Shown here in pieces: positions 1-64,000 of a stretch of DNA of 64,000 bases; position 1 is the first letter of the stretch; every line of letters starts with the position of its first letter. The notes under the pieces are model-generated. The model searched no databases. It worked only from the letters and a program-made list of their open reading frames with translations, and was not told the origin of the DNA. The translations under genes and the position numbers were made by a program. Source of the stretch: Simplicispira psychrophila DSM 11588 (GTDB taxonomy: Bacteria > Pseudomonadota > Gammaproteobacteria > Burkholderiales > Burkholderiaceae_C); the NCBI RefSeq assembly GCF_000688255.1, contig NZ_JHYS01000003.1:62001-126000 (forward strand). The letters run 5' to 3'.

Positions 1-1801
1 AGTAGCTGCTTTGCGTGTCTGGCTCCAGAGCGGCGACGACCAGCGCGGCCAGGGGCTGGTTCATGGGCACGTAGTAGCTGCCTGCCGTGACGTCGATGGC
101 GCTGCGCACCAGGGCCACTTGCACCCGCTGCGGACTGGTCTGGCCATTCAAGGTGGCGAGCGCTTCTTGGGGGGTGGGCGCAGAGTTGCCGGTCTGGTGG
201 TATGTATCGGCCAGCAAGGAGCCTTGTTCGGCCACCCGCAGCACCTGGACGCCCAGCAGTTTGAGCCGCTCGATGGCGGTTTCGGCGCTTGCCGCCAGCC
301 AGTAGCCGCAAGGGCGTGGGCGCGATACCAGCGTGCGCAGCTTGAGCGAGGAATTCCAGTCCACTTGCACCGTTTTGTCGGCGCCTGTATCGGGATCGAG
401 CATCGTGATGTCATGCTGCTCGGGTGTACTGCCCGCTTCGACGATGACCTGATCGCGGCAGGCTTGGGCGCTGATATCGCGCACCACGAATGAGCGCACT
501 TGTTCGAGGCTTTCTGCCCGCTCCACGCTGCTGTGCAATGCGCTGGTGATGGCGGTGACGTGGGTGTGTACGCGGCGCTGGATGTGGGTATGACCCAGAC
601 CGATGCCGCGCGATTCGACAACCAGGCTGACCGCGTTTTTCAGGCCGTTCACGTTGCGTGCGCTGTCAACTTGTGCGTCTCCCATGGACAGCTGTACATC
701 ATTGGGTTCGTTGGAGAGGGTGTAGAGCCACTCGCTGGTGAGGTTTTGTTCCTTGAGCGCTTTCACCATCGGCTGGTGGTACCACTCCTTGGATGCCTTG
801 GTGATGAAGGGCTGTATGTTGGCGGGGGTGGCGTATTCCAGCAAGGCGTCGTAGTACTGCAACGCCTTGAATTTTTCCAGATACGGTCCAGCCACGGTGA
901 ATTCATGGGCGTCCAGTACCAGGATGGGACGGTAATTGCGCACCAGAACCGCCAGCGCGCGTGCCTCCGGGGTGTTCAGTACCAAGTGGTCGCGGTCCAT
1001 GTCGATGCCGTTCGCTGTCGCACGGGTCCCCACTTCTGCGCCGTCGGGGTTGGCGCGCGGCACGACGATGACGTTGAGGCGCTCCAGCAGAGGTTCGAGC
1101 AGGCCCTGGGCAAGTTCTTGCGCCACCACCAGCAAAGCTTCGCTGCTGGCGGGTTCATCGCCATGCTGCTGGCCTATCAGTACCACGGTTGGGCGATGGG
1201 TGGCGTCCAGGCTGTCGGGATTGATGTCTTGGGCGCGTGTCACCACCAGCGCCTCGATAGGTGTGCCTTGCTGTGAGTGTCCCAGTTCCAGTAGTGTGGC
1301 TTTCGTGCCCTTGGGTGAGGGCGCGTTGGTCAGGTTGCGCAGCCATTGATCGAGTTCAGCGTTGGTCGTGAAAGCGCGTCGATCCGTGGCCAGTCCCGGC
1401 GTGGCATAGCGCGTGCCGGGGTCTGGAAACCGTGCTGCTACTGCGCCGCTGTAAGGCAGTTCACCAATCTCGCGGATCTGCACGGGTGCGGTCACGGCGC
1501 CGGATGGAATTTCTGGCGTGGGTGCCGGTGCGGGTGTGAGCGTTGGCGTGGTGACGACGCCGGCTAGCGCTGGAGCGGTCCACGGGGGTACGCCGCCGAT
1601 CGGGCGTTGCTTGGGTGGCATGGGCGCCTTGGCCGCCGACCAGGGAGGCAAAGGGGTACTGCCGCAGGCGGACAGCAGTGCTGCGGTGGCCACTACCGCT
1701 GCAAGATGCCAGCCATGGCTGTGTGATGCAGACGGTAAAGCAGCCAGTGCAGCGGGTCGGCAGGCGCGAAATGCTGCGCCAAAGTACGAAGGCAGGGTCA
1801 T
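1..1801 (-). CDS. M14-family zinc metallopeptidase-like lipoprotein (3' end beyond window)
   Basis: Reading the minus strand from the ATG at 1801 gives an open frame of about 600 codons that runs off the left edge, so the C-terminus is missing. The N-terminus has a long basic and hydrophobic lead ending in ALLSACG, a lipobox with Cys near residue 45, so the mature protein is probably lipid-anchored in the envelope. A Pro-rich linker follows. The catalytic core shows M14 carboxypeptidase features: VVLIGQQHGDEP (zinc ligands His213 and Glu216 of the HxxE motif), VVPRANPDG, and LDAHEF with the likely third ligand His299. This suggests a peptide- or amide-cleaving zinc enzyme; the substrate cannot be read from the sequence. 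It is read away from rhlE, with a repeat copy and the rhlE terminator between them. Family assignment is fairly sure, exact function is not. Confidence 0.8.
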   Translation of the reverse strand, partial: MTLPSYFGAAFRACRPAALAALPSASHSHGWHLAAVVATAALLSACGSTPLPPWSAAKAPMPPKQRPIGGVPPWTAPALAGVVTTPTLTPAPAPTPEIPSGAVTAPVQIREIGELPYSGAVAARFPDPGTRYATPGLATDRRAFTTNAELDQWLRNLTNAPSPKGTKATLLELGHSQQGTPIEALVVTRAQDINPDSLDATHRPTVVLIGQQHGDEPASSEALLVVAQELAQGLLEPLLERLNVIVVPRANPDGAEVGTRATANGIDMDRDHLVLNTPEARALAVLVRNYRPILVLDAHEFTVAGPYLEKFKALQYYDALLEYATPANIQPFITKASKEWYHQPMVKALKEQNLTSEWLYTLSNEPNDVQLSMGDAQVDSARNVNGLKNAVSLVVESRGIGLGHTHIQRRVHTHVTAITSALHSSVERAESLEQVRSFVVRDISAQACRDQVIVEAGSTPEQHDITMLDPDTGADKTVQVDWNSSLKLRTLVSRPRPCGYWLAASAETAIERLKLLGVQVLRVAEQGSLLADTYHQTGNSAPTPQEALATLNGQTSPQRVQVALVRSAIDVTAGSYYVPMNQPLAALVVAALEPDTQSSY

Positions 1802-1970
1802 GGGTGTGATCGGCGGGGGGAGCTGAAGGGGCGGAGCGAGGGGGCTTGTCGGCACACGGGGAATGCAATGGTAGCGGGCTCTGCCACAGCGTGCGTGGCC
1901 GCACGTCTGACTTCAGCATGCCCGACGTGCGACTGGATCGATATAGTCCGTTACTGGGGTTGATTGATAT

Positions 1971-2022
1971 TAAATAGATAGCGGATTACGCTTGACCCAT
2001 AAGGGCTACAAGCCATTTAAAT
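1971..2022 (+). repeat. Palindromic repeat copy R1
   Basis: AT-rich imperfect palindrome of the dispersed family. It reads AAATAGATAGCGGATTACG, then CTTGACCCATAAGGG, then CTACAAGCCATTTAAAT, so it diverges from the core AATAGCTGCTAGCGCTT...AAGCGCTAGAGGC but keeps its order and spacing. It sits between the M14 lipoprotein gene start and the rhlE terminator. Confidence 0.7.
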
Positions 2023-2060
2023 AAAAAAATACCAGGCGCTGTCAGGGGCCTGGTATTTTT
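2023..2060 (-). terminator. Intrinsic terminator of rhlE
   Basis: A 9-bp stem, ATACCAGGC (2029-2037) with GCCTGGTAT (2048-2056), is flanked by A and T runs on both sides, so it can act in either direction. On the minus strand it follows the rhlE stop codon by about 40 nt and ends in a long U tract. Confidence 0.85.
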
Positions 2061-2096
2061 GCGAAAACTGGCTAGGCAGTGCGCGGGTGCAGGGCC

Positions 2097-3866
2097 TTAA
2101 CGGCTGAACGAACCACCGCGTGAACCGCCAGGACCACGCGATCCGCCGCCATATCCACCGCCGCCGCCACTATTACCACCGCCGCCGCCACCGCCACCGC
2201 CACTGCGGAAGCCGCCGCCGCGGCGACCGCGTTCGGCCATGCTGTCCACGCTGGTGCGCATCGGGTCGGGCTGGCCGGAGGGGCCGGAGCCGCGGCTGGA
2301 TGGCATGCTGTGGCCGCCATGGGTGCCCAAATGGGCGTTATCCCGTGCCGGTTGGGCGTCGTTGAAGCGATTGACACCGGCGCCAGCAGGGCGGCCACCA
2401 CGTGCCGGACCCTGGCTGCGAGGAGCGCCAGCACCCTGGCCTGGGCCGCCACGCGGTGCACTGCTGCGTGCGCCACCGCCGCCGCCACCACCACGGGGGC
2501 CATTACCGCCACCGCCAATACTGCTACGGGGGGCATTGCCGCCACCGCTGCCAGGGCGTGCGCCGCGCTCGCCCGGTGCGCCCTTGCCAGCGCGCATACG
2601 TTCCATCATCTCGCCGCGTGCCGCCTTGGCCGCTGCCTGCATCACGTCGCGGCTCGGAGGCTTGCCGGCACCGCCCCAGATGGTCTGGCGACCCATGGCG
2701 ATAGGCTCGGCTTTTTCGCCGTCTTCCGGGCCGAAGCCGTCAATCATTTGTACTGGAATCGTCTGCTTGGTGAAGCGTTCGATGTCCATCATGAAGCCCT
2801 CTTCGTCCAGGCAGACCAGGCTCACGGCTTCGCCGCTGGCGCCGGCGCGGCCGGTGCGGCCAATGCGGTGCACGTAGTCTTCGGAAACGTTGGGGATTTC
2901 GTAATTGACGACGTGCGGCAGCTCATCGATGTCGATGCCGCGTGCGGCAATGTCAGTCGCCACCAGCGCGCGCACGTCGCCGCTCTTGAAGCCGGCCAGT
3001 GCCTGCGTGCGGGCGCTTTGGCTCTTGTTGCCGTGCAGCGCCATGGCTTGCACGCCGTTCTTGGTCAGAAACTCCGCCACGTTGTTGGCGCCGAACTTGG
3101 TGCGCGTGAACACCAGTACCTGGCTCCAGTTGTGCTCCTGGATGATGTGCAGCAGCACTTGTTTTTTCTTGCCACGACCGACCGGGTGGATCACCTGGCT
3201 GATGCGCTGCACGGTGGTGTTGCTGGGCGTGACCTGGATGCTTTGCGGGTTCTTCAGCAGCGTGGCGGCCAGGTCGCGAATCTCGTCGCTGAAGGTGGCG
3301 GAGAACAGCAGACTTTGCTTGTCCTTGGGCACCAGCGCGAGGATTTTCTTCACGTCATGGATGAAACCCATGTCGAGCATGCGATCGGCTTCGTCCAGTA
3401 CCAGTACTTGCACTGTGGACAAGTCCAGAAAGCCCTGTTGTTGCAGGTCGAGCAGGCGGCCGGGGGTTGCGACCAGAATGTCCACGCCGCGCTTGATGCG
3501 GTCGATCTGTGGGTTCATGCCGACGCCGCCAAACACCACGGTGGAGTTCAGGTCGAGGTACTTGCCGTACTGGCGCACCGACTCTTCGACCTGGGCTGCC
3601 AGCTCGCGTGTCGGGGTCAGCACTAGGGCGCGCAGGCCCTTGCCGCCAAATTTGTTTTTAGGCGCAGCTTCCAGCGACAGGCGGTGCAGCAGCGGCAGCG
3701 TGAAAGCGGCTGTTTTACCCGTGCCAGTCTGTGCGCCGGCGAGCAAATCCTGACCCGCCAGTACGGCTGGAATGGCCTGTGCCTGAATGGGTGTAGGAGT
3801 GTCGTAGCCTTGCTCGTGCACGGCCTTCATGATGGCCGGAGCCAGGTTCAGTTCGTCAAATGTCAT
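2097..3866 (-). CDS. rhlE: DEAD-box ATP-dependent RNA helicase, RhlE type
   Basis: A 589-residue helicase that remodels RNA duplexes, probably in ribosome assembly and RNA decay. The motifs appear in order: Q-motif ([10 protein letters not shown]), motif I (AQTGTGKT, about residues 44-51), [12 protein letters not shown] within [13 protein letters not shown], and the C-terminal RecA motif [10 protein letters not shown]. After about residue 400 the protein becomes a low-complexity tail rich in Gly, Arg, Ser and Pro with many RGG-like and poly-Gly runs, as in RNA-binding tails of RhlE homologues. I chose the ATG at 3866 because the helicase domain begins there ([10 protein letters not shown]). 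An in-frame ATG at 3986 would add 40 residues unlike the family. It is divergent from ettA and followed by a strong terminator. Confidence 0.93.
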
Positions 3867-4118
3867 GTGTGAAGTGCGCCCATCCGGGCGCTGGGTGTCG
3901 GCCTGTCGAGGCAACCCGTGTTGGGTTGCCGAGCCAGTGTCAGGCAGATCTGGTTCAAATGAGGGAGACCGCAATGTGTTTTGCATCGTCCCCAGCAGAG
4001 AGCTGTATTGCGCACAACTGGAGTGCGCAACAGGGGATATTGTCGCATGAGTCGATAATCGGGGTTTGCACGCGCAGCTGCGCGCCTGTTTTTGCTTTTT
4101 GAGGTTTGACTACTACCG

Positions 4119-5780
<1,662 letters not shown>

Positions 5781-5820
5781 ATTTGGCGACTCACCGCTCT
5801 TTGCCTGGAGTCGCTTCACC

Positions 5821-8202
5821 ATGTCGCCATCTGCGCCTGTTGTAAGAAACGTCTTTCGCGCCTGTGTCGTTACCGCCGTGCGCGAGAGCGAGGTCCTGAT
5901 GGTGCAACTGATCGAAGCCACGCGCACTGCCTTGATCAGCGAAGAAGCGGAGACACGCAACGTCGTGCAGCGCGACACCGCCAGCGACGCGCTGCGCCTG
6001 CTCGGCCAACATGAGGTCGGGCTGGTCAAGGCCTACCCCATGGCCCTGCTGGAAATTTTTGCCGAAGGGCCGGTCAGCACCAAAACCCGCCAGACCGACC
6101 CCACCGGCATGGATTTTGGTGAGCTGTCGCTGGTGGATGACGCCCAGGTGCAGGCGCAGGTGGAGTTGTCGCGCGCGCAGCAAGTGGCGTTGCACGCGAC
6201 CGACGTTTCACTGACCGAACTCAATGCTCTGGTCAGTTCCGCCCAAGGCTTGCAGCGCGTGCAGCCTGAACGCAACCCTCTGCGTCCTGAAAATTACATC
6301 CGCGCATTGCAGCAAGTAGTGACAGAAACCGGCGTGCCGACGCCGGTGCGCGAGGCCTGGATGCAGCACATGCGCGCGCTGCTGGGGCCGCAATTGATAA
6401 CGGTGTACCAACGCGCCGCACAAGAATTGCGCGAGCATGGCATTGAACCTGTCGGTTATGGCGTGGTGCCGCTGGCTGGTGCAGGTGGGCGCTCGGGATC
6501 GCCTGCAGAGGCGGCCAGTTACGGCGGTGCTTACGCCGACAGTGTGCAGGGCAGCTATGGCCCAGGGCATGGGCCCGGGTATGGCGCACTGCCCGTGTAT
6601 GGGCGTGCAGGTGGGGCGAGCAACTGGACCGGTGATCCTGGGATGGACGCAGGCGTGCAAGAGGCGCTGCTCACGGTTGACATCCTGCGCCAGATGCTGG
6701 CGGGCGGTGGTGATCCTTATGACACGGCGCGCAGCGGGCAGGTCACCAGTGGGCCGTTGCCTGTCGGAGCGCGTTCTTCGGTCTGGGCCACTCCCTACGG
6801 CGCAATACCCAGCGCACATGTCGGCCAAGTGGGCGGGCATTACCCCGTGGCCGTGGCCGAGGCGCTGGAAGACATTAACCACTTGGAGCGGCTGGTCGGG
6901 CGTCTGGCCCAGACCCAGCCCGAGCAGGTCTCGCGCAGCGCCTTGCTGGGAGCGCAGCGCAGCATCTATGGCGCCCTTTACGCGGGCGCAGCAGAGTCGT
7001 CGTCTGCCGCAGGGGCGGAAGTGGTGGCGCGGATGGTGGAGAACATTGCGCAAGACTCACGTCTGCTGCCGCCAGTGCAGCGTGCCGTGCAAGATCTGGA
7101 GCCGGCGATTTGCCAGCTGGTGCGCCATGACCCACGTTTTTTCAGCGACAGCAACCATCCGGCGCGCCGTTTGCTCGATGAGCTGACGCAGCGCAGCCTA
7201 GCGTTCACGGCAGAGGACGCGCCGGGCTTTAGCCGCTTCATGCGCCTGACCAACGAGGTGGTCAGCCACTTGACGGGTCTTGAAATCACCAGCGCTGCGC
7301 CGTTTGAAGCCGTACTCAAGGCCTTGCAGACAGCCTGGGCTGCGCAAGAAAAAAAACTCCAGGCCCTGCGCCAGGCACAAGAAGAACAACTGCTGCAGAC
7401 CGAGCAGCGCCAGATGCTGGCCGAGAAAATTGCCACTGGTATTCGCGCCTTGGCTGGCGTGGCGCAGGTGCCGCCCGATGTGATGGACTTTGCCGCCGGC
7501 CCCTGGGCCGATGTGGTAGCACTGGCACAGACCAGCGATGTCGGCAAAAGCATGGACGACCCGGGCGGTTATGTCGCCCTGGTGTCCGATTTGTTCTGGA
7601 GCGTGCAGCCCGACCTAGCGCGTGCCGACCCGGCGCGGCTCAAAGCCCTGATTCCGGTGTTGCTGGAAACCTTGCGCACCGGGCTGCATAGCATCGACTA
7701 CCCGCAAGCCGGTAGCAGTGCTTTTTTGGCCCGCCTAGTGGCTTTGCACCGGCCTCTGCTGGCAGCGCCAGAGAAACCCCGGGCCGCACCGCCATCCGCA
7801 GCCCCCGCAGCGCCGATATCCGCACAGCCGCAGCCGCTGGCAGTCGCCGCCATGCCCATGCCTATGCCGGTCGATGGGGTGCTGGCGCCGGAGCAGCAGC
7901 TTCCCGAGATGGAGACAAAATTTGTCGTCGGCGCGTGGATTGAGTTGACCACCAACCGCCGCAAAGTGCGCACGCAGTTGACGTGGGCCAGCCCGCACCA
8001 CACGCTGTTTTTATTCACCGCTGCTGATGGCAGCACCCAGTCCATGACGCGGCGCATGCGCGACAAGCTGGCGGCTGAAGGCACGCTGCGCGTGATCTCG
8101 GCCCAGCCGGTGGTGGCGCGCGCGATCGACGCGTTGGGTGCATCGACCCAGGCGACTTCGTCCACTGGATCCAAGCGGCGCGCTCCGCCGACGAACGACT
8201 GA
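5821..8202 (+). CDS. DUF1631 domain-containing protein
   Basis: A 793-residue protein of the DUF1631 family, common in Beta- and Gammaproteobacteria and without an established biochemical role. No signal peptide or membrane segment is evident, so it is probably cytoplasmic. The N-terminal part is helical. Residues about 220-270 form a Gly/Tyr/Pro/Ala-rich low-complexity stretch. A helical region with a coiled-coil-like Gln/Glu/Lys patch lies near residues 500-540. A Pro/Ala linker leads to a C-terminal domain (KFVVGAWIELTT onward) that resembles the PilZ-like end of this family. The ATG at 5821 lies after the ettA stop; the same frame stays open upstream but only as a shadow of ettA. It converges on the TAXI-type gene with only about 20 nt between their stops. 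Confidence 0.85.
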   Translation: MSPSAPVVRNVFRACVVTAVRESEVLMVQLIEATRTALISEEAETRNVVQRDTASDALRLLGQHEVGLVKAYPMALLEIFAEGPVSTKTRQTDPTGMDFGELSLVDDAQVQAQVELSRAQQVALHATDVSLTELNALVSSAQGLQRVQPERNPLRPENYIRALQQVVTETGVPTPVREAWMQHMRALLGPQLITVYQRAAQELREHGIEPVGYGVVPLAGAGGRSGSPAEAASYGGAYADSVQGSYGPGHGPGYGALPVYGRAGGASNWTGDPGMDAGVQEALLTVDILRQMLAGGGDPYDTARSGQVTSGPLPVGARSSVWATPYGAIPSAHVGQVGGHYPVAVAEALEDINHLERLVGRLAQTQPEQVSRSALLGAQRSIYGALYAGAAESSSAAGAEVVARMVENIAQDSRLLPPVQRAVQDLEPAICQLVRHDPRFFSDSNHPARRLLDELTQRSLAFTAEDAPGFSRFMRLTNEVVSHLTGLEITSAAPFEAVLKALQTAWAAQEKKLQALRQAQEEQLLQTEQRQMLAEKIATGIRALAGVAQVPPDVMDFAAGPWADVVALAQTSDVGKSMDDPGGYVALVSDLFWSVQPDLARADPARLKALIPVLLETLRTGLHSIDYPQAGSSAFLARLVALHRPLLAAPEKPRAAPPSAAPAAPISAQPQPLAVAAMPMPMPVDGVLAPEQQLPEMETKFVVGAWIELTTNRRKVRTQLTWASPHHTLFLFTAADGSTQSMTRRMRDKLAAEGTLRVISAQPVVARAIDALGASTQATSSTGSKRRAPPTND

Positions 8203-8221
8203 AGACGCTGCAAAACTTTGC

Positions 8222-9565
8222 TCAGCGCGTGCCTGGCGCGCCTTTGTCTGGCAAGAATTTTTGCCGGACCAGCTCAATCTGGTTGCGCAGCGCATACAGC
8301 TCGTCGGCATACGATAGCGGCACACTCACTTTTTCGACCTGGGCTTGCAGCGTATCAAGCGCTTGCAACAGCGCCGACGTCGGCAGATGCTGCGATTGCC
8401 TATCGCGCTCAATATCGCGCAGCCGCCCATACCAGCGAAACACCCGCGAGCGCACACGAAACTGGTAGAGCGGCGGCACGATGCGCGACAGCGGCAGCAT
8501 CACTGCGACCAGCAGACCCAGCACCAGCGCCATGCGCTGTACCAGATTGGCCAGCCAAAACGGCATGTAGCGCTGCAGCAGCGGCACCGGTTCGTTGATG
8601 GCACGCTCAGCCTCGGCGGCAATCGGTAGTTCGGTGTGGTGCGTATTGGGGAATTCGCGGGCCCGGTTGAACCAGCCGGCGCCGCTGTGCAGCTTCTGGG
8701 CGTTTTGGGCCAGCAACTGCAGCAGCGCCGGATGGGTGCCTTCCCGTGCCAGCAAGGCGGTGGTTGGGGCGATCAGCCGCACGTCTTGCGCTGGCAGATT
8801 GCCAGCCAGATCGACCACACCGCGCGGCAGCGTCACCGGGGTAAGAAAGGCAAAGCGCCGGCCATAGGCTTCGTGCTGGGGAAAATCCATCAGGCCCACG
8901 CCTGGCGTCTGCAGCAGCATCTGCACCATCGATGACTCGGGCGCCGAGGCAAACACCAGCGCGTCCAGCTGGCCCGCCAGAAAGGCGACAGTGGCCGGTG
9001 TCTGCTCCAGTTGAGACAGCTGCAGCTCGTTGGTTTCGATGTGGTTGGCGTCCAGCAGCTTCGCCATCAACGTGGGCACGCCACTGCCCACGGTGCCGAC
9101 ATTCACCCGCAGTCCGCGCAGTTGCGGCAAGGCGTCCAGCACGCCCGAGGGACGGCGTTGGTGCAGTGCCTTGGTGTGATAAAAAATCCATACCGGCTCG
9201 ACAAACAGACTGCCCAGTGAGGTCAGTTTCTCCTGGTCGGCGGCTTGCAGCTCCGAAGTTCCGCCTTGGACAAACGCCACATCAGCGCGGCCGTCGCGCA
9301 GCAATTGCAGGTTGGCTGAAGAGCCTTCGCTGGGCAGCAGTTGCACCTCGATGCCCTCAGTCGCCAGCACTTGCTGGTAGTGCCGGCCAAACGCCTCATA
9401 GGCACTTTGCGCCGGCCCGGTGGCCAGCGTTACTTGTTGGGGTGGTGTCGGGTTGAGCCACCAGTACGCCAAGGCCAGCAGCCCCACCGCCAGCAAAGCC
9501 AGCGGACCGGCGGACACCAGCAAGTCGCGCAGTGACAGCAGGGAGCTGCGAAAAGCCTGGGCCAT
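8222..9565 (-). CDS. TAXI-family TRAP transporter substrate-binding protein with C-terminal membrane segment
   Basis: A 447-residue protein with one N-terminal membrane segment (about residues 17-37), then a periplasmic-binding domain of the TAXI type beginning at VTLATGPAQSAYEAFGRHY. Further recognisable parts are ADVAFVQGGTSE and LRVNVGTVGSGVPTLM. A second membrane segment lies near residues 345-365 (LVQRMALVLGLLVAVMLPL), followed by about 80 cytoplasmic, charged residues. Ordinary TAXI proteins are free periplasmic receptors, so this tethered form could act as a receptor by itself. No TRAP permease gene (dctQ/dctM-like) is nearby. The ligand is unknown. It ends a minus-strand run behind the P1 peptidase gene (27-nt gap). 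Confidence 0.82.
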   Translation of the reverse strand: MAQAFRSSLLSLRDLLVSAGPLALLAVGLLALAYWWLNPTPPQQVTLATGPAQSAYEAFGRHYQQVLATEGIEVQLLPSEGSSANLQLLRDGRADVAFVQGGTSELQAADQEKLTSLGSLFVEPVWIFYHTKALHQRRPSGVLDALPQLRGLRVNVGTVGSGVPTLMAKLLDANHIETNELQLSQLEQTPATVAFLAGQLDALVFASAPESSMVQMLLQTPGVGLMDFPQHEAYGRRFAFLTPVTLPRGVVDLAGNLPAQDVRLIAPTTALLAREGTHPALLQLLAQNAQKLHSGAGWFNRAREFPNTHHTELPIAAEAERAINEPVPLLQRYMPFWLANLVQRMALVLGLLVAVMLPLSRIVPPLYQFRVRSRVFRWYGRLRDIERDRQSQHLPTSALLQALDTLQAQVEKVSVPLSYADELYALRNQIELVRQKFLPDKGAPGTR

Positions 9566-9593
9566 CGGAGTTTCAGGGGGTGATCAAGGCAGA

Positions 9594-10601
9594 TCAGGTC
9601 AGATCGACCATCGCCGGCAAGACCAGGCCTTCAGCCGTGGTGATCGTGCGTGCGGCCTGCACCGCGCGCAGCGTGGCGCGGGCGGTGGCCTCAGCTGCCA
9701 TGGTGGCCAGGAGCAACATGCCGGGGTGTTGGCCCGACGCGCCGGTGCCGAGCGTGAACAGCGTGTCGCCATCGAGCTGCGTGTGTACCGGGTTGATGGC
9801 GCGCGCCAGGCCATCGTGGGCCGCCACCGCCAAGCGTTGTGCCTGCGTTTTGCTGATGACAGCATCGGTGGCAATCACACCAATGGTGGTGTTGGTGCCC
9901 GGCAGCACCGATTGGGCCAGCTCGCCGCGCAGCAGGGCGCGCCGGGTATCGAGCAAGTGCAAGCCGTCGGCGGTGCGTGCGCCGGCCACCACCTGCCCGC
10001 TGTCCGGATCCAGCACATCGCCGACGGCATTGCAGGCAATCAGCGCGCCGACCGTGACACCACCGACCGTGACCGAGGCCGTGCCGACGCCGCCTTTCAT
10101 GGCGCGCACCATGCCAAACAGCTTGCCGACGCTGGCCCCGGCGCCGGCGCCGACATTGCCCTCGGCCGGGTCGGCGCTCGACGCGGCGGCGCAGGCAGCG
10201 TAGCCCGCAGCAGCGTCCGGGCGCACGCGCATGTCGCCGACCAGCAGATCAAACAGCACCGCCGCCGGCACCAGCGGCAGCCGGCCTACGCCGACGTCCA
10301 GCCCCACGCCTTGTTGTTCCAACCAGCGCATGGCGCCGGTCGCCGCCTCCAGCCCCCAGGCGCTGCCACCGGCGAGCACGATGGCGTGCACTTTTTCTAC
10401 CAAGTTACAGGGGTCGAGCAGATCGGTCTCGCGCGTACCGGGCGCGGCGCCGCGCACATCGACACCGCCCACCGCGCCAGCGCGCGCCATGACCACGGTG
10501 CAGCCGGTGGGACGCCGGTTGTCGGTGCAGTGGCCGACTTCAATGCCGGCCACGCGGGTGATGCTGCCAGCGTCGCTGGCGGAAGGGGGGAGAGCGGACA
10601 T
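9594..10601 (-). CDS. P1 family peptidase (S58, DmpA-like)
   Basis: A 335-residue protein of the N-terminal-nucleophile P1/S58 family, related to the aminopeptidase DmpA and to beta-peptidyl aminopeptidases. It begins with ITRVAGIEVGHCTD, typical of the family, and contains LAGGSAWGLEAATG and the block NTTIGVIATDA, where self-cleavage normally creates the catalytic N-terminal Ser/Thr. Here that residue would be Thr. The protein is probably cytoplasmic because no signal peptide is seen. The ATG at 10601 starts directly before the conserved N-terminus; the frame stays open 80 codons further upstream only over the DUF411 gene. It lies 37 nt behind the DUF411 gene and 27 nt ahead of the TAXI gene. 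Confidence 0.88.
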   Translation of the reverse strand: MSALPPSASDAGSITRVAGIEVGHCTDNRRPTGCTVVMARAGAVGGVDVRGAAPGTRETDLLDPCNLVEKVHAIVLAGGSAWGLEAATGAMRWLEQQGVGLDVGVGRLPLVPAAVLFDLLVGDMRVRPDAAAGYAACAAASSADPAEGNVGAGAGASVGKLFGMVRAMKGGVGTASVTVGGVTVGALIACNAVGDVLDPDSGQVVAGARTADGLHLLDTRRALLRGELAQSVLPGTNTTIGVIATDAVISKTQAQRLAVAAHDGLARAINPVHTQLDGDTLFTLGTGASGQHPGMLLLATMAAEATARATLRAVQAARTITTAEGLVLPAMVDLT

Positions 10602-10638
10602 GCGGCCGATTATGGTGCTCGGCAGAGGTGTCCGGGTG

Positions 10639-11169
10639 TCAGCTGGCGCTTTGGGTGCGGTAGCTTTTGAAGACGCGGGTGCCGCCGCCATGCGCCACCA
10701 GCAGCACGTCGTAAGGGTCGCGGCGGTTGCCGTAGACCGGGCCATCCATGCCGGGCGAACCGACCGGCATTCCCGGTACCGCCAACCCCAGCGCCTTGGG
10801 TTTTTGCTGCAGCAGGGCGCGCACATCGCTGGCCGGGACATGGCCCTCGATCAGGTAGCCACCGACCAGGGCGGTATGGCAGGAACCGAGCTTTTGCGGC
10901 AGCCCCAGCTGGGCGCGCACGCCGTTGTTGCCGGTGTCGTGCACGGTGAAGCTGAAACCATTGGCCTGCATGTGCTCCATCCAGTCGTGGCAGCAGCCGC
11001 AGCTGGGGTCTTTCCATATCTCGACTGGGGTGGCGGTGGCGGCACGCACCAGGCGCGGCGCGACCAGTGCGGCGCCCAGCAGTGCCAGGGCGGCCAGCGC
11101 ATGGCGCCGGTGCAGCAGGCTGTGCGTTGCAGTCTGGGGATGCGGTCGAGTGGCGGTAGTGGTGTGCAT
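10639..11169 (-). CDS. DUF411 metal-binding protein
   Basis: A 176-residue exported protein of the DUF411 family, found beside copper and other metal-resistance genes. The N-terminus has a twin-arginine-like segment (HRRHALAALALLG) and a hydrophobic stretch ending around LVRAATA, so it is probably periplasmic. The mature part carries the conserved DPSCGCC motif and the second site GSCHTALV. The conserved GMPVGSPGM region follows. The cysteine arrangement suggests metal binding or thioredoxin-like chemistry, which I infer rather than see. Its upstream neighbour is the broken cupredoxin gene. The two probably formed a copper-handling pair. Confidence 0.88.
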   Translation of the reverse strand: MHTTTATRPHPQTATHSLLHRRHALAALALLGAALVAPRLVRAATATPVEIWKDPSCGCCHDWMEHMQANGFSFTVHDTGNNGVRAQLGLPQKLGSCHTALVGGYLIEGHVPASDVRALLQQKPKALGLAVPGMPVGSPGMDGPVYGNRRDPYDVLLVAHGGGTRVFKSYRTQSAS

Positions 11170-11211
11170 GGTAAATTTTGTTGTACAGAAAGAAAAAGGG
11201 ACGAAGAGGTG

Positions 11212-11592
11212 TTAGTGGCCGCTGGCGAGCACGGTGATACTGCCGGTCATGCCCGCTTGGTAGTGGCCGGGGATCAGGCAGGCAAAGTCAAACTGGCCGG
11301 CTCGCTTGAAGTTCCACACCATATCGCCCTGGCAGCCGGGTAACACATGCGCCATGTGCAGTGCATCGTCGTGTGCCATGCCGGGGTGTATTGCTGCATT
11401 TTTTGGGCGTGTGCCTGGAGCGTGGCTGGTGTGCCCAGCACGATCTCGTGCATGGCTTGTCCTTGGTTGACGACGTGCAGGCGCACGGTTTCGTCCATCT
11501 GAACTTGGATGGTGTGGCCTATTTTGGTGGCCAAAAGCGGTGCTAACGCTTGCCAGTAAAGCGCAAGCAGCTATTAATTTAATATTTTTCAT
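11212..11592 (-). pseudogene. Cupredoxin-family copper protein, disrupted by frameshifts and an internal deletion
   Basis: The pieces of a plastocyanin/azurin-like protein can be recognised in two different frames. The signal peptide MKNIKLIAACALLASVSTAFG starts at 11592. The middle (IQVQMDETVRLHVVNQG, MHEIVLGTPATLQAHAQKMQQ) is in another frame. The end (HPGMAHDD, GDMVWNF, FDFACLIPGHYQAGM) returns to the first frame. The switches fall near 11530-11540 and 11389-11391. In addition, the family usually has roughly 15 residues between VQMD and ETVRLHV that are absent here, so this looks like real decay and not one sequencing error. The copper ligands of the C-terminal loop (Cys, His, Met) remain in the last piece. 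The signal-peptide codons coincide with repeat copy R2. Confidence 0.8.
11531..11585 (-). repeat. Palindromic repeat copy R2, inside the cupredoxin pseudogene
   Basis: On the minus strand it reads AATAGCTGCTTGCGCTT, TACTGGC, AAGCGTTAGCACC, then GCTTTTGG. This is a full-length match to the family in the same sense as the gene. It encodes the hydrophobic core of the signal peptide. Confidence 0.75.
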
Positions 11593-11685
11593 GGCAAAAA
11601 ATTCAGAAGGCGTGCGCACGGTGCGCACTGAGTGTGCGTCTGGCTCTGGCCAAACGCGACGGCCTCGCAGGAGGCAAACCAGTGC

Positions 11686-12114
11686 TCAGGCGATGGGCGG
11701 TTTGATGGCCAGTGCTGCCGGTGCGCTGGCAAACCGCGTGGCTGTGCGGGCTGTTTTTTCGCTGGTGGGGTGCGCGCTGTAGGCATACAGTGCGGGCGGT
11801 GCCAGCATCGCCGCATGGCACCCCGCGCAGGTGGTGCAATCCGGTTGACCTGTGTGGTCGGCATGGCCCGCGCATCCGGGGCTGCCAGTGTCTGGGCCGG
11901 CATTGTCGGCGTTATCGGGCAGAGGAGGCCGTGCGCCGTGATCGTGCGCTGCGCTGCCCGTGGCGCCCACCAAGAGCGGCGCTGGCGCTGGCTGCGCCGT
12001 GTGCTGCATTGCCGGAGTCGGCAGACTGGGCAGCGGCCCCGACGCCATGGCGCTGCCCATCAGGCTGCGCAAAAGCAGCAGGACGATAAACAGCACAGAA
12101 ACAAGGCGATGCAT
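11686..12114 (-). CDS. Small exported Cys/His-rich protein (CopL-like?)
   Basis: A 142-residue protein beginning MHRLVSVLFIVLLLLRSLMG, a clear signal peptide or membrane anchor. The rest is rich in His, Pro, Ala and Gly. A cysteine cluster (CAGHADHTG, then CTTCAGCH at about residues 100-107) looks able to bind a metal ion. The N-terminus and the Cys/His-rich body recall CopL-type proteins of proteobacterial copper operons, but I do not recognise a firm family. It lies between the YitT gene and the cupredoxin pseudogene, all on the minus strand, which supports a metal-related role. The start at 12114 follows the YitT stop by 50 nt. The frame continues upstream only across the YitT gene, so a longer form is unlikely. 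Confidence 0.6.
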   Translation of the reverse strand: MHRLVSVLFIVLLLLRSLMGSAMASGPLPSLPTPAMQHTAQPAPAPLLVGATGSAAHDHGARPPLPDNADNAGPDTGSPGCAGHADHTGQPDCTTCAGCHAAMLAPPALYAYSAHPTSEKTARTATRFASAPAALAIKPPIA

Positions 12115-12164
12115 AGGAGGTTGAGGTGCGCGCTGTGCTGAAAAGGTTCCGCAGGACAAGCCGC

Positions 12165-12821
12165 TCAGGTGGACATATACCGTCCGGGCCGGTGGTTCAT
12201 GGTCAGCACCAGGTTCAGCGCCACGGCGCCGACGATGGACCACAGCACGCGCAGCGGCTCCACGGTCCAGAGCGCCAGCAGCACGATGGCGCAGTCCACG
12301 GCCATTTGCACCTTGCCGGCGCGCCAGCCGTAACGCTCTTGCAGGTATAGCGCCAAAATGCCCACGCCGCCCAGGCTGCAGCGGTGGCGAAACAGCACCA
12401 GAAAGCCGGTGCCAGTGATAAAGCCACCGGCAATGGCGGCGTACAGCGGCTGGATTTGCGCAAACTGCAAAAACTGCGACTGCAGCTCGGTCAGCAGCGA
12501 CAACAGCAGCACGGCCATGAAAGTTTTGAGGGTGAAGGCCCGCCCCAGCTTGCGCAGCGCCAGCCAGTAAAACGGCAGATTGAGGACAAAAAATAGCTTG
12601 CCAAAACCGATGCCGGTGCCGTAGTGCAGCAAGAAAGCCAGCCCCGCCGTGCCGCCGGTCAGCAAACCCGCGCTGGTGAAAAACGCCACGCCGACCGAGA
12701 TTAGCAGCACGCCGGTGCATACCGCGATGGCATCTTCCGTCAGGGTGTGGGGCAGGGCGGTGGCGCCAGAAGGTGCAGGAGGGGCGGCAGGGGCAGCGAG
12801 CGCGGCAGACGGGCTGGTCAT
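12165..12821 (-). CDS. YitT family membrane protein
   Basis: A 218-residue inner-membrane protein with an Ala/Pro-rich cytoplasmic N-terminus (about 25 residues) and five or six hydrophobic helices. The motif GLLTGGTAGLAFLLHY after the first helix and the later CSLGGVGILALYLQ are characteristic of the YitT/DUF161 family. The function of YitT proteins is not settled; small-molecule or ion transport has been suggested. The ATG at 12821 has a GGAG element about 10 nt upstream on the minus strand. It is the first gene of the minus-strand run that continues into the Cys/His-rich protein and the DUF411 protein. Confidence 0.85.
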   Translation of the reverse strand: MTSPSAALAAPAAPPAPSGATALPHTLTEDAIAVCTGVLLISVGVAFFTSAGLLTGGTAGLAFLLHYGTGIGFGKLFFVLNLPFYWLALRKLGRAFTLKTFMAVLLLSLLTELQSQFLQFAQIQPLYAAIAGGFITGTGFLVLFRHRCSLGGVGILALYLQERYGWRAGKVQMAVDCAIVLLALWTVEPLRVLWSIVGAVALNLVLTMNHRPGRYMST

Positions 12822-12896
12822 AGAAAAATGACTCCGGGGTAAGGAGGTAGGGTGGTTGGGGGCGCAGCCACGGGGATGAGTGGATGCTCCTCAATG

Positions 12897-12950
12897 AATA
12901 GCTGATAGCGCTTTATATATAAGCGTTTGAGGCTGTTTTGGCTTGAAATT
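12897..12950 (+). repeat. Palindromic repeat copy R3
   Basis: Full-length copy: AATAGCTGATAGCGCTT, TATAT, AAGCGTTTGAGGCTG, then TTTTGGCTTGAAATT. It lies between the cadA stop and the YitT gene start, with no gene in the surrounding 190 bp. Confidence 0.85.
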
Positions 12951-13015
12951 GATCAGGAAAAACACCGCGCGCCAGTGTAATCGGCGCCAGAGGCTGCAAG
13001 GCCGATGGGGGCATG

Positions 13016-15163
13016 TCAGCGTGGTGGCTGTTGTGGCTGTGGTAACCGCAGCATCCGCAGTCCGTTGGCCACTACCAGCAAGCTGGCGCCCATGTCGGCA
13101 AACACCGCCATCCACATGGTGGCCTGTCCGGCCAGTGCCAAGCCAAAGAACACCAGTTTGATACCCAATGCCAGCGTGATGTTTTGCAGCAGTATGGCGT
13201 GCGTGCGCCGTGACAGGCGCACTGTTTCGGCGATGCGGCGCAGGTCGTCGTTCATGATCACCACGTCGGCGGTTTCCAGTGCCACATCGGTGCCGGTGCC
13301 GCCCATGGCAAAGCCGATGTCGGCCTGGGCCAGTGCCGGGGCGTCGTTGATGCCGTCGCCGACCATGGCCGCCATACCGTATTTCTTTTGCAGTGCGGCG
13401 ATGGCGACCAGCTTGTCGGTGGGCAGCAAACTGGCCTGCACTTCGTCGATACCGGCCGCACGCGCTGCGGCCTGGGCGGGCGCAGCGTGGTCGCCGCTGA
13501 GCAGGGCGGTGGCGATGCCCAGCGCATGCAGTTCAGCCACGGCCTGGGTCGCCTCGGGGCGCACGGTGTCGGCTACGGCAAAGGCGGCGCGCACGGCGTG
13601 CTCGTCGGCCAGCAGCGTCACGCTGTGGCCTTGGGCTTCGTAGGCGGCGGCGCAGTCTTCGGCGGCGGGCGTCCACAGGCCGCGCTCCTGCATCAAGCGG
13701 CGGTTGCCCAGTTGCCAGGTGGCGCCGGCAATGCGCGCCTGCACGCCGCGCCCGGGCAGGACGCTGAAGTCGTGTACCTCCAGCACCGGGCCGGGTGCTC
13801 TCAGCGTGGCAGGCGCCAGCCCGGCGGCCACGGCGCCTGAGACGGGGTGGTCAGATCGACCGGCCAGCGCGGCGGCGACGGCGTACACCTGCGTATCGGT
13901 TGCGGCGGCATGGCCCGCATCGGCGCCAGCGCCCCTGCCCGTGGGCTCGATCAGCCGCTGCCCGACCAACACCGGGCGCCCGCAGGTCACGGTGCCGGTC
14001 TTGTCCAGCGCCACGACACGGATCTCGCGTGCCTGCTCCAACCACTGGCCGCCCTTGATGACGATGCCGCGCCGCGCTGCTGCCGCCAGCGCGCTGACCA
14101 CCGTCACCGGTGTGGACAGCACCAGAGCGCACGGGCAGGCAATCACCAGCAGCACCAGCGCGCGGTACAGGGCGTCCATCCAGGTCCACGGCAGCAGCAG
14201 CGGGGCGCCCAGGGCGACCAGCAGCGCTAGCACAAACACCGCCGGCGTGTAGATGGCGGCAAAGCGGTTCACCAGACGCTGCGTCGGCGCGCGCACCGCT
14301 TGGGCTTGTTCGACGGCGTGGATGATGCGGTCCAGCGTGGTCTGGCCGGCAGCCGCAGTGACGCGCAATTGCAGCTCCGATTGGGCGTTGAGCGTGCCGG
14401 CGTACAGCACGTCGCCCGGCGCCTTGTCCACGGCGCGGCTCTCGCCGCTGACACTAGACTCGTCCACGGCACTGTGGCCGGCGGTGACCACGCCGTCCAG
14501 CGGCACGCGGCCACCGGGGCGGACACGCAGTGTGCTGCCTAGCGCGATCTGCGCTACCGGTGCGCTGCGCCACTGACCCTGCGGGGTTTGTTCATCGGCC
14601 TGGTCGGGGGTCAGCGCCAGCAGGGCGCCAATGGCGTTGCGCGCACGGCCTACGGCGCCTTCTTCGATGCGTTCGGCCAGCGCATACAGCGCCATCACCA
14701 TTGCGGCTTCAGGCCATTGGCCGATGGCAAAGGCGCCGGTGACGGCGACCGCCATCAGCGCGTTCACACCCAATTGCCCGCGCAGTAGCGCGCGCACGCC
14801 ACTGCGGTAAATGCCCAGGCCGGCCAGCACGATCGCTACCGCCGCCAGCGCCATGCCCGCGCCATGCCACAGCGGCATATCGGGTCCGAGCAGGTGTAAT
14901 AGTTCAGCGCCGGTGGCCGCCAGCAGGGCGGTGGCAATACGGGCCGGACTGGGCAGGTGGCTGTGGTCGTGGCCGGCGTGGTCATCGTGGCTATCGTGAT
15001 CGTCGTGGCTATCGTGGTCTTTGGCTGCCGCTGCACTGGCGGGGTCCGGGCTGTCGGGCGCAGCGCAGCTGCTGTCTGCGCCGCAGCATGAAATGTTCAG
15101 GCGCGGGCCGCTGTGTGCCGGTGCGCGGGCGCTGTGCTCAGGGTGGGCGAGGGGATTTGACAT
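13016..15163 (-). CDS. cadA: Heavy-metal-translocating P1B-type ATPase (Cd/Zn/Pb exporter)
   Basis: A 715-residue inner-membrane ATPase that exports soft divalent cations. The motifs are complete: CPC in the transport helix (IACPCALVLSTP, about residue 343), phosphorylation site DKTGT (about 387), the SDHP motif of heavy-metal pumps, and GDGINDAP (about 601). CPC with these features fits the Cd/Zn/Pb or Cu branches; the adjacent CadR/PbrR-type regulator favours Cd/Zn/Pb. The N-terminus is unusual: no GMxCxxC metal-binding domain, only SCCGADSSC followed by an Asp/His-rich stretch (residues about 45-70). I chose the ATG at 15163 because the longer frame would run across the operator and into the regulator. 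It is divergent from cadR. Confidence 0.92.
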   Translation of the reverse strand: MSNPLAHPEHSARAPAHSGPRLNISCCGADSSCAAPDSPDPASAAAAKDHDSHDDHDSHDDHAGHDHSHLPSPARIATALLAATGAELLHLLGPDMPLWHGAGMALAAVAIVLAGLGIYRSGVRALLRGQLGVNALMAVAVTGAFAIGQWPEAAMVMALYALAERIEEGAVGRARNAIGALLALTPDQADEQTPQGQWRSAPVAQIALGSTLRVRPGGRVPLDGVVTAGHSAVDESSVSGESRAVDKAPGDVLYAGTLNAQSELQLRVTAAAGQTTLDRIIHAVEQAQAVRAPTQRLVNRFAAIYTPAVFVLALLVALGAPLLLPWTWMDALYRALVLLVIACPCALVLSTPVTVVSALAAAARRGIVIKGGQWLEQAREIRVVALDKTGTVTCGRPVLVGQRLIEPTGRGAGADAGHAAATDTQVYAVAAALAGRSDHPVSGAVAAGLAPATLRAPGPVLEVHDFSVLPGRGVQARIAGATWQLGNRRLMQERGLWTPAAEDCAAAYEAQGHSVTLLADEHAVRAAFAVADTVRPEATQAVAELHALGIATALLSGDHAAPAQAAARAAGIDEVQASLLPTDKLVAIAALQKKYGMAAMVGDGINDAPALAQADIGFAMGGTGTDVALETADVVIMNDDLRRIAETVRLSRRTHAILLQNITLALGIKLVFFGLALAGQATMWMAVFADMGASLLVVANGLRMLRLPQPQQPPR

Positions 15164-15205
15164 ACATATTCCGGTAAAAAAGCAGACATTGATCCGCCAT
15201 GCCAT

Positions 15206-15240
15206 GATTGGAATCCTTAAAGTCACTTGAAGGTCAAGCC
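15206..15240 (-). promoter_or_regulatory. MerR-type operator/promoter of cadA
   Basis: On the minus strand the sequence CTTGACCTTCAAGTGACTTT then AAGGATTCC holds a -35 box TTGACC and the dyad CCTTcAAGT/ACTTtAAGG. The spacer to a weak -10 (TCCAAT) is about 19 bp. A long spacer with this dyad is the hallmark of MerR-family activated promoters of the ZntR/PbrR/CadR group. On the plus strand the same bases hold the GAAGG ribosome-binding site of cadR. Confidence 0.8.
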
Positions 15241-15702
15241 ATGGCCCATGAAATCCCTGCATGGCGCATTGGTGATGCTGCGCGGCGCTCGGGTGTGAAC
15301 GCCGCCAACATCCGCTATTACGAGAAAGAAATGCTGCTCAAGCCTTGTAGTAGAAGCGCTAATAGCTATCGTTTATATAGCGATGAGGATATCCACCGGC
15401 TGCGCTTCATTCGCCTGTGCCGGGCCATGGACATGTCGCTGGACGAGGTGCGCACCCTGCTGGCGCTAAACAGCGACTTGCCGGCGGATGTACACACTGC
15501 CTGCCACACGCTGGACCAGCACCTGGAGCATGTGCGCGCGCGCTTGCAAGAATTGCAGGCCCTGGAGCAGGATTTGCGTGCGCTGCGCAGCCGCTGCGAT
15601 GGCACGGATGACCATTGCCACGTCATTGACGCTTTGCACGCGCAGGCAGATGCGCAGACGGACGCGCTAGAGCGCACGGGCGGAGCCAAACGCCACGTAT
15701 GA
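15241..15702 (+). CDS. cadR: MerR-family Cd(II)/Pb(II)-responsive transcriptional regulator
   Basis: A 153-residue MerR-type activator. The N-terminal winged helix is clear (WRIGDAARRSGVNAANIRYYE), followed by the second DNA-contact region (SYRLYSDEDIHRLRFI) and a long dimerisation helix. Cys88, Cys119 and Cys126 fit the three-cysteine metal site of CadR/PbrR proteins. The C-terminus has extra His residues (DDHCHVIDALHAQAD). The start at 15241 is preceded by GAAGG inside the shared operator. The codons for residues 31-45 overlap repeat copy R4 and are unusually AT-rich; they introduce Cys36 and the run CSRSANS. The gene should sense Cd, Pb or Zn and switch on cadA. CadR and PbrR cannot be told apart from sequence alone. 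Confidence 0.88.
   Translation: MAHEIPAWRIGDAARRSGVNAANIRYYEKEMLLKPCSRSANSYRLYSDEDIHRLRFIRLCRAMDMSLDEVRTLLALNSDLPADVHTACHTLDQHLEHVRARLQELQALEQDLRALRSRCDGTDDHCHVIDALHAQADAQTDALERTGGAKRHV
15333..15375 (-). repeat. Palindromic repeat copy R4, inside cadR
   Basis: On the minus strand it reads ATAGCTATTAGCGCTT, CTACTAC, AAGGCTTGAGCAGC, close to copy R8. It lies antisense to cadR and is read through in frame. Because the surrounding protein motif (RSANSYRLY) is itself family-like, part of the similarity could be chance, so confidence is moderate. Confidence 0.55.
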
Positions 15703-15711
15703 CTTACTATT

Positions 15712-15767
15712 AAAATAGTAGCTATAAGCGCAATGCAGTAAAGCGTTTATGGCTGTTTTGACCATAA
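15712..15767 (+). repeat. Palindromic repeat copy R5
   Basis: Full-length copy: AAAATAGTAGCTATAAGCGC, AATGCAGT, AAAGCGTTTATGGCTG, TTTTGACC. It fills nearly all of the gap between cadR and the MlaE-type permease gene and ends about 20 nt before that start codon. Confidence 0.85.
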
Positions 15768-15785
15768 TTTTAGTATGATGCGTCC

Positions 15786-16586
15786 ATGATTTCGCACCTG
15801 TCCGAATCTTCAGTGCCCGAGCGCGTGTGGCACACGGCACAGCGTTGGGCGCTGGCCTGGGGCCGCATCATTTACCTGGGTGCGGTGGTGCTGGTGCTGG
15901 TGTTGTCGCCATCCAGTTACAGCCGCATGGCGCGGCGCAGTCTGACGCGCCACATCTACCACGACACGGCGCCCAATCTGCTGGGCTTTACGGTGCTGGC
16001 AGCGCTGCTGTGTCTGGTCATCACGCACATCGTCGTCGTCACGGCGCTGAGCTACGGCCTGTCGCGCTATGCGCTGGAGATGGTGATCCGTGTGTTGGTG
16101 CTCGAACTGATTCCCCTCACCGCCACACTGTTTGTGGCTATGCGCTGCACCATTCCCCATGGCGCGCAGCTGGCGCAATTGCGCCAGTCCGGGCACCTGG
16201 CCGCACTGCGCCGCCAGGGGGGCGATCCGGTACGCATGGAGTTGCTGCCGCGCGTGGTAGCCGGCGTGTTTGCCAGCATTACGCTGGCGGCGTTGTCGTG
16301 CGTGGTGGCGCTGGTGATGGCGTATCTGAGCGTGTATGGCTTCAATCTGGCCGGCTTGCCGTCGTACACGCGCATGTTCGGCCATGTGTTTGCCCCGGCG
16401 GTGACACTGGTGTTTGCACTCAAAACCCTGTTTTCCAGCTTGGCCGTGGCCCTGATTCCGACCACGGCGGGCTTGTACGACACCGGCGAGCGTATGCAGC
16501 CCGACTCCGAACTCGGTGGCTTGGCGCGCATGTTTGCCGTGCTGCTGTTGATCGAAGTGGTTTCCCTTGTCGGCAATTACTATTGA
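15786..16586 (+). CDS. MlaE-family ABC transporter permease
   Basis: A 266-residue inner-membrane protein of the MlaE/YrbE family, the permease partner of MCE proteins in lipid transport between the inner and outer membranes. It begins with an amphipathic segment (residues 1-20) and a first helix at GRIIYLGAVVLVLVL. Further helices lie at LLGFTVLAALLCLVITHIVV, LELIPLTATLFVAM, the ITLAALSCVVALVMAYL region, FALKTLFSSLAVALIP and the C-terminus (LLLIEVVSLVGNYY). The length matches E. coli MlaE (260 residues). The next gene is the MCE protein; no ATP-binding subunit gene is adjacent, although it usually is. Confidence 0.88.
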   Translation: MISHLSESSVPERVWHTAQRWALAWGRIIYLGAVVLVLVLSPSSYSRMARRSLTRHIYHDTAPNLLGFTVLAALLCLVITHIVVVTALSYGLSRYALEMVIRVLVLELIPLTATLFVAMRCTIPHGAQLAQLRQSGHLAALRRQGGDPVRMELLPRVVAGVFASITLAALSCVVALVMAYLSVYGFNLAGLPSYTRMFGHVFAPAVTLVFALKTLFSSLAVALIPTTAGLYDTGERMQPDSELGGLARMFAVLLLIEVVSLVGNYY

Positions 16587-16590
16587 TGCC

Positions 16591-17589
16591 ATGACCGATC
16601 CTGCTTCCCTGGCCTCTGCCTCGCCTGACCCGTCGGCACCGCCGCTGGAAACGCTGCGCCCGGTGGCCCATCTGCACCTCAAAGCCACAGCGCTGTTGCT
16701 GTTCACGCTGACGCTGATTCTCGGCTCGGCCCTGTACCTGCTCTATGCGCGCGGTGCCTTTGAGCCGACGCAAACGCTGGTGCTGACCGCCGACGACTCG
16801 GAGGGCGTGGTGGTCGGCATGGACATGACCTTTTCCGGCTTTCCGATTGGCCGTGTGCGCCGCATCGAGCTGACCGATGACGGTAACGCCCGCATCATCG
16901 TGGACGTGCCGCGCAAAGACGCACACTGGCTGCGCCAGTCCAGCATCTTCACGTTGGTGCGCGGCATCGTCGGCGGTACCAACATCCGCGCTTACAGCGG
17001 CATGCTGGCGGATCCGCAGTTGCCCGCAGGGGCGGTGCGCCCGGTGCTGCGCGGCGATGCCACGGCGGACATCCCGGTACTGATGGCCTCGGCGCGCGAG
17101 CTGCTCACCCACCTGAACGCCCTTACCGGGGAGGACTCGGCGCTGGGCACGAGCATGGCCAATGTGCAGGTGCTGACTGAGCGCCTGAAAACCCCCGGCG
17201 GCGTGCTGCAAGTACTGATGGGCAGTGACGTCGATGCCAAAAAACTGGTCGCCACGCTGGACCGCGCCAACGCCTTGCTGGCGCGCCTTGACGGGATGGC
17301 CGCCAAGGCCGATACGCAGGTGTTTGGCCCCGGCGGCGTGATGCCCGAGGTGCGCGCCACGGTGGTGCAACTCAATGGTCTACTGGCTGATACGCGCGGC
17401 AGCCTGAAAAAAGTCGATGCCGTACTGGCCGAAGCACAAGCCGTGGGTGCCAACGTGCGCGAGGGTACCGCCGATCTGGGCGGCCTGCGCGCCGAGGTCG
17501 AAAGCAACCTGGTCAAGATCGAAAGCCTGATCAACGACCTCAACCGCAAGTGGCCATTTGCCCGCGACCGTGCGGTGATGCTGCCATGA
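16591..17589 (+). CDS. MlaD/MCE-family lipid transport protein
   Basis: A 332-residue MCE protein with one membrane anchor (about residues 27-52, HLHLKATALLLFTLTLILGS) and a periplasmic MCE domain. The domain core is recognisable at SEGVVVGMDMTFSGFPIGRVRRIELTD, split here as the G-[IV]-V-x-G-M start and the GxxIGxV turn. The C-terminal 150 residues form a long helical part with Leu/Ala repeats, as expected for the hydrophobic tunnel helix of MCE hexamers. I prefer the ATG at 16591, four nt after the permease stop, to an in-frame TTG at 16567. The stop overlaps the next gene start in ATGA, so translation is probably coupled. Confidence 0.88.
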   Translation: MTDPASLASASPDPSAPPLETLRPVAHLHLKATALLLFTLTLILGSALYLLYARGAFEPTQTLVLTADDSEGVVVGMDMTFSGFPIGRVRRIELTDDGNARIIVDVPRKDAHWLRQSSIFTLVRGIVGGTNIRAYSGMLADPQLPAGAVRPVLRGDATADIPVLMASARELLTHLNALTGEDSALGTSMANVQVLTERLKTPGGVLQVLMGSDVDAKKLVATLDRANALLARLDGMAAKADTQVFGPGGVMPEVRATVVQLNGLLADTRGSLKKVDAVLAEAQAVGANVREGTADLGGLRAEVESNLVKIESLINDLNRKWPFARDRAVMLP

Positions 17590-18269
17590 AGCTGCTTGAA
17601 AAGGTGCGTATGAAGCTGCTGGGCGCCGCGTTGGGCGGGGGGCTGGGGCTGCTCGGCTGCTCCAGCCAGCCGCCGGTGCCGGACTGGCAGATGACGGCCC
17701 ACGACTCGGCACAGCGTGCGGTGGTGGCCTTGTTGCAGGGCAACCCCCGCTTAGAAAAACTCGAATTTGACCGCGCGCGCGCCGCCACGGCGCGCACCGG
17801 CGATCCGGCACTGCTGGCACGTATTGAGCTGCTGCGCTGCGCCGCGCAGGTGGCCAGTTTGGATATTGAACCGTGTGCGGCTTTTGAAGCCCTGCGGTTA
17901 GATGCTGCTGCTGCAGAAAAAGCCTATGCCGATTACCTGCTGGGCCGCGTGGAGGCCACCCAACTGGTATGGCTGCCGGCTGCCCAACAACGCGTGGCCA
18001 CATCCGCCAACCCCGCCGCCGCGCTGCAAGCGGTTTCCGATCCGCTCTCGCGTCTGGTGGCTGCCGCCGTGCTGCTGCAAACGGGGCGTGCCGACCCGGC
18101 TGTCATGGCGCTGGCCACCGACACTGCCTCTGTCCAAGGCTGGAGCCGGCCTTTGCTGGCCTGGTTATTGGTGCAGATGCGGCGTGCTGAAGCAGCGGGC
18201 GAGCCGTCTGAAGCTGCCCGTCTGCAGCGGCGCATCGCTATTGTTGAGTCGGCTGGGACCGCACCTTGA
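17586..18269 (+). CDS. Lipoprotein of unknown function in the MCE cluster
   Basis: A 227-residue protein whose first 26 residues form a lipoprotein signal with lipobox GLLGC (LGLLGCSSQPP). The mature part is almost entirely helical and Ala/Leu-rich, with repeated short helix patterns that may be TPR-like; no catalytic motif stands out. It does not obviously match the PqiC/DUF330 auxiliary lipoproteins that often close such clusters. The ATG overlaps the MCE stop codon by four bases, so the two are probably co-translated. A role as an envelope partner of the MCE transporter is inferred from position only. Confidence 0.72.
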   Translation: MKLLEKVRMKLLGAALGGGLGLLGCSSQPPVPDWQMTAHDSAQRAVVALLQGNPRLEKLEFDRARAATARTGDPALLARIELLRCAAQVASLDIEPCAAFEALRLDAAAAEKAYADYLLGRVEATQLVWLPAAQQRVATSANPAAALQAVSDPLSRLVAAAVLLQTGRADPAVMALATDTASVQGWSRPLLAWLLVQMRRAEAAGEPSEAARLQRRIAIVESAGTAP

Positions 18270-18300
18270 AGGCGCCCGCACCAGCCAGTAGCCACTGCAG

Positions 18301-18495
18301 TCAGTTAAAAATGCCGCCGGCAAACCAAGGTTCAAAATCGCTGAGAACGCGTGTCAGCGCATCGGCAGAATTTGCTGTGGTGTCGGGCAACATGAGCAGC
18401 ACGGTGGCCATGACTGCCAAGGCTACCGTCGCCGCAAAAGCAGCCAGCGCGCGCGCAGGGTGTGTTTTTCTCGGAGGAAGGGTACGGCGTTTCAT
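18301..18495 (-). CDS. Small single-pass membrane protein, unknown
   Basis: A 64-residue frame on the minus strand with a strong ribosome-binding site: AGGAG seven nt before the ATG at 18495. The N-terminus is basic (MKRRTLPPRKTHPAR) and is followed by one hydrophobic helix (ALAAFAATVALAVMATVLLM), then a short polar tail ending in DFEPWFAGGIFN. It lies alone between the MCE lipoprotein gene (convergent, 31 nt away) and the DUF2868 gene (divergent). I do not recognise a family. The good ribosome-binding site and sensible topology make it a likely real gene. Confidence 0.6.
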   Translation of the reverse strand: MKRRTLPPRKTHPARALAAFAATVALAVMATVLLMLPDTTANSADALTRVLSDFEPWFAGGIFN

Positions 18496-18709
18496 GGCGA
18501 AATCTCCTGTCAATACACAGTGGACGCGGTCGGTGCCTTGGATCAGTCGCTGGCGCGCGGACGACAGGGCAGTGGATAGCTGTCATCAGAGCATCCAGCG
18601 GCCGTTGTGTCTGTCAGACAGCAGCGCCTTGCAACCCATGCAACACTTTTTTCATGGCACTTGCACCGTTCGCTCATATGTCTTTCTTTTGTCCTGCTAA
18701 AGGTGCGTT

Positions 18710-20122
18710 GTGACTGCCGCCGTCGCCAAAACAGCGTTGACCCAGGTCTGGATGGCGCTGGCCGTGCGCGAGATCGAGCGCACCGGGCCGCTGGACGACG
18801 CCCATGCGATGGCCGAGGCCGTGCGCCTGCACGCCAACCCGCAAGAGCGCCTGGGCGAGCGCGCTTGGCTGCTGGGCCAGCGTCTGGGGCTGGAGGTGCA
18901 GCTGGCCCATTGGCGTGACGCGTCCTGGCTGCTGGGGGCGGCTTTGACCGTGGCCGTGCTGCTGCTGGCCAATGGCATCGTGTTTGCCATGCTGAGCGAC
19001 GCGCGCACCATCAATGCCGGCAGTGCCTTCGTTGCGGCGCTGGGCGTGCACGCGCTGACCTTGTTGCTGTGGCTGGCAGGACTGCTGCTGGTAGGGCAGC
19101 TGCCGGGCGCCGGTACCCGCCTGTCGCTGGGCCGGCTGCTGCTGCAGTTGCTGGCGCGCTGGCCGCTGGCGCAGCGCCCCCATGCGCTGGCGCTGGTGGC
19201 GGCGGCGAACCAGTTGCTGCGTTCGTCGCGCCTGGCGCCGTGGGCGTTCGGGCTGGTCAGCCACTTGGTCTGGACGGCCTCGTTTGTACTGGTGTTGCTG
19301 GGGCTGCTGCTGGCTTTTGCCTTTCGCCAATACCAGCTGACCTGGGAGAGCACCATCCTCAGTCCGGCATTTTTTGAGACCTTTGTGCAGGCCACCGGCT
19401 GGTTGCCGCGCTGGCTGGGTTTTGCCGTGCCGGAAGGCCTGGCTTCCCTCAGTGCCTATGCCGTCCCGGGGCCACTGACCATCCCGGCCCGCACTGGTGC
19501 GCTGTGGCTGATGGGCTGCGTGCTGGTGTATGGCTTGCTGCCGCGCCTGTTGTGCGCGGCTCTGTGTGCAGCGGTATGGCAGCGGCGCAAAGGCCGTCTT
19601 GCACTGGACACGGCTGACCCCTATTTCAGGCAGTTGCTGGCGCGTTTTGATGCTTTGCAGCCGTCCTGCATTACAGATCTGGAGCACGCCCAGCCCCGTT
19701 CTGCGCCTACACCGGTACTGCCTGCCGGAACCTACCAGCCGGTGTGGGCGGTGGTGGGATTTGAGTTGGCACAGGCACCCGACTGGCCGCCGCAGCTGCT
19801 GGCCGAGCCGGCTGCGCTGATCGAGCGCATTGCCGGCAGCATCGAAGAGCGCAGCACTGTGCTGGCCGCCCTGGCGCAACTGCGCCCGCAGGCGCTGGTG
19901 CTGGTATGCAACGCCGCCACCACCTCGGACCGGGGCACGGAGCGGTTTTTGCGCGACGCCTGCCGCCATGCCGAGCACTGTGCGTTGTGGCTGGACAGTG
20001 CCACGCCGCCCCCGCGCTGGCACGATTGGCTCGACGCCCTGGACTGGCCGCAACTGGCCCGTGTGCACCACCTCACCGAAGCCCAAGCCTGGGCTGAAAA
20101 ACACCATGGCCATACCGATTGA
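18710..20122 (+). CDS. DUF2868 membrane protein
   Basis: A 470-residue protein starting with GTG at 18710. Four hydrophobic helices are visible: about residues 74-95, 103-126, 182-205 and 262-285. The remaining C-terminal half is soluble, with a hydrophobic core pattern (YQPVWAVVGFELAQ, ALVLVCNAATTSDRGTERFL) that may be a degenerate nucleotide-binding-like fold. It belongs to the DUF2868 family, which is nearly always paired with the DUF3482 GTPase encoded next; here the two overlap by 17 nt, so they are co-translated. The GTPase probably acts at the membrane with this protein. The cellular role of the pair is unknown to me. Confidence 0.85.
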   Translation: MTAAVAKTALTQVWMALAVREIERTGPLDDAHAMAEAVRLHANPQERLGERAWLLGQRLGLEVQLAHWRDASWLLGAALTVAVLLLANGIVFAMLSDARTINAGSAFVAALGVHALTLLLWLAGLLLVGQLPGAGTRLSLGRLLLQLLARWPLAQRPHALALVAAANQLLRSSRLAPWAFGLVSHLVWTASFVLVLLGLLLAFAFRQYQLTWESTILSPAFFETFVQATGWLPRWLGFAVPEGLASLSAYAVPGPLTIPARTGALWLMGCVLVYGLLPRLLCAALCAAVWQRRKGRLALDTADPYFRQLLARFDALQPSCITDLEHAQPRSAPTPVLPAGTYQPVWAVVGFELAQAPDWPPQLLAEPAALIERIAGSIEERSTVLAALAQLRPQALVLVCNAATTSDRGTERFLRDACRHAEHCALWLDSATPPPRWHDWLDALDWPQLARVHHLTEAQAWAEKHHGHTD

Positions 20123-21524
20123 CATTGCCGTGGTGGGACATACCAATGTCGGCAAGACCTCGCTGCTGCGCACGTTGGTACGCCAGCGTGATTTTGGTGT
20201 GGTGTCGGACCGCCCCGGCACTACGCGCCATGTGGAAAGCATCGAGCTGAAAATCGATGGCGCCAGTGCCGTGCGCTACCACGACACGCCGGGCCTGGAA
20301 GACTCTGCCGCGCTGCTGCAATACCTGAAAATGCTGGCGCCCGAGGCCACGCCGGTGGAGCGCGTGCGCGCTTTTTTGCGTGGCCCCGAGGCGCAGGCGG
20401 CGTTCGAACAAGAGGCCAAGGTGCTGCGCAAATTGCTGGAATGTGATGCCGCCATCTACGTCATCGACTGCCGCGAAGCGGTGCTGCCCAAATACCGCTA
20501 TGAGATTGAAATTTTGTCGGCCTGCGCCAAGCCGGTGATGCCGGTGCTGAACTTCAGCCAAGGCGCTGTCAGTCATGCACAAGCATGGCGCGACACCCTG
20601 ACCGCCTATCACCTGCATACCTGCGTGCAGTTCGATGCCGTAGCACCTTTCATGGGTGCCGAGCGCCAGTTGTATGAAGATCTGGGCGTGCTGCTGCGCG
20701 AGCGCCGGCCCCAGCTGCAGGACATCATGGAGCACTTGGACTGGCAAGGCTTGGAGCGCCGCCGCGCCGCCAGTCAGCTGGTCGCTAGTTTGCTGGTCAG
20801 CGCTGCCGCCATGCGCCGTGCTATTTCGCCTGCCGATCTGGCTGAGCCGGCGCGCAAGGCAGCGCTGCTGCGCCACTTCAAAAAAGACCTGGCTGCCCAA
20901 GTGGCGGCGTGCGTGCAAGACCTGCTGGCGGTGTATGGCTTTCGTGCCGGCGATGCTGAAGTCGATTTGGCACCGTGGGCCGATGGGCGCTGGGAGGCCG
21001 ACCTGTTCAGCGCTCAAACTCTCAAAGACGCCAGCCAGAAGCTGGGCACCGGTGCCGCCGTGGGCGCGGCGGTGGGTTTGATGGCCGATGTGGCGCTGGC
21101 CGGGCTGTCGCTGGGCGCCGCGACAGCGCTCGGCGCTGCCGTGGGGGGACTGGCCAGCCAGGGCTGGAGCCAGGTGCCGCGCAAAATCGCCAACCGCGTG
21201 CGCGGCATTGAAGAACTGACCTTGGAAAATGAGGTGCTGTTGGCGTTGGCGGGCAGCATGGTCAGGCTGTTGGCCGCACTGGAGCAGCGTGGCCATGCGG
21301 CGTGGGCCAAAGTACAGGTGGCATCAGCCCCGGCCGAAGAAGGCGACAACGCCAGCCTGCATGGGCTGGTCGCCAGTCTGGCAGCCGCACGCAGCTATTC
21401 GCAATGGGAGATGGTACCCGGCAGCCAAGCCAGCGCTGATGCCCGTCGCACTGCCCTGGTAGAGCGCACCGCGCAACGCCTGCGAACTGCAGCAGAGCAG
21501 CCAAAACTTCTTCAAGAAACGTGA
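20106..21524 (+). CDS. Era-like GTPase with DUF3482 domain
   Basis: A 472-residue protein. The N-terminal G domain has a P-loop GHTNVGKT (residues 11-18), switch RPGTTRH, and G3 DTPGLED. A canonical NKxD is not visible; the equivalent strand reads VMPVLNFSQG, so guanine specificity may be relaxed. The C-terminal DUF3482 part carries a glycine-rich hydrophobic stretch (GTGAAVGAAVGLMADVALAG and the following GAATALGAAVGGLAS) typical of helices that insert into or cross a membrane. The ATG at 20106 lies inside the end of the DUF2868 gene; the frame is open further upstream only as a shadow. The stop at 21524 is followed by a repeat copy and the convergent phasin gene. Confidence 0.87.
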   Translation: MAIPIDIAVVGHTNVGKTSLLRTLVRQRDFGVVSDRPGTTRHVESIELKIDGASAVRYHDTPGLEDSAALLQYLKMLAPEATPVERVRAFLRGPEAQAAFEQEAKVLRKLLECDAAIYVIDCREAVLPKYRYEIEILSACAKPVMPVLNFSQGAVSHAQAWRDTLTAYHLHTCVQFDAVAPFMGAERQLYEDLGVLLRERRPQLQDIMEHLDWQGLERRRAASQLVASLLVSAAAMRRAISPADLAEPARKAALLRHFKKDLAAQVAACVQDLLAVYGFRAGDAEVDLAPWADGRWEADLFSAQTLKDASQKLGTGAAVGAAVGLMADVALAGLSLGAATALGAAVGGLASQGWSQVPRKIANRVRGIEELTLENEVLLALAGSMVRLLAALEQRGHAAWAKVQVASAPAEEGDNASLHGLVASLAAARSYSQWEMVPGSQASADARRTALVERTAQRLRTAAEQPKLLQET

Positions 21525-21577
21525 CCCGGTTCCAAGACCCCGCTTTGATGTCACCAAGGCTTCGAACAAAAATACCT

Positions 21578-21625
21578 ATCAAATATGCCTATAACCTTTT
21601 AGATATAAGCGCTTCATGCTATTTT
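21578..21625 (-). repeat. Palindromic repeat copy R6
   Basis: Minus-strand reading: AAAATAGCATGAAGCGCTT, ATATCTA, AAAGGTTATAGGC, ATATTTGAT. It sits between the converging 3' ends of the DUF3482 GTPase and phasin genes. Confidence 0.8.
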
Positions 21626-21652
21626 ATAAATAGCGTTTGCGTGCTGGTTGTT

Positions 21653-22270
21653 TCAGGGCTGGTGGGGGTGTTCGTGCGCCCCGTCAACAAAGAAACTGCT
21701 CGCCAGCGGTGGCATGGTCGCCTGAACCACTTCCTGGATTGAACTGACACTGGAACGGTTTTCGTTGTTGAACATGTGGCAGATGCTGTTCATCATTTCG
21801 GCTTGCGCCTGGAAGGTGGCGGCTGCCAGTTGGTTCCAGTATTTTTGAACTCCTTCCATATCCACGCGCAGGGGGGTTGACAGCAGGGCCATCAAATCGG
21901 CCGTTGGTTCGGGGCTGCGCAATTGCTGCGTGGCAGTGGCATGGTGTGCCGACGCCTGGTGCGCTGCCTCCTGCTGGATTTTTCGCATGGATTCAACCCC
22001 GCGAAATACGGCGCTTGCGCATTCGGTGGCCAAGGCGAGTTGCTGGCGCTGCAAGTCGGCCAAATGGCTCCACGGCAAGGCGCCAGAGGTCGATTTTTCG
22101 GTTGTCTGTTGTAGAGCCGAGGCAGAGCCGGGAGCGCTGGCGGACTGTGGATGCATTGGTACTTCCAGTAGATGGGATGGGCCTTGCGAATGGAGTAAAT
22201 TTTCTTGTTGGTGCGATGGCTGGTGTGTGCTGGATGGGGTTTTACTGAAACGGGGCTTGGCATGGTTCAT
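21653..22270 (-). CDS. Phasin-like protein
   Basis: A 205-residue protein that probably coats polyhydroxyalkanoate granules. The first 70 residues are polar and low in complexity (many Gln, His, Ser, Pro). The rest is one long amphipathic helical region (HLADLQRQQLALATECASAV through QKYWNQLAAATFQAQAEMMN), the pattern of the phasin family. It ends in a His-rich tail (DGAHEHPHQP). I chose the ATG at 22270, which has AAAGGA eight nt upstream on the minus strand. The same frame is open to an ATG at 22465, which would add 65 residues without a good ribosome-binding site. Family assignment comes from helix pattern, so it is moderately sure. Confidence 0.68.
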   Translation of the reverse strand: MNHAKPRFSKTPSSTHQPSHQQENLLHSQGPSHLLEVPMHPQSASAPGSASALQQTTEKSTSGALPWSHLADLQRQQLALATECASAVFRGVESMRKIQQEAAHQASAHHATATQQLRSPEPTADLMALLSTPLRVDMEGVQKYWNQLAAATFQAQAEMMNSICHMFNNENRSSVSSIQEVVQATMPPLASSFFVDGAHEHPHQP

Positions 22271-22755
22271 GGGAGCATCCTTTGGAGGGAGAGGGGTGAA
22301 GCAACCGACAGCGTTTAACCCGCTTGACAGGCTCTGTACCACGAAGTCGTCGCCAGAGGCGGGGCGTGACTGTTTCTTGACAACTTTGGCAATCGACCAT
22401 GGTGTATCCATCTTCTTGCGCTGAGGCTGTGCCATCAAGGGCTCAACCTGTAAAGAACTCAACATGTCTTGACAGCGGCTATAGGAAACCGGACAACTCG
22501 TAACTCCTTATCGTTGTTTGGTATTTTTTAGTCTATGCAAAGTGCAAGCGTGGGCCTGCCGTGCGGTCTGCCGACTTTGTCTGACTAGCGGCGCTGCGCC
22601 GTTATTTGTGTGCATGACTAGGCAAAACAAAGAAAGGCTGCAAATTGTCAATATGCTTTTGAAACAATATGTTCCAATTTTTCGGCTTCGGATTGAAGCC
22701 TGAAATGAACGCTCTTTCCAAGCATTGGTTCAATTACTGATTTCATCCTCACACC
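22271..22755. other. Intergenic region upstream of the phasin and GGDEF genes
   Basis: About 485 bp between two divergent starts. The part next to the phasin gene could encode the N-terminal extension of that protein. The rest (22466-22755) is less GC-rich than its surroundings and should hold both promoters. I see no convincing -35/-10 pair, repeat copy or RNA gene. Confidence 0.5.
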
Positions 22756-25700
22756 ATGGTTTTTTTCTCTGCACCCAGCCAGGATTTGGCGCTTAAAAAG
22801 AGCGTCTTGGCGGTGCTGCGTAAGAACCTGCTGGTAGGGGGGATCTGGTTGGTACTGCTGTGCGCCTTGGCGGCTTATTGGGCGCTGTTGCTGGCATCGC
22901 ACCAGGCGCAACGGGATCACGTGCAGATGCAGACCCGGCAACGTGCGGCCCAGACCGCCCACGCTTTGTCGCTGCAGGTGGGCACGTTGCTCAAGACGAT
23001 TGACTACATTTCCCGCAACCTGGGTGAGCTGTGGTTGAACAAGAACACCGTGGTGGTGCAGCAAGCCGTCGGGGTAGCGAAGACGGTGCTGCCTGAGGGA
23101 GCCTTGACGCAGGTGTCGGTAGCCAATGCGCAGGGAGAGATCGTTTTTTCGAGTCTTGCATCCCAGGTGCCCCTGTCTCTGGCCGAAATCACGCGCGTCT
23201 CGATTGCCGATCGTGCCCATTTTCAGGCCCACCTGGGCGGTGTTGCACCGCATTTGTTCATCAGCCAGCCCTTGCTGGGTCGGCTGTCGCAACAATGGAT
23301 GGTACAGTTTTCAGCGCCATTGATGACCGACGGAAAACTGGCCGGCGTGATCGTCCTGTCTGTGCCTGCCGAGTATTTGTCACGTTCCTTGAGTGATATT
23401 TTTTCGAATGCGGCAGACGTGCAGGATGTGGCCATTTTGCTGATGAATGATGGCTTTTATCTGGCTCGGTCGCACGGTTTGAACAACGTGTTGGGCAAGG
23501 CGGTGCCGCTGTGGTGGGAGTTTTTGCATTTGCCACATGAGCAGAGCGGTGCCTACCAGGCCACCCCGCCCATCGATGGCATAGAGCGTTATTACGCTTG
23601 GCACCGTGCTGCCGATTACCCGGTGCTGGTCAACGTCGGCCTGGGTAAAGTCAAGGCACTGGCCGAGATGGACAGCCTGGTGCGAAAAAGCCATCTGCAC
23701 AATCTGCTGGGCAGTGTGTTGTTGTTGCTGGCGGCCGCCTGGATTACCTGGCTGTGGCTCAAGCAGCGCGCCCAGTCCGTTGCACTGGCTGTCAGTGGCG
23801 AGCGTTTTGAATTGGCCTTGCGCGGTGGCGACCTGGGTTCTTGGGACTACCACAGCGATACCCGCATGGTCGATTGCAGTCAGCGTTGGGCCTCAATGTT
23901 TGGCTATGGGCAAACTGCCATCGTGCTGGATTTTTTTGTTTTGAGCGAAAGCATCCACCCGGACGAGCTGGCGCAGGTGAAGTCGGCATTGAAAACGCAT
24001 TTCAGAGGCCAGACGGAGCAATATGAAGCCCGCTATCGTCGGCGCCACCGCAGCGGCCATTGGGTGTGGGTGCTCGATCGGGGTCGGGTGGTCGAGCGGC
24101 ACGCTAATAGTGCGCCCCAGCGCATGGTGGGTACGACGATGGACATTACCGTGCACAAGCTGGCTGAAGCGGCCGAGCAGGTGTACCACGAGCGCATCAC
24201 TAAACTCATGGCACAGGTGCCCGGCGTGGTCTATCAATACCTGCGCCGCGTCGACAAGACGGATTGCTTTCCCTACGCCAGCCCGGGGCTGCTGACGCTG
24301 TTTGGCGTGACGCCTGAAGAGGCGCTGGTGTCGGCGCACAAGGTATTTGCCCGCATCCACCCAGCCGATATCGAGCGCATCACTGAGGGCGCGCGTGCGT
24401 CAGAGCTGCAAGTGACGGGCTGGAGCGACGAGTTTCGTGTGTTGCAACAGGACGGTTCGGTCCGCTGGGTATTGGCGCAGGCCCGGCCCGAGCGCGTGGC
24501 TGAAGGCTGCCTTCACTGGTACGGCTACGCCAACGACATCACCCTCGACCATGAAGCGGCTGAAAAGCTCAAACTCAGCGAAGAACACCTGCGCAGCACC
24601 CTGCAGGCGGTGCGCGATGGTCTGTGGGGCTGGGACGTGGACAGTGGCGCTGTGCAGTGGGATCTGCGCATCAGCGAAATGCTGGGCTATGCCGAGCCGC
24701 TGGGTCCATTGAATTACGCGCAGTGGATCGAGAGGCTGCATCCGCTTGACCGCGAGCGTATCCAAAGCGAATGGCAGGCGCAGTTGCACGGTCACCGCGA
24801 CCAAGTGGCCTCGGCCCAGTACCGGATGCGCACCGCCAAGTGCGACTGGCTGTGGGTCGAGGCGCGGGGCCGGGTGGTCGCCTGGGGCGAAAATGATTTG
24901 CCCGTACGCATGATCGGCACCCTCTCCGACATCAGCTCCAGCGTGGCCGAAAGCCAGTTGCGCCGTGCCGTACTGGACCAAAGTACGGCCGGTATAGCCA
25001 TGGTGAGTAAAGACCATCGGCTGGTGTATGCCAACGAGCGTGCATTGGAGATTTTTGCAGAATTGGGCATCTATCCGGATCCGCGGAGCCAGAATGCCGT
25101 GTCTTTGAGCGGTGCGCACCTGCGCGGCCTGGGGCCTTATGTCCGGACGCTGCGATTGCATGGCGAGGTGCGCTTTGAATACAAATTGCGCACCGGACAG
25201 GTCCCGGCACGCTGGTTTGACATCCATGCCGTACTGCGCGACCCGGAAGACATGGACAGTGATGGTGTCTGGACGCTGATCGATATCTCGCAAAAAAATG
25301 CCTCGGAGGAAGCCCTGGCCACTGAGCATCTGCGCTTGACGACACTGTTGCACCGCTTTCCCGGGGGGGTACTGATGCAGGATGCTGTCGGCGTCGTGGC
25401 CATGATCAACCAGAACATGTGCGATTTTTTCGATCTGACAGAGACGCCCGGTAGCTTGCAGGGAATGCACCACAGCCAACTGTGCCTGCGTCTGGGCGAT
25501 TTGCGTGCGTCATGGCTGCACGTGCCCAGTGGCGCGCTGGAAAGCGAAAAACGCCGCACCACCGAGGTCCACAGTCTCAGTGGCCGCGTTCTGGAAATCA
25601 ACTGGGTGCCCATCACCCGCGGCGAACAGGAACTGGGTCGCGTCTGGCTGGTACACGACATTTCCGAGCGCTGCCAGCGCGAAGAAGCGCTGGTCACCCT

Positions 25701-26232
25701 GGCATCTACGGACATGCTCACTGGCTTACCGAATCGGCGCAGCTTCATGGCCGCACTGGAGGATGCCTTGGTGGATGTTCGCAAACACCCGGCGCAGCGG
25801 GGTATTTTGCTGATGGCCGACATTGACCATTTCAAACGGGTGAATGACACCTATGGGCATCTGGTGGGGGATGTCGTGCTACAGCATGTGGCCCAAATGA
25901 TGCGCCAGGGACTGCGCCAAAACGACTCTGCCGGACGCATTGGAGGGGAAGAGTTCACTGTCTTGCTCTATCGCATCAGCCTGGCGGATGGTCTGACGCT
26001 GGCCAACCGCATTCGCCAATCCCTGGCTGACACCCCGGCTATCACGTCTGCCGGCAGCATTGCTGTCACCATCAGCATGGGCCTGGTGGTGCTCGAAGGC
26101 AGCGACGCTACCCGGGCACTCAGTTGTGCCGACGAAGCACTGTATGCCGCCAAAAATGCCGGGCGCAATTGCGTCTGCGTATGGCAAGTGTCAGAACAAG
26201 GGGCGTCCGCTGGAAGTCTGTTGAAAATATAA
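22756..26232 (+). CDS. Membrane-bound multi-PAS diguanylate cyclase (GGDEF)
   Basis: A 1158-residue sensor that should make cyclic di-GMP. It has one membrane helix at about residues 26-46, an extracytoplasmic Cache-like sensor region (about 47-312), and a second helix at about 317-335. Four or five PAS modules follow (about 345-985), each ending with a PAC-like segment such as MVGTTMDITVHK, MIGTLSDISSS or VWLVHDISER. The catalytic domain begins at LASTDMLTGLPNRRSF, with the active-site loop GGEEF at 1063-1067. The inhibitory I-site RxxD (RQND) lies five residues before it, so product inhibition is expected. No EAL domain is present. Signal and target are unknown. The ATG at 22756 has no strong ribosome-binding site. 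Confidence 0.92.
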   Translation: MVFFSAPSQDLALKKSVLAVLRKNLLVGGIWLVLLCALAAYWALLLASHQAQRDHVQMQTRQRAAQTAHALSLQVGTLLKTIDYISRNLGELWLNKNTVVVQQAVGVAKTVLPEGALTQVSVANAQGEIVFSSLASQVPLSLAEITRVSIADRAHFQAHLGGVAPHLFISQPLLGRLSQQWMVQFSAPLMTDGKLAGVIVLSVPAEYLSRSLSDIFSNAADVQDVAILLMNDGFYLARSHGLNNVLGKAVPLWWEFLHLPHEQSGAYQATPPIDGIERYYAWHRAADYPVLVNVGLGKVKALAEMDSLVRKSHLHNLLGSVLLLLAAAWITWLWLKQRAQSVALAVSGERFELALRGGDLGSWDYHSDTRMVDCSQRWASMFGYGQTAIVLDFFVLSESIHPDELAQVKSALKTHFRGQTEQYEARYRRRHRSGHWVWVLDRGRVVERHANSAPQRMVGTTMDITVHKLAEAAEQVYHERITKLMAQVPGVVYQYLRRVDKTDCFPYASPGLLTLFGVTPEEALVSAHKVFARIHPADIERITEGARASELQVTGWSDEFRVLQQDGSVRWVLAQARPERVAEGCLHWYGYANDITLDHEAAEKLKLSEEHLRSTLQAVRDGLWGWDVDSGAVQWDLRISEMLGYAEPLGPLNYAQWIERLHPLDRERIQSEWQAQLHGHRDQVASAQYRMRTAKCDWLWVEARGRVVAWGENDLPVRMIGTLSDISSSVAESQLRRAVLDQSTAGIAMVSKDHRLVYANERALEIFAELGIYPDPRSQNAVSLSGAHLRGLGPYVRTLRLHGEVRFEYKLRTGQVPARWFDIHAVLRDPEDMDSDGVWTLIDISQKNASEEALATEHLRLTTLLHRFPGGVLMQDAVGVVAMINQNMCDFFDLTETPGSLQGMHHSQLCLRLGDLRASWLHVPSGALESEKRRTTEVHSLSGRVLEINWVPITRGEQELGRVWLVHDISERCQREEALVTLASTDMLTGLPNRRSFMAALEDALVDVRKHPAQRGILLMADIDHFKRVNDTYGHLVGDVVLQHVAQMMRQGLRQNDSAGRIGGEEFTVLLYRISLADGLTLANRIRQSLADTPAITSAGSIAVTISMGLVVLEGSDATRALSCADEALYAAKNAGRNCVCVWQVSEQGASAGSLLKI

Positions 26233-26297
26233 AGCCGCCCAGATCGTCGCCCGGCAAGCCGCAAACCCCAGCCCTGGCCACCATAGCATCTATTTAG

Positions 26298-26348
26298 CAT
26301 CAAATATGCCCGTAATGCTTGCTGTTAAAGCGCTTGCAGCTATTAAAA
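26298..26348 (-). repeat. Palindromic repeat copy R7
   Basis: Minus-strand reading: AATAGCTGCAAGCGCTT, TAACAG, CAAGCATTACGGGC, ATATTTGATG. It lies between the converging 3' ends of the GGDEF gene and the AI-2E family gene. Confidence 0.85.
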
Positions 26349-26374
26349 AGAGAGTGTTTGTGCTGTGCCAAGAA

Positions 26375-27463
26375 TCAAAGATTCTGCTTGTCTCTTCGCG
26401 TTTTTGCGTTGGGATGGAAGGGTTTTTCTGAGGCGAAAAGATCCCAGGTGGCGATAAACAGGGCCGCTATGACGGGGCCGATCACAAAACCGGTCAAGCC
26501 AAAAATAGACATGCCGCCGAGTGTTGAAATCAGCACCACGTAATCTGGCATCTTGGTGTCTTTGCCGACCAGAATCGGCCGCAGAACGTTGTCGACCAAG
26601 CCGATGACGCCGACGCCAAAAACGGTCAGCGTGACCGCTTGCCAGATGGCACCGGTAGCAAAAAAATAAATCGCCACTGGTATCCATATCAAGCCGGCAC
26701 CAATGGCGGGCAGCAGCGACAGGAAGGCCATCAATACCCCCCACAGCACTGGTCCCTGGATGCTGAGCGCCCAAAAAATAAACCCGCCCAGCATGCCTTG
26801 CGTCGCCGCCACCACGATATTGCCTTTGACGGTAGCGCGAGTGACCGTGGTGAATTTGTGGCTGAGATTGCGCTTGTGGTGGTCTTCCAGAGGAATGGCA
26901 TCACGGATGCGCTGGGCCAATGCCGAACCGTCGCGCAGCAAGAAAAACAGCAAATACAGCATGATGCCGAAGCCGATCACAAACTGGAAGGTGTTCTGAC
27001 CAATATTGAGGGCCCGGGTGGCAACGAACTGGCTGCCTTGCACTGCAATCGAAGAGAGTTTTTGCTGCAGTTCCGTAACGCTGGACAACCCCAGGCGATC
27101 AAGCAGGCCCACCGTCCACGAAGGCATCGCTGCAACGATTTGCTGAAAATAGCTCCCGATGTCAAGTTGGCCCGTGCGCAGCCGATCGTAAATATGGCTG
27201 GCCTCCTGAGCCAACGAAATACCCAGCAATACCATCGGCAAAATGGCGACCACGAGACACAAGCTCAAGGTGGCGAGGGCGGCCAGATTGGGATGCAACG
27301 GCATTCGGCGCAGCAAGATTTTGTGCAGTGGCGAAAAAATGATGGCCAGTGTGACGCCCCAAAAAATCGCCTCATAAAACGGCCACAAAATGGCAGCAAA
27401 AGCCAGGGAGACTGCCACCAAAAGCCATAAAAAAACTTTACTTTGGAGTGAAGAGGACATCAT
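26375..27463 (-). CDS. AI-2E family transporter (PerM/TqsA-like permease)
   Basis: A 362-residue inner-membrane protein of the AI-2E transporter superfamily. Paired helices occur at the N-terminus (VFLWLLVAVSLAFAAILWPF; FWGVTLAIIFSPL), then LATLSLCLVVAILPMVLLGI, a helical extracytoplasmic segment (about residues 95-150), and a C-terminal bundle that includes GVLMAFLSLLPAIGAGLIWIP, LVDNVLRPILVG and GGMSIFGLTGFVIGPVIAAL, all typical of the family. Members export autoinducer-2, act as Na+/H+ antiporters or have unknown cargo, so substrate is open. The start is one of two adjacent ATG codons (27463/27460). Confidence 0.88.
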   Translation of the reverse strand: MMSSSLQSKVFLWLLVAVSLAFAAILWPFYEAIFWGVTLAIIFSPLHKILLRRMPLHPNLAALATLSLCLVVAILPMVLLGISLAQEASHIYDRLRTGQLDIGSYFQQIVAAMPSWTVGLLDRLGLSSVTELQQKLSSIAVQGSQFVATRALNIGQNTFQFVIGFGIMLYLLFFLLRDGSALAQRIRDAIPLEDHHKRNLSHKFTTVTRATVKGNIVVAATQGMLGGFIFWALSIQGPVLWGVLMAFLSLLPAIGAGLIWIPVAIYFFATGAIWQAVTLTVFGVGVIGLVDNVLRPILVGKDTKMPDYVVLISTLGGMSIFGLTGFVIGPVIAALFIATWDLFASEKPFHPNAKTRRDKQNL

Positions 27464-27599
27464 GGTGTAGGGTGACAAAAATGGTGTCAATGTACGACAA
27501 TCAGGCTATTTTTTATGATGTCAGTTATTTGGCGGGTTCAGGTAAAAAAGAGATTTTGTAGCGTTCGGGCCTGTGTTCAATGGCACAATTGCGCCCGTA

Positions 27600-27706
27600 A
27601 CAGGCCCTTCCCAGCCACAGTCGCATCCGCCAACCGGTTCAGCCGTGCCGCGGAAGGTTTCTAAACCAGCTAATGCTTTCCAGAGGAAAGCGGAGGTCAG
27701 CGGTAT
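27600..27706 (+). promoter_or_regulatory. Structured sucA 5' leader (candidate sucA RNA motif)
   Basis: The leader contains CCTTCC (27605-27610) able to pair with GGAAGG (27652-27657). A perfect 7-bp hairpin GCTTTCC-AGA-GGAAAGC (27675-27691) directly abuts the ribosome-binding site GGAGG (27692-27696). A conserved structured element called the sucA RNA motif is known upstream of sucA in Burkholderiales, and its position fits. I matched position and pairing only, not a covariance model. Confidence 0.5.
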
Positions 27707-30583
27707 ATGAGCGAGACAACGTCCGTCTATCAAGCCTATCAAGGCAACACCTATCTCTTTGGCGGCAATGCGCCGTATGTCGAAGAGATGTATGAGAACT
27801 ACCTGGAAAATCCAGGCAGCGTTCCAGATACTTGGCGCGATTATTTTGATGCATTGCAGCATGTGCCTGCCGCCGATGGCAGCGACGCCAAAGACGTGCC
27901 CCACCTGCCCGTCATCAGCGCTTTCGCCGAGCGCGCCAAACAAGGTGGGACCCAGGTCGTTGTCGCCAGTGTAGATGCTGAAATGGGCCGCAAGCGCACC
28001 GCAGTGCAGCAGCTGATTGCTGCCTACCGTAACGTGGGACAGCGCTGGGCCGACCTCGATCCGCTCAAGCGCACCGAGCGCCCGGCCATCCCGGAACTGG
28101 AACTCTCGTTCTACGGTTTCAGCGATGCCGATCAGGAAACCGTATTCAACACCAGCAACACGTTCTTTGGCAAAGAGGCGATGCCACTGCGCGAGTTGAT
28201 GAATGCACTGCGCGAGACCTATTGCGGCACCTTGGGCGCCGAGTACATGTATGCCACCGACCAGAACCAAAAGCGCTGGTGGCAACAAAAGCTCGAAACC
28301 ATCCGCTCCAAGCCGGTTTACAACGCCGAGCAGAAAAAGCACATCCTCGATCGCCTGACGGCTGCCGAGGGTCTGGAGCGCTTCCTGCATACCAAATACG
28401 TCGGGCAAAAGCGTTTCTCGCTGGAGGGCGGTGAAAGCTTCATCGTCGCCATGGATGCGCTGATCCAATCCGCTGGTCTCACGGGCGTACAAGAAATCGT
28501 CATCGGCATGGCCCACCGTGGTCGCTTGAACGTTCTCGTCAACTCCCTGGGCAAAATGCCCAAAGACCTGTTTGCCGAGTTCGATCACACCGCCCCCGAA
28601 GACCTGCCATCGGGCGACGTCAAATACCACCAAGGTTTCAGTTCGGATGTCTCCACGGCCGGCGGCCCGGTGCACCTGACTCTGGCCTTCAACCCCTCGC
28701 ACCTTGAAATTGTCAACCCAGTGGTTGAAGGCTCGGTGCGCGCCCGTATGGACCGCCGCGGCGACCCGCATGGCAAGCAGGTGCTGCCTTTGCTGGTGCA
28801 TGGCGACGCGGCTTTTGCTGGTCAGGGTGTCAATCAGGAAACGCTGGCACTGGCCCAGACCCGTGGTTATTCCACGGGCGGCACGGTGCACATCATCATC
28901 AACAACCAGATTGGTTTCACCACCTCGGATCCGCGCGACAGCCGTTCCACGCTGTACTGCACCGATGTGGTCAAGATGATCGAGTCCCCGGTGCTGCACG
29001 TCAACGCGGATGATCCAGAAACCGTGGCGCTGGCTATGCAGTTGGCGCTCGAGTTCCGCATGGAATTCCGCAAGGACATCGTGGTGGACATCATCTGCTT
29101 CCGCAAGCTGGGCCACAACGAGCAGGACACGCCCGCGCTGACGCAGCCGCTGATGTACAAGAAAATTGGCGCCCACCCCGGCACGCGCAAGCTGTATGCC
29201 GACAAGCTGGCCGCGCAAGGCCTGGGTGAGACGCTGGGCGACGATATGGTCAAGGCTTACCGCGCCGCCATGGATGCCGGCAAGCACACGGTCGATCCGG
29301 TGCTGACCAACTTCAAGAGCAAATATGCCGTCGATTGGACCCCTTTCCTGGGCAACAAGTGGACGGATGCCGGTGACACCGCCATTCCACTGAGCGAATG
29401 GAAGCGCTTGGCCGAGAAGATCACCACCATTCCTGACAGCGTCACGCCGCACCAATTGGTGAAAAAGGTGTATGACGACCGCGCTGCCATGGGCCGTGGC
29501 GATGTTCCCGTGGACTGGGGCATGGGCGAACACATGGCTTTTGCTTCGCTGGTGGCTAGTGGCTTCCCGGTGCGTCTGTCGGGCGAAGACTGCGGTCGGG
29601 GCACCTTCACGCACCGCCACTCAGTCATCCATGACCAGAAGCGCGAAAAATGGGACATCGGTACCTATATTCCGTTGCAGAACGTCGCCGAGAGCCAAGC
29701 GCCGTTTGTCGTTATCGACTCTATCCTGTCCGAAGAAGCGGTGCTGGCCTTTGAATACGGCTACGCCTCTAACGACCCGAACACACTGGTGATCTGGGAA
29801 GCGCAGTTTGGTGACTTTGCCAATGGTGCACAGGTCGTGATCGACCAGTTCATCGCTTCGGGTGAAGTCAAGTGGGGACGCGTCAACGGCATCACGCTGA
29901 TGCTGCCGCATGGCTACGAAGGCCAGGGCCCTGAGCACAGCTCGGCGCGCTTGGAGCGCTTCATGCAGCTGTCGGCCGATGCGAACATGCAAGTGGTGCA
30001 GCCGACCACGGCCAGCCAGATCTTTCACATCTTGCGTCGTCAGATGGTGCGCAATTTGCGCAAGCCGCTGATCATCATGACGCCCAAGTCGCTGCTGCGC
30101 AACAAGGATGCAGCGTCGCCCCTGTCCGAGTTCACCAAGGGTGGCTTCCAGACCATCATTCCAGAGCAGAACCAGGACGTGGTGCGCAACGCCGCCAAGG
30201 TCAAGCGTATCGTGGTCTGCTCCGGCAAGGTGTATTACGACCTGGTGAAAAAGCGCACCGAGAACGCCGACAACAGCGTCGCCATCATTCGCGCCGAGCA
30301 GCTCTATCCGTTCCCGCACAAGGCCTTTGCCGCTGAAATCAAGCGCTACCCCAACGCCAATGAAGTGGTGTGGTGCCAGGACGAGCCGCAAAACCAGGGC
30401 GCCTGGTTCTTCGTGCAGCATTACATCCACGAGAACATGCGCGATGGCCAAAAGCTCGGTTACTCCGGCCGCGCGGCATCCGCTTCGCCTGCCGTGGGTT
30501 ATTCGCACCTGCACCAGGAACAGCAAAAGGCGTTGATTGAAGGCGCCTTCGGCAAACTCAAGGGTTTTGTCCTGACCAAGTAA
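27707..30583 (+). CDS. sucA: 2-oxoglutarate dehydrogenase E1 component
   Basis: A 958-residue thiamine-diphosphate enzyme that decarboxylates 2-oxoglutarate and passes the succinyl group to the lipoyl arm of E2 in the TCA cycle. The N-terminus (SVYQAYQGNTYLFGGNAPYV) is the E2-binding-type segment. Family blocks include IGMAHRGRLNVLVN, the ThDP site HGDAAFAGQGVNQETL, NNQIGFTT, the transketolase-like EGQGPEHSSARLERF, and VWCQDEPQNQGAW near the C-terminus. It starts ten nt after a clear GGAGG. It leads the sucA-odhB-lpdA operon, with odhB 48 nt downstream. Confidence 0.98.
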   Translation: MSETTSVYQAYQGNTYLFGGNAPYVEEMYENYLENPGSVPDTWRDYFDALQHVPAADGSDAKDVPHLPVISAFAERAKQGGTQVVVASVDAEMGRKRTAVQQLIAAYRNVGQRWADLDPLKRTERPAIPELELSFYGFSDADQETVFNTSNTFFGKEAMPLRELMNALRETYCGTLGAEYMYATDQNQKRWWQQKLETIRSKPVYNAEQKKHILDRLTAAEGLERFLHTKYVGQKRFSLEGGESFIVAMDALIQSAGLTGVQEIVIGMAHRGRLNVLVNSLGKMPKDLFAEFDHTAPEDLPSGDVKYHQGFSSDVSTAGGPVHLTLAFNPSHLEIVNPVVEGSVRARMDRRGDPHGKQVLPLLVHGDAAFAGQGVNQETLALAQTRGYSTGGTVHIIINNQIGFTTSDPRDSRSTLYCTDVVKMIESPVLHVNADDPETVALAMQLALEFRMEFRKDIVVDIICFRKLGHNEQDTPALTQPLMYKKIGAHPGTRKLYADKLAAQGLGETLGDDMVKAYRAAMDAGKHTVDPVLTNFKSKYAVDWTPFLGNKWTDAGDTAIPLSEWKRLAEKITTIPDSVTPHQLVKKVYDDRAAMGRGDVPVDWGMGEHMAFASLVASGFPVRLSGEDCGRGTFTHRHSVIHDQKREKWDIGTYIPLQNVAESQAPFVVIDSILSEEAVLAFEYGYASNDPNTLVIWEAQFGDFANGAQVVIDQFIASGEVKWGRVNGITLMLPHGYEGQGPEHSSARLERFMQLSADANMQVVQPTTASQIFHILRRQMVRNLRKPLIIMTPKSLLRNKDAASPLSEFTKGGFQTIIPEQNQDVVRNAAKVKRIVVCSGKVYYDLVKKRTENADNSVAIIRAEQLYPFPHKAFAAEIKRYPNANEVVWCQDEPQNQGAWFFVQHYIHENMRDGQKLGYSGRAASASPAVGYSHLHQEQQKALIEGAFGKLKGFVLTK

Positions 30584-30631
30584 GGCCGGCGAACCGACAC
30601 TAGAACAGAACCCCTCCCGAAAGAAATCAAT

Positions 30632-31900
30632 ATGGCTATCGTAGAAGTCAAAGTCCCCGAGTTGTCCGAGTCCATTGCCGAGGCCTCGATGCTGACATGG
30701 AAGAAAAAGGCCGGTGAAGCCGTCGCCATCGACGAAATCCTGATCGAAATCGAAACCGACAAAGTGGTGCTGGAAGTTCCTGCGCCCTCCGCTGGCGTGC
30801 TCGTTGAAATCGTTCAAGGTGACGGCGCCACGGTGGTGTCAGGTCAGGTCATTGCACGCATTGACTCGGCAGGCGTCGCCGGTGCTGCGGCGCCTGCCGC
30901 TGCGCCTGCAGCCGCAGCGGCGGCTCCAGTGGCAGCAGCGCCTGTTGCGCCTGCTGCCACCGGTGGCTCCAAGGCTGGCGTGGCGATGCCCGCCGCTGCC
31001 AAGCTGCTGTCAGAAAACAATCTGTCGGCTTCGACTGTCGCCGGTAGCGGCAAAGATGGCCGCGTCACCAAGGGCGATGTCTTGGGTGCTGTGGCTGGCG
31101 GTGCTGCAAAACCAGTAGCTGCCAGCGCAATCCCGACGGGCGTTCCGACCAAGTCTTTGCCACAAGTGGCAGCCCCTGCGTCGAGCATGAACTTGGGCGA
31201 CCGTCCTGAGCAGCGCGTGCCCATGAGCCGGCTGCGCGCACGGGTGGCCGAGCGTCTGCTGCAGTCGCAATCGACCAACGCCATCCTGACCACGTTCAAC
31301 GAAGTGAACATGGCGCCCGTGATGGAAATGCGCAAGAAGTTCCAGGACAGCTTCAGCAAAGAGCACGGCGTGAAGATCGGCTTTATGAGCTTCTTCGTCA
31401 AAGCGGCAGTGCACGCGCTGAAGAAGTTCCCAGTCATCAACGCCAGCGTGGACGGTACCGATATCGTTTACCACGGCTACTTTGACATCGGTATCGCTGT
31501 GGGCAGCCCGCGCGGTTTGGTGGTGCCCATTTTGCGCAACGCCGACCAGATGAGCTTTGCCGACATCGAGAAGAAAATTGCCGAGTTCGGTGCTAAGGCC
31601 GCTGCAGGCAAGCTAGGCATGGACGAAATGACCGGCGGCACCTTCTCCATCAGCAACGGTGGCACCTTTGGCTCGATGATGTCTACCCCCATCATCAACC
31701 CACCTCAGTCGGCCATTTTGGGCGTCCACGCGACCAAAGACCGTGCGGTGGTGGAAAACGGCCAAATCGTCATCCGCCCCATGAACTACCTCGCTATGTC
31801 GTATGACCACCGCATCATCGATGGCCGCGAAGCCGTGTTGGGCTTGGTCGCGATGAAGGATGCACTGGAAGACCCTGCGCGCCTGCTGTTTGACATTTAA
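30632..31900 (+). CDS. odhB: Dihydrolipoyllysine-residue succinyltransferase, E2 of 2-oxoglutarate dehydrogenase
   Basis: A 422-residue core subunit that transfers succinyl groups to CoA. Residues 1-77 are a single lipoyl domain with the lipoylated Lys44 in [11 protein letters not shown]. An Ala/Pro-rich flexible linker follows (about 85-115). Next comes the E3-binding domain ([13 protein letters not shown] to RVTKGDVL), a second linker and the catalytic domain. The active site is the HxxxDG motif in [12 protein letters not shown], with the typical end DPARLLFDI. It is also called sucB. It lies between sucA and lpdA; a terminator-like hairpin separates it from lpdA. Confidence 0.98.
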
Positions 31901-31928
31901 GCGCGTGTTTTCTTAAGAAATTTTGCAG

Positions 31929-31978
31929 ACCCACCCGTGTGGCCCGGCCTTGAGCCTCGCCCGCCGGTGGGTTTTTTT
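31929..31978 (+). terminator. Terminator-like hairpin between odhB and lpdA
   Basis: ACCCACC (31929-31935) pairs with GGTGGGT (31966-31972) and is followed by seven T residues. The loop is 30 nt, GC-rich and can itself fold. It may terminate part of the transcripts from sucA-odhB or act as an attenuator before lpdA, which starts about 30 nt further on. Confidence 0.6.
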
Positions 31979-32002
31979 CACACTGGATAGGGAAGTATTG
32001 GT

Positions 32003-33430
32003 ATGAGCAAGCAATTTGATGTGGTGGTAATTGGTGCTGGCCCTGGCGGCTATATCGCGGCCATCCGCGCGGCGCAACTGGGTTTTAGCGTCGCCTGTAT
32101 TGACGAGTGGAAGAACGACAAGGGCGGCCCGGCACCCGGTGGCACCTGCACCAACATCGGCTGCATTCCATCGAAAGCGCTGCTGCAGTCGTCTGAGCAC
32201 TTTGACCATGCCAACCACCACTTTGCCGAGCACGGCATCACCGCCACCGGCGTGAAGATGGACGTGGCCAAAATGGTGGCGCGCAAAGACGCCGTGGTGA
32301 AACAAAACAACGATGGCATCTTGTACTTGCTCAAAAAGAACAAGGTCAGCTTTTTCCATGGCCGGGGTGCGTTCTCCAAAGCCGTCGAAGGCGGCTACGA
32401 AGTCCAGATCACTGGCGCAGCCAACGAAACCGTGACTGGCAAGCAAATCATCGTTGCCACCGGCTCCAACGCCCGCGCGTTGCCCGGCACGCCGTTTGAT
32501 GAAGAGCGTGTGCTGTCCAACGACGGTGCGCTGCGCATCGGCGCCGTGCCCAAGAAATTGGCGCTGATCGGTTCGGGCGTGATTGGCCTGGAAATGGGCT
32601 CAGTCTGGCGCCGCCTGGGTGCGGACGTGACTATTCTGGAAGGCCTGCCAACTTTCCTCGGCGCGGTGGACGAGCAGATTGCCAAAGAAGCCAAAAAGGC
32701 GTTTGACAAGCAGGGCTTGAAGATTGAGCTGGGCGTCACCGTCGGCCAGATCAAGACCGGCAAAAAGGGCGTGAACATCGCCTACACCAATGCCAAGGGC
32801 GAAGCCGTCACGCTGGACGCGGACAAGCTGATCGTTTCCATTGGCCGCGTACCCAACACCATCGGCCTGAACGCCGAAGCCGTCGGTCTGCAGCTGGACG
32901 AGCGCGGCGCCATTGTGGTGGACGCCGAGTGCAAGACCAACCTGCCCGGCGTGTGGGCGGTCGGTGACGTGGTGCGTGGCCCGATGCTGGCGCACAAAGC
33001 GGAAGAGGAAGGCGTAGCGGTGGCCGAGCGCATCGCCGGCCAACACGGCCATGTCAACTTCAACACCGTGCCGTGGGTGATTTACACCAGCCCTGAAATC
33101 GCGTGGGTCGGCCGCACCGAGCAGCAGCTCAAGGCCGATGGCGTTAAGTACAAGGCCGGCACCTTTCCGTTCCTCGCCAATGGCCGTGCACGTGCGCTGG
33201 GCGATACCACCGGTATGGTGAAGTTCTTGGCCGATGCCACCACCGACGAAATTCTGGGTGTACACATGGTCGGCCCGATGGTCAGCGAGCTGATTTCTGA
33301 AGCCGTGGTCGCCATGGAATTCAAGGCCAGCGCCGAAGACATCGCACGCATCTGCCACGCCCACCCTTCGCTGTCGGAAGCCACCAAGGAAGCGGCACTC
33401 GCTGTGGACAAGCGCACGCTGAACTTCTGA
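32003..33430 (+). CDS. lpdA: Dihydrolipoyl dehydrogenase (E3)
   Basis: A 475-residue FAD flavoprotein that reoxidises the lipoyl groups of 2-oxoacid dehydrogenase complexes using NAD+. The N-terminal FAD motif is GAGPGG (11-16). The redox-active disulfide is Cys49/Cys54 in [13 protein letters not shown]. The NAD-binding [13 protein letters not shown] lies in the middle, and a second FAD contact is [15 protein letters not shown]. The C-terminal interface has the catalytic His in CHAHPSLSE. It is the third gene of the operon. Because E3 is shared with other complexes, expression partly independent of sucA-odhB would make sense. Confidence 0.98.
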
Positions 33431-33450
33431 TTTGCATCGCCCGTTTAAGG

Positions 33451-33502
33451 GTCAAATAGGCTACTAACGCTTACTGGGTAAGCGCTATTAGCTATTGAAT
33501 TA
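33451..33502 (-). repeat. Palindromic repeat copy R8
   Basis: Minus-strand reading: CAATAGCTAATAGCGCTT, ACCCAGT, AAGCGTTAGTAGCC, TATTTGACCC. It fills the gap between lpdA and zapE. Its stem CTAACGCTTA/TAAGCGCTATTAG could end lpdA transcription, but no T tract follows. Confidence 0.85.
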
Positions 33503-33560
33503 ACAGTAAAGAGGTGCTGCCCTGTCTGACTCTGTTATCCGGGCCTATGAGGCCGAACTG

Positions 33561-34625
33561 GTGGCCAAAGGGTACCAAAGCGATCCGGCGCAGCGCCGTG
33601 CCATCGAGGCATTGCAGCGCTGCGCAGATGAGTGGACGGTGTACAAATCGCGCCGCTCCAGTGCCTTGAAAAAGCTGATCAATCGCCCGGACATTCCGCG
33701 CGGTGTCTACATGTATGGCGGCGTGGGGCGCGGCAAGAGCTTTCTGATGGACTGCTTTTTCAATGCGGTGCCGCTCAAGCGCAAGGCGCGTCTGCATTTT
33801 CATGAGTTCATGCGCGAGGTGCACCGCGAACTGGCCGGTCTGCAGGGCACGGTGAATCCGCTCGATGTGCTGGGCGCGCGCATGGCCAAGCGCTACAAGC
33901 TGATCTGCTTTGATGAGTTCCATGTTGCCGACATTACCGATGCGATGATCTTGCACCGCCTGCTGATGGCCTTGTTTCACAACGGCGTGGGTTTTGTCAC
34001 CACCTCGAACTTCAAACCCGACGATTTGTACCCGGATGGCTTGCACCGTGACCGGATTTTGCCGGCCATTGCCCTGCTCAATGAGCGCCTGGAAGTGCTC
34101 AACGTGGACAACGGCACCGACTACCGCAGTCGTACCCTAGAGCAGGTCAAGCTGTACCACATGCCGCTCGGCGCCGAGGCCGATGCGCAGATGACACACG
34201 CTTTCGAGCAGTTGGCTGCAGTGCCCGACGAAGACCCGCTGTTGCACATTGAGGCGCGTGAGATCCAGGCCTTGCGCAAGGCCGGTGACGTCGTCTGGTT
34301 CGATTTCAGGCAACTGTGTGGCGGGCCACGCTCGCAAAACGACTACCTTGAATTGGCGCAGCAGTTTCATACCGTGCTGCTGTCCAACGTGCCATATATG
34401 CCAGTCAGCATGGCGTCGCCAGCGCGGCGCTTTACCTGGCTGGTGGATGTGCTGTATGACCGGCGCGTCAAGCTCATCATGTCCGCTGCTGTGCCGCCAG
34501 AAGCGCTGTATACCGAAGGGCCGCTGGCGCACGAGTTTGTGCGCACGGTCTCGCGCCTGAACGAAATGCAGTCAAAAGAATTCCTGGCGCTGGAGCGGCG
34601 CATGGTGGATACCGGGTTGACATGA
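33561..34625 (+). CDS. zapE: Cell division protein ZapE (AFG1-like ATPase)
   Basis: At least 354 residues of an AFG1-type AAA+ ATPase that interacts with the Z-ring in proteobacteria. It has Walker A GGVGRGKSF, the preceding strand GVYMYGG, the segment HFHEFMREVH, Walker B LICFDEFHV, and the family block TTSNFKPDDLYPDGLHRDRILPAI (split in two motifs: TTSN and DLYxxGLxR). The GTG at 33561 is the first standard start. The frame is conserved-looking for 13 codons further (SDSVIRAYEAEL) up to a CTG at 33522 that has AGAGGT eight nt upstream, so the true protein may begin there. Its stop overlaps the next gene by four bases. Confidence 0.93.
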   Translation: MAKGYQSDPAQRRAIEALQRCADEWTVYKSRRSSALKKLINRPDIPRGVYMYGGVGRGKSFLMDCFFNAVPLKRKARLHFHEFMREVHRELAGLQGTVNPLDVLGARMAKRYKLICFDEFHVADITDAMILHRLLMALFHNGVGFVTTSNFKPDDLYPDGLHRDRILPAIALLNERLEVLNVDNGTDYRSRTLEQVKLYHMPLGAEADAQMTHAFEQLAAVPDEDPLLHIEAREIQALRKAGDVVWFDFRQLCGGPRSQNDYLELAQQFHTVLLSNVPYMPVSMASPARRFTWLVDVLYDRRVKLIMSAAVPPEALYTEGPLAHEFVRTVSRLNEMQSKEFLALERRMVDTGLT

Positions 34626-35296
34626 AGCTGCTGCACTGCTGTGTTGGCTTACTGCTGTGTGGGGCAGGGTGGGTCCACGCCCAGACAAGGCCAGAAAAAT
34701 CTGCCGATCTGGATGCACGCACGCGCATCCATCACCAGCGCCAAGCTATTGGCAAAGGGTTGCTGCAGGCAGAAACTGCGTGCTATCAGCGCTTTGCCGT
34801 AGAAGACTGCCTGCGCCAGGAGCGCCAAAGCGTCCACAAGGAACAGGCCCGCCTGCGCCAGCAGGAGGCGGTGCTGGACCAGGCCGAGCGCCATGAGCGC
34901 GCCACCCAGCGCCTACAGTCGATTGCCGAGCGCGAGAGCACGCAACCAGCACCGGCACCGGCGCGGGCGGCACCGATAGCACCAGCGACATCACCAATGA
35001 AAGATGCCATCCGCGCCGAAGCAGAAAAGGGGCAAAAAGCGACCCGCTCGGATCCCGCGAACCGGGATCAGCAAGCCCGGCAGCGTGCTCGCCAGCAGCA
35101 GGAAAAGCGCAGGGCGCACCAAGCCAGCCAAGCTGGAGTGGTATCCAGTCAGGCAGCCCAGGCGTCAAAAGCGCGTCAGCGGCTAGAAGAAAAAAACGCA
35201 GCGGCAGCGCAGCACAAGGCGCAGGTCTTGCGGTCGCAGGCGGACAAAGCCGCTACAGGACGCACGCCAGCCGCGCCGCTCGCGCCCAGTCCTTGA
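34622..35296 (+). CDS. Secreted coiled-coil protein, unknown
   Basis: A 224-residue protein with a signal peptide (MKLLHCCVGLLLCGAGWVHA, cleavage likely after VHA). The mature part starts with a helical segment that has a Cys pair (ETACYQRFAVEDCLRQE), then a charged heptad-like region rich in Gln, Arg and Glu, a Pro/Ala linker, and a second Gln/Arg/Ala-rich helix. This suggests an elongated periplasmic protein. No family is recognised. The ATG overlaps the zapE stop in ATGA, so the genes are probably co-translated. It converges on the PP2C gene with seven nt between stops. Confidence 0.72.
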   Translation: MKLLHCCVGLLLCGAGWVHAQTRPEKSADLDARTRIHHQRQAIGKGLLQAETACYQRFAVEDCLRQERQSVHKEQARLRQQEAVLDQAERHERATQRLQSIAERESTQPAPAPARAAPIAPATSPMKDAIRAEAEKGQKATRSDPANRDQQARQRARQQQEKRRAHQASQAGVVSSQAAQASKARQRLEEKNAAAAQHKAQVLRSQADKAATGRTPAAPLAPSP

Positions 35297-35302
35297 TTTG
35301 CG

Positions 35303-36103
35303 TTAGCGGATACCTTGCATGTCAGGAAATTCGGTTTTCTTTTCTGGCAGCGGCGCTTCAATTTTGACGATGATGAGCGACAGGTTGTCGCCACCGCCAT
35401 GCGCCCGCGAACGGGCTTTTTCAATCAGAAACTCTGTGGCTTCACGCGGTGTCAAGGCCTCGACCACCGAGGCCAGCTCGGGTGGGGAAAAGTAATGCCA
35501 CACGCCATCGCTGCACGCCATCAGGACGTCACCTGGCTGCACCTGCGCAATCATGTGGGTGGCCAGGGGCGGGTCGCTTTCGGTGCCCAGACAGCCCACC
35601 AGAATATTCGAGCGCGGATGGGTGTTGGCCTCACTCTCGGTCAATTCGCCCCGGTCCACCAGTGCCTGCACATAAGAGTGGTCGCTGCTGCGGTGCAGCA
35701 TCCGACCACCGTGAAAATGGTAGATGCGCGAATCTCCGGCATGAATCCAATGGCAGTCGCCGCGCGGGTTGATCAAAAAGGCTGCTACCGTGCTGTGTGG
35801 CTCTTGCTCGGAGGTGATGGCGGTCAGGCGGATGACGATATGCGCCTCTTTAACCATATTGGCCAGGAGGGTGGCCGGGTCGTCTATTTCGGGTGAGTAG
35901 CGCTCAAACAATTGGCGCGCCGTCATCATCACCTGGTCAGACGCTTTGCGTCCGCCGCTGCGTCCACCCATGCCATCTGCCAGCACGCTGAGCACGCAGC
36001 CGTTGTAGCGCTGGTGCGACAGCAAAGCTACCTGGTCTTGCTGGTATTCGCGGTCACCTTTGTGGATGCCGGTGGAAGCAGTAAGACGAAATGGTTTGGA
36101 CAT
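35303..36103 (-). CDS. PP2C-family serine/threonine protein phosphatase
   Basis: A 266-residue metal-dependent phosphatase that removes phosphate from Ser/Thr residues. The metal-coordinating motifs are present: DREYQQDQV near the N-terminus, ADGMGGRSGGRKAS, HAGDSRIYHF, CSDGVWHYF and GGGDNLSLIIV. No membrane or regulatory domain is attached. No Ser/Thr kinase gene is found nearby, so the partner is encoded elsewhere or the target is phosphorylated by another route. Divergent from the DinG-type helicase gene. Confidence 0.9.
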   Translation of the reverse strand: MSKPFRLTASTGIHKGDREYQQDQVALLSHQRYNGCVLSVLADGMGGRSGGRKASDQVMMTARQLFERYSPEIDDPATLLANMVKEAHIVIRLTAITSEQEPHSTVAAFLINPRGDCHWIHAGDSRIYHFHGGRMLHRSSDHSYVQALVDRGELTESEANTHPRSNILVGCLGTESDPPLATHMIAQVQPGDVLMACSDGVWHYFSPPELASVVEALTPREATEFLIEKARSRAHGGGDNLSLIIVKIEAPLPEKKTEFPDMQGIR

Positions 36104-36274
36104 GCTGGCGATGGTGGGGATAAGAATGCACCGCGCTGGCGCGCAGCAGGGCAGCCCGTATTATCAGTACTCGTACCGCGCCTTTCCTGACATTCTGTTT
36201 TTGTTGCCAGGACGACGGCGCTTTCCCGCCCCCGCATCCACCCCCTTTTGCCCCATTGGAAGAAAGTGCCGACT

Positions 36275-38341
36275 ATGGACTTGTCTGAGGCTGTCGCGCA
36301 AGCGTTTGCTCCCGATGGCGTGTTGTCGCACACGCAGGCGCGTTTTCAGCCGCGCGCTGGGCAAACCGAGATGGCGCTGGCAGTGGCCCGAACCATCGAG
36401 CAGGGCGGCGCACTGGTGGTCGAGGCGGGCACCGGCATTGGTAAGACTTTTGCTTATCTGGTGCCGGCGTTGCTCAGTGGTGAGCGTGCATTGCTGTCCA
36501 CCGCGACCAAGGCGCTGCAGGACCAGCTGTTTGGGCGCGACTTGCCTGCACTGGTGCAGGCCATGGGCTTGCCCTTGCGCACGGCCTTGCTGAAGGGGCG
36601 CGGCAGCTATTTGTGTCTGCACCGTATGGAGCAGGCGCGCCAGCAGCCGCAGGCCCAGGACAGCGTGGTGCAGCGTGCTTTGGCCGTGGTCGAACAATGG
36701 GCGCAGGGTACGCGCAGCGGAGATCTGGCCGAACTGCCTGGGCTGGACGAGCGCTCGCCGGTGATTCCTTTGGTCACTTCCAGTCGCGATAACTGCCTGG
36801 GAGCCTCCTGTCCGCGTTTTCGGCCATGCCATGTCAACTTGGCGCGGCGCGAGGCGTTGGCGGCGGATGTCGTGGTCATCAACCACCATCTGTTCTTTGC
36901 CGATGTAGCGCTGCGCGAGACCGGTTTGGCCGAGCTGTTGCCCACGGTGCGTGTGGTGGTGTTTGACGAGGCACACCAGCTCAATGAAACCGGTGTGCTG
37001 TTTCTGGGCACGCAACTGACCACTGGGCAGTTGCTGGACTATGTGCGTGACCTACTTGTTACCGGCTTGGAGCGGGCGCGTGGTTTTGCCGATTGGCAGG
37101 GCTTGGCTGGGCGTGCTGAGCGCGCTGCGCGCGACCTGCGCCTGAGCGCTGGCAACGCTTGGCCGGGCAGCAAGCTGCGCTGGGCCGGTAGTGCGCCGGA
37201 TGGGGTGTCGGTATCGGCTTGGCAGGGGGCCTTGGCGCAGATGTCGGGCGCACTGGCGGACACGCTGGCCGCGCTGGAGGTGGTGGCCGAAAGCGCGCCC
37301 GATTTTGTCCGCCTGCACGAGCGCGGCACCGATCTGCAAACCCGCGTTGACCAGTTTGCCGGGCCGTGCGCGCAAGGGGCGGTGCGCTGGCTGGATGTTG
37401 GTACGCAGCTGCGCCTGGTCGAGTCACCGCTGGACATTGCCGAAGCCATGCATACGCGACTGCTGGCGCCGCAGGAGGCACTGTCCCGCCCTGTCGCAGA
37501 AGAGGCGGCAATAGTCGCCACCGCCGAGGTACCCCCGCGTGCCTGGATATTTACTTCCGCCACGCTGGGCGACGACCCCCAATTGCGCTGGTTTACCGAG
37601 CCGTGCGGACTGCAGAGCGCTGAAATATTGCGCGTGCCCAGCCCGTTTGACTATGCCGTGCAGGCCGCGCTGTATGTTCCCAGCCATTTACCTAAGCCGG
37701 CCGATCCCAGCCACAGTGTGCAGTTGGCGCGCTGGGTGGGCGATGCTGCTGAGCGTCTGGGTGGGCGCACCCTGGTGCTGACGACGACGCTAAAGGCTTT
37801 GCGCGCCATCGGTGATGTGCTGCAGGTGCGCTTTCAAGATGCTCATTCCATGGGTGCTATCGAGGTATTGGTGCAAGGCCAGGGCCCCAAACGACGTTTG
37901 ATGGAGCGCTTTCGCTCCGGCGCGCACGGTGGTCAGCCGGGTTGCATCCTGGTGGCATCAGCGACATTCTGGGAGGGCTTTGATGTACCCGGTGATGCGC
38001 TGCAGTTGGTGGTGATAGACAAGCTGCCATTTCCGCCGCCGGGCGACCCGTTGGTCGAGGCGCGTTCGCGGCGGCTGGAGAGCACGGGGCGCAGCGCATT
38101 CAAGGACTATTCAATTCCCGAGGCCACCGTGGCGCTGCAGCAAGGGGCCGGGCGCCTGATCCGCAGCGAATCCGATACCGGTCTGCTGGTGGTGGGCGAT
38201 ACCCGGCTGACCAGCATGGGCTATGGGCGACGCTTGTTGGCGGCTTTGCCGCCGATGCGTCGCTTGCAGACGGCGCAGGATTTTGACGCGGCGTTGGCGC
38301 TGCTTACCAGACCTTCCACCACGGTTCTGCCTTGCCCTTGA
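36275..38341 (+). CDS. DinG/YoaA-type ATP-dependent DNA helicase (XPD-like, iron-sulfur)
   Basis: A 688-residue superfamily-2 helicase. Motif I is EAGTGIGKTFAYLVP, motif Ia STATKALQDQL, and the DEAH box is VVFDEAHQL. Four cysteines typical of the iron-sulfur cluster lie between motifs I and II: SYLC, NCLGASC and PCHVN. The C-terminal helicase half has VASATFWEGFDVPGDAL and QQGAGRLIRSESDTG. The motif set is closest to YoaA/DinG proteins, which unwind damaged or structured DNA during repair. I chose the ATG at 36275 with GGAAGAAAG upstream. The 3' end overlaps the convergent bamD gene by 38 bp. Confidence 0.92.
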   Translation: MDLSEAVAQAFAPDGVLSHTQARFQPRAGQTEMALAVARTIEQGGALVVEAGTGIGKTFAYLVPALLSGERALLSTATKALQDQLFGRDLPALVQAMGLPLRTALLKGRGSYLCLHRMEQARQQPQAQDSVVQRALAVVEQWAQGTRSGDLAELPGLDERSPVIPLVTSSRDNCLGASCPRFRPCHVNLARREALAADVVVINHHLFFADVALRETGLAELLPTVRVVVFDEAHQLNETGVLFLGTQLTTGQLLDYVRDLLVTGLERARGFADWQGLAGRAERAARDLRLSAGNAWPGSKLRWAGSAPDGVSVSAWQGALAQMSGALADTLAALEVVAESAPDFVRLHERGTDLQTRVDQFAGPCAQGAVRWLDVGTQLRLVESPLDIAEAMHTRLLAPQEALSRPVAEEAAIVATAEVPPRAWIFTSATLGDDPQLRWFTEPCGLQSAEILRVPSPFDYAVQAALYVPSHLPKPADPSHSVQLARWVGDAAERLGGRTLVLTTTLKALRAIGDVLQVRFQDAHSMGAIEVLVQGQGPKRRLMERFRSGAHGGQPGCILVASATFWEGFDVPGDALQLVVIDKLPFPPPGDPLVEARSRRLESTGRSAFKDYSIPEATVALQQGAGRLIRSESDTGLLVVGDTRLTSMGYGRRLLAALPPMRRLQTAQDFDAALALLTRPSTTVLPCP

Positions 38342-39134
38342 TACCGTTGGCACCAAAAGCACTTTTCGGATAGCTGGCGTCCATGATGCGCTGGGTATCG
38401 TCGCGCAGCTGGGTCATGCCCAGGGCGTCATACGACCGGGTGAGGATGTACAGCGCTTCTTCCTGGGCCGGCACGTTCTGGTAATCGGCCAGTGCCGCCT
38501 GGGCCCGGCTGATGGCCGCGACGTAGGCGCCGCGCTGGTAGTAGTAGCGCGCCACATGCACCTCGTACTGCGCCAGCGAGTTGACGATGTAGGTCATGCG
38601 CTGGCGTGCGTCCTGTGCATAGCGCGAATCAGGAAAACGCGTGCTCAGTTCGCGGAACGCTTCAAACGAGTCCTTGGCCGCCTTCTGGTCGCGCTCGGAC
38701 AAGTCCTGGCGTGACAGCCAGGCAAACATGCCCAAATCATCATTGAAGTTGACCAGACCTTTGAGGTACAGCGCGTAATCGAGCGCCGGGCTGGCCGGGT
38801 GCAGTTTCATGAAGCGATCGAGCGTGGCAATGGCCTGGGCCTTGTCACCGCTCTTGTACTGTGCATAGGCCTTGTCCAGCTGGGCTTGCTGGGCCAGCGG
38901 CGTGCCGGCGGCGCGGCCTTCCAGTTTTTCCAGCAGTGGCACCGCCTTGTCGTAGCTGCCGCCGGTGAGCTCTTCGCGTGCTTCGGAGTAAATGCGCTCG
39001 GTGGTCCAGCTGGCAGTTTTGTCTTCGGGGGTGCTGGAGCAGCCTGCTGCGAGCACGCAGGCGGCCAGCACGGCAGGATAAATCGCAAAGGGCGCACGCA
39101 GCATGGCAGGCAGCTTTCTGGCAATAAAGGGCAT
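38304..39134 (-). CDS. bamD: Outer membrane assembly lipoprotein BamD
   Basis: A 276-residue lipoprotein of the BAM complex that inserts beta-barrel proteins into the outer membrane. The signal ends in VLAAGCSS, with Cys near residue 32. Five TPR-like repeats follow, including IYSEAREELTGGSYDKAVPL and LDRFMKLHPASPALDYALYLKG. The motif YYYQRGAYVAAISRAQ and the C-terminal segment are characteristic of BamD. The start at 39134 gives a long signal; an in-frame ATG at 39104 would give a more usual 21-residue lead. Divergent from dnaE. The last 38 bp overlap the end of the helicase gene on the other strand. Confidence 0.94.
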   Translation of the reverse strand: MPFIARKLPAMLRAPFAIYPAVLAACVLAAGCSSTPEDKTASWTTERIYSEAREELTGGSYDKAVPLLEKLEGRAAGTPLAQQAQLDKAYAQYKSGDKAQAIATLDRFMKLHPASPALDYALYLKGLVNFNDDLGMFAWLSRQDLSERDQKAAKDSFEAFRELSTRFPDSRYAQDARQRMTYIVNSLAQYEVHVARYYYQRGAYVAAISRAQAALADYQNVPAQEEALYILTRSYDALGMTQLRDDTQRIMDASYPKSAFGANGIKGKAEPWWKVW

Positions 39135-39202
39135 GGGGAGTGTGTCGGGACGGGCGAAAGCCGAAAAATCGATTGTAGCGGTGGCCTTTCTACAATGGCG
39201 GG

Positions 39203-42200
39203 ATGTTTGTTCACCTGCGCCTGCACACCGAGTTTTCCGTCGTTGACGGTACCAATCGCATCGACGATACCGCCCAAGCGGCTGCGGCCGATGGCCAGCC
39301 GGCCTTGGCCATCACCGATTTCAATAACCTGTTTGGTGCCATCAAATTTTATAAAGCAGCCCGTGGCAAAGGCCTCAAGCCGCTGCTGGGCGCCGAAATT
39401 TTGCTCGACAGCGAGAGCGCTGCTGCCCCGTCGCGCCTGATCGTGCTGGTACAGAACACGCAGGGTTACCTGAACCTGTCTGAACTGCTGGCGCGTGCCT
39501 GGACGCGCAACCTGATCAAGGTGCAAGCGGTGTGCGCCTGGGAGTGGCTGCAAGAGCTGGGCGAGGGGCTGATCGTGCTGGCCGGCGCGCAAGCTGGGCC
39601 GGTGGGCCAAGCGCTGGTGCGTGGCGACACGGCTGGTGCCGATGCGCTGGCGCAGCGTTTGGCCGGTCTGTTTCCACAGCGCTTTTATATCGAGCTGCAG
39701 CGCGCCGGGCGCCCGGACGACGAAAGCCATGTGGTGGCTGCGGTGCAACTGGCGGCGCGACTGAACTTGCCGGTGGTTGCTACGCACCCGGTGCAGTTCG
39801 CGACCGAAGACGACTACGAGGCGCACGAGGCGCGCGTGTGCATTTCTGAGGGCGAAATTCTGGGCAACCAGCGCCGGGTGCGCCGCTTCACGCGCGAGCA
39901 GTATTTCAAGTCCAGCGCGCAAATGCAAACCCTGTTTGCCGACGTGCCGACCGCATTGGCTAATACGGTGGAAATCGCGCGGCGTTGCAACTTGACGCTG
40001 GTGCTGGGCAAGCCGCAACTGCCCAATTTTCCGATTCCTCCGGTCAATGGCGTGGTGTTGTCGGTGGACGACTACTTTCGCCATGTGTCGCTGGAAGGAT
40101 TGGAAGATCGCTTGCGCCACTTGTACCCGAATGAAGACAAGCGCAACGCGCAGCGCCCGCGCTATCTGGAGCGTCTGGAGTTCGAGCTCATCACCATTTT
40201 GAAGATGGGCTTTCCGGGTTATTTTTTGATCGTGGGCGACTTCATCCAGTGGGCTAAAAACAATGGCTGTCCGGTGGGGCCAGGCCGGGGCTCGGGGGCC
40301 GGCTCGTTGGTGGCGTATGCACTGAAGATCACCGACCTCGATCCCCTCGAATACCACCTGCTGTTCGAGCGCTTTTTGAACCCCGAGCGGGTGTCGATGC
40401 CCGACTTTGACATCGATTTTTGCCAGTCCAACCGTGATCGCGTGATTGACTACGTCAAGGACAAGTACGGCAAAAACGCTGTTAGCCAGATCGCCACCTT
40501 CGGCACCATGGCCGCGCGCGCGGCGATCCGCGACGTCGGTCGGGTGCTGGACATGAGCTACAACTTTTGCGACGGCATCAGCAAACTGATTCCGAACAAA
40601 CCCGGTCAGCACATCACGATTGCTGGCGCGATCGAAGTCGAGCCGATATTGGCCGAGCGGCTGGAAAAAGAAGACGAGGTCAAAACCCTGCTGGCGCTGG
40701 CGCAAAAGCTCGAAGGCATGACGCGCAACATCGGTATGCATGCTGGCGGCGTGCTGATTGCCCCCGGCAAGCTGACCGACTTTTGTCCGCTTTACCAGCA
40801 GCCCGGTAGCGAATCGGCCGTGAGCCAGTACGACAAGGATGACGTTGAAGCCATTGGCTTGGTCAAGTTCGATTTTTTGGGCTTGGCCACGTTGACCATT
40901 CTGGAAATTGCGCGCCAATTCATCATCCAGCGCCACCCAGGGCAAGAAAATTTTGCTTTCGAGGACATTGGGCTCGACGACAACGCCACCTACCGGCTGT
41001 TTTCTGAAGGCAAAACCGAAGCAGTTTTCCAGTTTGAAAGCCGGGGGATGCAGGGGATGCTCAAGGAGGCCCGGCCCTCGCGGCTGGAAGACCTGATTGC
41101 GCTCAACGCCCTGTACCGCCCCGGGCCTATGGATTTGATTCCGAGCTTTGTCAACCGCAAGCACGGCAAAGAGGTGGTCGAGTACCCGCACCCGCTGGTG
41201 GCCGACATGTTGTCTGAGACCTACGGCATCATGGTGTACCAAGAGCAGGTGATGCAGACGGCGCAGATTCTGGGCGGCTATTCGCTCGGCGGTGCCGACA
41301 TGCTGCGCCGCGCCATGGGCAAGAAGAAGGCCGAGGAGATGGCCGAGCACCGCAGCATCTTCCGCGACGGGGCGGCCAAGAATGGCCTGTCCACCGAAAA
41401 GGCCGACGAAGTTTTTGACCTGATGGAAAAATTTGCAGGCTACGGCTTCAACAAGTCGCATGCCGCCGCCTATTCGTTGCTGGCGTATCACACCGGCTGG
41501 CTCAAGGTGCACTACACGGCTGAGTTCTTCTGCGCCAACATGACGGTGGAAATGGACGACACCGACAAGCTCAGGGTGTTGCTGGAAGACGCACAAAAAA
41601 ACTTTCGCATTACCTTCGATCCGCCAGACGTGAACACTGGTCGCTACCGCTTCGAGCCTATCACCGACAGAAGCATCCGTTATGGCCTGGGCGCCGTCAA
41701 AGGCACGGGCCAGGCGGCCATTGAGGCCATCGTGGCGGCGCGCGAAGGGCGTGGCGACGGCCCGCAAGGCTCCACCCAAGGGCCGTTTAAGAGCCTGTTT
41801 GATTTTTGCCTGCGTGTCGAGCGCAACAAGATCAACAAACGCACGGTGGATGCGCTGATCAAGGCCGGTGCGTTTGACTCGGTCCACACCAACCGCGCTG
41901 CGCTGGCGGCGTCGATTGACCGCGCCTTTGATTTTTCTGCCGCCGCACTGGCCAACGTCAACCAGGGGGGGCTGTTTGACATGATGGGCGACGATGCACA
42001 GGGCTCCAGCACCCAAGAGCCCGCGCTGGTGGATGTGGCGCCGTGGGGCGTGAAAGAGCGCCTCACCTTCGAAAAGCCGGCGCTGGGTTTTTATCTTTCC
42101 GGTCATCTGTTCGACGAAGTGGCCCGCGAGGTGGGACGTTTTGTCCGCACGCGCATCAGCGAATTGACCGACAGCCGCGAGACGCAAACTGTGGCCGGCA

Positions 42201-42715
42201 TTGTCAGCGGTTTTCGGGTGGTCAACGGCATGCGTGGCAAGCAGGGCATTTTTGTGTTGGACGACACCTCGGCGCAGGTCGAAGCTTCGGCCAGCGAGGC
42301 CGTTATCAATACTTACCGCGATCTGCTGCAAGAGGATGAGTTGGTCATCGTCGGCGGACGCCTGCAACCGGGGCGCAATGGTTTTGAGGCACGCTTTATT
42401 GTCCAGCAGGTGTGGGATTTGCCGACGGCGCGCAGCCGTTTTGGCAAATACCTGTATCTGACAGCAGGAGACAAAGCCCCTGATATCGCTCGGATGCTGC
42501 GTGAATACCCTTGCCGGCGTGAGGCGAATGAGCACGGCGAGGCGCAGCTGCATGGCCTCAAGGTGCGCCTGGGCGTACGCTGCCCGGGACCAGACGGCAG
42601 CGTGGCGGCGGAATTGCAGTTGGGTGAGGGGCATCGCACCTATCCCAGCGACGCGGCGCTGCTGGCCTGGGCCACGCAGGCCGGAGACGGTCGGGCGACG
42701 ATCGTCTATGACTGA
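39203..42715 (+). CDS. dnaE: DNA polymerase III subunit alpha
   Basis: The 1170-residue catalytic subunit of the replicative polymerase. The N-terminal PHP domain starts at FVHLRLHTEFSVVDG and is of the proteobacterial type in which some metal ligands are replaced. The polymerase active site is visible at VGPGRGSGAGSLVAYAL and PDFDIDF (about residue 400). Further family blocks are NIGMHAGGVLIAP, LYRPGPMDLIPSFVNRKHG, YGIMVYQEQVMQ and GYGFNKSHAAAYSLLAYHT. The C-terminal part has the OB fold (VAGIVSGFRVVNGMRGKQGIF). It is about the length of E. coli DnaE (1160). Starts about 70 nt from the divergent bamD. Confidence 0.98.
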   Translation: MFVHLRLHTEFSVVDGTNRIDDTAQAAAADGQPALAITDFNNLFGAIKFYKAARGKGLKPLLGAEILLDSESAAAPSRLIVLVQNTQGYLNLSELLARAWTRNLIKVQAVCAWEWLQELGEGLIVLAGAQAGPVGQALVRGDTAGADALAQRLAGLFPQRFYIELQRAGRPDDESHVVAAVQLAARLNLPVVATHPVQFATEDDYEAHEARVCISEGEILGNQRRVRRFTREQYFKSSAQMQTLFADVPTALANTVEIARRCNLTLVLGKPQLPNFPIPPVNGVVLSVDDYFRHVSLEGLEDRLRHLYPNEDKRNAQRPRYLERLEFELITILKMGFPGYFLIVGDFIQWAKNNGCPVGPGRGSGAGSLVAYALKITDLDPLEYHLLFERFLNPERVSMPDFDIDFCQSNRDRVIDYVKDKYGKNAVSQIATFGTMAARAAIRDVGRVLDMSYNFCDGISKLIPNKPGQHITIAGAIEVEPILAERLEKEDEVKTLLALAQKLEGMTRNIGMHAGGVLIAPGKLTDFCPLYQQPGSESAVSQYDKDDVEAIGLVKFDFLGLATLTILEIARQFIIQRHPGQENFAFEDIGLDDNATYRLFSEGKTEAVFQFESRGMQGMLKEARPSRLEDLIALNALYRPGPMDLIPSFVNRKHGKEVVEYPHPLVADMLSETYGIMVYQEQVMQTAQILGGYSLGGADMLRRAMGKKKAEEMAEHRSIFRDGAAKNGLSTEKADEVFDLMEKFAGYGFNKSHAAAYSLLAYHTGWLKVHYTAEFFCANMTVEMDDTDKLRVLLEDAQKNFRITFDPPDVNTGRYRFEPITDRSIRYGLGAVKGTGQAAIEAIVAAREGRGDGPQGSTQGPFKSLFDFCLRVERNKINKRTVDALIKAGAFDSVHTNRAALAASIDRAFDFSAAALANVNQGGLFDMMGDDAQGSSTQEPALVDVAPWGVKERLTFEKPALGFYLSGHLFDEVAREVGRFVRTRISELTDSRETQTVAGIVSGFRVVNGMRGKQGIFVLDDTSAQVEASASEAVINTYRDLLQEDELVIVGGRLQPGRNGFEARFIVQQVWDLPTARSRFGKYLYLTAGDKAPDIARMLREYPCRREANEHGEAQLHGLKVRLGVRCPGPDGSVAAELQLGEGHRTYPSDAALLAWATQAGDGRATIVYD

Positions 42716-42807
42716 TGGCCCTGGGTGGGCCAGTATCTTGAAAAAACGCCAGCCATGCCCAGATTCCACTCCAGCATCTGTAAGCGCGCATGGCTAGAAT
42801 GAATTTC

Positions 42808-43170
42808 ATGGCAACAAAACCACCTTCTCTTCCCCGCGTGCCGGTTGTGCAACGGCCTAGTACCCCAGAGGGCGATGCTTCGGTCGTCTTGGAAAGACGC
42901 ACCGAAAAAACCAAGCCACCGCAGATGTACCAGGTGCTCATGTTGAACGACGACTTCACTCCGATGGAGTTTGTGGTAGTTGTCTTGCAAGAGTTTTTTA
43001 ACAAGGACCGGGAGGCGGCAACACAAATCATGCTGAAGATCCATCTCGATGGCAAAGCCGTGTGCGGCGTGTATTCACGTGATATTGCCGCCACCAAAGT
43101 AGACCAGGTGCTCGACGCTGCCCACAAGGCCGGACATCCGTTGCAATGTGTGAGTGAGCCGGTTGAATAA
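42808..43170 (+). CDS. clpS: ATP-dependent Clp protease adapter ClpS
   Basis: A 120-residue adapter that delivers N-degron substrates to ClpAP. A disordered, Pro/Thr-rich N-terminal arm (about 40 residues) is followed by the core [20 protein letters not shown], where NDD and the nearby Met/Phe pocket recognise N-terminal hydrophobic residues, then [16 protein letters not shown] and the typical end [12 protein letters not shown] chose the ATG at 42808 (MATKPP). An upstream in-frame ATG at 42790 would add six residues. clpA follows 57 nt downstream. Confidence 0.96.
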
Positions 43171-43227
43171 ACCGCTCGCCACCCCGAAATACAGTCATCC
43201 CTTCCCCGCAAGCACAAAGGAGTTCAC

Positions 43228-45582
43228 ATGATTGCCCAGGAACTGGAAGTAAGCTTGCACATGGCTTTTGTAGAGGCCCGTCAGCAGCGCCACGAGTTCA
43301 TTACCGTGGAGCATCTGTTGCTTGCATTGCTTGATAACCCAAGCGCCGCAGAGGTGTTGCGCGCTTGCTCTGCCAATATTGATGATTTGCGCACGTCCCT
43401 GGCCAACTTCATCAAGGACAACACCCCGCAAGTGGCGGGTACCGATGAGGTGGATACGCAGCCCACGCTGGGTTTTCAGCGCGTCATTCAGCGCGCCATC
43501 ATGCACGTGCAATCAACGGGCAACGGCAAAAAGGAAGTCAATGGCGCCAACGTGCTGGTGGCCATTTTTGGCGAAAAAGACTCGCACGCCGTGTATTACC
43601 TGCACCAGCAGGGCGTAACGCGCTTGGACGTGGTCAACTTCATTGCCCATGGCATCAAGAAAGGCGAGCCGCCAGAGCCAACCAAGGGCGCTGAAGGCGC
43701 CGCCGAAGGCGAAGAGGGCGCGGGGGGCAGCGAAAAGAACGAAAAATCCTCGCCTCTGGAACAGTTCACGCAAAACCTGAACCAGTTGGCCAAGGACGGC
43801 AAGATCGATCCGCTGATCGGCCGTTATTTCGAGGTCGAGCGCACCATCCAGATTCTGTGCCGTCGACGCAAGAACAACCCGCTGTTGGTGGGCGAGGCTG
43901 GTGTCGGTAAAACAGCGATTGCCGAGGGCTTGGCCTGGCGCATCACGCAGGGCGATGTGCCCGAGATCTTGTCCGAGGCCGTGGTCTATTCGCTGGACAT
44001 GGGCGCGTTGCTGGCGGGTACCAAGTACCGCGGCGATTTTGAGCAGCGCCTGAAAGGCGTGCTCAAGTCGCTCAAGGACAAGCCCAACGCCATCTTGTTC
44101 ATTGACGAAATCCACACGTTGATTGGCGCCGGTGCGGCTTCGGGCGGCACCATGGATGCGTCCAATCTGCTCAAACCTGCGCTGTCCAACGGCACACTCA
44201 AGTGCATTGGCGCCACCACCTTCACCGAGTACCGGGGCATTTTTGAAAAAGACGCCGCCCTGTCGCGCCGCTTCCAAAAGGTCGATGTGGTCGAGCCGAC
44301 GGTGCAAGAAACCGTGGACATTCTCAAAGGCTTGAAGTCGCGCTTTGAAGAGCACCACAGCGTCAAATATTCGGCCTCTGCCCTGCAAGCGGCGGCGGAG
44401 TTGTCTGCCAAGTACATCAACGACCGCCACTTGCCTGACAAGGCCATCGACGTCATCGACGAGGCCGGTGCGGCCCAGCGCATCCTGGTCGCTAGCAAGC
44501 GCAAGAAGACCATCGGCAAGACCGAGATCGAGGAAATCGTTGCCAAAATCGCCCGCATTCCCCCAGCCAACGTCTCCAACGACGACCGGGGCAAGCTGCA
44601 AGTGCTGGAGCGCGACCTCAAAAGCGTGGTGTTCGGCCAGGACAAGGCGCTTGAAGTGTTGTCCAGCGCCGTCAAGATGGCGCGCTCGGGCCTGGGTAAG
44701 CCAGACAAGCCGATTGGCTCGTTCCTGTTCAGCGGCCCCACCGGCGTCGGCAAGACCGAGGCTGCCAAGCAGCTGGCCTACATCCTGGGCATTGAGTTGA
44801 TCCGCTTTGACATGTCCGAGTACATGGAGCGCCATGCCGTCAGCCGGATGATTGGCGCGCCGCCCGGCTACGTCGGCTTTGACCAGGGTGGCCTGCTGAC
44901 CGAGGCCATCACCAAGAAGCCGCATGCGGTATTGCTGCTGGATGAAATCGAGAAGGCGCACCCGGACATCTTCAATGTACTGCTGCAGGTGATGGACCAC
45001 GGCACGCTGACTGACAACAACGGGCGCAAGGCCGACTTCCGCAACGTCATCATCATCATGACGACCAACGCCGGTGCCGAGACCATGAACAAGGCGACCA
45101 TCGGCTTCAACAACCCGCGCCAAGTGGGCGATGAGATGGTGGACATCAAGCGCCTGTTCACGCCCGAGTTCCGCAATCGGCTGGACGCCATTGTCAACTT
45201 CAAATCGTTGGACGAGAACGTCATCCTGCGTGTGGTGGACAAGTTCTTGCTGGAGCTGGAGCAGCAACTGGCGGAGAAGAAAGTGGAAGTCACCTTTACT
45301 GACCATTTGCGCAAGCACTTGGCCAAGAAGGGCTTCGATCCGCTGATGGGCGCACGTCCGATGCAGCGTCTGATCCAGGACATGATTCGCCGCGCCCTGG
45401 CCGACGAATTGCTGTTTGGCCGACTGACCGATGGTGGGCGCCTGACGGTGGACATCGAGGTCAAGGCCGACGAGAAGGGGGTGGACACGTCGCAAGTGCT
45501 GCTCGATATCCAGCCGCTGACGAAAAAGGAACGTGCCGCCAAGGCGGAGCCGACCGAGCCACAAGAGGCGACGGCAGACTGA
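43228..45582 (+). CDS. clpA: ATP-dependent Clp protease ATP-binding subunit ClpA
   Basis: A 784-residue AAA+ unfoldase. The N-domain (residues 1-145) has the double Clp repeat (HEFITVEHLLLALLDNP). An acidic linker with Gly/Glu runs separates it from the first AAA module (Walker A GEAGVGKT, about residue 222; Walker B ILFIDEIHTLIGAG). The second module has GPTGVGKT (about 503), VLLLDEIEKAHPDIF and the sensor DPLMGARPMQRLI. It passes unfolded substrates to ClpP. It is preceded by clpS and followed by a strong intrinsic terminator and a repeat copy. Confidence 0.98.
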   Translation: MIAQELEVSLHMAFVEARQQRHEFITVEHLLLALLDNPSAAEVLRACSANIDDLRTSLANFIKDNTPQVAGTDEVDTQPTLGFQRVIQRAIMHVQSTGNGKKEVNGANVLVAIFGEKDSHAVYYLHQQGVTRLDVVNFIAHGIKKGEPPEPTKGAEGAAEGEEGAGGSEKNEKSSPLEQFTQNLNQLAKDGKIDPLIGRYFEVERTIQILCRRRKNNPLLVGEAGVGKTAIAEGLAWRITQGDVPEILSEAVVYSLDMGALLAGTKYRGDFEQRLKGVLKSLKDKPNAILFIDEIHTLIGAGAASGGTMDASNLLKPALSNGTLKCIGATTFTEYRGIFEKDAALSRRFQKVDVVEPTVQETVDILKGLKSRFEEHHSVKYSASALQAAAELSAKYINDRHLPDKAIDVIDEAGAAQRILVASKRKKTIGKTEIEEIVAKIARIPPANVSNDDRGKLQVLERDLKSVVFGQDKALEVLSSAVKMARSGLGKPDKPIGSFLFSGPTGVGKTEAAKQLAYILGIELIRFDMSEYMERHAVSRMIGAPPGYVGFDQGGLLTEAITKKPHAVLLLDEIEKAHPDIFNVLLQVMDHGTLTDNNGRKADFRNVIIIMTTNAGAETMNKATIGFNNPRQVGDEMVDIKRLFTPEFRNRLDAIVNFKSLDENVILRVVDKFLLELEQQLAEKKVEVTFTDHLRKHLAKKGFDPLMGARPMQRLIQDMIRRALADELLFGRLTDGGRLTVDIEVKADEKGVDTSQVLLDIQPLTKKERAAKAEPTEPQEATAD

Positions 45583-45608
45583 TACGAACGCGGACTGTTC
45601 TGCACACA

Positions 45609-45641
45609 GGCCGGCAACCTCTGGGTTGCTGGCCTTTTTTT
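45609..45641 (+). terminator. Intrinsic terminator of clpA
   Basis: A perfect 11-bp stem, GGCCGGCAACC (45609-45619) with GGTTGCTGGCC (45624-45634) allowing one G-T pair, has a four-base loop TCTG and is followed by seven T residues. It lies about 27 nt behind the clpA stop. Confidence 0.95.
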
Positions 45642-45649
45642 ACTCTGTT

Positions 45650-45700
45650 TTTAATAGCTGATTGCGCTTGCTGCATAACGCTTTGAGGCCTTAATCATAC
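45650..45700 (+). repeat. Palindromic repeat copy R9
   Basis: TTTTTAATAGCTGATTGCGC, TTGCTGCAT, AACGCTTTGAGGCC, TTAATCATAC. It lies directly behind the clpA terminator and upstream of sbcB. Confidence 0.85.
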
Positions 45701-45776
45701 TGATTGAGTGGCTTTGGCGTCCGCTGCGGTTACATTGTTCTCCTCGCTGTTTTATGACGCCCTCGGGCACTGCGCC

Positions 45777-47222
45777 ATGTCCTATTCCTTTCTTTGGCAC
45801 GACTACGAAACCTTTGGTGCCGATACCCGGCGCGACCGCCCGGCGCAGTTTGCCGCCATCCGCACCGATGCGCAGCTGAACGAGATCGGCGAGCCGCTGA
45901 TGCTGTATTGCCAGCCGACCAACGACTATCTGCCCGACCCGGTGTCGTGCCTGATCACCGGCATCACACCGCAAATGGCCTGGCAACGGGGCATCCCTGA
46001 GCGCGAGTTTGCCCAGCGCATCGAGGCCGAAATGGCCCAGCCCGGCACCATCAGCGTCGGCTACAACAGCATCCGGTTTGACGACGAGATCACCCGCTTT
46101 ATGTTGTGGCGCAATCTCGCCGACCCATATGCGCGCGAGTGGCAGAACAATTGCGGCCGCTGGGACTTGATGGACGTGGTGCGGATGGTGTTCGCCCTGC
46201 GCCCGGACGGCATCGTCTGGCCGACCAAAGAAGATGGCACAGCCAGCTTCAAGCTGGAAGATCTGACTCGCGCCAACGGCCTAGTACACGAAGCGGCGCA
46301 CGACGCGCTGTCGGATGTGCGCGCCACGATTGCACTGGCGCGTTTGGTGCGCCAGCAGCAGCCTAAATTGTTTGACTTTGCGCTGGCGCTGCACAAAAAA
46401 GACCGCGTCGCTGACGAACTGCACCTGCCGGCGACGGCGCAAACCGCGCGACCGTTTTTGCACGTCTCAGGCATGTTCGGCGTTGAGCGCGGCTGCTTGG
46501 CGGTGATGTGGCCGCTGGCCAGTCACCCGACCAATAAGAACGAAATCATCGCCTGGGATTTGGCGCAAGACCCGAGCGAGTTGGCCACCTTGAGCGTCGA
46601 GCAACTGCGTCTGCGGATGTTCACCCGCACGGCAGATTTGCCCGAGGGCGTGAAGCGCCTGCCGATTAAAACCATCCACCTGAACAAATCGCCGATGGTG
46701 GTGAGTAACCTGAAAACGCTCAATCCAGCGATGGCGCAGCGCTGGGGCATCGACATGGATGCCGCCATGGCCCACGCCGCCGTGGCGCGTGATTTGCCGG
46801 ATATGACGCTGCTCTGGAAAGCGGTGTTTGCCCGCCAGCCAGAGCCGGGCGCGCCCACCGACCCCGAGCAGGATTTGTACGCCGGCTTTGTCGGCAATGG
46901 TGACCGCCACCGGCTCAATGAGCTGCGCACGATGGGCGCAGCGCAGTTGGCACAAGCCAAAACCAGCTTTGACGACCCGCGCCTGACCGAGTTGCTGTGG
47001 CGCTACCGGGCGCGCAATTTTGCCGACACGCTCTCGCCCGAGGAGCAACAGCGCTGGGAGGCGCACCGCAAGGCCCGTTTGATTGACGGCGCGGGTGGCG
47101 CGCGCACCGCAGAGCAGTTGCTGGCGCAGATCGATGCGCTGTCAGAAAGCGCCGACGAGCGCGGCCAGGACATCCTGGGCGAGCTGTACGACTACGCCTC
47201 AGAGATTGCGCCGGAGCGTTGA
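45777..47222 (+). CDS. sbcB: Exodeoxyribonuclease I
   Basis: A 481-residue 3'-5' single-strand exonuclease used in recombination and mismatch repair. The DEDD exonuclease core is clear: FLWHDYETFG (Asp/Glu pair near residue 8), VGYNSIRFDDEITRFMLWR, and the AAHDALSDVRATIALA block with the last Asp. The SH3-like and helical C-terminal region contains LPIKTIHLNKSPMVV and LLWRYRARNFADTLS. The start at 45777 (MSYSFLWHDYETFG) matches the family N-terminus. The length agrees with E. coli ExoI (475). Confidence 0.95.
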   Translation: MSYSFLWHDYETFGADTRRDRPAQFAAIRTDAQLNEIGEPLMLYCQPTNDYLPDPVSCLITGITPQMAWQRGIPEREFAQRIEAEMAQPGTISVGYNSIRFDDEITRFMLWRNLADPYAREWQNNCGRWDLMDVVRMVFALRPDGIVWPTKEDGTASFKLEDLTRANGLVHEAAHDALSDVRATIALARLVRQQQPKLFDFALALHKKDRVADELHLPATAQTARPFLHVSGMFGVERGCLAVMWPLASHPTNKNEIIAWDLAQDPSELATLSVEQLRLRMFTRTADLPEGVKRLPIKTIHLNKSPMVVSNLKTLNPAMAQRWGIDMDAAMAHAAVARDLPDMTLLWKAVFARQPEPGAPTDPEQDLYAGFVGNGDRHRLNELRTMGAAQLAQAKTSFDDPRLTELLWRYRARNFADTLSPEEQQRWEAHRKARLIDGAGGARTAEQLLAQIDALSESADERGQDILGELYDYASEIAPER

Positions 47223-47240
47223 TTTCGGTTTGCGCTGGTT

Positions 47241-48140
47241 TTAGGCCAGTGTGAACAGCGGAATGTCCTTGTCTGCAGCCAGCGCATCCAATTGCGCGCG
47301 GGTTTGGTCACGCAAAAAATCGGCGATGGCGGCGTGCGTGGCCGGGGTGCGCAACACCGCTGCGTCGCCGGTGGTGTCTTCCAACTTGGCCGCAAGGCAC
47401 AGGCGCGCAGCAAAGTGCGGCTCCAGTGCGGCGACCGCCACCCGGCCATCGGCGCACGGGTAAACGCGGTAGCCAGCGTGGGCGCCGCCAATGTCGCTGC
47501 TCGGCTGGGTCAGTCCCCACGCGTGCGGCAAAGCCAGCCACTGCGCGGCTTCGGCCAGACCCACTTCAATGCATACACCGCGCCCGTCTTGCGCGCGCGC
47601 CAGCAGGGCTTGCAACACCGCTTCGCTGGCCATCAACGAGCCGCCCATGTCGGCATACAGTGTCGGCGGCAGGTCGGTGCCGGGCAGCAGCCCGGCTTCG
47701 GCCAGATAGGTCAGGTCGTGGCCGGCTTCATCGGCGCGCGGGCCGCAGGCACCGACGATGCGCACCAGCGACAGGCGCGGGTAACGCGCTTGCAGCAGCG
47801 GCCAGTCCAGTCCTAATTTAGCCAAGGCACTGGGACGAAACGAGGTGAGGAGTACGTCGGTTTGCGCCAGTTCGGCGTGCAGCATGGCTTGGCCGGCTTC
47901 GGTTTTGAGCTGCGCTTGCAGCACGCGCAGGCCAGGGTGCAGCGCGGCGTAGGCCTGCGGGCTGTACCAACTCATCGGGTCGGCGCTGGCGCTGTTTTCC
48001 GATGCCAGCGGTTCGAGTTTGGTGCACTGCGCACCCATTTGGGCGCAGCGCAGCAGGGCGGCGGGGCCGGGCAGGTTGAGCGCCAAACTCAGGATGCGGA
48101 CGTTGCGCAGGGCTTGCAGGGGTGCTGTAGGTGTGCTCAT
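47241..48140 (-). CDS. CaiB/BaiF family CoA transferase
   Basis: A 299-residue protein of the class III CoA-transferase/racemase family. The N-terminus is recognisable at LSLALNLPGPAALLRCAQMGAQCTKLEP. The catalytic Asp is likely in GHDLTYLAEAGLLPG. Also present are YADMGGSLMASEAVLQALLARAQDGRGVCIEVGLAEAA, here as the GxL-AxxA and GRGxxxxV blocks. At about 300 residues it is shorter than the usual 400, as in the alpha-methylacyl-CoA racemase-like subset. The ATG at 48140 lies directly behind repeat copy R10. Substrate unknown. Confidence 0.85.
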   Translation of the reverse strand: MSTPTAPLQALRNVRILSLALNLPGPAALLRCAQMGAQCTKLEPLASENSASADPMSWYSPQAYAALHPGLRVLQAQLKTEAGQAMLHAELAQTDVLLTSFRPSALAKLGLDWPLLQARYPRLSLVRIVGACGPRADEAGHDLTYLAEAGLLPGTDLPPTLYADMGGSLMASEAVLQALLARAQDGRGVCIEVGLAEAAQWLALPHAWGLTQPSSDIGGAHAGYRVYPCADGRVAVAALEPHFAARLCLAAKLEDTTGDAAVLRTPATHAAIADFLRDQTRAQLDALAADKDIPLFTLA

Positions 48141-48158
48141 GATAGAATAATTTACTAT

Positions 48159-48210
48159 AAATTTAATAGCTGCTAGCGCACGCATCTAAAGGGCTAGAGG
48201 CCTAAAGGGC
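48159..48210 (+). repeat. Palindromic repeat copy R10
   Basis: AAATTTAATAGCTGCTAGCG, CACGCATCT, AAAGGGCTAGAGGCC, TAAAGGGC. It lies between the aminotransferase terminator and the CoA-transferase start codon, so it overlaps the promoter or leader of the latter. Confidence 0.85.
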
Positions 48211-48236
48211 TATAAAAAAACCGCCCAAAGGCGGTT
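48211..48236 (-). terminator. Intrinsic terminator of the aminotransferase gene
   Basis: AACCGCC (48219-48225) pairs with GGCGGTT (48230-48236) around a four-base loop. On the minus strand it ends in seven U residues, about 25 nt behind the aminotransferase stop. Confidence 0.9.
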
Positions 48237-48259
48237 GTGAGGCTGAGAAAGTAGTTTCT

Positions 48260-49456
48260 TTAGACCACTTTGGCAATCGACTGGCAAACGTAGTCGATGT
48301 TCTGGCTGTTCAGCGCGGCCACGCACATGCGGCCGGTGTCGGTGCCGTAGACGCCAAACTCAGTGCGCAGGCGTACCATTTGGTCTTTGCTCAGGCCTGA
48401 GTAGCTGAACATGCCGATTTGGCTGGTGATGAACGACATATCTTGCTGCACGCCAGCGGCTTTGAGGCCATCGACCAGCTTTTGCCGCATGGCTTTGATG
48501 CGCACGCGCATTTCGCCCAATTCGGTTTCCCACAGGGCGCGCAGTTCGGGGTTGTTCAGTACCGCTGCGACCACTGCGCCGCCGTGGGTCGGTGGGTTGC
48601 TGTAGTTGGTGCGGATGACGATTTTGAGTTGGCTCAGCACGCGGCTGGCTTCTTCTTTGTCGCTGCACAGCACCGACAGGCCGCCGACGCGCTCGCCGTA
48701 CAGGCTAAAGCTCTTGCTGAACGAGGTCGAGACAAAGAAGTTCAGGCCGGCAGCGACAAATTGGTCGATGACCGCGCCGTCCTCTTGGATGCCGTAGCCA
48801 AAGCCTTGGTAGGCCATGTCGAGAAACGGCGTCAAATGCGCTTCACGGACGACAGCGATGACCTGTGCCCACTGCGCGGGCGTGATGTCGTAGCCGGTCG
48901 GGTTGTGGCAGCAAGCGTGCAGCACCACGATGGTGCCGGGCGTGGCGGCTTTCAGGCTGTCCAACATGGCGGCAAAGTTGACGCCGCGCTGCTCTGCGTC
49001 GTAGTAGGCGTAGGTATCGACCGTGAAGCCAGCGTTGGTGAACAGCGCGCGGTGGTTTTCCCAGCTGGGGTCAGAGATCAGTACGGTGGCATTGGGGCTG
49101 AGCCTTTTCAGGAAGTCAGCGCCAATTTTCAAGCCACCGGTGCCGCCAATGGCCTGCACCGTGGCGACACGGCCAGACTTGACTGGCTCGGAGTCGGCAC
49201 CAAACACCAGGCCTTTGACGGCGCTGTCGTAGGCGGCAATGCCGTCGATAGGCAGATAGCCGCGTGCGCTGGGCGTGGCCATCAGGGTTTTTTCAGCGGC
49301 TTGCACGCATTGCAGCAGCGGCAGCTTGCCGTTGTCGTCGAAATACACACCCACACCGAGGTTCACCTTGCGGGGATTGGTATCAGCGTTGAATTGTTCG
49401 TTAAGACCCAAGATTGGGTCGCGGGGGGCCATCTCGACGGCGGAGAACAGAGACAT
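48260..49456 (-). CDS. Aromatic/aspartate aminotransferase (class I)
   Basis: A 398-residue PLP enzyme of the AspC/TyrB group that moves amino groups between aspartate or aromatic amino acids and 2-oxoglutarate. The N-terminus (FSAVEMAPRDPILGLNEQFNAD) is typical. Other features are the substrate-binding HNPTGYD, LDMAYQGFGYG, and the PLP lysine Lys248 in SFSKSFSLYGERVGGLSVLC. RTNYSNPPTHGG and GMFSYSGLS follow. I chose the ATG at 49456 with AAGGA eight nt upstream. AspC and TyrB cannot be separated by eye. Divergent from uvrB. Confidence 0.93.
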   Translation of the reverse strand: MSLFSAVEMAPRDPILGLNEQFNADTNPRKVNLGVGVYFDDNGKLPLLQCVQAAEKTLMATPSARGYLPIDGIAAYDSAVKGLVFGADSEPVKSGRVATVQAIGGTGGLKIGADFLKRLSPNATVLISDPSWENHRALFTNAGFTVDTYAYYDAEQRGVNFAAMLDSLKAATPGTIVVLHACCHNPTGYDITPAQWAQVIAVVREAHLTPFLDMAYQGFGYGIQEDGAVIDQFVAAGLNFFVSTSFSKSFSLYGERVGGLSVLCSDKEEASRVLSQLKIVIRTNYSNPPTHGGAVVAAVLNNPELRALWETELGEMRVRIKAMRQKLVDGLKAAGVQQDMSFITSQIGMFSYSGLSKDQMVRLRTEFGVYGTDTGRMCVAALNSQNIDYVCQSIAKVV

Positions 49457-49571
49457 GAAAAGTCCTTGGAGGGGTGGAAATTTGGCAGTCAACCCCCAGC
49501 TACGTTAGCCTTTGGGGTTAACCCCTGCAGATTTTAGCGGCGCCGCGCAAGCTGCGTTGCCTCACCACGCC

Positions 49572-51692
49572 ATGCACGAAGTTTCTGCCACCGCCGCGCC
49601 CGCGCCCACGCCTGCTATTGCCGCTACCGGACAGTGGCTGCGCTTTCCCGATTCGCCGTTCGAGCTGTACCAGCCCTATCCGCCGGCGGGTGACCAGCCG
49701 CAGGCCATTGATCAGTTGGTCCAAGGGCTGCGTGATGGCGAGGTCTACCAGACGCTGCTGGGTGTGACCGGCTCGGGCAAGACTTTCACCATGGCCAATG
49801 TGATTGCGCGCATGGGACGGCCAGCGATGGTGTTTGCACCGAACAAGACGCTGGCGGCGCAGTTGTATTCGGAATTTAGGGAGTTTTTTCCGAAAAACGC
49901 CGTCGAGTATTTTGTCAGCTATTACGACTACTACCAGCCCGAAGCCTATGTGCCGCAGCGCGATTTGTTCATTGAAAAAGACAGCGCCATCAACGAGCAC
50001 ATCGAGCAGATGCGCCTGTCGTGTACCAAAAGCATTCTGGAGCGGCGCGATGTGATCATCGTCGCCACGGTGTCGGCCATCTACGGCATTGGCAACCCTG
50101 AGAGCTACCACCGCATGGTGATGCTGCTGCGCGTCGGCGACAAAATCGGCCAGCGCGACACCATTGCGCAGCTGGTACGGATGCAGTACCAGCGCAACGA
50201 CGCGGATTTTTCGCGCGGCACTTTTCGCGTGCGCGGCGACACCATCGACGTGTTTCCAGCGGAACATTCGGAGCTAGCAGTGCGGATTGAGTTGTTTGAC
50301 GATGAAGTCGAAAGCCTGCAGCTGTTTGATCCGCTCACTGGCCGGGTGCGCCAGAGCCTGGCGCGCTTTACTGTCTACCCGAGCAGCCACTACGTCACAC
50401 CACGCGACCAGGTACTGGTGGCAGTCGAGGCTATCAAAACCGAGCTGGCCGAGCGGCTCAAGCAACTGGTGGGCGATGGCAAGCTGGTCGAAGCGCAGCG
50501 GCTGGAGCAGCGCACGCGCTTTGATCTGGAGATGCTCACCGAAGTCGGCCACTGCAAGGGCATCGAGAACTACTCGCGCCACCTGTCGGGCAGCGCACCC
50601 GGCGATCCGCCCAGCACCCTGACCGATTACATGCCCAAAGACGCGCTGATGTTTTTGGACGAAAGCCACCAGATGATTGGCCAGCTCAGCGCCATGTACA
50701 ACGGCGACCGTTCGCGCAAGACCACGCTGGTCGAATATGGTTTTCGCCTGCCCAGCGCGCTGGACAATCGGCCGCTCAAATTTGAAGAATTTGAGCAGCG
50801 TATGCGCCAGGTGGTGTTTGTCTCGGCCACGCCCGCCGACTATGAAAAGACCCACGCCGGGCAGGTGGTGGAGCAATTGGTGCGGCCCACCGGGCTGGTC
50901 GATCCGCTGATCGAGGTGCGCCCAGCTACCCACCAGGTTGATGATGTGTTGCAGGAAATTCGCCTGCGTGCCGCTCTGGGTGAGCGCGTACTCATTACTA
51001 CGCTAACCAAGCGCATGGCCGAGCAATTGACGGAATATCTGAGTGAGAACGGTGTCAAGGTGCGCTATCTGCACAGCGACATCGACACCGTCGAGCGGGT
51101 GGAAATCATCCGCGACCTGCGCCTGGGGGCGTTTGATGTGCTGGTCGGTATCAACCTGTTGCGGGAGGGTCTGGATATTCCAGAGGTGTCTTTGGTCGCC
51201 ATTCTGGATGCCGATAAGGAAGGATTTTTGCGCTCGGAGCGCAGCCTGATCCAGACTATTGGCCGAGCGGCACGCAACCTCTCGGGCAAGGCCATCCTGT
51301 ATGCCGACCGGGTGACCGATTCCATGCGCCGAGCCATTGGCGAGACCGAGCGCCGCCGCGCACGCCAGATAGAACACAACCTTGTCCAAGGCATCACGCC
51401 ACGCAGCATTGTCAAGCAGGTGCGCGACCTGATCGATGGCGTCTATAGCGAAAAAGCCGGTAAAGACGCCGAGCGTCTGGAGTACGCCGCTTTGCAGCGC
51501 GCCAAGATCGAAGACATGTCAGAAAAAGACATCGCGCGCGAGATCAAGCGGCTGGAAAAACAAATGATGGAGCACGCGCGCAATCTGGAGTTTGAACAGG
51601 CCGCACAGGTGCGCGATCAATTGGGTCGGCTCAAAGACCAGGCCTTTGGCGCCCACGGCAGCGACAACGTGCTGCCGTTACCCGCAGGCTGA
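49572..51692 (+). CDS. uvrB: UvrABC system protein B
   Basis: A 706-residue DNA damage recognition helicase of nucleotide excision repair. It has Walker [11 protein letters not shown], the beta-hairpin region [13 protein letters not shown], Walker [11 protein letters not shown], the motif [24 protein letters not shown] (here as [10 protein letters not shown]), and QTIGRAARN. The C-terminal UVR domain is [20 protein letters not shown], which contacts UvrC. I chose the ATG at 49572. A TTG at 49512 would add 20 residues. The N-terminal 35 residues are Ala/Thr-rich and longer than in E. coli. A 12-bp palindrome lies upstream. Confidence 0.96.
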
Positions 51693-51759
51693 AGGGTTTT
51701 TGCATCTCGCTTCGAAGGGGCTTTGTGACCAATCTGACAGTAATGTGACTGGTGAGTTT

Positions 51760-51800
51760 TTTTATCCGACAAATTTAATAGGATTAGTGCTATACTCCTG
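51760..51800 (+). promoter_or_regulatory. iscR promoter with IscR-like site
   Basis: TATACT at 51791-51796 is a good -10 box. Upstream ATCCGAC (51764-51770) and AATAGGAT (51777-51784) form a partial dyad that resembles a type 1 IscR binding site, and CCGACA may serve as a weak -35 element. Autorepression of the operon by IscR is expected from the family. Confidence 0.55.
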
Positions 51801-51948
51801 TTAAATACTCAACAAATACCCCCGCGATGAACGGCTTTGCTTTGGGATAAACCAAGGCGAGGTAGAGGGTAGAGACAGGTTCCCTGTGCTGGCCATCAGC
51901 TTGCAACAGGGGCTTTTTGAACCAACAAGCCTAAAAAAGGAGCTTGCG

Positions 51949-52485
51949 ATGCGTCTCACTACCAAAGGCCGGTTTGCGGTCACTGCCATGATTGATCTGG
52001 CCTTGCGCCAAAACAATGGCCCCGTCACTTTGGCTGCCATTAGCCAGCGTCAGCGTATTTCGCTGTCGTACTTGGAGCAGCTGTTTGGCAAGCTACGCCG
52101 CCACGAACTGGTCGAATCGACCCGGGGACCGGGGGGCGGCTATACCCTGGCGCGCAAGGCGGCCGATATCACAGTGGCCGACATCATTGTTTCGGTGGAC
52201 GAGCCGATTGACTCCACCCAATGTGGCGGTAAAGAAAACTGCCTGGGCGACGCCGGTCGTTGCATGACACACGACCTGTGGGCGGCGCTGAACACGCGCA
52301 TGGTCGAATTTTTGGACTCTGTCACGCTGCAAAAGCTGGTGGACGAGCAATTGGCCAAGGGGGTGCAGATCGAAGACCGTCCGGCCGTGCGCCGCGCCAT
52401 CTCGACCACTCCGGTAATCAAGCCGATCCGCGTCAACGCGCCCAATTCGGTGTTTGCCTTGGGCAACGTTTTCGCCAAATCTTGA
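51949..52485 (+). CDS. iscR: Fe-S cluster assembly transcriptional regulator IscR
   Basis: A 178-residue Rrf2-family regulator. The winged helix is RLTTKGRFAVTAMIDLAL through SYLEQLFGKLRRHELVEST and RGPGGGYTLAR. Cys92, Cys98 and Cys105 (with His107) form the [2Fe-2S] site in CGGKENCLGDAGRC. The cluster-bound form represses the isc operon, so the gene reports cluster demand. The ATG at 51949 follows AAGGAG by eight nt. It heads iscR-iscS-iscU-iscA-hscB-hscA-fdx-dnaQ. The C-terminal tail after residue 140 is Pro/Val-rich. Confidence 0.97.
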   Translation: MRLTTKGRFAVTAMIDLALRQNNGPVTLAAISQRQRISLSYLEQLFGKLRRHELVESTRGPGGGYTLARKAADITVADIIVSVDEPIDSTQCGGKENCLGDAGRCMTHDLWAALNTRMVEFLDSVTLQKLVDEQLAKGVQIEDRPAVRRAISTTPVIKPIRVNAPNSVFALGNVFAKS

Positions 52486-52581
52486 GTGGTGCCAGCGCCT
52501 GCCTCGGCATCGGTGGCCGGGCGGGTGCCTGAGTTTTCACCTATTTTTGTTTTGCCAGCCAAAACCCTTTACTGAGCAGCC

Positions 52582-53802
52582 ATGGATATGACTCCACATT
52601 TCCCTATCTACCTTGATTACGGCGCCACGACGCCGGTTGATCAGCGCGTGGTAGACGCCATGATTCCCTGGTTGCGCGAGCATTTCGGTAATGCCGCTTC
52701 GCGCAGCCATGCCTGGGGCTGGGAAGCTGAAGAAGCCATTGAAAAAGCCCGCACCCAGGTGGCAGATTTGATCCATGCCGACCCGCGCGAAATTGTCTGG
52801 ACCAGTGGCGCCACCGAGTCGATCAACTTGGCCTTGAAGGGCGCTGCCCAGTTCTACAAAGGCAAGGGCAAGCACCTGATTACGCTGAAAACCGAGCACA
52901 AAGCCGTGCTTGACACGATGCGCGAACTGGAGCGGCAAGGCTTTGAGGTGACGTATCTAGACGTCCAAGCCGACGGCCTGGTGAATATGGATGCGCTCAA
53001 GGCCGCTATTCGCCCCGACACCATTTTGATCAGCGTGCTGTTCGTTAACAACGAAATTGGCGTGATCCAAGACGTGGTTGCCATTGGTGCGCTGTGCCGT
53101 GAAAAAGCCATTTTGTTCCACGTTGATGCCGCCCAAGCCACCGGCCGGGTCGAGATCGACATGGCTACTTTGCCGATCGACTTGATGAGCATGACAGCGC
53201 ATAAAACCTACGGTCCCAAGGGCGTGGGTGCGTTGTATGTGCGGCGCAAACCGCGCGTCCGCCTGGAGGCGCAAATCCACGGCGGTGGCCACGAGCGCGG
53301 TATGCGTTCGGGCACACTGCCGACGCACCAGATCGTCGGTATGGGCGAGGCCTTCCGCTTGGCTCAATTGGAAATGGTTGAGAGCAACGCCAAGGCGCGT
53401 GCCTTGCAGCAGCGCCTGTTAGACGGTTTGAAGGATATCGAACAGGTGTTCATCAACGGCAGCCTAGAGCACCGTGTGCCGCAAAACTTGAACATCAGCT
53501 TTAACTATGTCGAGGGCGAGTCGCTGATCATGGGCATCAAAGGCTTGGCGGTATCGTCCGGCTCGGCCTGCACCTCGGCCAGTCTGGAGCCCAGCTATGT
53601 GCTGCGCGCCTTGGGCCGCAGCGACGAGTTGGCGCACAGCAGCCTGCGCATGACTATCGGCCGTTTCACGACCGAAGAAGAAATCGACTACGCCATTGCC
53701 ACCATCCGCGAAAACGTCGCCCGGCTGCGCGAACTCAGTCCGCTGTGGGAAATGTACCAAGATGGCGTGGACATCAGCAGCATCCAGTGGGCAGCGCACT
53801 GA
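52582..53802 (+). CDS. iscS: Cysteine desulfurase IscS
   Basis: A 406-residue PLP enzyme that takes sulfur from cysteine and hands it to IscU and other acceptors. It has [12 protein letters not shown] at the N-terminus, the PLP lysine Lys208 in [11 protein letters not shown], and the mobile catalytic Cys330 in [14 protein letters not shown]. The end (SIQWAAH) is the family tail that contacts IscU. The start is ATG 52582; a second in-frame ATG lies two codons later. Confidence 0.98.
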
Positions 53803-53859
53803 CTGCGGTTGGATAGCTGCCTGCATTGAACGCATTGACGTATTGAAGAGGAGAACTCC

Positions 53860-54264
53860 ATGGCTTACTCAGAAAAAGTGATCGACCACTACGAAAACCC
53901 GCGCAACGTCGGCTCGTTCGACAAGGGCGATGAATCGGTGGGCACCGGCATGGTCGGCGCGCCCGCCTGTGGCGACGTCATGAAACTGCAAATCAAGGTC
54001 AACCCGGACACCGGTGTGATCGAAGATGCGCGCTTCAAGACCTATGGCTGTGGCTCGGCCATTGCCTCGTCTTCGCTGGTCACAGAATGGGTCAAGGGCA
54101 AGACGCTGGACGAGGCGGCTGCACTGAAAAACAGCACCATTGCTGAAGAATTGGCGCTGCCGCCGGTCAAGATCCACTGCTCCATCCTGGCCGAAGATGC
54201 CATCAAGGCCGCAGTGAATGATTACAAGGTGAAGCATGGCGCAGCGGCTGCCACTACTGCCTGA
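53860..54264 (+). CDS. iscU: Fe-S cluster scaffold IscU
   Basis: A 134-residue scaffold on which [2Fe-2S] and [4Fe-4S] clusters form. The three cluster cysteines are Cys37, Cys64 and Cys107, with Asp39 in the GAPACGDV motif. LPPVK (100-104) is the recognition site of the chaperone HscA. The C-terminal tail is Ala-rich. AGGAG lies upstream of the start. iscA follows after nine nt. Confidence 0.98.
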   Translation: MAYSEKVIDHYENPRNVGSFDKGDESVGTGMVGAPACGDVMKLQIKVNPDTGVIEDARFKTYGCGSAIASSSLVTEWVKGKTLDEAAALKNSTIAEELALPPVKIHCSILAEDAIKAAVNDYKVKHGAAAATTA

Positions 54265-54273
54265 GGACACGCC

Positions 54274-54597
54274 ATGGCTATTACGCTGACTGAAGCAGCG
54301 GCGCGGCACGTCAGCCGCTATCTGGCCCGGCGTGGCCAGGGGCTGGGAGTGCGTTTGGGTGTCAAAACCAGTGGTTGCTCCGGTCTGGCTTACAAGCTGG
54401 AATACGTGGACCAAGCCGAACCCGAAGACGTGGTGTTTGAAAACCACGGCGTCAAAGTGCTGATCGACCCTAAAAGCCTGGCTTACATTGACGGCACCGA
54501 ACTCGATTTTGTGCGCGAAGGTCTGAACGAGGGCTTTCGCTTCAGCAACCCCAATGAGCGCGACCGCTGCGGTTGTGGAGAAAGCTTCCGGGTGTGA
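54274..54597 (+). CDS. iscA: A-type iron-sulfur carrier IscA
   Basis: A 107-residue cluster carrier with the three conserved cysteines Cys35 (TSGCSG), Cys99 and Cys101 (CGCGESF). It begins [17 protein letters not shown]. It accepts clusters from IscU and passes them to [4Fe-4S] targets. The length equals that of E. coli IscA. It is followed by two hairpins with U tracts before hscB. Confidence 0.97.
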
Positions 54598-54611
54598 GTT
54601 TGCTGTGCAAG

Positions 54612-54630
54612 AGCGTGATAACGCTTTTTT
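54612..54630 (+). terminator. Short terminator-like hairpin behind iscA
   Basis: AGCGT-GATA-ACGCT (54612-54625) followed by a run of six T residues. The stem is only five bp, so termination would be weak alone. It stands 15 nt behind the iscA stop and immediately before a stronger hairpin. Confidence 0.55.
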
Positions 54631-54634
54631 GTTC

Positions 54635-54668
54635 AACCGCCACCGTGCACTGCGCTGGCGGTTTTTTT
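54635..54668 (+). terminator. Intrinsic terminator between iscA and hscB
   Basis: AACCGCCA (54635-54642) pairs with TGGCGGTT (54656-54663), and seven T residues follow. The structure looks fully competent. Since hscB starts 31 nt further on with the same orientation, it probably reduces rather than abolishes read-through. Confidence 0.8.
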
Positions 54669-54698
54669 ATGGATCATCCTGGACCCCCTTAGATCACC

Positions 54699-55217
54699 AT
54701 GAATCTGCAATCTGACGATTTTGAATTGTTTGGCGTGCCCCGGCACTTTGCCCAGGAGCGCAGCGCACTCGACGCGCGTTGGAAAGAGTTGCAGCGCGAG
54801 GTGCATCCCGATCGCTTTGCCGCCCAAGGCGCCGCTGCGCAGCGCGTGGCCATGCAATGGTCGGTGCGCATCAATGAGGCTTATCAGCGCCTGAAAGATC
54901 CGCAGCGCCGCGCCGCCTATTTGTGTGAACTGCACGGTGCGCCCATCCGCGCCGAAGACAACACCGCCATGCCGGCAGAATTTTTGATGCAGCAAATGGA
55001 GTGGCGGGAAGCCCTGGAAGATGCCGACAGCGTCTCTGCCGTGGACGCGCTGGCGGCCCAGGTGCAGCAGGCGCGCAGTGCGGCGCTGGAGCGTTGCGCC
55101 GCCTTGATCGATACGCACGGCGATTTTGCGGGTGCTGCCCAGCAGGTCAGAGCCCTCATGTTCATTGCGCGTTTTGCCCAGGACATCGGGCAGCGTCAGG
55201 ATCAACTGGGACAATAG
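54699..55217 (+). CDS. hscB: Fe-S assembly co-chaperone HscB
   Basis: A 172-residue J-protein that brings IscU to HscA and stimulates its ATPase. The J domain covers residues 1-75, with the HPD motif at 36-38 in EVHPDRFA. The C-terminal helical domain has [15 protein letters not shown], the IscU-binding segment. It starts about 100 nt behind iscA, after two terminator-like hairpins, and precedes hscA by 28 nt. Confidence 0.95.
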
Positions 55218-55245
55218 GCCTCTTTGCCTCTCACTTATAAAATCC

Positions 55246-57144
55246 ATGGCGCTGTTGCAGATCTCCGAACCCGGCCAGTCTCCCGACCCGCACCAACGGC
55301 GCATTGCCGTGGGCATTGACCTTGGCACCACGCATTCTCTGGTCGCCGCTGTACGCAACGGGGTGGCCGAATGCCTGGCCGATGACCAGGGCCGTGTGCT
55401 TCTTCCTTCCATCGTGCGCTACCTGGCCGATGGCAAACGCCAGATCGGCCATGAAGCGGCCGCGCAGCAGCAGCACGATGCACACAACACCATCGCCTCG
55501 GTCAAACGCCTGATGGGCCGCGGTCTGGGTGATATTGCCGATCGGAAAAAGCTGCCCTACGATTTGGTCGGAGCCGACACCGCGGGCGCACCCGCCAGCG
55601 GCATGGTCAGCGTCGTGACGGCGGGCGGCACCAAGTCGCCGGTGGAGGTCAGCGCCGACATTCTGGCCACGCTGCGCTACCGTGCGGAAGATACCTTCAA
55701 CGATGACCTGTACGGTGCTGTCATCACCGTTCCGGCCTACTTTGACGATGCCCAACGCCAAGCTACCAAAGATGCGGCACAACTGGCCGGCATTCATCTG
55801 CTGCGCCTGATCAACGAACCCACGGCGGCGGCGATTGCTTATGGCCTGGACAACGCCAGCGAAGGCGTTTACGCCGTGTACGACTTGGGCGGCGGCACTT
55901 TTGATATTTCGATCCTGCGCCTGACGCAGGGCGTGTTTGAAGTGATTGCTACCGGCGGCGACTCGGCCCTGGGCGGCGACGACTACGACAGTGCGCTGGC
56001 CGATTGGGTGTTACAGCAACTGGGTCTGAGCGCCCAGACTGCGGCCGACAAAGCCGCCGTGCGCCTAGCCGCACGGGCCTGTAAAGAAGCCTTGACTACT
56101 ACTGAAACAGTAGCTTATAGCGCTTGTCTGGCGGGCGTTACAGCCCGTTTTGATGTAAAAAAAGACGATTTTGATGCTGCCACTGCGCACCTGACGGCGC
56201 GTTCACTGGCCGCCGTGCGGCGTGCACTGCGCGATGCTGAACTCACGCCGGGCGAAGTGCAGGGCGTGGTGATGGTGGGCGGCTCCACCCGGATGCCGCA
56301 GGTGCTGCAGGCCGTGGGCGCATTTTTTGACCGGGCGCCGCTGACCAATCTGAATCCCGATGAAGTGGTGGCTTTGGGCGCCGCGCTGCAAGCCAATCAG
56401 CTGGCCGGCAACAATACCGCCGGCGATCTGCTGTTGCTGGACGTGATTCCGCTGTCGCTGGGCGTGGAAACCATGGGTGGCCTGGTCGAGCGCATCGTGG
56501 CACGCAACGAAACCATTCCGACTGCCAAGGCGCAAGACTTCACCACCTACCAGGATGGCCAGACCGCGCTGGCCATCCATGTGTTGCAAGGCGAGCGCGA
56601 TTTGGTGCAAGACTGCCGTAGCTTGGCGCGCTTTGAGTTGCGCGGCATTCCACCGATGGCCGCCGGGGCTGCACGCATCCGCGTCACTTTTACCGTCGAT
56701 GCCGATGGCCTGCTGAGCGTCAATGCCAAAGAGTTGGTCAGCGGTGTCGAAGCCCGCATTGACGTCAAGCCTTCGTATGGCCTGAGCGATGCGCAAATTG
56801 CCCAAATGTTGCAAGACGGTTTTGCCACGGCGACCCAAGACATCCAGGCGCGCGCCCTGGCCGAAGCGGGCGTCGATGCGGATCGCCTGCTGATTGCTAC
56901 GCAAAGTGCGCTCAATGCAGATGGCGATTTGCTCGACAGCGCCGAGCGCACCGCCGTGGACGCACTGATGGCCGAGTTGCGTAGCCTGCGCAGCAAGGGC
57001 AGCACTAGCGAAAGTGGTATTGATGCCGCTACGCTGGAAGCCGCGACGCAAGCCCTGGCCAAAGGCACGGAACTCTTTGCCGCAGAGCGCATGAACCGTG
57101 GCATTCGCCAGGCGCTGGCCGGTAAAAACGTGCAATCCCTCTAA
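55246..57144 (+). CDS. hscA: Fe-S assembly chaperone HscA
   Basis: A 632-residue Hsp70-type ATPase specialised for releasing clusters from IscU. The ATPase domain has [61 protein letters not shown] and [11 protein letters not shown]. The peptide-binding domain starts at [13 protein letters not shown] and accepts the IscU LPPVK motif. Residues about 287-305 ([18 protein letters not shown]) are encoded by repeat copy R11 and lie in the ATPase domain. The protein is somewhat longer than E. coli HscA (616). Start at 55246; the frame is open further upstream only as a shadow of hscB. Confidence 0.96.
56106..56160 (+). repeat. Palindromic repeat copy R11, inside hscA
   Basis: ACAGTAGCTTATAGCGCTT, GTCTGGC, GGGCGTTACAGCCCG, TTTTGATGTAAAA. 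A full-length copy in the same sense as the gene, encoding about 18 residues without a stop. Its AT-rich tail ends in a long A run, unlike the GC-rich flanks. Confidence 0.8.
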
Positions 57145-57173
57145 ACCACTTCACCTATAACAAGAACGACGCC

Positions 57174-57512
57174 ATGCCCGTCATCAAAATCCTGCCCCAC
57201 CCTGAATACTGTCCCGACGGCGCTGAAATTACCGCCCCGGCGGGTACGTCGATTTGCGAAGCGCTGCTAGAAAACAAAATCAATATCGAGCACGCTTGCG
57301 ATATGAGTTGTGCTTGCACCACTTGTCACGTCATCGTGCGCGAGGGTTTGAATTCGCTCAATGACGCCGAGGAAGAAGAAGAAGACCTGCTCGACCGCGC
57401 TTGGGGATTGGAGCCCCAGTCGCGCCTGTCGTGCCAAGCGATCTTGGCGGCGAAAGATGTGGTGATTGAAATTCCCAAATACACCATCAACCACGCCAAA
57501 GAAAACCACTGA
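57174..57512 (+). CDS. fdx: ISC-type [2Fe-2S] ferredoxin
   Basis: A 112-residue adrenodoxin-type ferredoxin that supplies electrons for cluster assembly. Cluster ligands are Cys42, Cys48, Cys51 and Cys87, with an extra Cys46, exactly as in E. coli Fdx. The acidic helix AEEEEEDLLDRAWGLEPQSR is the partner-binding surface. The stop is one nt before the dnaQ ATG. Confidence 0.97.
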   Translation: MPVIKILPHPEYCPDGAEITAPAGTSICEALLENKINIEHACDMSCACTTCHVIVREGLNSLNDAEEEEEDLLDRAWGLEPQSRLSCQAILAAKDVVIEIPKYTINHAKENH

Positions 57513-57513
57513 C

Positions 57514-58242
57514 ATGAGCCGGCAGATTTTTCTCGATACCGAAACCACTGGCCTGTCGGCGGAAGGGGGTGATCGCATCATTGAAATTGGCTGCGTGGAG
57601 ATGGTGGCGCGCAAACCCACCGGCAACAACCGGCACTTCTATCTCAACCCAGGACGCGACAGTCACCCCGATGCGCTGCGCGTCCACGGCATCACCAGCG
57701 AATTTTTGCAAGACAAGCCCCAATTTGCGGTGGTGGCGGAGGATCTACTGGAGTACCTGCAAGGGGCCGAGGTGATCATCCACAACGCGGCTTTTGACCT
57801 GGGATTTTTGAACAAAGAGCTGGAGCTGATCGCCCGCCCGCCCTTAAAAACCTTTATCGGCAACGTCATCGATACCTTGGTCATGGCCAAGGAGATGTAC
57901 CCCGGCAAGCGCAATTCCCTCGATTCGCTGTGTGACCGGCTGGGAGTCGATAACTCGGGCCGCACGCTGCATGGTGCGCTGCTCGATGCCGAATTGCTGG
58001 CCGAGGTGTATATCTGCCTGACGCGTGGCCAAGAAGCCTTGCTGATCGCCGATGACGAGGGTGAAGACGCCAACGGTGTGAGCGTGCCGCGCATGGACTT
58101 GCGCGGTATCGCCTTGCAAGTACTGCAGGCCAATGCAGCCGAATGCGCCGCCCACGCGCAGATGCTGGAGCAACTGGACAAGGCCAGCGGCGGTAAAACA
58201 ATTTGGCGCAGCGCGCAAAGCGGCGAGAAAGCTGTGCCATAA
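57514..58242 (+). CDS. dnaQ: DNA polymerase III epsilon subunit (proofreading exonuclease)
   Basis: A 242-residue 3'-5' exonuclease that proofreads for DnaE. The DEDDh motifs are present: FLDTETTG (Asp8, Glu10), HNAAFDLGFL and HGALLDAELLAEVY, the last with the catalytic His and Asp. The C-terminal 55 residues are a linker and the alpha-binding segment. Start at 57514, one nt behind the fdx stop, so it is translated as the last gene of the isc operon. Two valine tRNAs follow 25 nt downstream. Confidence 0.96.
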   Translation: MSRQIFLDTETTGLSAEGGDRIIEIGCVEMVARKPTGNNRHFYLNPGRDSHPDALRVHGITSEFLQDKPQFAVVAEDLLEYLQGAEVIIHNAAFDLGFLNKELELIARPPLKTFIGNVIDTLVMAKEMYPGKRNSLDSLCDRLGVDNSGRTLHGALLDAELLAEVYICLTRGQEALLIADDEGEDANGVSVPRMDLRGIALQVLQANAAECAAHAQMLEQLDKASGGKTIWRSAQSGEKAVP

Positions 58243-58267
58243 TTTGAGGCTTGCGAAAAATGCAGAC

Positions 58268-58342
58268 GGGTGATTAGCTCAGCGGTAGAGCACTGCCTTC
58301 ACACGGCAGGGGTCACATGTTCGATCCATGTATCACCCACCA
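58268..58342 (+). tRNA. tRNA-Val (anticodon CAC)
   Basis: 75 nt including the encoded CCA. The acceptor stem is GGGTGAT/ATCACCC, the D arm TTAGCTCAGCGGTAGAGC, the anticodon arm CTGCC-TTCACAC-GGCAG (anticodon CAC, decodes GUG), and the T arm ACATG-TTCGATC-CATGT. Confidence 0.95.
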
Positions 58343-58385
58343 ATTTTGCGTCGCAACTCCTGTATTCGGGCTCTTCCCGTTTATC

Positions 58386-58460
58386 GGGTCGTTAACTCAG
58401 CGGTAGAGTGCCACCTTCACACGGTGGAAGCCAGTGGTTCGATCCCACTACGACCCACCA
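58386..58460 (+). tRNA. tRNA-Val (anticodon CAC), second gene
   Basis: 75 nt including CCA. The acceptor stem is GGGTCGT/ACGACCC, the anticodon arm CCACC-TTCACAC-GGTGG (anticodon CAC) and the T arm AGTGG-TTCGATC-CCACT. It has the same anticodon loop as the preceding tRNA gene but different stems, so it is not a recent tandem copy. 43 nt separate the two. Confidence 0.93.
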
Positions 58461-58580
58461 AATCCAAAACAGATTTTTCGCGCCACGCCCGCCAGTGACT
58501 ACTTGACGGGCTTTTTTCGTGCACGATGCGTTGGCGCCAGCACCCTCGACAAGCCCCAGCCTCTTCAATGCATCCCTTTC

Positions 58581-59366
58581 ATGGCACACCGCGCTCTTTC
58601 GACACCGCCACGCCTTCGTTTTGATCGACTCGATGCCCTGCGCGGCTTGGCCATGGTGTGGATGACCCTGTTTCATTTTTGTTTTGACCTGAGCTATCTA
58701 GGTTACTGGTCGCAAGACTTTCTTGCTGATCCAGTCTGGACGCTGCAGCGCACGGCCATCGTCAGCCTGTTTTTGTTCTGCGCCGGCTTGGGGCAGGCGG
58801 TGACCTTGCAGCAAGTCCAAGGATGGGCGCGTTTTGCCCGGCGCTGGGTGCAGATTGCCGGCTGTGCGCTGCTGGTCAGCGTAGGCTCGTGGTGGATGTT
58901 TCCGCACAGTTTCATTTATTTTGGTGTGTTGCATGGCATGGTGGTGATGCTGCTGCTGGCACGCGCTACGGCCGGTTGGGGCCGCTGGCTGTGGCTGGCG
59001 GGTGGCGTGGCGCTTTTGCTGCCTTGGGCTGCACACTGGGCGTTGTCCGGGCCTTGGGTGCAATGGGCCATTGACTTCAATGCCAACTCTCTGAACTGGC
59101 TGGGGCTGGTGTCGCGCAAGCCCTTTACCGAAGACTATGTGCCGGTGTTGCCGTGGCTGGGCGTGATGTGGTGGGGGCTGGCAGCCGGTCAATGGCTGCT
59201 GCTCCACAGGCCGTGCTGGCTACAAGGTGCGCTGCCGCCAGCGTTACAACCACTGCAGCCGCTGGCGACGTTAGGCCGCTGGAGTCTGAGCTACTACCTA
59301 CTGCACCAGCCCGTGCTGCTGGGCGTGTTGTTCGCTGGGGGCTGGGCTCTTGGGCGCGCACCATGA
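58581..59366 (+). CDS. DUF1624 membrane protein (heparan-alpha-glucosaminide acetyltransferase-like)
   Basis: A 261-residue polytopic inner-membrane protein. It opens with RFDRLDALRGLAMVWMTLFHFCFDL, the typical start of DUF1624 and related acyltransferase-3-like membrane enzymes. Helices follow at TAIVSLFLFCAGLGQAV, WVQIAGCALLVSVGSWWM, FGVLHGMVVMLLLA, WLWLAGGVALLLPWA and later segments. The end LGRWSLSYYLLHQPVLLGVLF is also characteristic. An acyl-transfer function is inferred from the family only. I chose the ATG at 58581 because the frame upstream passes through the tRNA gene. Confidence 0.83.
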   Translation: MAHRALSTPPRLRFDRLDALRGLAMVWMTLFHFCFDLSYLGYWSQDFLADPVWTLQRTAIVSLFLFCAGLGQAVTLQQVQGWARFARRWVQIAGCALLVSVGSWWMFPHSFIYFGVLHGMVVMLLLARATAGWGRWLWLAGGVALLLPWAAHWALSGPWVQWAIDFNANSLNWLGLVSRKPFTEDYVPVLPWLGVMWWGLAAGQWLLLHRPCWLQGALPPALQPLQPLATLGRWSLSYYLLHQPVLLGVLFAGGWALGRAP

Positions 59367-59389
59367 AAAAACGCGGCCGAAGCCGCGTT
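59364..59389 (-). terminator. Intrinsic terminator of the parvulin gene
   Basis: On the minus strand AACGCGGC, tetraloop TTCG, GCCGCGTT, then a run of T. It overlaps the stop codon of the convergent DUF1624 gene and lies about 55 nt behind the parvulin stop. Confidence 0.9.
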
Positions 59390-59444
59390 GTGGTGGTGCT
59401 GCGGTGAGTGCTAGGCGCTGTCCCACCGGCAAGGTTGACTCGAT

Positions 59445-60230
59445 TTAATCGACCTTGGCCTTGCTGCGCAGGTCTTCTTGGAATTTTGACAATTTTTGTT
59501 GTTGCAGTTGCTGAGCAATCTGGGGCTTGACTTCGTCGAGCTTAGGCAATTGTGCTTCGCGCACGTCGTCCAAGCGAATGATGTGCCAGCCAAACTGGGT
59601 CTTGATCGGCGTTTGCGTCATTTGGCCTTTGCCCAGTTTGACCAGGGCTTCGGTGAATTCTGAGACGTAGCTGCTGGGGTTGGCCCAATCGAGGTTGCCA
59701 CCATTGGCACCAGAGGCTGGATCTTTCGATTGTTTTTTGGCAATGTCAGCGAACTTTGCGCCCTTTTTGATGGAGGCAATGATCGCCTTGGCCTGGTCTT
59801 CTTTTTCTACCAGGATGTGGCTGGCTTTGTATTCTTTGCCGCTGCTGGCGGCGGCAAATTTGTCGTATTCGGCCTTGATTTCGGCGTCGGTGACGAGATT
59901 TTTTGTCTGGTAATCGTTAAACAGTTCGCGGATCAGGATGGTCTGGCGGGCCAGTTCCATTTGTGCTTTGTAATCGCTCGAAGTTTCGAGGCCGCGCTTT
60001 TGCGCTTCCTGCATGAAAATTTCACGGGCGATGATTTCTTCCTTGATCTGGCCTTCGATTTCTGGGGTAATTTTGCGGCCTGAACGCTCTACCTGTTGCT
60101 TAAGCACTTCAATGCGCTCTTTGGGAATGGGTTTGCCGTTGACGATGGCCACATTCTGGGCCAGAACCGGCAGGGCCACAGAGCCCAATAAAGCGGCGGC
60201 GACAAGGCCGGACAGAAGCTGTTTCTTCAT
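59445..60230 (-). CDS. Periplasmic parvulin-type peptidyl-prolyl cis-trans isomerase
   Basis: A 261-residue foldase with a signal peptide (MKKQLLSGLVAAALLGSVAL through VLAQ). The N-terminal part is a SurA-like chaperone helix bundle (VAIVNGKPIPKERIEVLKQQ). The parvulin domain is at about residues 135-228: KASHILVEKEDQA, SGANGGNLDWAN and PIKTQFGWHIIRLDDVR. It ends in a Lys/Gln-rich helix. Similar proteins are annotated PpiC or PrsA-like. Its own terminator follows. Confidence 0.9.
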   Translation of the reverse strand: MKKQLLSGLVAAALLGSVALPVLAQNVAIVNGKPIPKERIEVLKQQVERSGRKITPEIEGQIKEEIIAREIFMQEAQKRGLETSSDYKAQMELARQTILIRELFNDYQTKNLVTDAEIKAEYDKFAAASSGKEYKASHILVEKEDQAKAIIASIKKGAKFADIAKKQSKDPASGANGGNLDWANPSSYVSEFTEALVKLGKGQMTQTPIKTQFGWHIIRLDDVREAQLPKLDEVKPQIAQQLQQQKLSKFQEDLRSKAKVD

Positions 60231-60304
60231 TCGAAATCCAAAATAAGAGAGATGAGAGTGCAGGTTAATTGCCGGTAAGCAAGAGTGCTTTCAAGGGGGC
60301 CTGA

Positions 60305-60607
60305 TCAGAGAATTTCTATCGCAATGGCATGGGCGCCGCGGTCAATAAATTCTTGCAGCGCATCATACACAAGGCGGTGCTGGCGCACGCGTGCCAAACC
60401 GGTAAAGGAAGGTGACGCGATACGTACTCGAAAGTGGGTGCCAAAACCGGTGCCGTTGGCACCAGGGTGTCCAGCGTGGAGATGGCTTTCGTCCAGCACT
60501 TGCAGCGTGGTCGGGGTCAGCGTCGTGCGCAGGCTGCGCTCCATGGCCGGAGCGATGAGGGCGTTGCTGTGGGCGTCGGTGGCAGGGTCGAGGTCGGGGT
60601 AGCTCAT
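60305..60607 (-). CDS. BolA family protein
   Basis: A 100-residue protein with the BolA fold: LQVLDESHLHAGHPGAN, HFRVRIASPSFTG and RQHRLVYDALQEFI. BolA-type proteins work with monothiol glutaredoxins in iron-sulfur handling or act as regulators. Its start overlaps the yciB stop by four bases, so the two are co-translated. Confidence 0.92.
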   Translation of the reverse strand: MSYPDLDPATDAHSNALIAPAMERSLRTTLTPTTLQVLDESHLHAGHPGANGTGFGTHFRVRIASPSFTGLARVRQHRLVYDALQEFIDRGAHAIAIEIL

Positions 60608-61257
60608 GCTTGGGGGTCCTTGGCGTTGGCGGTAGTGTTGTCGGTGTCCTTGACATAGCGGCCCAGGAACAAAGCCTGTGCAATGACAAAGGCAAACATC
60701 AGCCCCATGCCGCCAAACAGTTTGAAGTTGACCCAGGTGTTGGTGTCAAAGTTGTAGGCCACCCACAGGTTGAGTACGCCCATGACAGCAAAAAAGCCTG
60801 TCCAGCCCCAGTTCATGGCGCGCCAGGCGGATTCGGGCAGTTCCATTTGCGCACCCATCAGGCGCTTAATCAGGTTAACGCGGAAAAACACTTGGCCGAT
60901 CAGCAAGGCACCACCCATCACCCAGTACAGCACCGTGGGCTTCCATTTGATGAAGTTCTCGCTGTGAAAGTAGATGGTGGCACTGCCCAGCACCGTCACC
61001 AACGCCAAGCTGACCCACAGCATGGTGTCCACCTTGCGGCCCTTCGCCTTGATCCAGAGGATTTGTGCCAGCGTGGCTACGATGACCACCACGGTGGCTA
61101 GCAGTACCGGTGCTTCGGCCATGCCGACCACGCCGCCGGCGACCATAAAGCCCAGCCATTCAGTGGCGGTGCTGGCGGCCCATTCCTTGTGGCCGTCGGC
61201 GTACTTGAACATGCCGAAGAAAAGGGCAATCGGCAAAAAGTCAAACAATATTTTCAT
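60604..61257 (-). CDS. yciB: Inner membrane septation protein YciB (IspA)
   Basis: A 217-residue protein with five or six membrane helices. It begins KILFDFLPIALFFGMFKYAD, typical of YciB. Later blocks are FIKWKPTVLYWVMGGALLIGQ and LPESAWRAMNWGWTGFFAVMGVLNLWVAY, here recognisable by the WxxMNWGW motif. YciB takes part in cell division and envelope maintenance. The C-terminus (after residue 190) is polar and Thr/Asn-rich. The stop overlaps bolA. Confidence 0.94.
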   Translation of the reverse strand: MKILFDFLPIALFFGMFKYADGHKEWAASTATEWLGFMVAGGVVGMAEAPVLLATVVVIVATLAQILWIKAKGRKVDTMLWVSLALVTVLGSATIYFHSENFIKWKPTVLYWVMGGALLIGQVFFRVNLIKRLMGAQMELPESAWRAMNWGWTGFFAVMGVLNLWVAYNFDTNTWVNFKLFGGMGLMFAFVIAQALFLGRYVKDTDNTTANAKDPQA

Positions 61258-61321
61258 CGAGCGATTATCACCAAGAGCCAGGCCGGCAAGTACGGTCGGC
61301 GTAATCCGGTTGGTAACGGTT

Positions 61322-61732
61322 TCACCGGGGGGTGAAATCCAGCGCGGCGGAATTCATGCAGTAGCGCAGGCCGGTGGGCGTGGGGCCGTCGGGGAAGACG
61401 TGGCCCAGATGGGCACCGCACTGGGTGCAGACGGTTTCGGTGCGCACCATGCCGTGCGCGCGATCGACGTTTTCAGTGATGGCATCGCCATTTGCTGTTT
61501 CTGAGAAGCTCGGCCAGCCGCAGCCGGCATCGAATTTGGTTGCCGATTCGAACAATTTGGCGCCGCAGCAGACGCAGTGGTAGCTGCCGTCCGCCCATTG
61601 ACTGTTGTATTTGCCGGTGAACGGGCGCTCGGTGGCCGCATGGCGCGTCACTTGCAGAGCGCCCGGTTCGGCGCCTTTGTCCTGCAGTACGGTCTGCCAT
61701 TGGGCCTCGGTTTTTTGAATGGGAAAGGTCAT
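61322..61732 (-). CDS. msrB: Peptide-methionine (R)-S-oxide reductase MsrB
   Basis: A 136-residue repair enzyme that reduces methionine-R-sulfoxide. Two zinc-binding CxxC pairs are present (CVCCGAKLF and CTQCGAHLG), and the catalytic Cys lies in [23 protein letters not shown] is also conserved. The ATG overlaps the selO stop (ATGA), indicating a two-gene operon linked to redox damage control. Confidence 0.96.
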
Positions 61733-63210
61733 GATGAGCAGCTGATGGAAATGGTGGACGCCCAATCGGGCGGAAAGTCGGCATAGGCTTCAAAGCCCGG
61801 ATGCTCGTCAAATGGGCGTGCCAACAGGGTTTGCAAGGTCTGCAGTTCCGACAGGTCGCCTTGCTGCGCGGCGCGAATGGCTTGTTCCCCCAAATGGTTG
61901 CGCAAAATGAAGCGGGGATTGGTTTTTAGCATCAAATCGGCCGCTAGCCCTTTATCAGTAAGCGCTAGCAGCTCTTGATACGATAGCAGCCAAACATCCA
62001 GTGCAGCGCGGTCAGCAAACAGGTCACGCACCGGTTCAAAGTTGTGCTGTGCCACGGCGTGCGACAGACGGCGCCAGAAGATGGTGTAGTCCACGCCGTT
62101 CTCGACCAGCAGGCGCAGCCCGTTGTCCATCACATCGGCCTCGCCCGTCTGGGCGCTGGACAGACCCAGCTTGGCGCGCATCAGCGCCATGAACTCCGCC
62201 GGAAAGCGGGTGCGATAAGAATCCAGCGCTGCCATGACCACGGCTGGCGCACCGATCAGCGGTTGCAGTGCCTGACCCAGGCGCAGCAGATTCCAGTAAA
62301 CGACGTTGGGTTGGCGATCAAAGGCGTAGCGCCCCTGCGTGTCGCTGTGGTTGCAGATGTGGTTGGGCACAAAGGCATCCAAAAACTGGAAAGGCCCGTA
62401 ATCGATGGTCAGACCCAGAATGCTCATGTTGTCGGTGTTGAGCACGCCGTGGCAAAAGCCCACCGCCTGCCACTGCGCGGCCAGCGTGGCAGTGCGCTCG
62501 CTGACGGCCTGCAGCAGGGTGGCGTAGGCGTTTCCCTGGAATTCGCTGCTCTTGCGGCACGCTGGGTAGTGCCGGTCGATGACATAGTCGGCCAGTTGGC
62601 GCAGCTCAAGCAATTGGTTGCGCGAGGCAAAATGCTCGAAATGGCCAAAGCGGATGAAGCTGGGTGCGGTGCGGGTGACGACGGCGGAGGTCTCGATAGT
62701 TTCGCGCCGCACCGGGTTGGGCGAGCCAGTGACGCACAGCGCACGCGTCGTGGCAATGCCCAGCGCGTGCATGGCTTCGCTGCATAAAAATTCGCGGATG
62801 CTGGAGCGCAGCACCGCCCGACCATCGCCCATGCGCGAGTACGGTGTCAGGCCACTGCCTTTGAGCTGTACCTCGGTGCCGGCAGCGGTTTCGCCTAGCA
62901 ATATCGCGCGGCCGTCGCCCAGCTGGCCGGCCCAGACACCAAATTGGTGGCCGCTATAGACACTGGCCAGCGGATCGGTGCCGGCCAAGCGCTGGTTGCC
63001 CGAGAACACTTGCAACGCTGCGTCGGAATGGAACCAGTCCAGATCCAGCCCCAACTCCTGCGCCAGCCCGTCATTGCGCCCGACCCAGTGCGGTGCGGGC
63101 AGCGGCGTCGGGGCCAGACGGGTAAAAAACGCCGGGCTAAGCGCCGAAAAAGTGTTGTTCCAAGCCAGACCGCAGTCGGCGGCTACAGCATCGTGGACGT
63201 GTAAATTCAT
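61729..63210 (-). CDS. selO: Protein adenylyltransferase SelO
   Basis: A 493-residue pseudokinase-like enzyme that AMPylates proteins during oxidative stress. Family blocks seen are [69 protein letters not shown] and the end ISCSS, which corresponds to the C-terminal Cys/Sec of the family. Codons for about residues 411-429 ([18 protein letters not shown]) coincide with repeat copy R12. I chose the ATG at 63210. msrB follows with a four-base overlap. Divergent from the acyl-CoA ligase gene. Confidence 0.95.
61925..61980 (-). repeat. Palindromic repeat copy R12, inside selO
   Basis: On the minus strand: AGAGCTGCTAGCGCTT, ACTGAT, AAAGGGCTAGCGGCC, GATTTGATGCTAAAAA. A full-length copy in the same sense as selO. 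It is read in a different frame from the copy in hscA. Confidence 0.8.
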
Positions 63211-63326
63211 TTTTTCATTGTCCCGCAGACGACATGGCCCAGTGCGGGCAGGGCCATGCGGGTGCGCGGCGCTGTCGATCCGGCGACACAATGCGGTGGA
63301 TTGGTAAAGCAACTAAAGGAGCACCT

Positions 63327-64000
63327 ATGCTGGGTTTGATGCAGAGTCAGCCATTGCTGATTTCGTCGTTGATGGAGTTTGCTGCGCGCCACCATGGTGA
63401 TGGCGAGATCGTCTCGCGCCGGGTCGAAGGCGATATCCACCGCTACACCTACCGCGACTTGGCCGCACGCGCCAAGCGCTTGGCCCATGCGCTGGACGCC
63501 CTGCCACTGGCATTTGGCGACCGTGTCGGCTCGCTGGCCTGGAACGGCTACCGCCACATGGAGATGTACTTTGGCGTCAGCGGCTCGGGACGGGTGCTGC
63601 ACACCATCAATCCGCGCTTGCACCCCGACCAAATTGCCTGGGTCATGAACCACGCCGAAGACCAAGTGCTGTGTTTTGAACTCAGCTTTTTGCCGCTGGT
63701 GCAGGCGGTGCACAAAAAGTGCCCGATGGTCAAAAAGTGGGTGATGCTGTGCGACGCCGACAAGCTACCCGCCGACAGCGGCATTCCGGGGCTGGTCAGC
63801 TACGAAGACTGGATTGGCGCTTACCCGGACACTTATGTGTGGCCGCAGTTTGATGAAAATACCGCCTCCAGCATGTGCTACACCAGCGGCACTACCGGCG
63901 ACCCCAAGGCGGCGCTCTACAGCCACCGCTCGACCACGCTGCACGCGTATGCCGCTGCGCTGCCGGATGTCATGTGCATCTCGGCACGCGACGCGGTGCT
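63327..64000 (+). CDS. Acyl-CoA ligase (AMP-binding), 5' part only
   Basis: The first 224 residues of an adenylate-forming enzyme; the gene runs off the right edge. It starts MLGLMQSQPLLISSLMEFAA after AAAGGA seven nt upstream. The first part of the AMP-binding domain is seen: RYTYRDLAARAKRLAHAL, GVSGSGRVLHTINPRLHPDQIAWV, and the ATP-binding P-loop YTSGTTGDPKAALYSHRS. The N-terminus resembles the long/medium-chain acyl-CoA ligases of Burkholderiales, including the methylmercaptopropionyl-CoA ligase (DmdB) branch. The missing C-terminal part would be needed to assign a substrate. Confidence 0.9.
   Translation, partial: MLGLMQSQPLLISSLMEFAARHHGDGEIVSRRVEGDIHRYTYRDLAARAKRLAHALDALPLAFGDRVGSLAWNGYRHMEMYFGVSGSGRVLHTINPRLHPDQIAWVMNHAEDQVLCFELSFLPLVQAVHKKCPMVKKWVMLCDADKLPADSGIPGLVSYEDWIGAYPDTYVWPQFDENTASSMCYTSGTTGDPKAALYSHRSTTLHAYAAALPDVMCISARDAV

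What the first reader, a model, noticed from the sequence alone, without database searches (positions are those of the whole stretch)
1971..61980. Twelve-copy dispersed palindromic repeat family across the window
I find twelve related elements of about 50 bp (1971, 11531, 12897, 15333, 15712, 21578, 26298, 33451, 45650, 48159, 56106 and 61925), seven in minus and five or six in plus orientation depending on how R4 is read. Shared core: AATAGCTGCTAGCGCTT, 5-8 variable bases, AAGCGCTAGAGGC, then a TTTGAT-like tail. The two halves can form a stem. Divergence between copies shows they are old or change quickly; no flanking target duplications or transposase are visible. A density near one per 5 kb is high for a streamlined region. 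They could be non-autonomous mobile elements, RNA stem-loops or protein-binding sites.
Basis: partly seen in the sequence, partly recalled or inferred. Interest (0 to 1): 0.75.

Follow-up and report, generated by a model that had tools for sequence, protein, structure and literature searches.

The report
Hairpin DNA repeats at gene ends
A family of related 71-letter hairpin sequences, at least 150 in this bacterium, sits mostly just after genes; it is old, keeps its hairpin shape at one well-compared site while the letters change, and seems to copy hairpin tips from one repeat to another, which makes it an unusual cousin of known bacterial REP repeats.

Summary
The family is real. A covariance model finds 11 of the 12 listed copies at E <= 5e-5; the twelfth (15333, in a MerR gene) is doubtful. 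The unit is about 71 bp with sharp ends: a 41-nt hairpin with a 7-nt loop and AT-rich shoulders. The genome holds at least 150 copies (capped). Of 24 genus genomes, 21 have 63 or more matches and 3 none; two of those three are placed, among carriers. Of 83 intergenic copies 77 follow a gene end. At lpd-zapE a copy occupies the same site in 18 of 20 fetched genus loci and in other taxa, with 17-18 same-branch compensatory changes against 1.1 in the control. One tip variant is frequent only in the window genome, G020 and G008, with a few in G010, and stands in place of other tips at shared sites. The REP tag and a RAYT link were tested and not found. Best reading: an old REP-like family that homogenises by tip copying; route and benefit are inferred. 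Terminator function and a transposase partner are not shown.

The parts
1961..2031 (+). copy 1, beyond a terminator-like hairpin (by eye) at the 3' end of gene 2097-3866(-)
   Evidence: R2 37.8 bits, E 4.9e-5; orthologous copy with another tip in G020
11521..11591 (-). copy 2, intergenic by my gene caller
   Evidence: R2 52.7 bits
12881..12951 (+). copy 3, intergenic
   Evidence: R2 63.2 bits
15316..15386 (-). doubtful copy 4, inside MerR-type gene 15241-15702(+)
   Evidence: R2 30.7 bits, E 0.0014
15701..15771 (+). copy 5, between the MerR-type gene and an MlaE-family gene
   Evidence: R2 64.6 bits; orthologous copy in G001
21569..21639 (-). copy 6, between convergent genes
   Evidence: R2 54.8 bits
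26290..26360 (-). copy 7, between convergent genes
   Evidence: R2 56.4 bits
33442..33512 (-). copy 8, lpd-zapE gap; the orthologous site of the covariation test
   Evidence: R2 72.4 bits
45637..45707 (+). copy 9, directly after the T-run of a conserved terminator-like hairpin
   Evidence: R2 44.9 bits; (by eye)
48149..48219 (+). copy 10, AC tip subfamily (1 mismatch)
   Evidence: R2 66.3 bits
56093..56163 (+). copy 11, inside hscA (55246-57144)
   Evidence: R2 58.7 bits; HscA; no net length difference to zero-copy G002 and G005
61922..61992 (-). copy 12, inside a selO/ydiU gene (61729-63210, -)
   Evidence: R2 67.8 bits; SelO/YdiU; another tip in G020

Best explanation
It is an old family of about 71-bp, REP-like palindromic DNA repeats of the Comamonadaceae. 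Shown: at least 150 resident copies, mostly just downstream of genes; at the sites that could be compared they are inherited in place; a 41-nt hairpin with a 7-nt loop keeps its pairing at one deep orthologous site while its letters turn over; a tip variant (AC type) has reached tens of sites in a few related genomes and almost none elsewhere in the genus; at shared sites, one of them inside a gene, that variant stands where relatives have another tip, with no change of length. Inferred: the hairpin is the unit of copying. When a copy is single-stranded during replication or repair its arms anneal to another copy and the tip is rewritten from it (ectopic gene conversion or template switching). 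The family so evolves in concert, with rarer gain and loss of whole copies, and pairing is kept because only hairpins go on exchanging. Gene 3' ends are where such hairpins do least harm.
For: Family: 150 scored matches, cap reached, all E <= 3e-5. Orthology at lpd-zapE: 18 of 20 fetched genus loci and 16 of 52 tested loci of other taxa at E <= 3e-4. Structure: 41 both-side-changed cells against 14.7 by shuffle, 0 of 500; slid versions at most 19; on the tree 17-18 compensated same-branch changes against mean 1.1 and maximum 7 of 1200 deranged pairings. Spread: AC tip (<= 1 mismatch, both strands) 68 in G000, 110 in G020, 41 in G008, 8 in G010, 0-1 in the other 22; control 0-1. Tips: 17 clean orthologous pairs differ by 0.371 per site in the tip and 0.16-0.22 in the other parts; lpd G008/G020: 0 of 29 in the 5' part and left arm, 7 of 13 in the tip; selO: G000 and G008 one type, G020 AC. 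G008 has its own common type (TT left, GGGC right) in 18 of 30 copies, 8 of 108 in G000, 0 of 27 in G020 (G008 and G020 samples were picked, not random). Place: 77 of 83 (p 8e-7 and 9e-11 against window gaps).
Against: No donor copy was traced for any changed tip; re-insertion into a resident copy, or local hypermutation, would look alike. Correction of imperfect palindromes on themselves could also make paired changes without selection. G008 and G020 are incomplete MAGs (64% and 61%). Of the eight G000-G020 sites, four were fetched because G020 is AC there; of the six that differ in type, two (lpd, L015/L189) have a G020 tip near but not equal to the AC form. G000-G008: only 2 of 9 clean sites differ in type. 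Among seven sites of close relatives G003/G022/G023 two have strongly changed tips and five have few changes. The iscS-iscU gap shows that whole copies are also gained or lost. Covariation may reflect an RNA instead.
Confidence: 0.45

Rival explanations
1. The copies are RNA elements at transcript 3' ends (terminators or 3'-protecting hairpins) kept by selection on the RNA; dispersal is ancient.
For: Position at gene ends; covariation at lpd-zapE; at that site zero-copy relatives hold a terminator-like hairpin, others a classical terminator or no insert; at that site GU in the transcribed strand was gained 14 times against 6 for the mirror mismatch (21 against 6 in raw cells).
Against: No orientation preference (27 same, 31 opposite); wobble bias not transcription-dependent over 84 tandem copies; 14:6 is not significant (p 0.12); canonical terminators are not rarer beside copies (8 of 38 against 8 of 102, p 0.04 in the other direction); a copy lies between iscS and iscU and some lie in genes; for 65 tandem and in-gene copies both strands fold alike (z -2.1), while for 25 convergent or divergent ones the forward strand folds better; RNAalifold finds only 2 pairs in the 52 paralogues.
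Confidence: 0.27
2. A true mobile REP or MITE moved in trans by an HUH (Y1) transposase or RAYT; tip swaps are re-insertions into resident copies.
For: Spread of one variant; presence/absence at iscS-iscU; the RAYT-like gene of G000 has a model-detected copy at its 3' end and a second one, by eye, on its other side.
Against: Of 21 RAYT-like loci 3 have a model match at E <= 0.001 within the fetched 2-3.3 kb (L059, L079, L330), 19 of 21 carry an unrelated GGGGTCAGAGTC motif, 9 in 1.45 Mb background; 3 of the 17 other Y1 loci also have a copy; RAYT-like genes occur in the three zero-copy genomes; no clean empty site was seen.
Confidence: 0.15
3. The copies are DNA binding sites of a nucleoid, repair or segregation protein, lost in the zero-copy clade.
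For: All-or-none distribution in the genus; almost invariant TAGCT and AGCGC blocks.
Against: Much of the stem and the loop change as long as they pair; no factor was identified; ProQ, the one candidate tested, does not track the pattern.
Confidence: 0.1

Closest known systems
REP elements, GTAG- and CGTC-tagged (PMC3733652: abstract and first of eight parts read, term search in the rest)
   Same: Short palindrome, high copy number, mostly downstream of genes between tandem or convergent ORFs, some inside genes, both orientations
   Different: About 71 bp against 20-40 bp; no GTAG or CGTC tag in the consensus; not linked to RAYT genes
REPINs mobilised by RAYTs (PMC3116915, search listing only)
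   Same: Non-autonomous family with sequence classes inside one genome
   Different: The 11 solid window copies stand alone, none closer than 1.3 kb; a few pairs were seen elsewhere (L101, L195, L318; AC matches 43 bp apart on opposite strands in G000 and G020); the RAYT has its own motif
Bacterial MITEs such as ERIC, RUP, Correia (review PMC10969869, passages read)
   Same: Dispersed, non-coding, mostly intergenic, foldable
   Different: No terminal repeats of a known IS recognised, no target duplication seen; same site across genera at lpd-zapE
Rickettsia palindromic elements (mentioned in the passages of PMC3733652 and PMC10969869)
   Same: Palindromes in frame inside genes
   Different: In hscA (against G002, G005) and selO (against G002) no net added length
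Intrinsic terminators
   Same: Hairpin at gene 3' ends; at lpd-zapE a U-rich stretch follows in the transcribed strand in several genomes (by eye)
   Different: A 71-bp sequence family without strand preference, sometimes beside a separate terminator

Membership tests
REP elements sensu PMC3733652 | palindromic repeat in high copy number | tested here: met
REP elements sensu PMC3733652 | mostly downstream of coding regions, between tandem and convergent ORFs | tested here: met
   58 tandem, 19 convergent, 6 divergent, 7 inside, of 90
REP elements sensu PMC3733652 | GTAG or CGTC tag at one end | tested here: not met
   GTAG at the stem foot 3 of 52 and 2 of 37 (ATAG 45 and 31); CTAC in the 5' shoulder 4 of 52 and 5 of 37; CGTC/GACG outside the core 1 of 52 and 3 of 37
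REP elements sensu PMC3733652 | unit of 20-40 bp | tested here: not met
   information from -15 to +55, about 71 bp, in 90 copies; the hairpin alone is 41 nt
RAYT-associated REP/REPIN | repeat flanks the RAYT gene | tested here: not met
   3 of 21 RAYT-like loci with a match; another motif in 19 of 21. RAYT-like is my label for PF01797 matches with a frame of about 234 aa or more
RAYT-associated REP/REPIN | repeat and RAYT occur together | tested here: not met
   RAYT-like genes also in zero-copy G002, G005, G007
MITE | terminal inverted repeats, target duplication, clean empty sites | tested here: inconclusive
   weak ATTTA/TAAAT ends; no clean empty site; iscS-iscU polymorphic without a clean edge
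Intrinsic terminator | hairpin plus U-tract in the transcribed strand | tested here: inconclusive
   seen at lpd-zapE in several genomes; no orientation preference genome-wide
RNA family in Rfam 15 | match at the gathering score | tested here: not met
   only the sucA motif and two tRNAs in the window; the permissive threshold was not run
Hairpin tip copied by gene conversion | donor-identical tract at an orthologous site | tested here: inconclusive
   six of eight G000-G020 sites read differ in type (4 of 6); four of these six tips fit the AC tip, two are near it; no donor traced

The most novel reading that the evidence does not exclude
A repeat family that spreads mainly by overwriting: hairpin tips are copied from one resident repeat to another without insertion, so dispersed sites evolve in concert and a genome can switch tip type or, in one clade, lose the family; pairing is preserved because hairpins are what is exchanged.
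Probability: 0.35. Interest if true: 0.75.

Novelty: new variant of a known kind. Interest (0 to 1): 0.55.

Why it matters
REPs are usually explained by RAYT-driven transposition. Here is a family of similar number and position with neither the REP tag nor a RAYT link, held at one site across genera by paired changes, with a spread of one variant limited to a few related genomes and a nested clade without the family. It offers a test of copying between dispersed hairpins, and zero-copy sister genomes as a natural control for what such repeats do to gene expression. Copies inside hscA, selO and other genes also warn annotators.

Tried and rejected
RAYT as partner: 3 of 21 loci with a match, another motif in 19 of 21, present in zero-copy genomes. 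ProQ as RNA partner: present in zero-copy genomes too. A replacement family in G002 built on its lpd hairpin: 27 and 31 matches against 25 and 25 in the control. Terminator replacement: not supported. Transcription-strand wobble: no genome-wide signal. Small second stem (ACTATT/AATAG): 73-74% of cells pair but do not covary. Two extra pairs in the loop: helped at lpd, not in paralogues. Element ends as ribosome-binding sites: 2 of 14 against 6 of 104, p 0.24. Plasmids: one query no match, another 7 records, 2 of them Comamonadaceae. Covariation in the 12 window copies: none above shuffles; that set held a doubtful copy and one in the wrong orientation. In the 52 paralogues four of five measures exceed nearly all shuffles, but one slid version (-3) has more both-side cells (36 against 21) and RNAalifold gives 2 pairs. 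The pair table is not used because partners were matched by shared 20-mers and some are wrong; only its type counts are. That in-gene copies arose by overwriting is not claimed: in hscA and selO weaker matches exist in G001 and G013 (34.4 and 29.1 bits; 43.8 and 30.2 bits), so loss by substitution in the zero-copy clade is as likely.

Papers: the searches listed no description of this family by title or abstract (lists were capped at 15-20). PMC3733652 has none of Acidovorax, Delftia, Polaromonas, Variovorax, Comamonas, Rhodoferax, and PMC12306157 none of Acidovorax, Comamonad-, Burkholderi-, Betaproteobacteria, Delftia, Variovorax, in the main text; PMC2817692 and PMC2755013 were term-searched without a lead. 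Subscription papers are not held.
Full report
Observation. A plain consensus scan finds all twelve places. Model R2, from 52 copies of the same genome (A4), finds 11 of them at E <= 4.9e-5, ten of which were in its training set, and the one near 15333 at E 0.0014. That one lies in a MerR-type gene with an uninterrupted domain. Model R1, from the window copies, scores 150 matches in the genome, its cap, all at E <= 3e-5; the window density (11 in 64 kb) would give about 600. Controls: the pattern AGCGCT-N9-AGCGCT occurs at 36 places against one reversed; three genus genomes and 16 genomes of other families have no match at E <= 0.001. Of 150 genomes drawn from the family 48 have at least one (stricter filters, at most 32 scored per genome).

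Anatomy. In 90 copies information rises at -15 and falls after +55 from the first base of AATAGCT, with little outside. The unit is about 71 bp: a 5' shoulder with ACTATT, a 17-pair imperfect stem around a 7-nt loop (41 nt), and a 3' shoulder ATTTGAC. The 52 copies of A4 and the 37 of A5 align without gaps; they were taken as windows of equal length. Two tip types share the genome, TT in 41 and AC in 42 of 90. Copies are related, not near-identical: mean core identity 0.66 in G000.

Place. With a simple gene caller of my own, 90 copies fall as 58 tandem, 19 convergent, 6 divergent and 7 inside genes; against tandem transcription 27 same, 31 opposite. Divergent gaps make 39% of the bases of window gaps of 60 bp or more. 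For the best 50 copies the median distance to the nearest gene 3' end was 17 bp. Twice in the window a copy follows the T-run of a terminator-like hairpin; at 45.6 kb that hairpin is kept in four genomes, zero-copy G002 included, and the copy is in three (by eye). Over five carrier genomes canonical terminators are not rarer beside copies (8 of 38 against 8 of 102).

Age and structure. The copy between lpd (Pfam; the name is inferred) and zapE (AFG1 ATPase) is at the same site in 18 of 20 fetched genus loci; the two without it are G002 and G005, with another hairpin. Of 80 named loci, 52 were given to the model: 16 have it at E <= 3e-4, two weakly (L136 0.077, L164 0.17), one by eye (L177, Paracidovorax konjaci); by record title they include Acidovorax, Rhodoferax, Alicycliphilus, Oryzisolibacter and Curvibacter. 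Others have a classical terminator or a short gap. A5 holds 18 genus rows with the window and 19 others; L095 (same as L105 at this site) and the second tandem copy of L101 were left out, the three weak ones kept. Pairing survives change: 41 both-side-changed cells against 14.7, slid versions at most 19. On a tree of lpd and zapE, with 35 of the 37 rows, 17-18 compensated same-branch changes occur in 12 inner pairs, against 1.1 on average and 7 at most in 1200 deranged pairings. In the 52 paralogues the signal is weaker and mixed, in the 12 window copies absent.

Spread and loss. So the family was lost there, or changed beyond the model. The AC tip has 68, 110, 41 and 8 matches in G000, G020, G008 and G010 and 0-1 in the other 22 genus genomes; G020, G008 and G010 are incomplete, and G010 was not placed on the tree, while G008 and G020 are next to the window genome. 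At lpd-zapE and inside selO, G000 and G008 have TT tips and G020 an AC or AC-like tip, with the same length and similar shoulders. Of eight G000-G020 sites read six differ in type (four of the eight were fetched because G020 is AC there); of nine clean G000-G008 sites two differ, of two G008-G020 sites both. Differences are densest in the tip (0.371 per site against 0.16-0.22; 17 pairs, lpd and selO counted three times each). Among seven mapped sites of the closer relatives G003, G022, G023 two have strongly changed tips (70603 and 72511) and five few changes; copies whose flanks could not be mapped are not counted, and one G006 copy has unrelated sequence at the G011 site. A presence/absence case is iscS-iscU: copy in G001 and G008, none in G000, G013, G009, G005, G002, without a clean edge.

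In genes. Seven of 90 copies are in frames read as genes, among them HscA and SelO in the window (uvrA, uvrD, thiL, ileS and purL for other loci are my reading). In hscA (G002, G005) and selO (G002) the zero-copy relatives align with no net difference in length at the site.

Partner. Of 21 RAYT-like loci three have a match at E <= 0.001 and 19 have GGGGTCAGAGTC; the gene is also in zero-copy genomes. The REP tags are absent from the consensus.

Verdict. The family works like REPs in number and place but fails defining tests. Evidence is strong for a structure kept at the lpd-zapE site and for a recent spread of one tip variant, moderate for tip replacement at resident sites, and only inferential for the molecular route and any benefit. 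The RNA reading is the main rival.

Noticed in passing
L059:1060-1917 (G000 contig C1, about 184.4-185.3 kb) and 20 further RAYT-like loci: RAYT-like Y1 transposase gene with GGGGTCAGAGTC beside it in 19 of 21 loci, 9 in 1.45 Mb elsewhere: probably its own terminal repeat.
   Followed up: partly
L260:895-968 and L308:427-500: A family-like sequence coincides with first codons that look like a signal peptide in two species; chance or domesticated copy.
   Followed up: no
hits H4-H7: A 30-bp piece of the hairpin lies under an annotated DUF1010 gene in four plasmid records of E. coli, Klebsiella and Enterobacter; origin unknown.
   Followed up: no
L318:1258-1331 and 1385-1458 (G008): Two copies in opposite orientation 127 bp apart where G000 has one (L050). 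AC matches 43 bp apart on opposite strands also occur in G000 (C18, 38453 and 38496) and G020 (C16, 19975 and 20018).
   Followed up: no
window 27621-27702: SucA RNA motif upstream of the gene at 27707.
   Followed up: no
window 58268-58460: Two tRNA-Val(cac) genes in tandem, 74% alike over 77 nt.
   Followed up: no
iscS-iscU gap in L268 (G001) and L272/L283 (G008): G001 and G008 share a very similar copy and gap although G008 is otherwise closer to G000, which has no copy there: recombination between species is possible. L272 and L283 are two overlapping-looking contigs of the same MAG.
   Followed up: no
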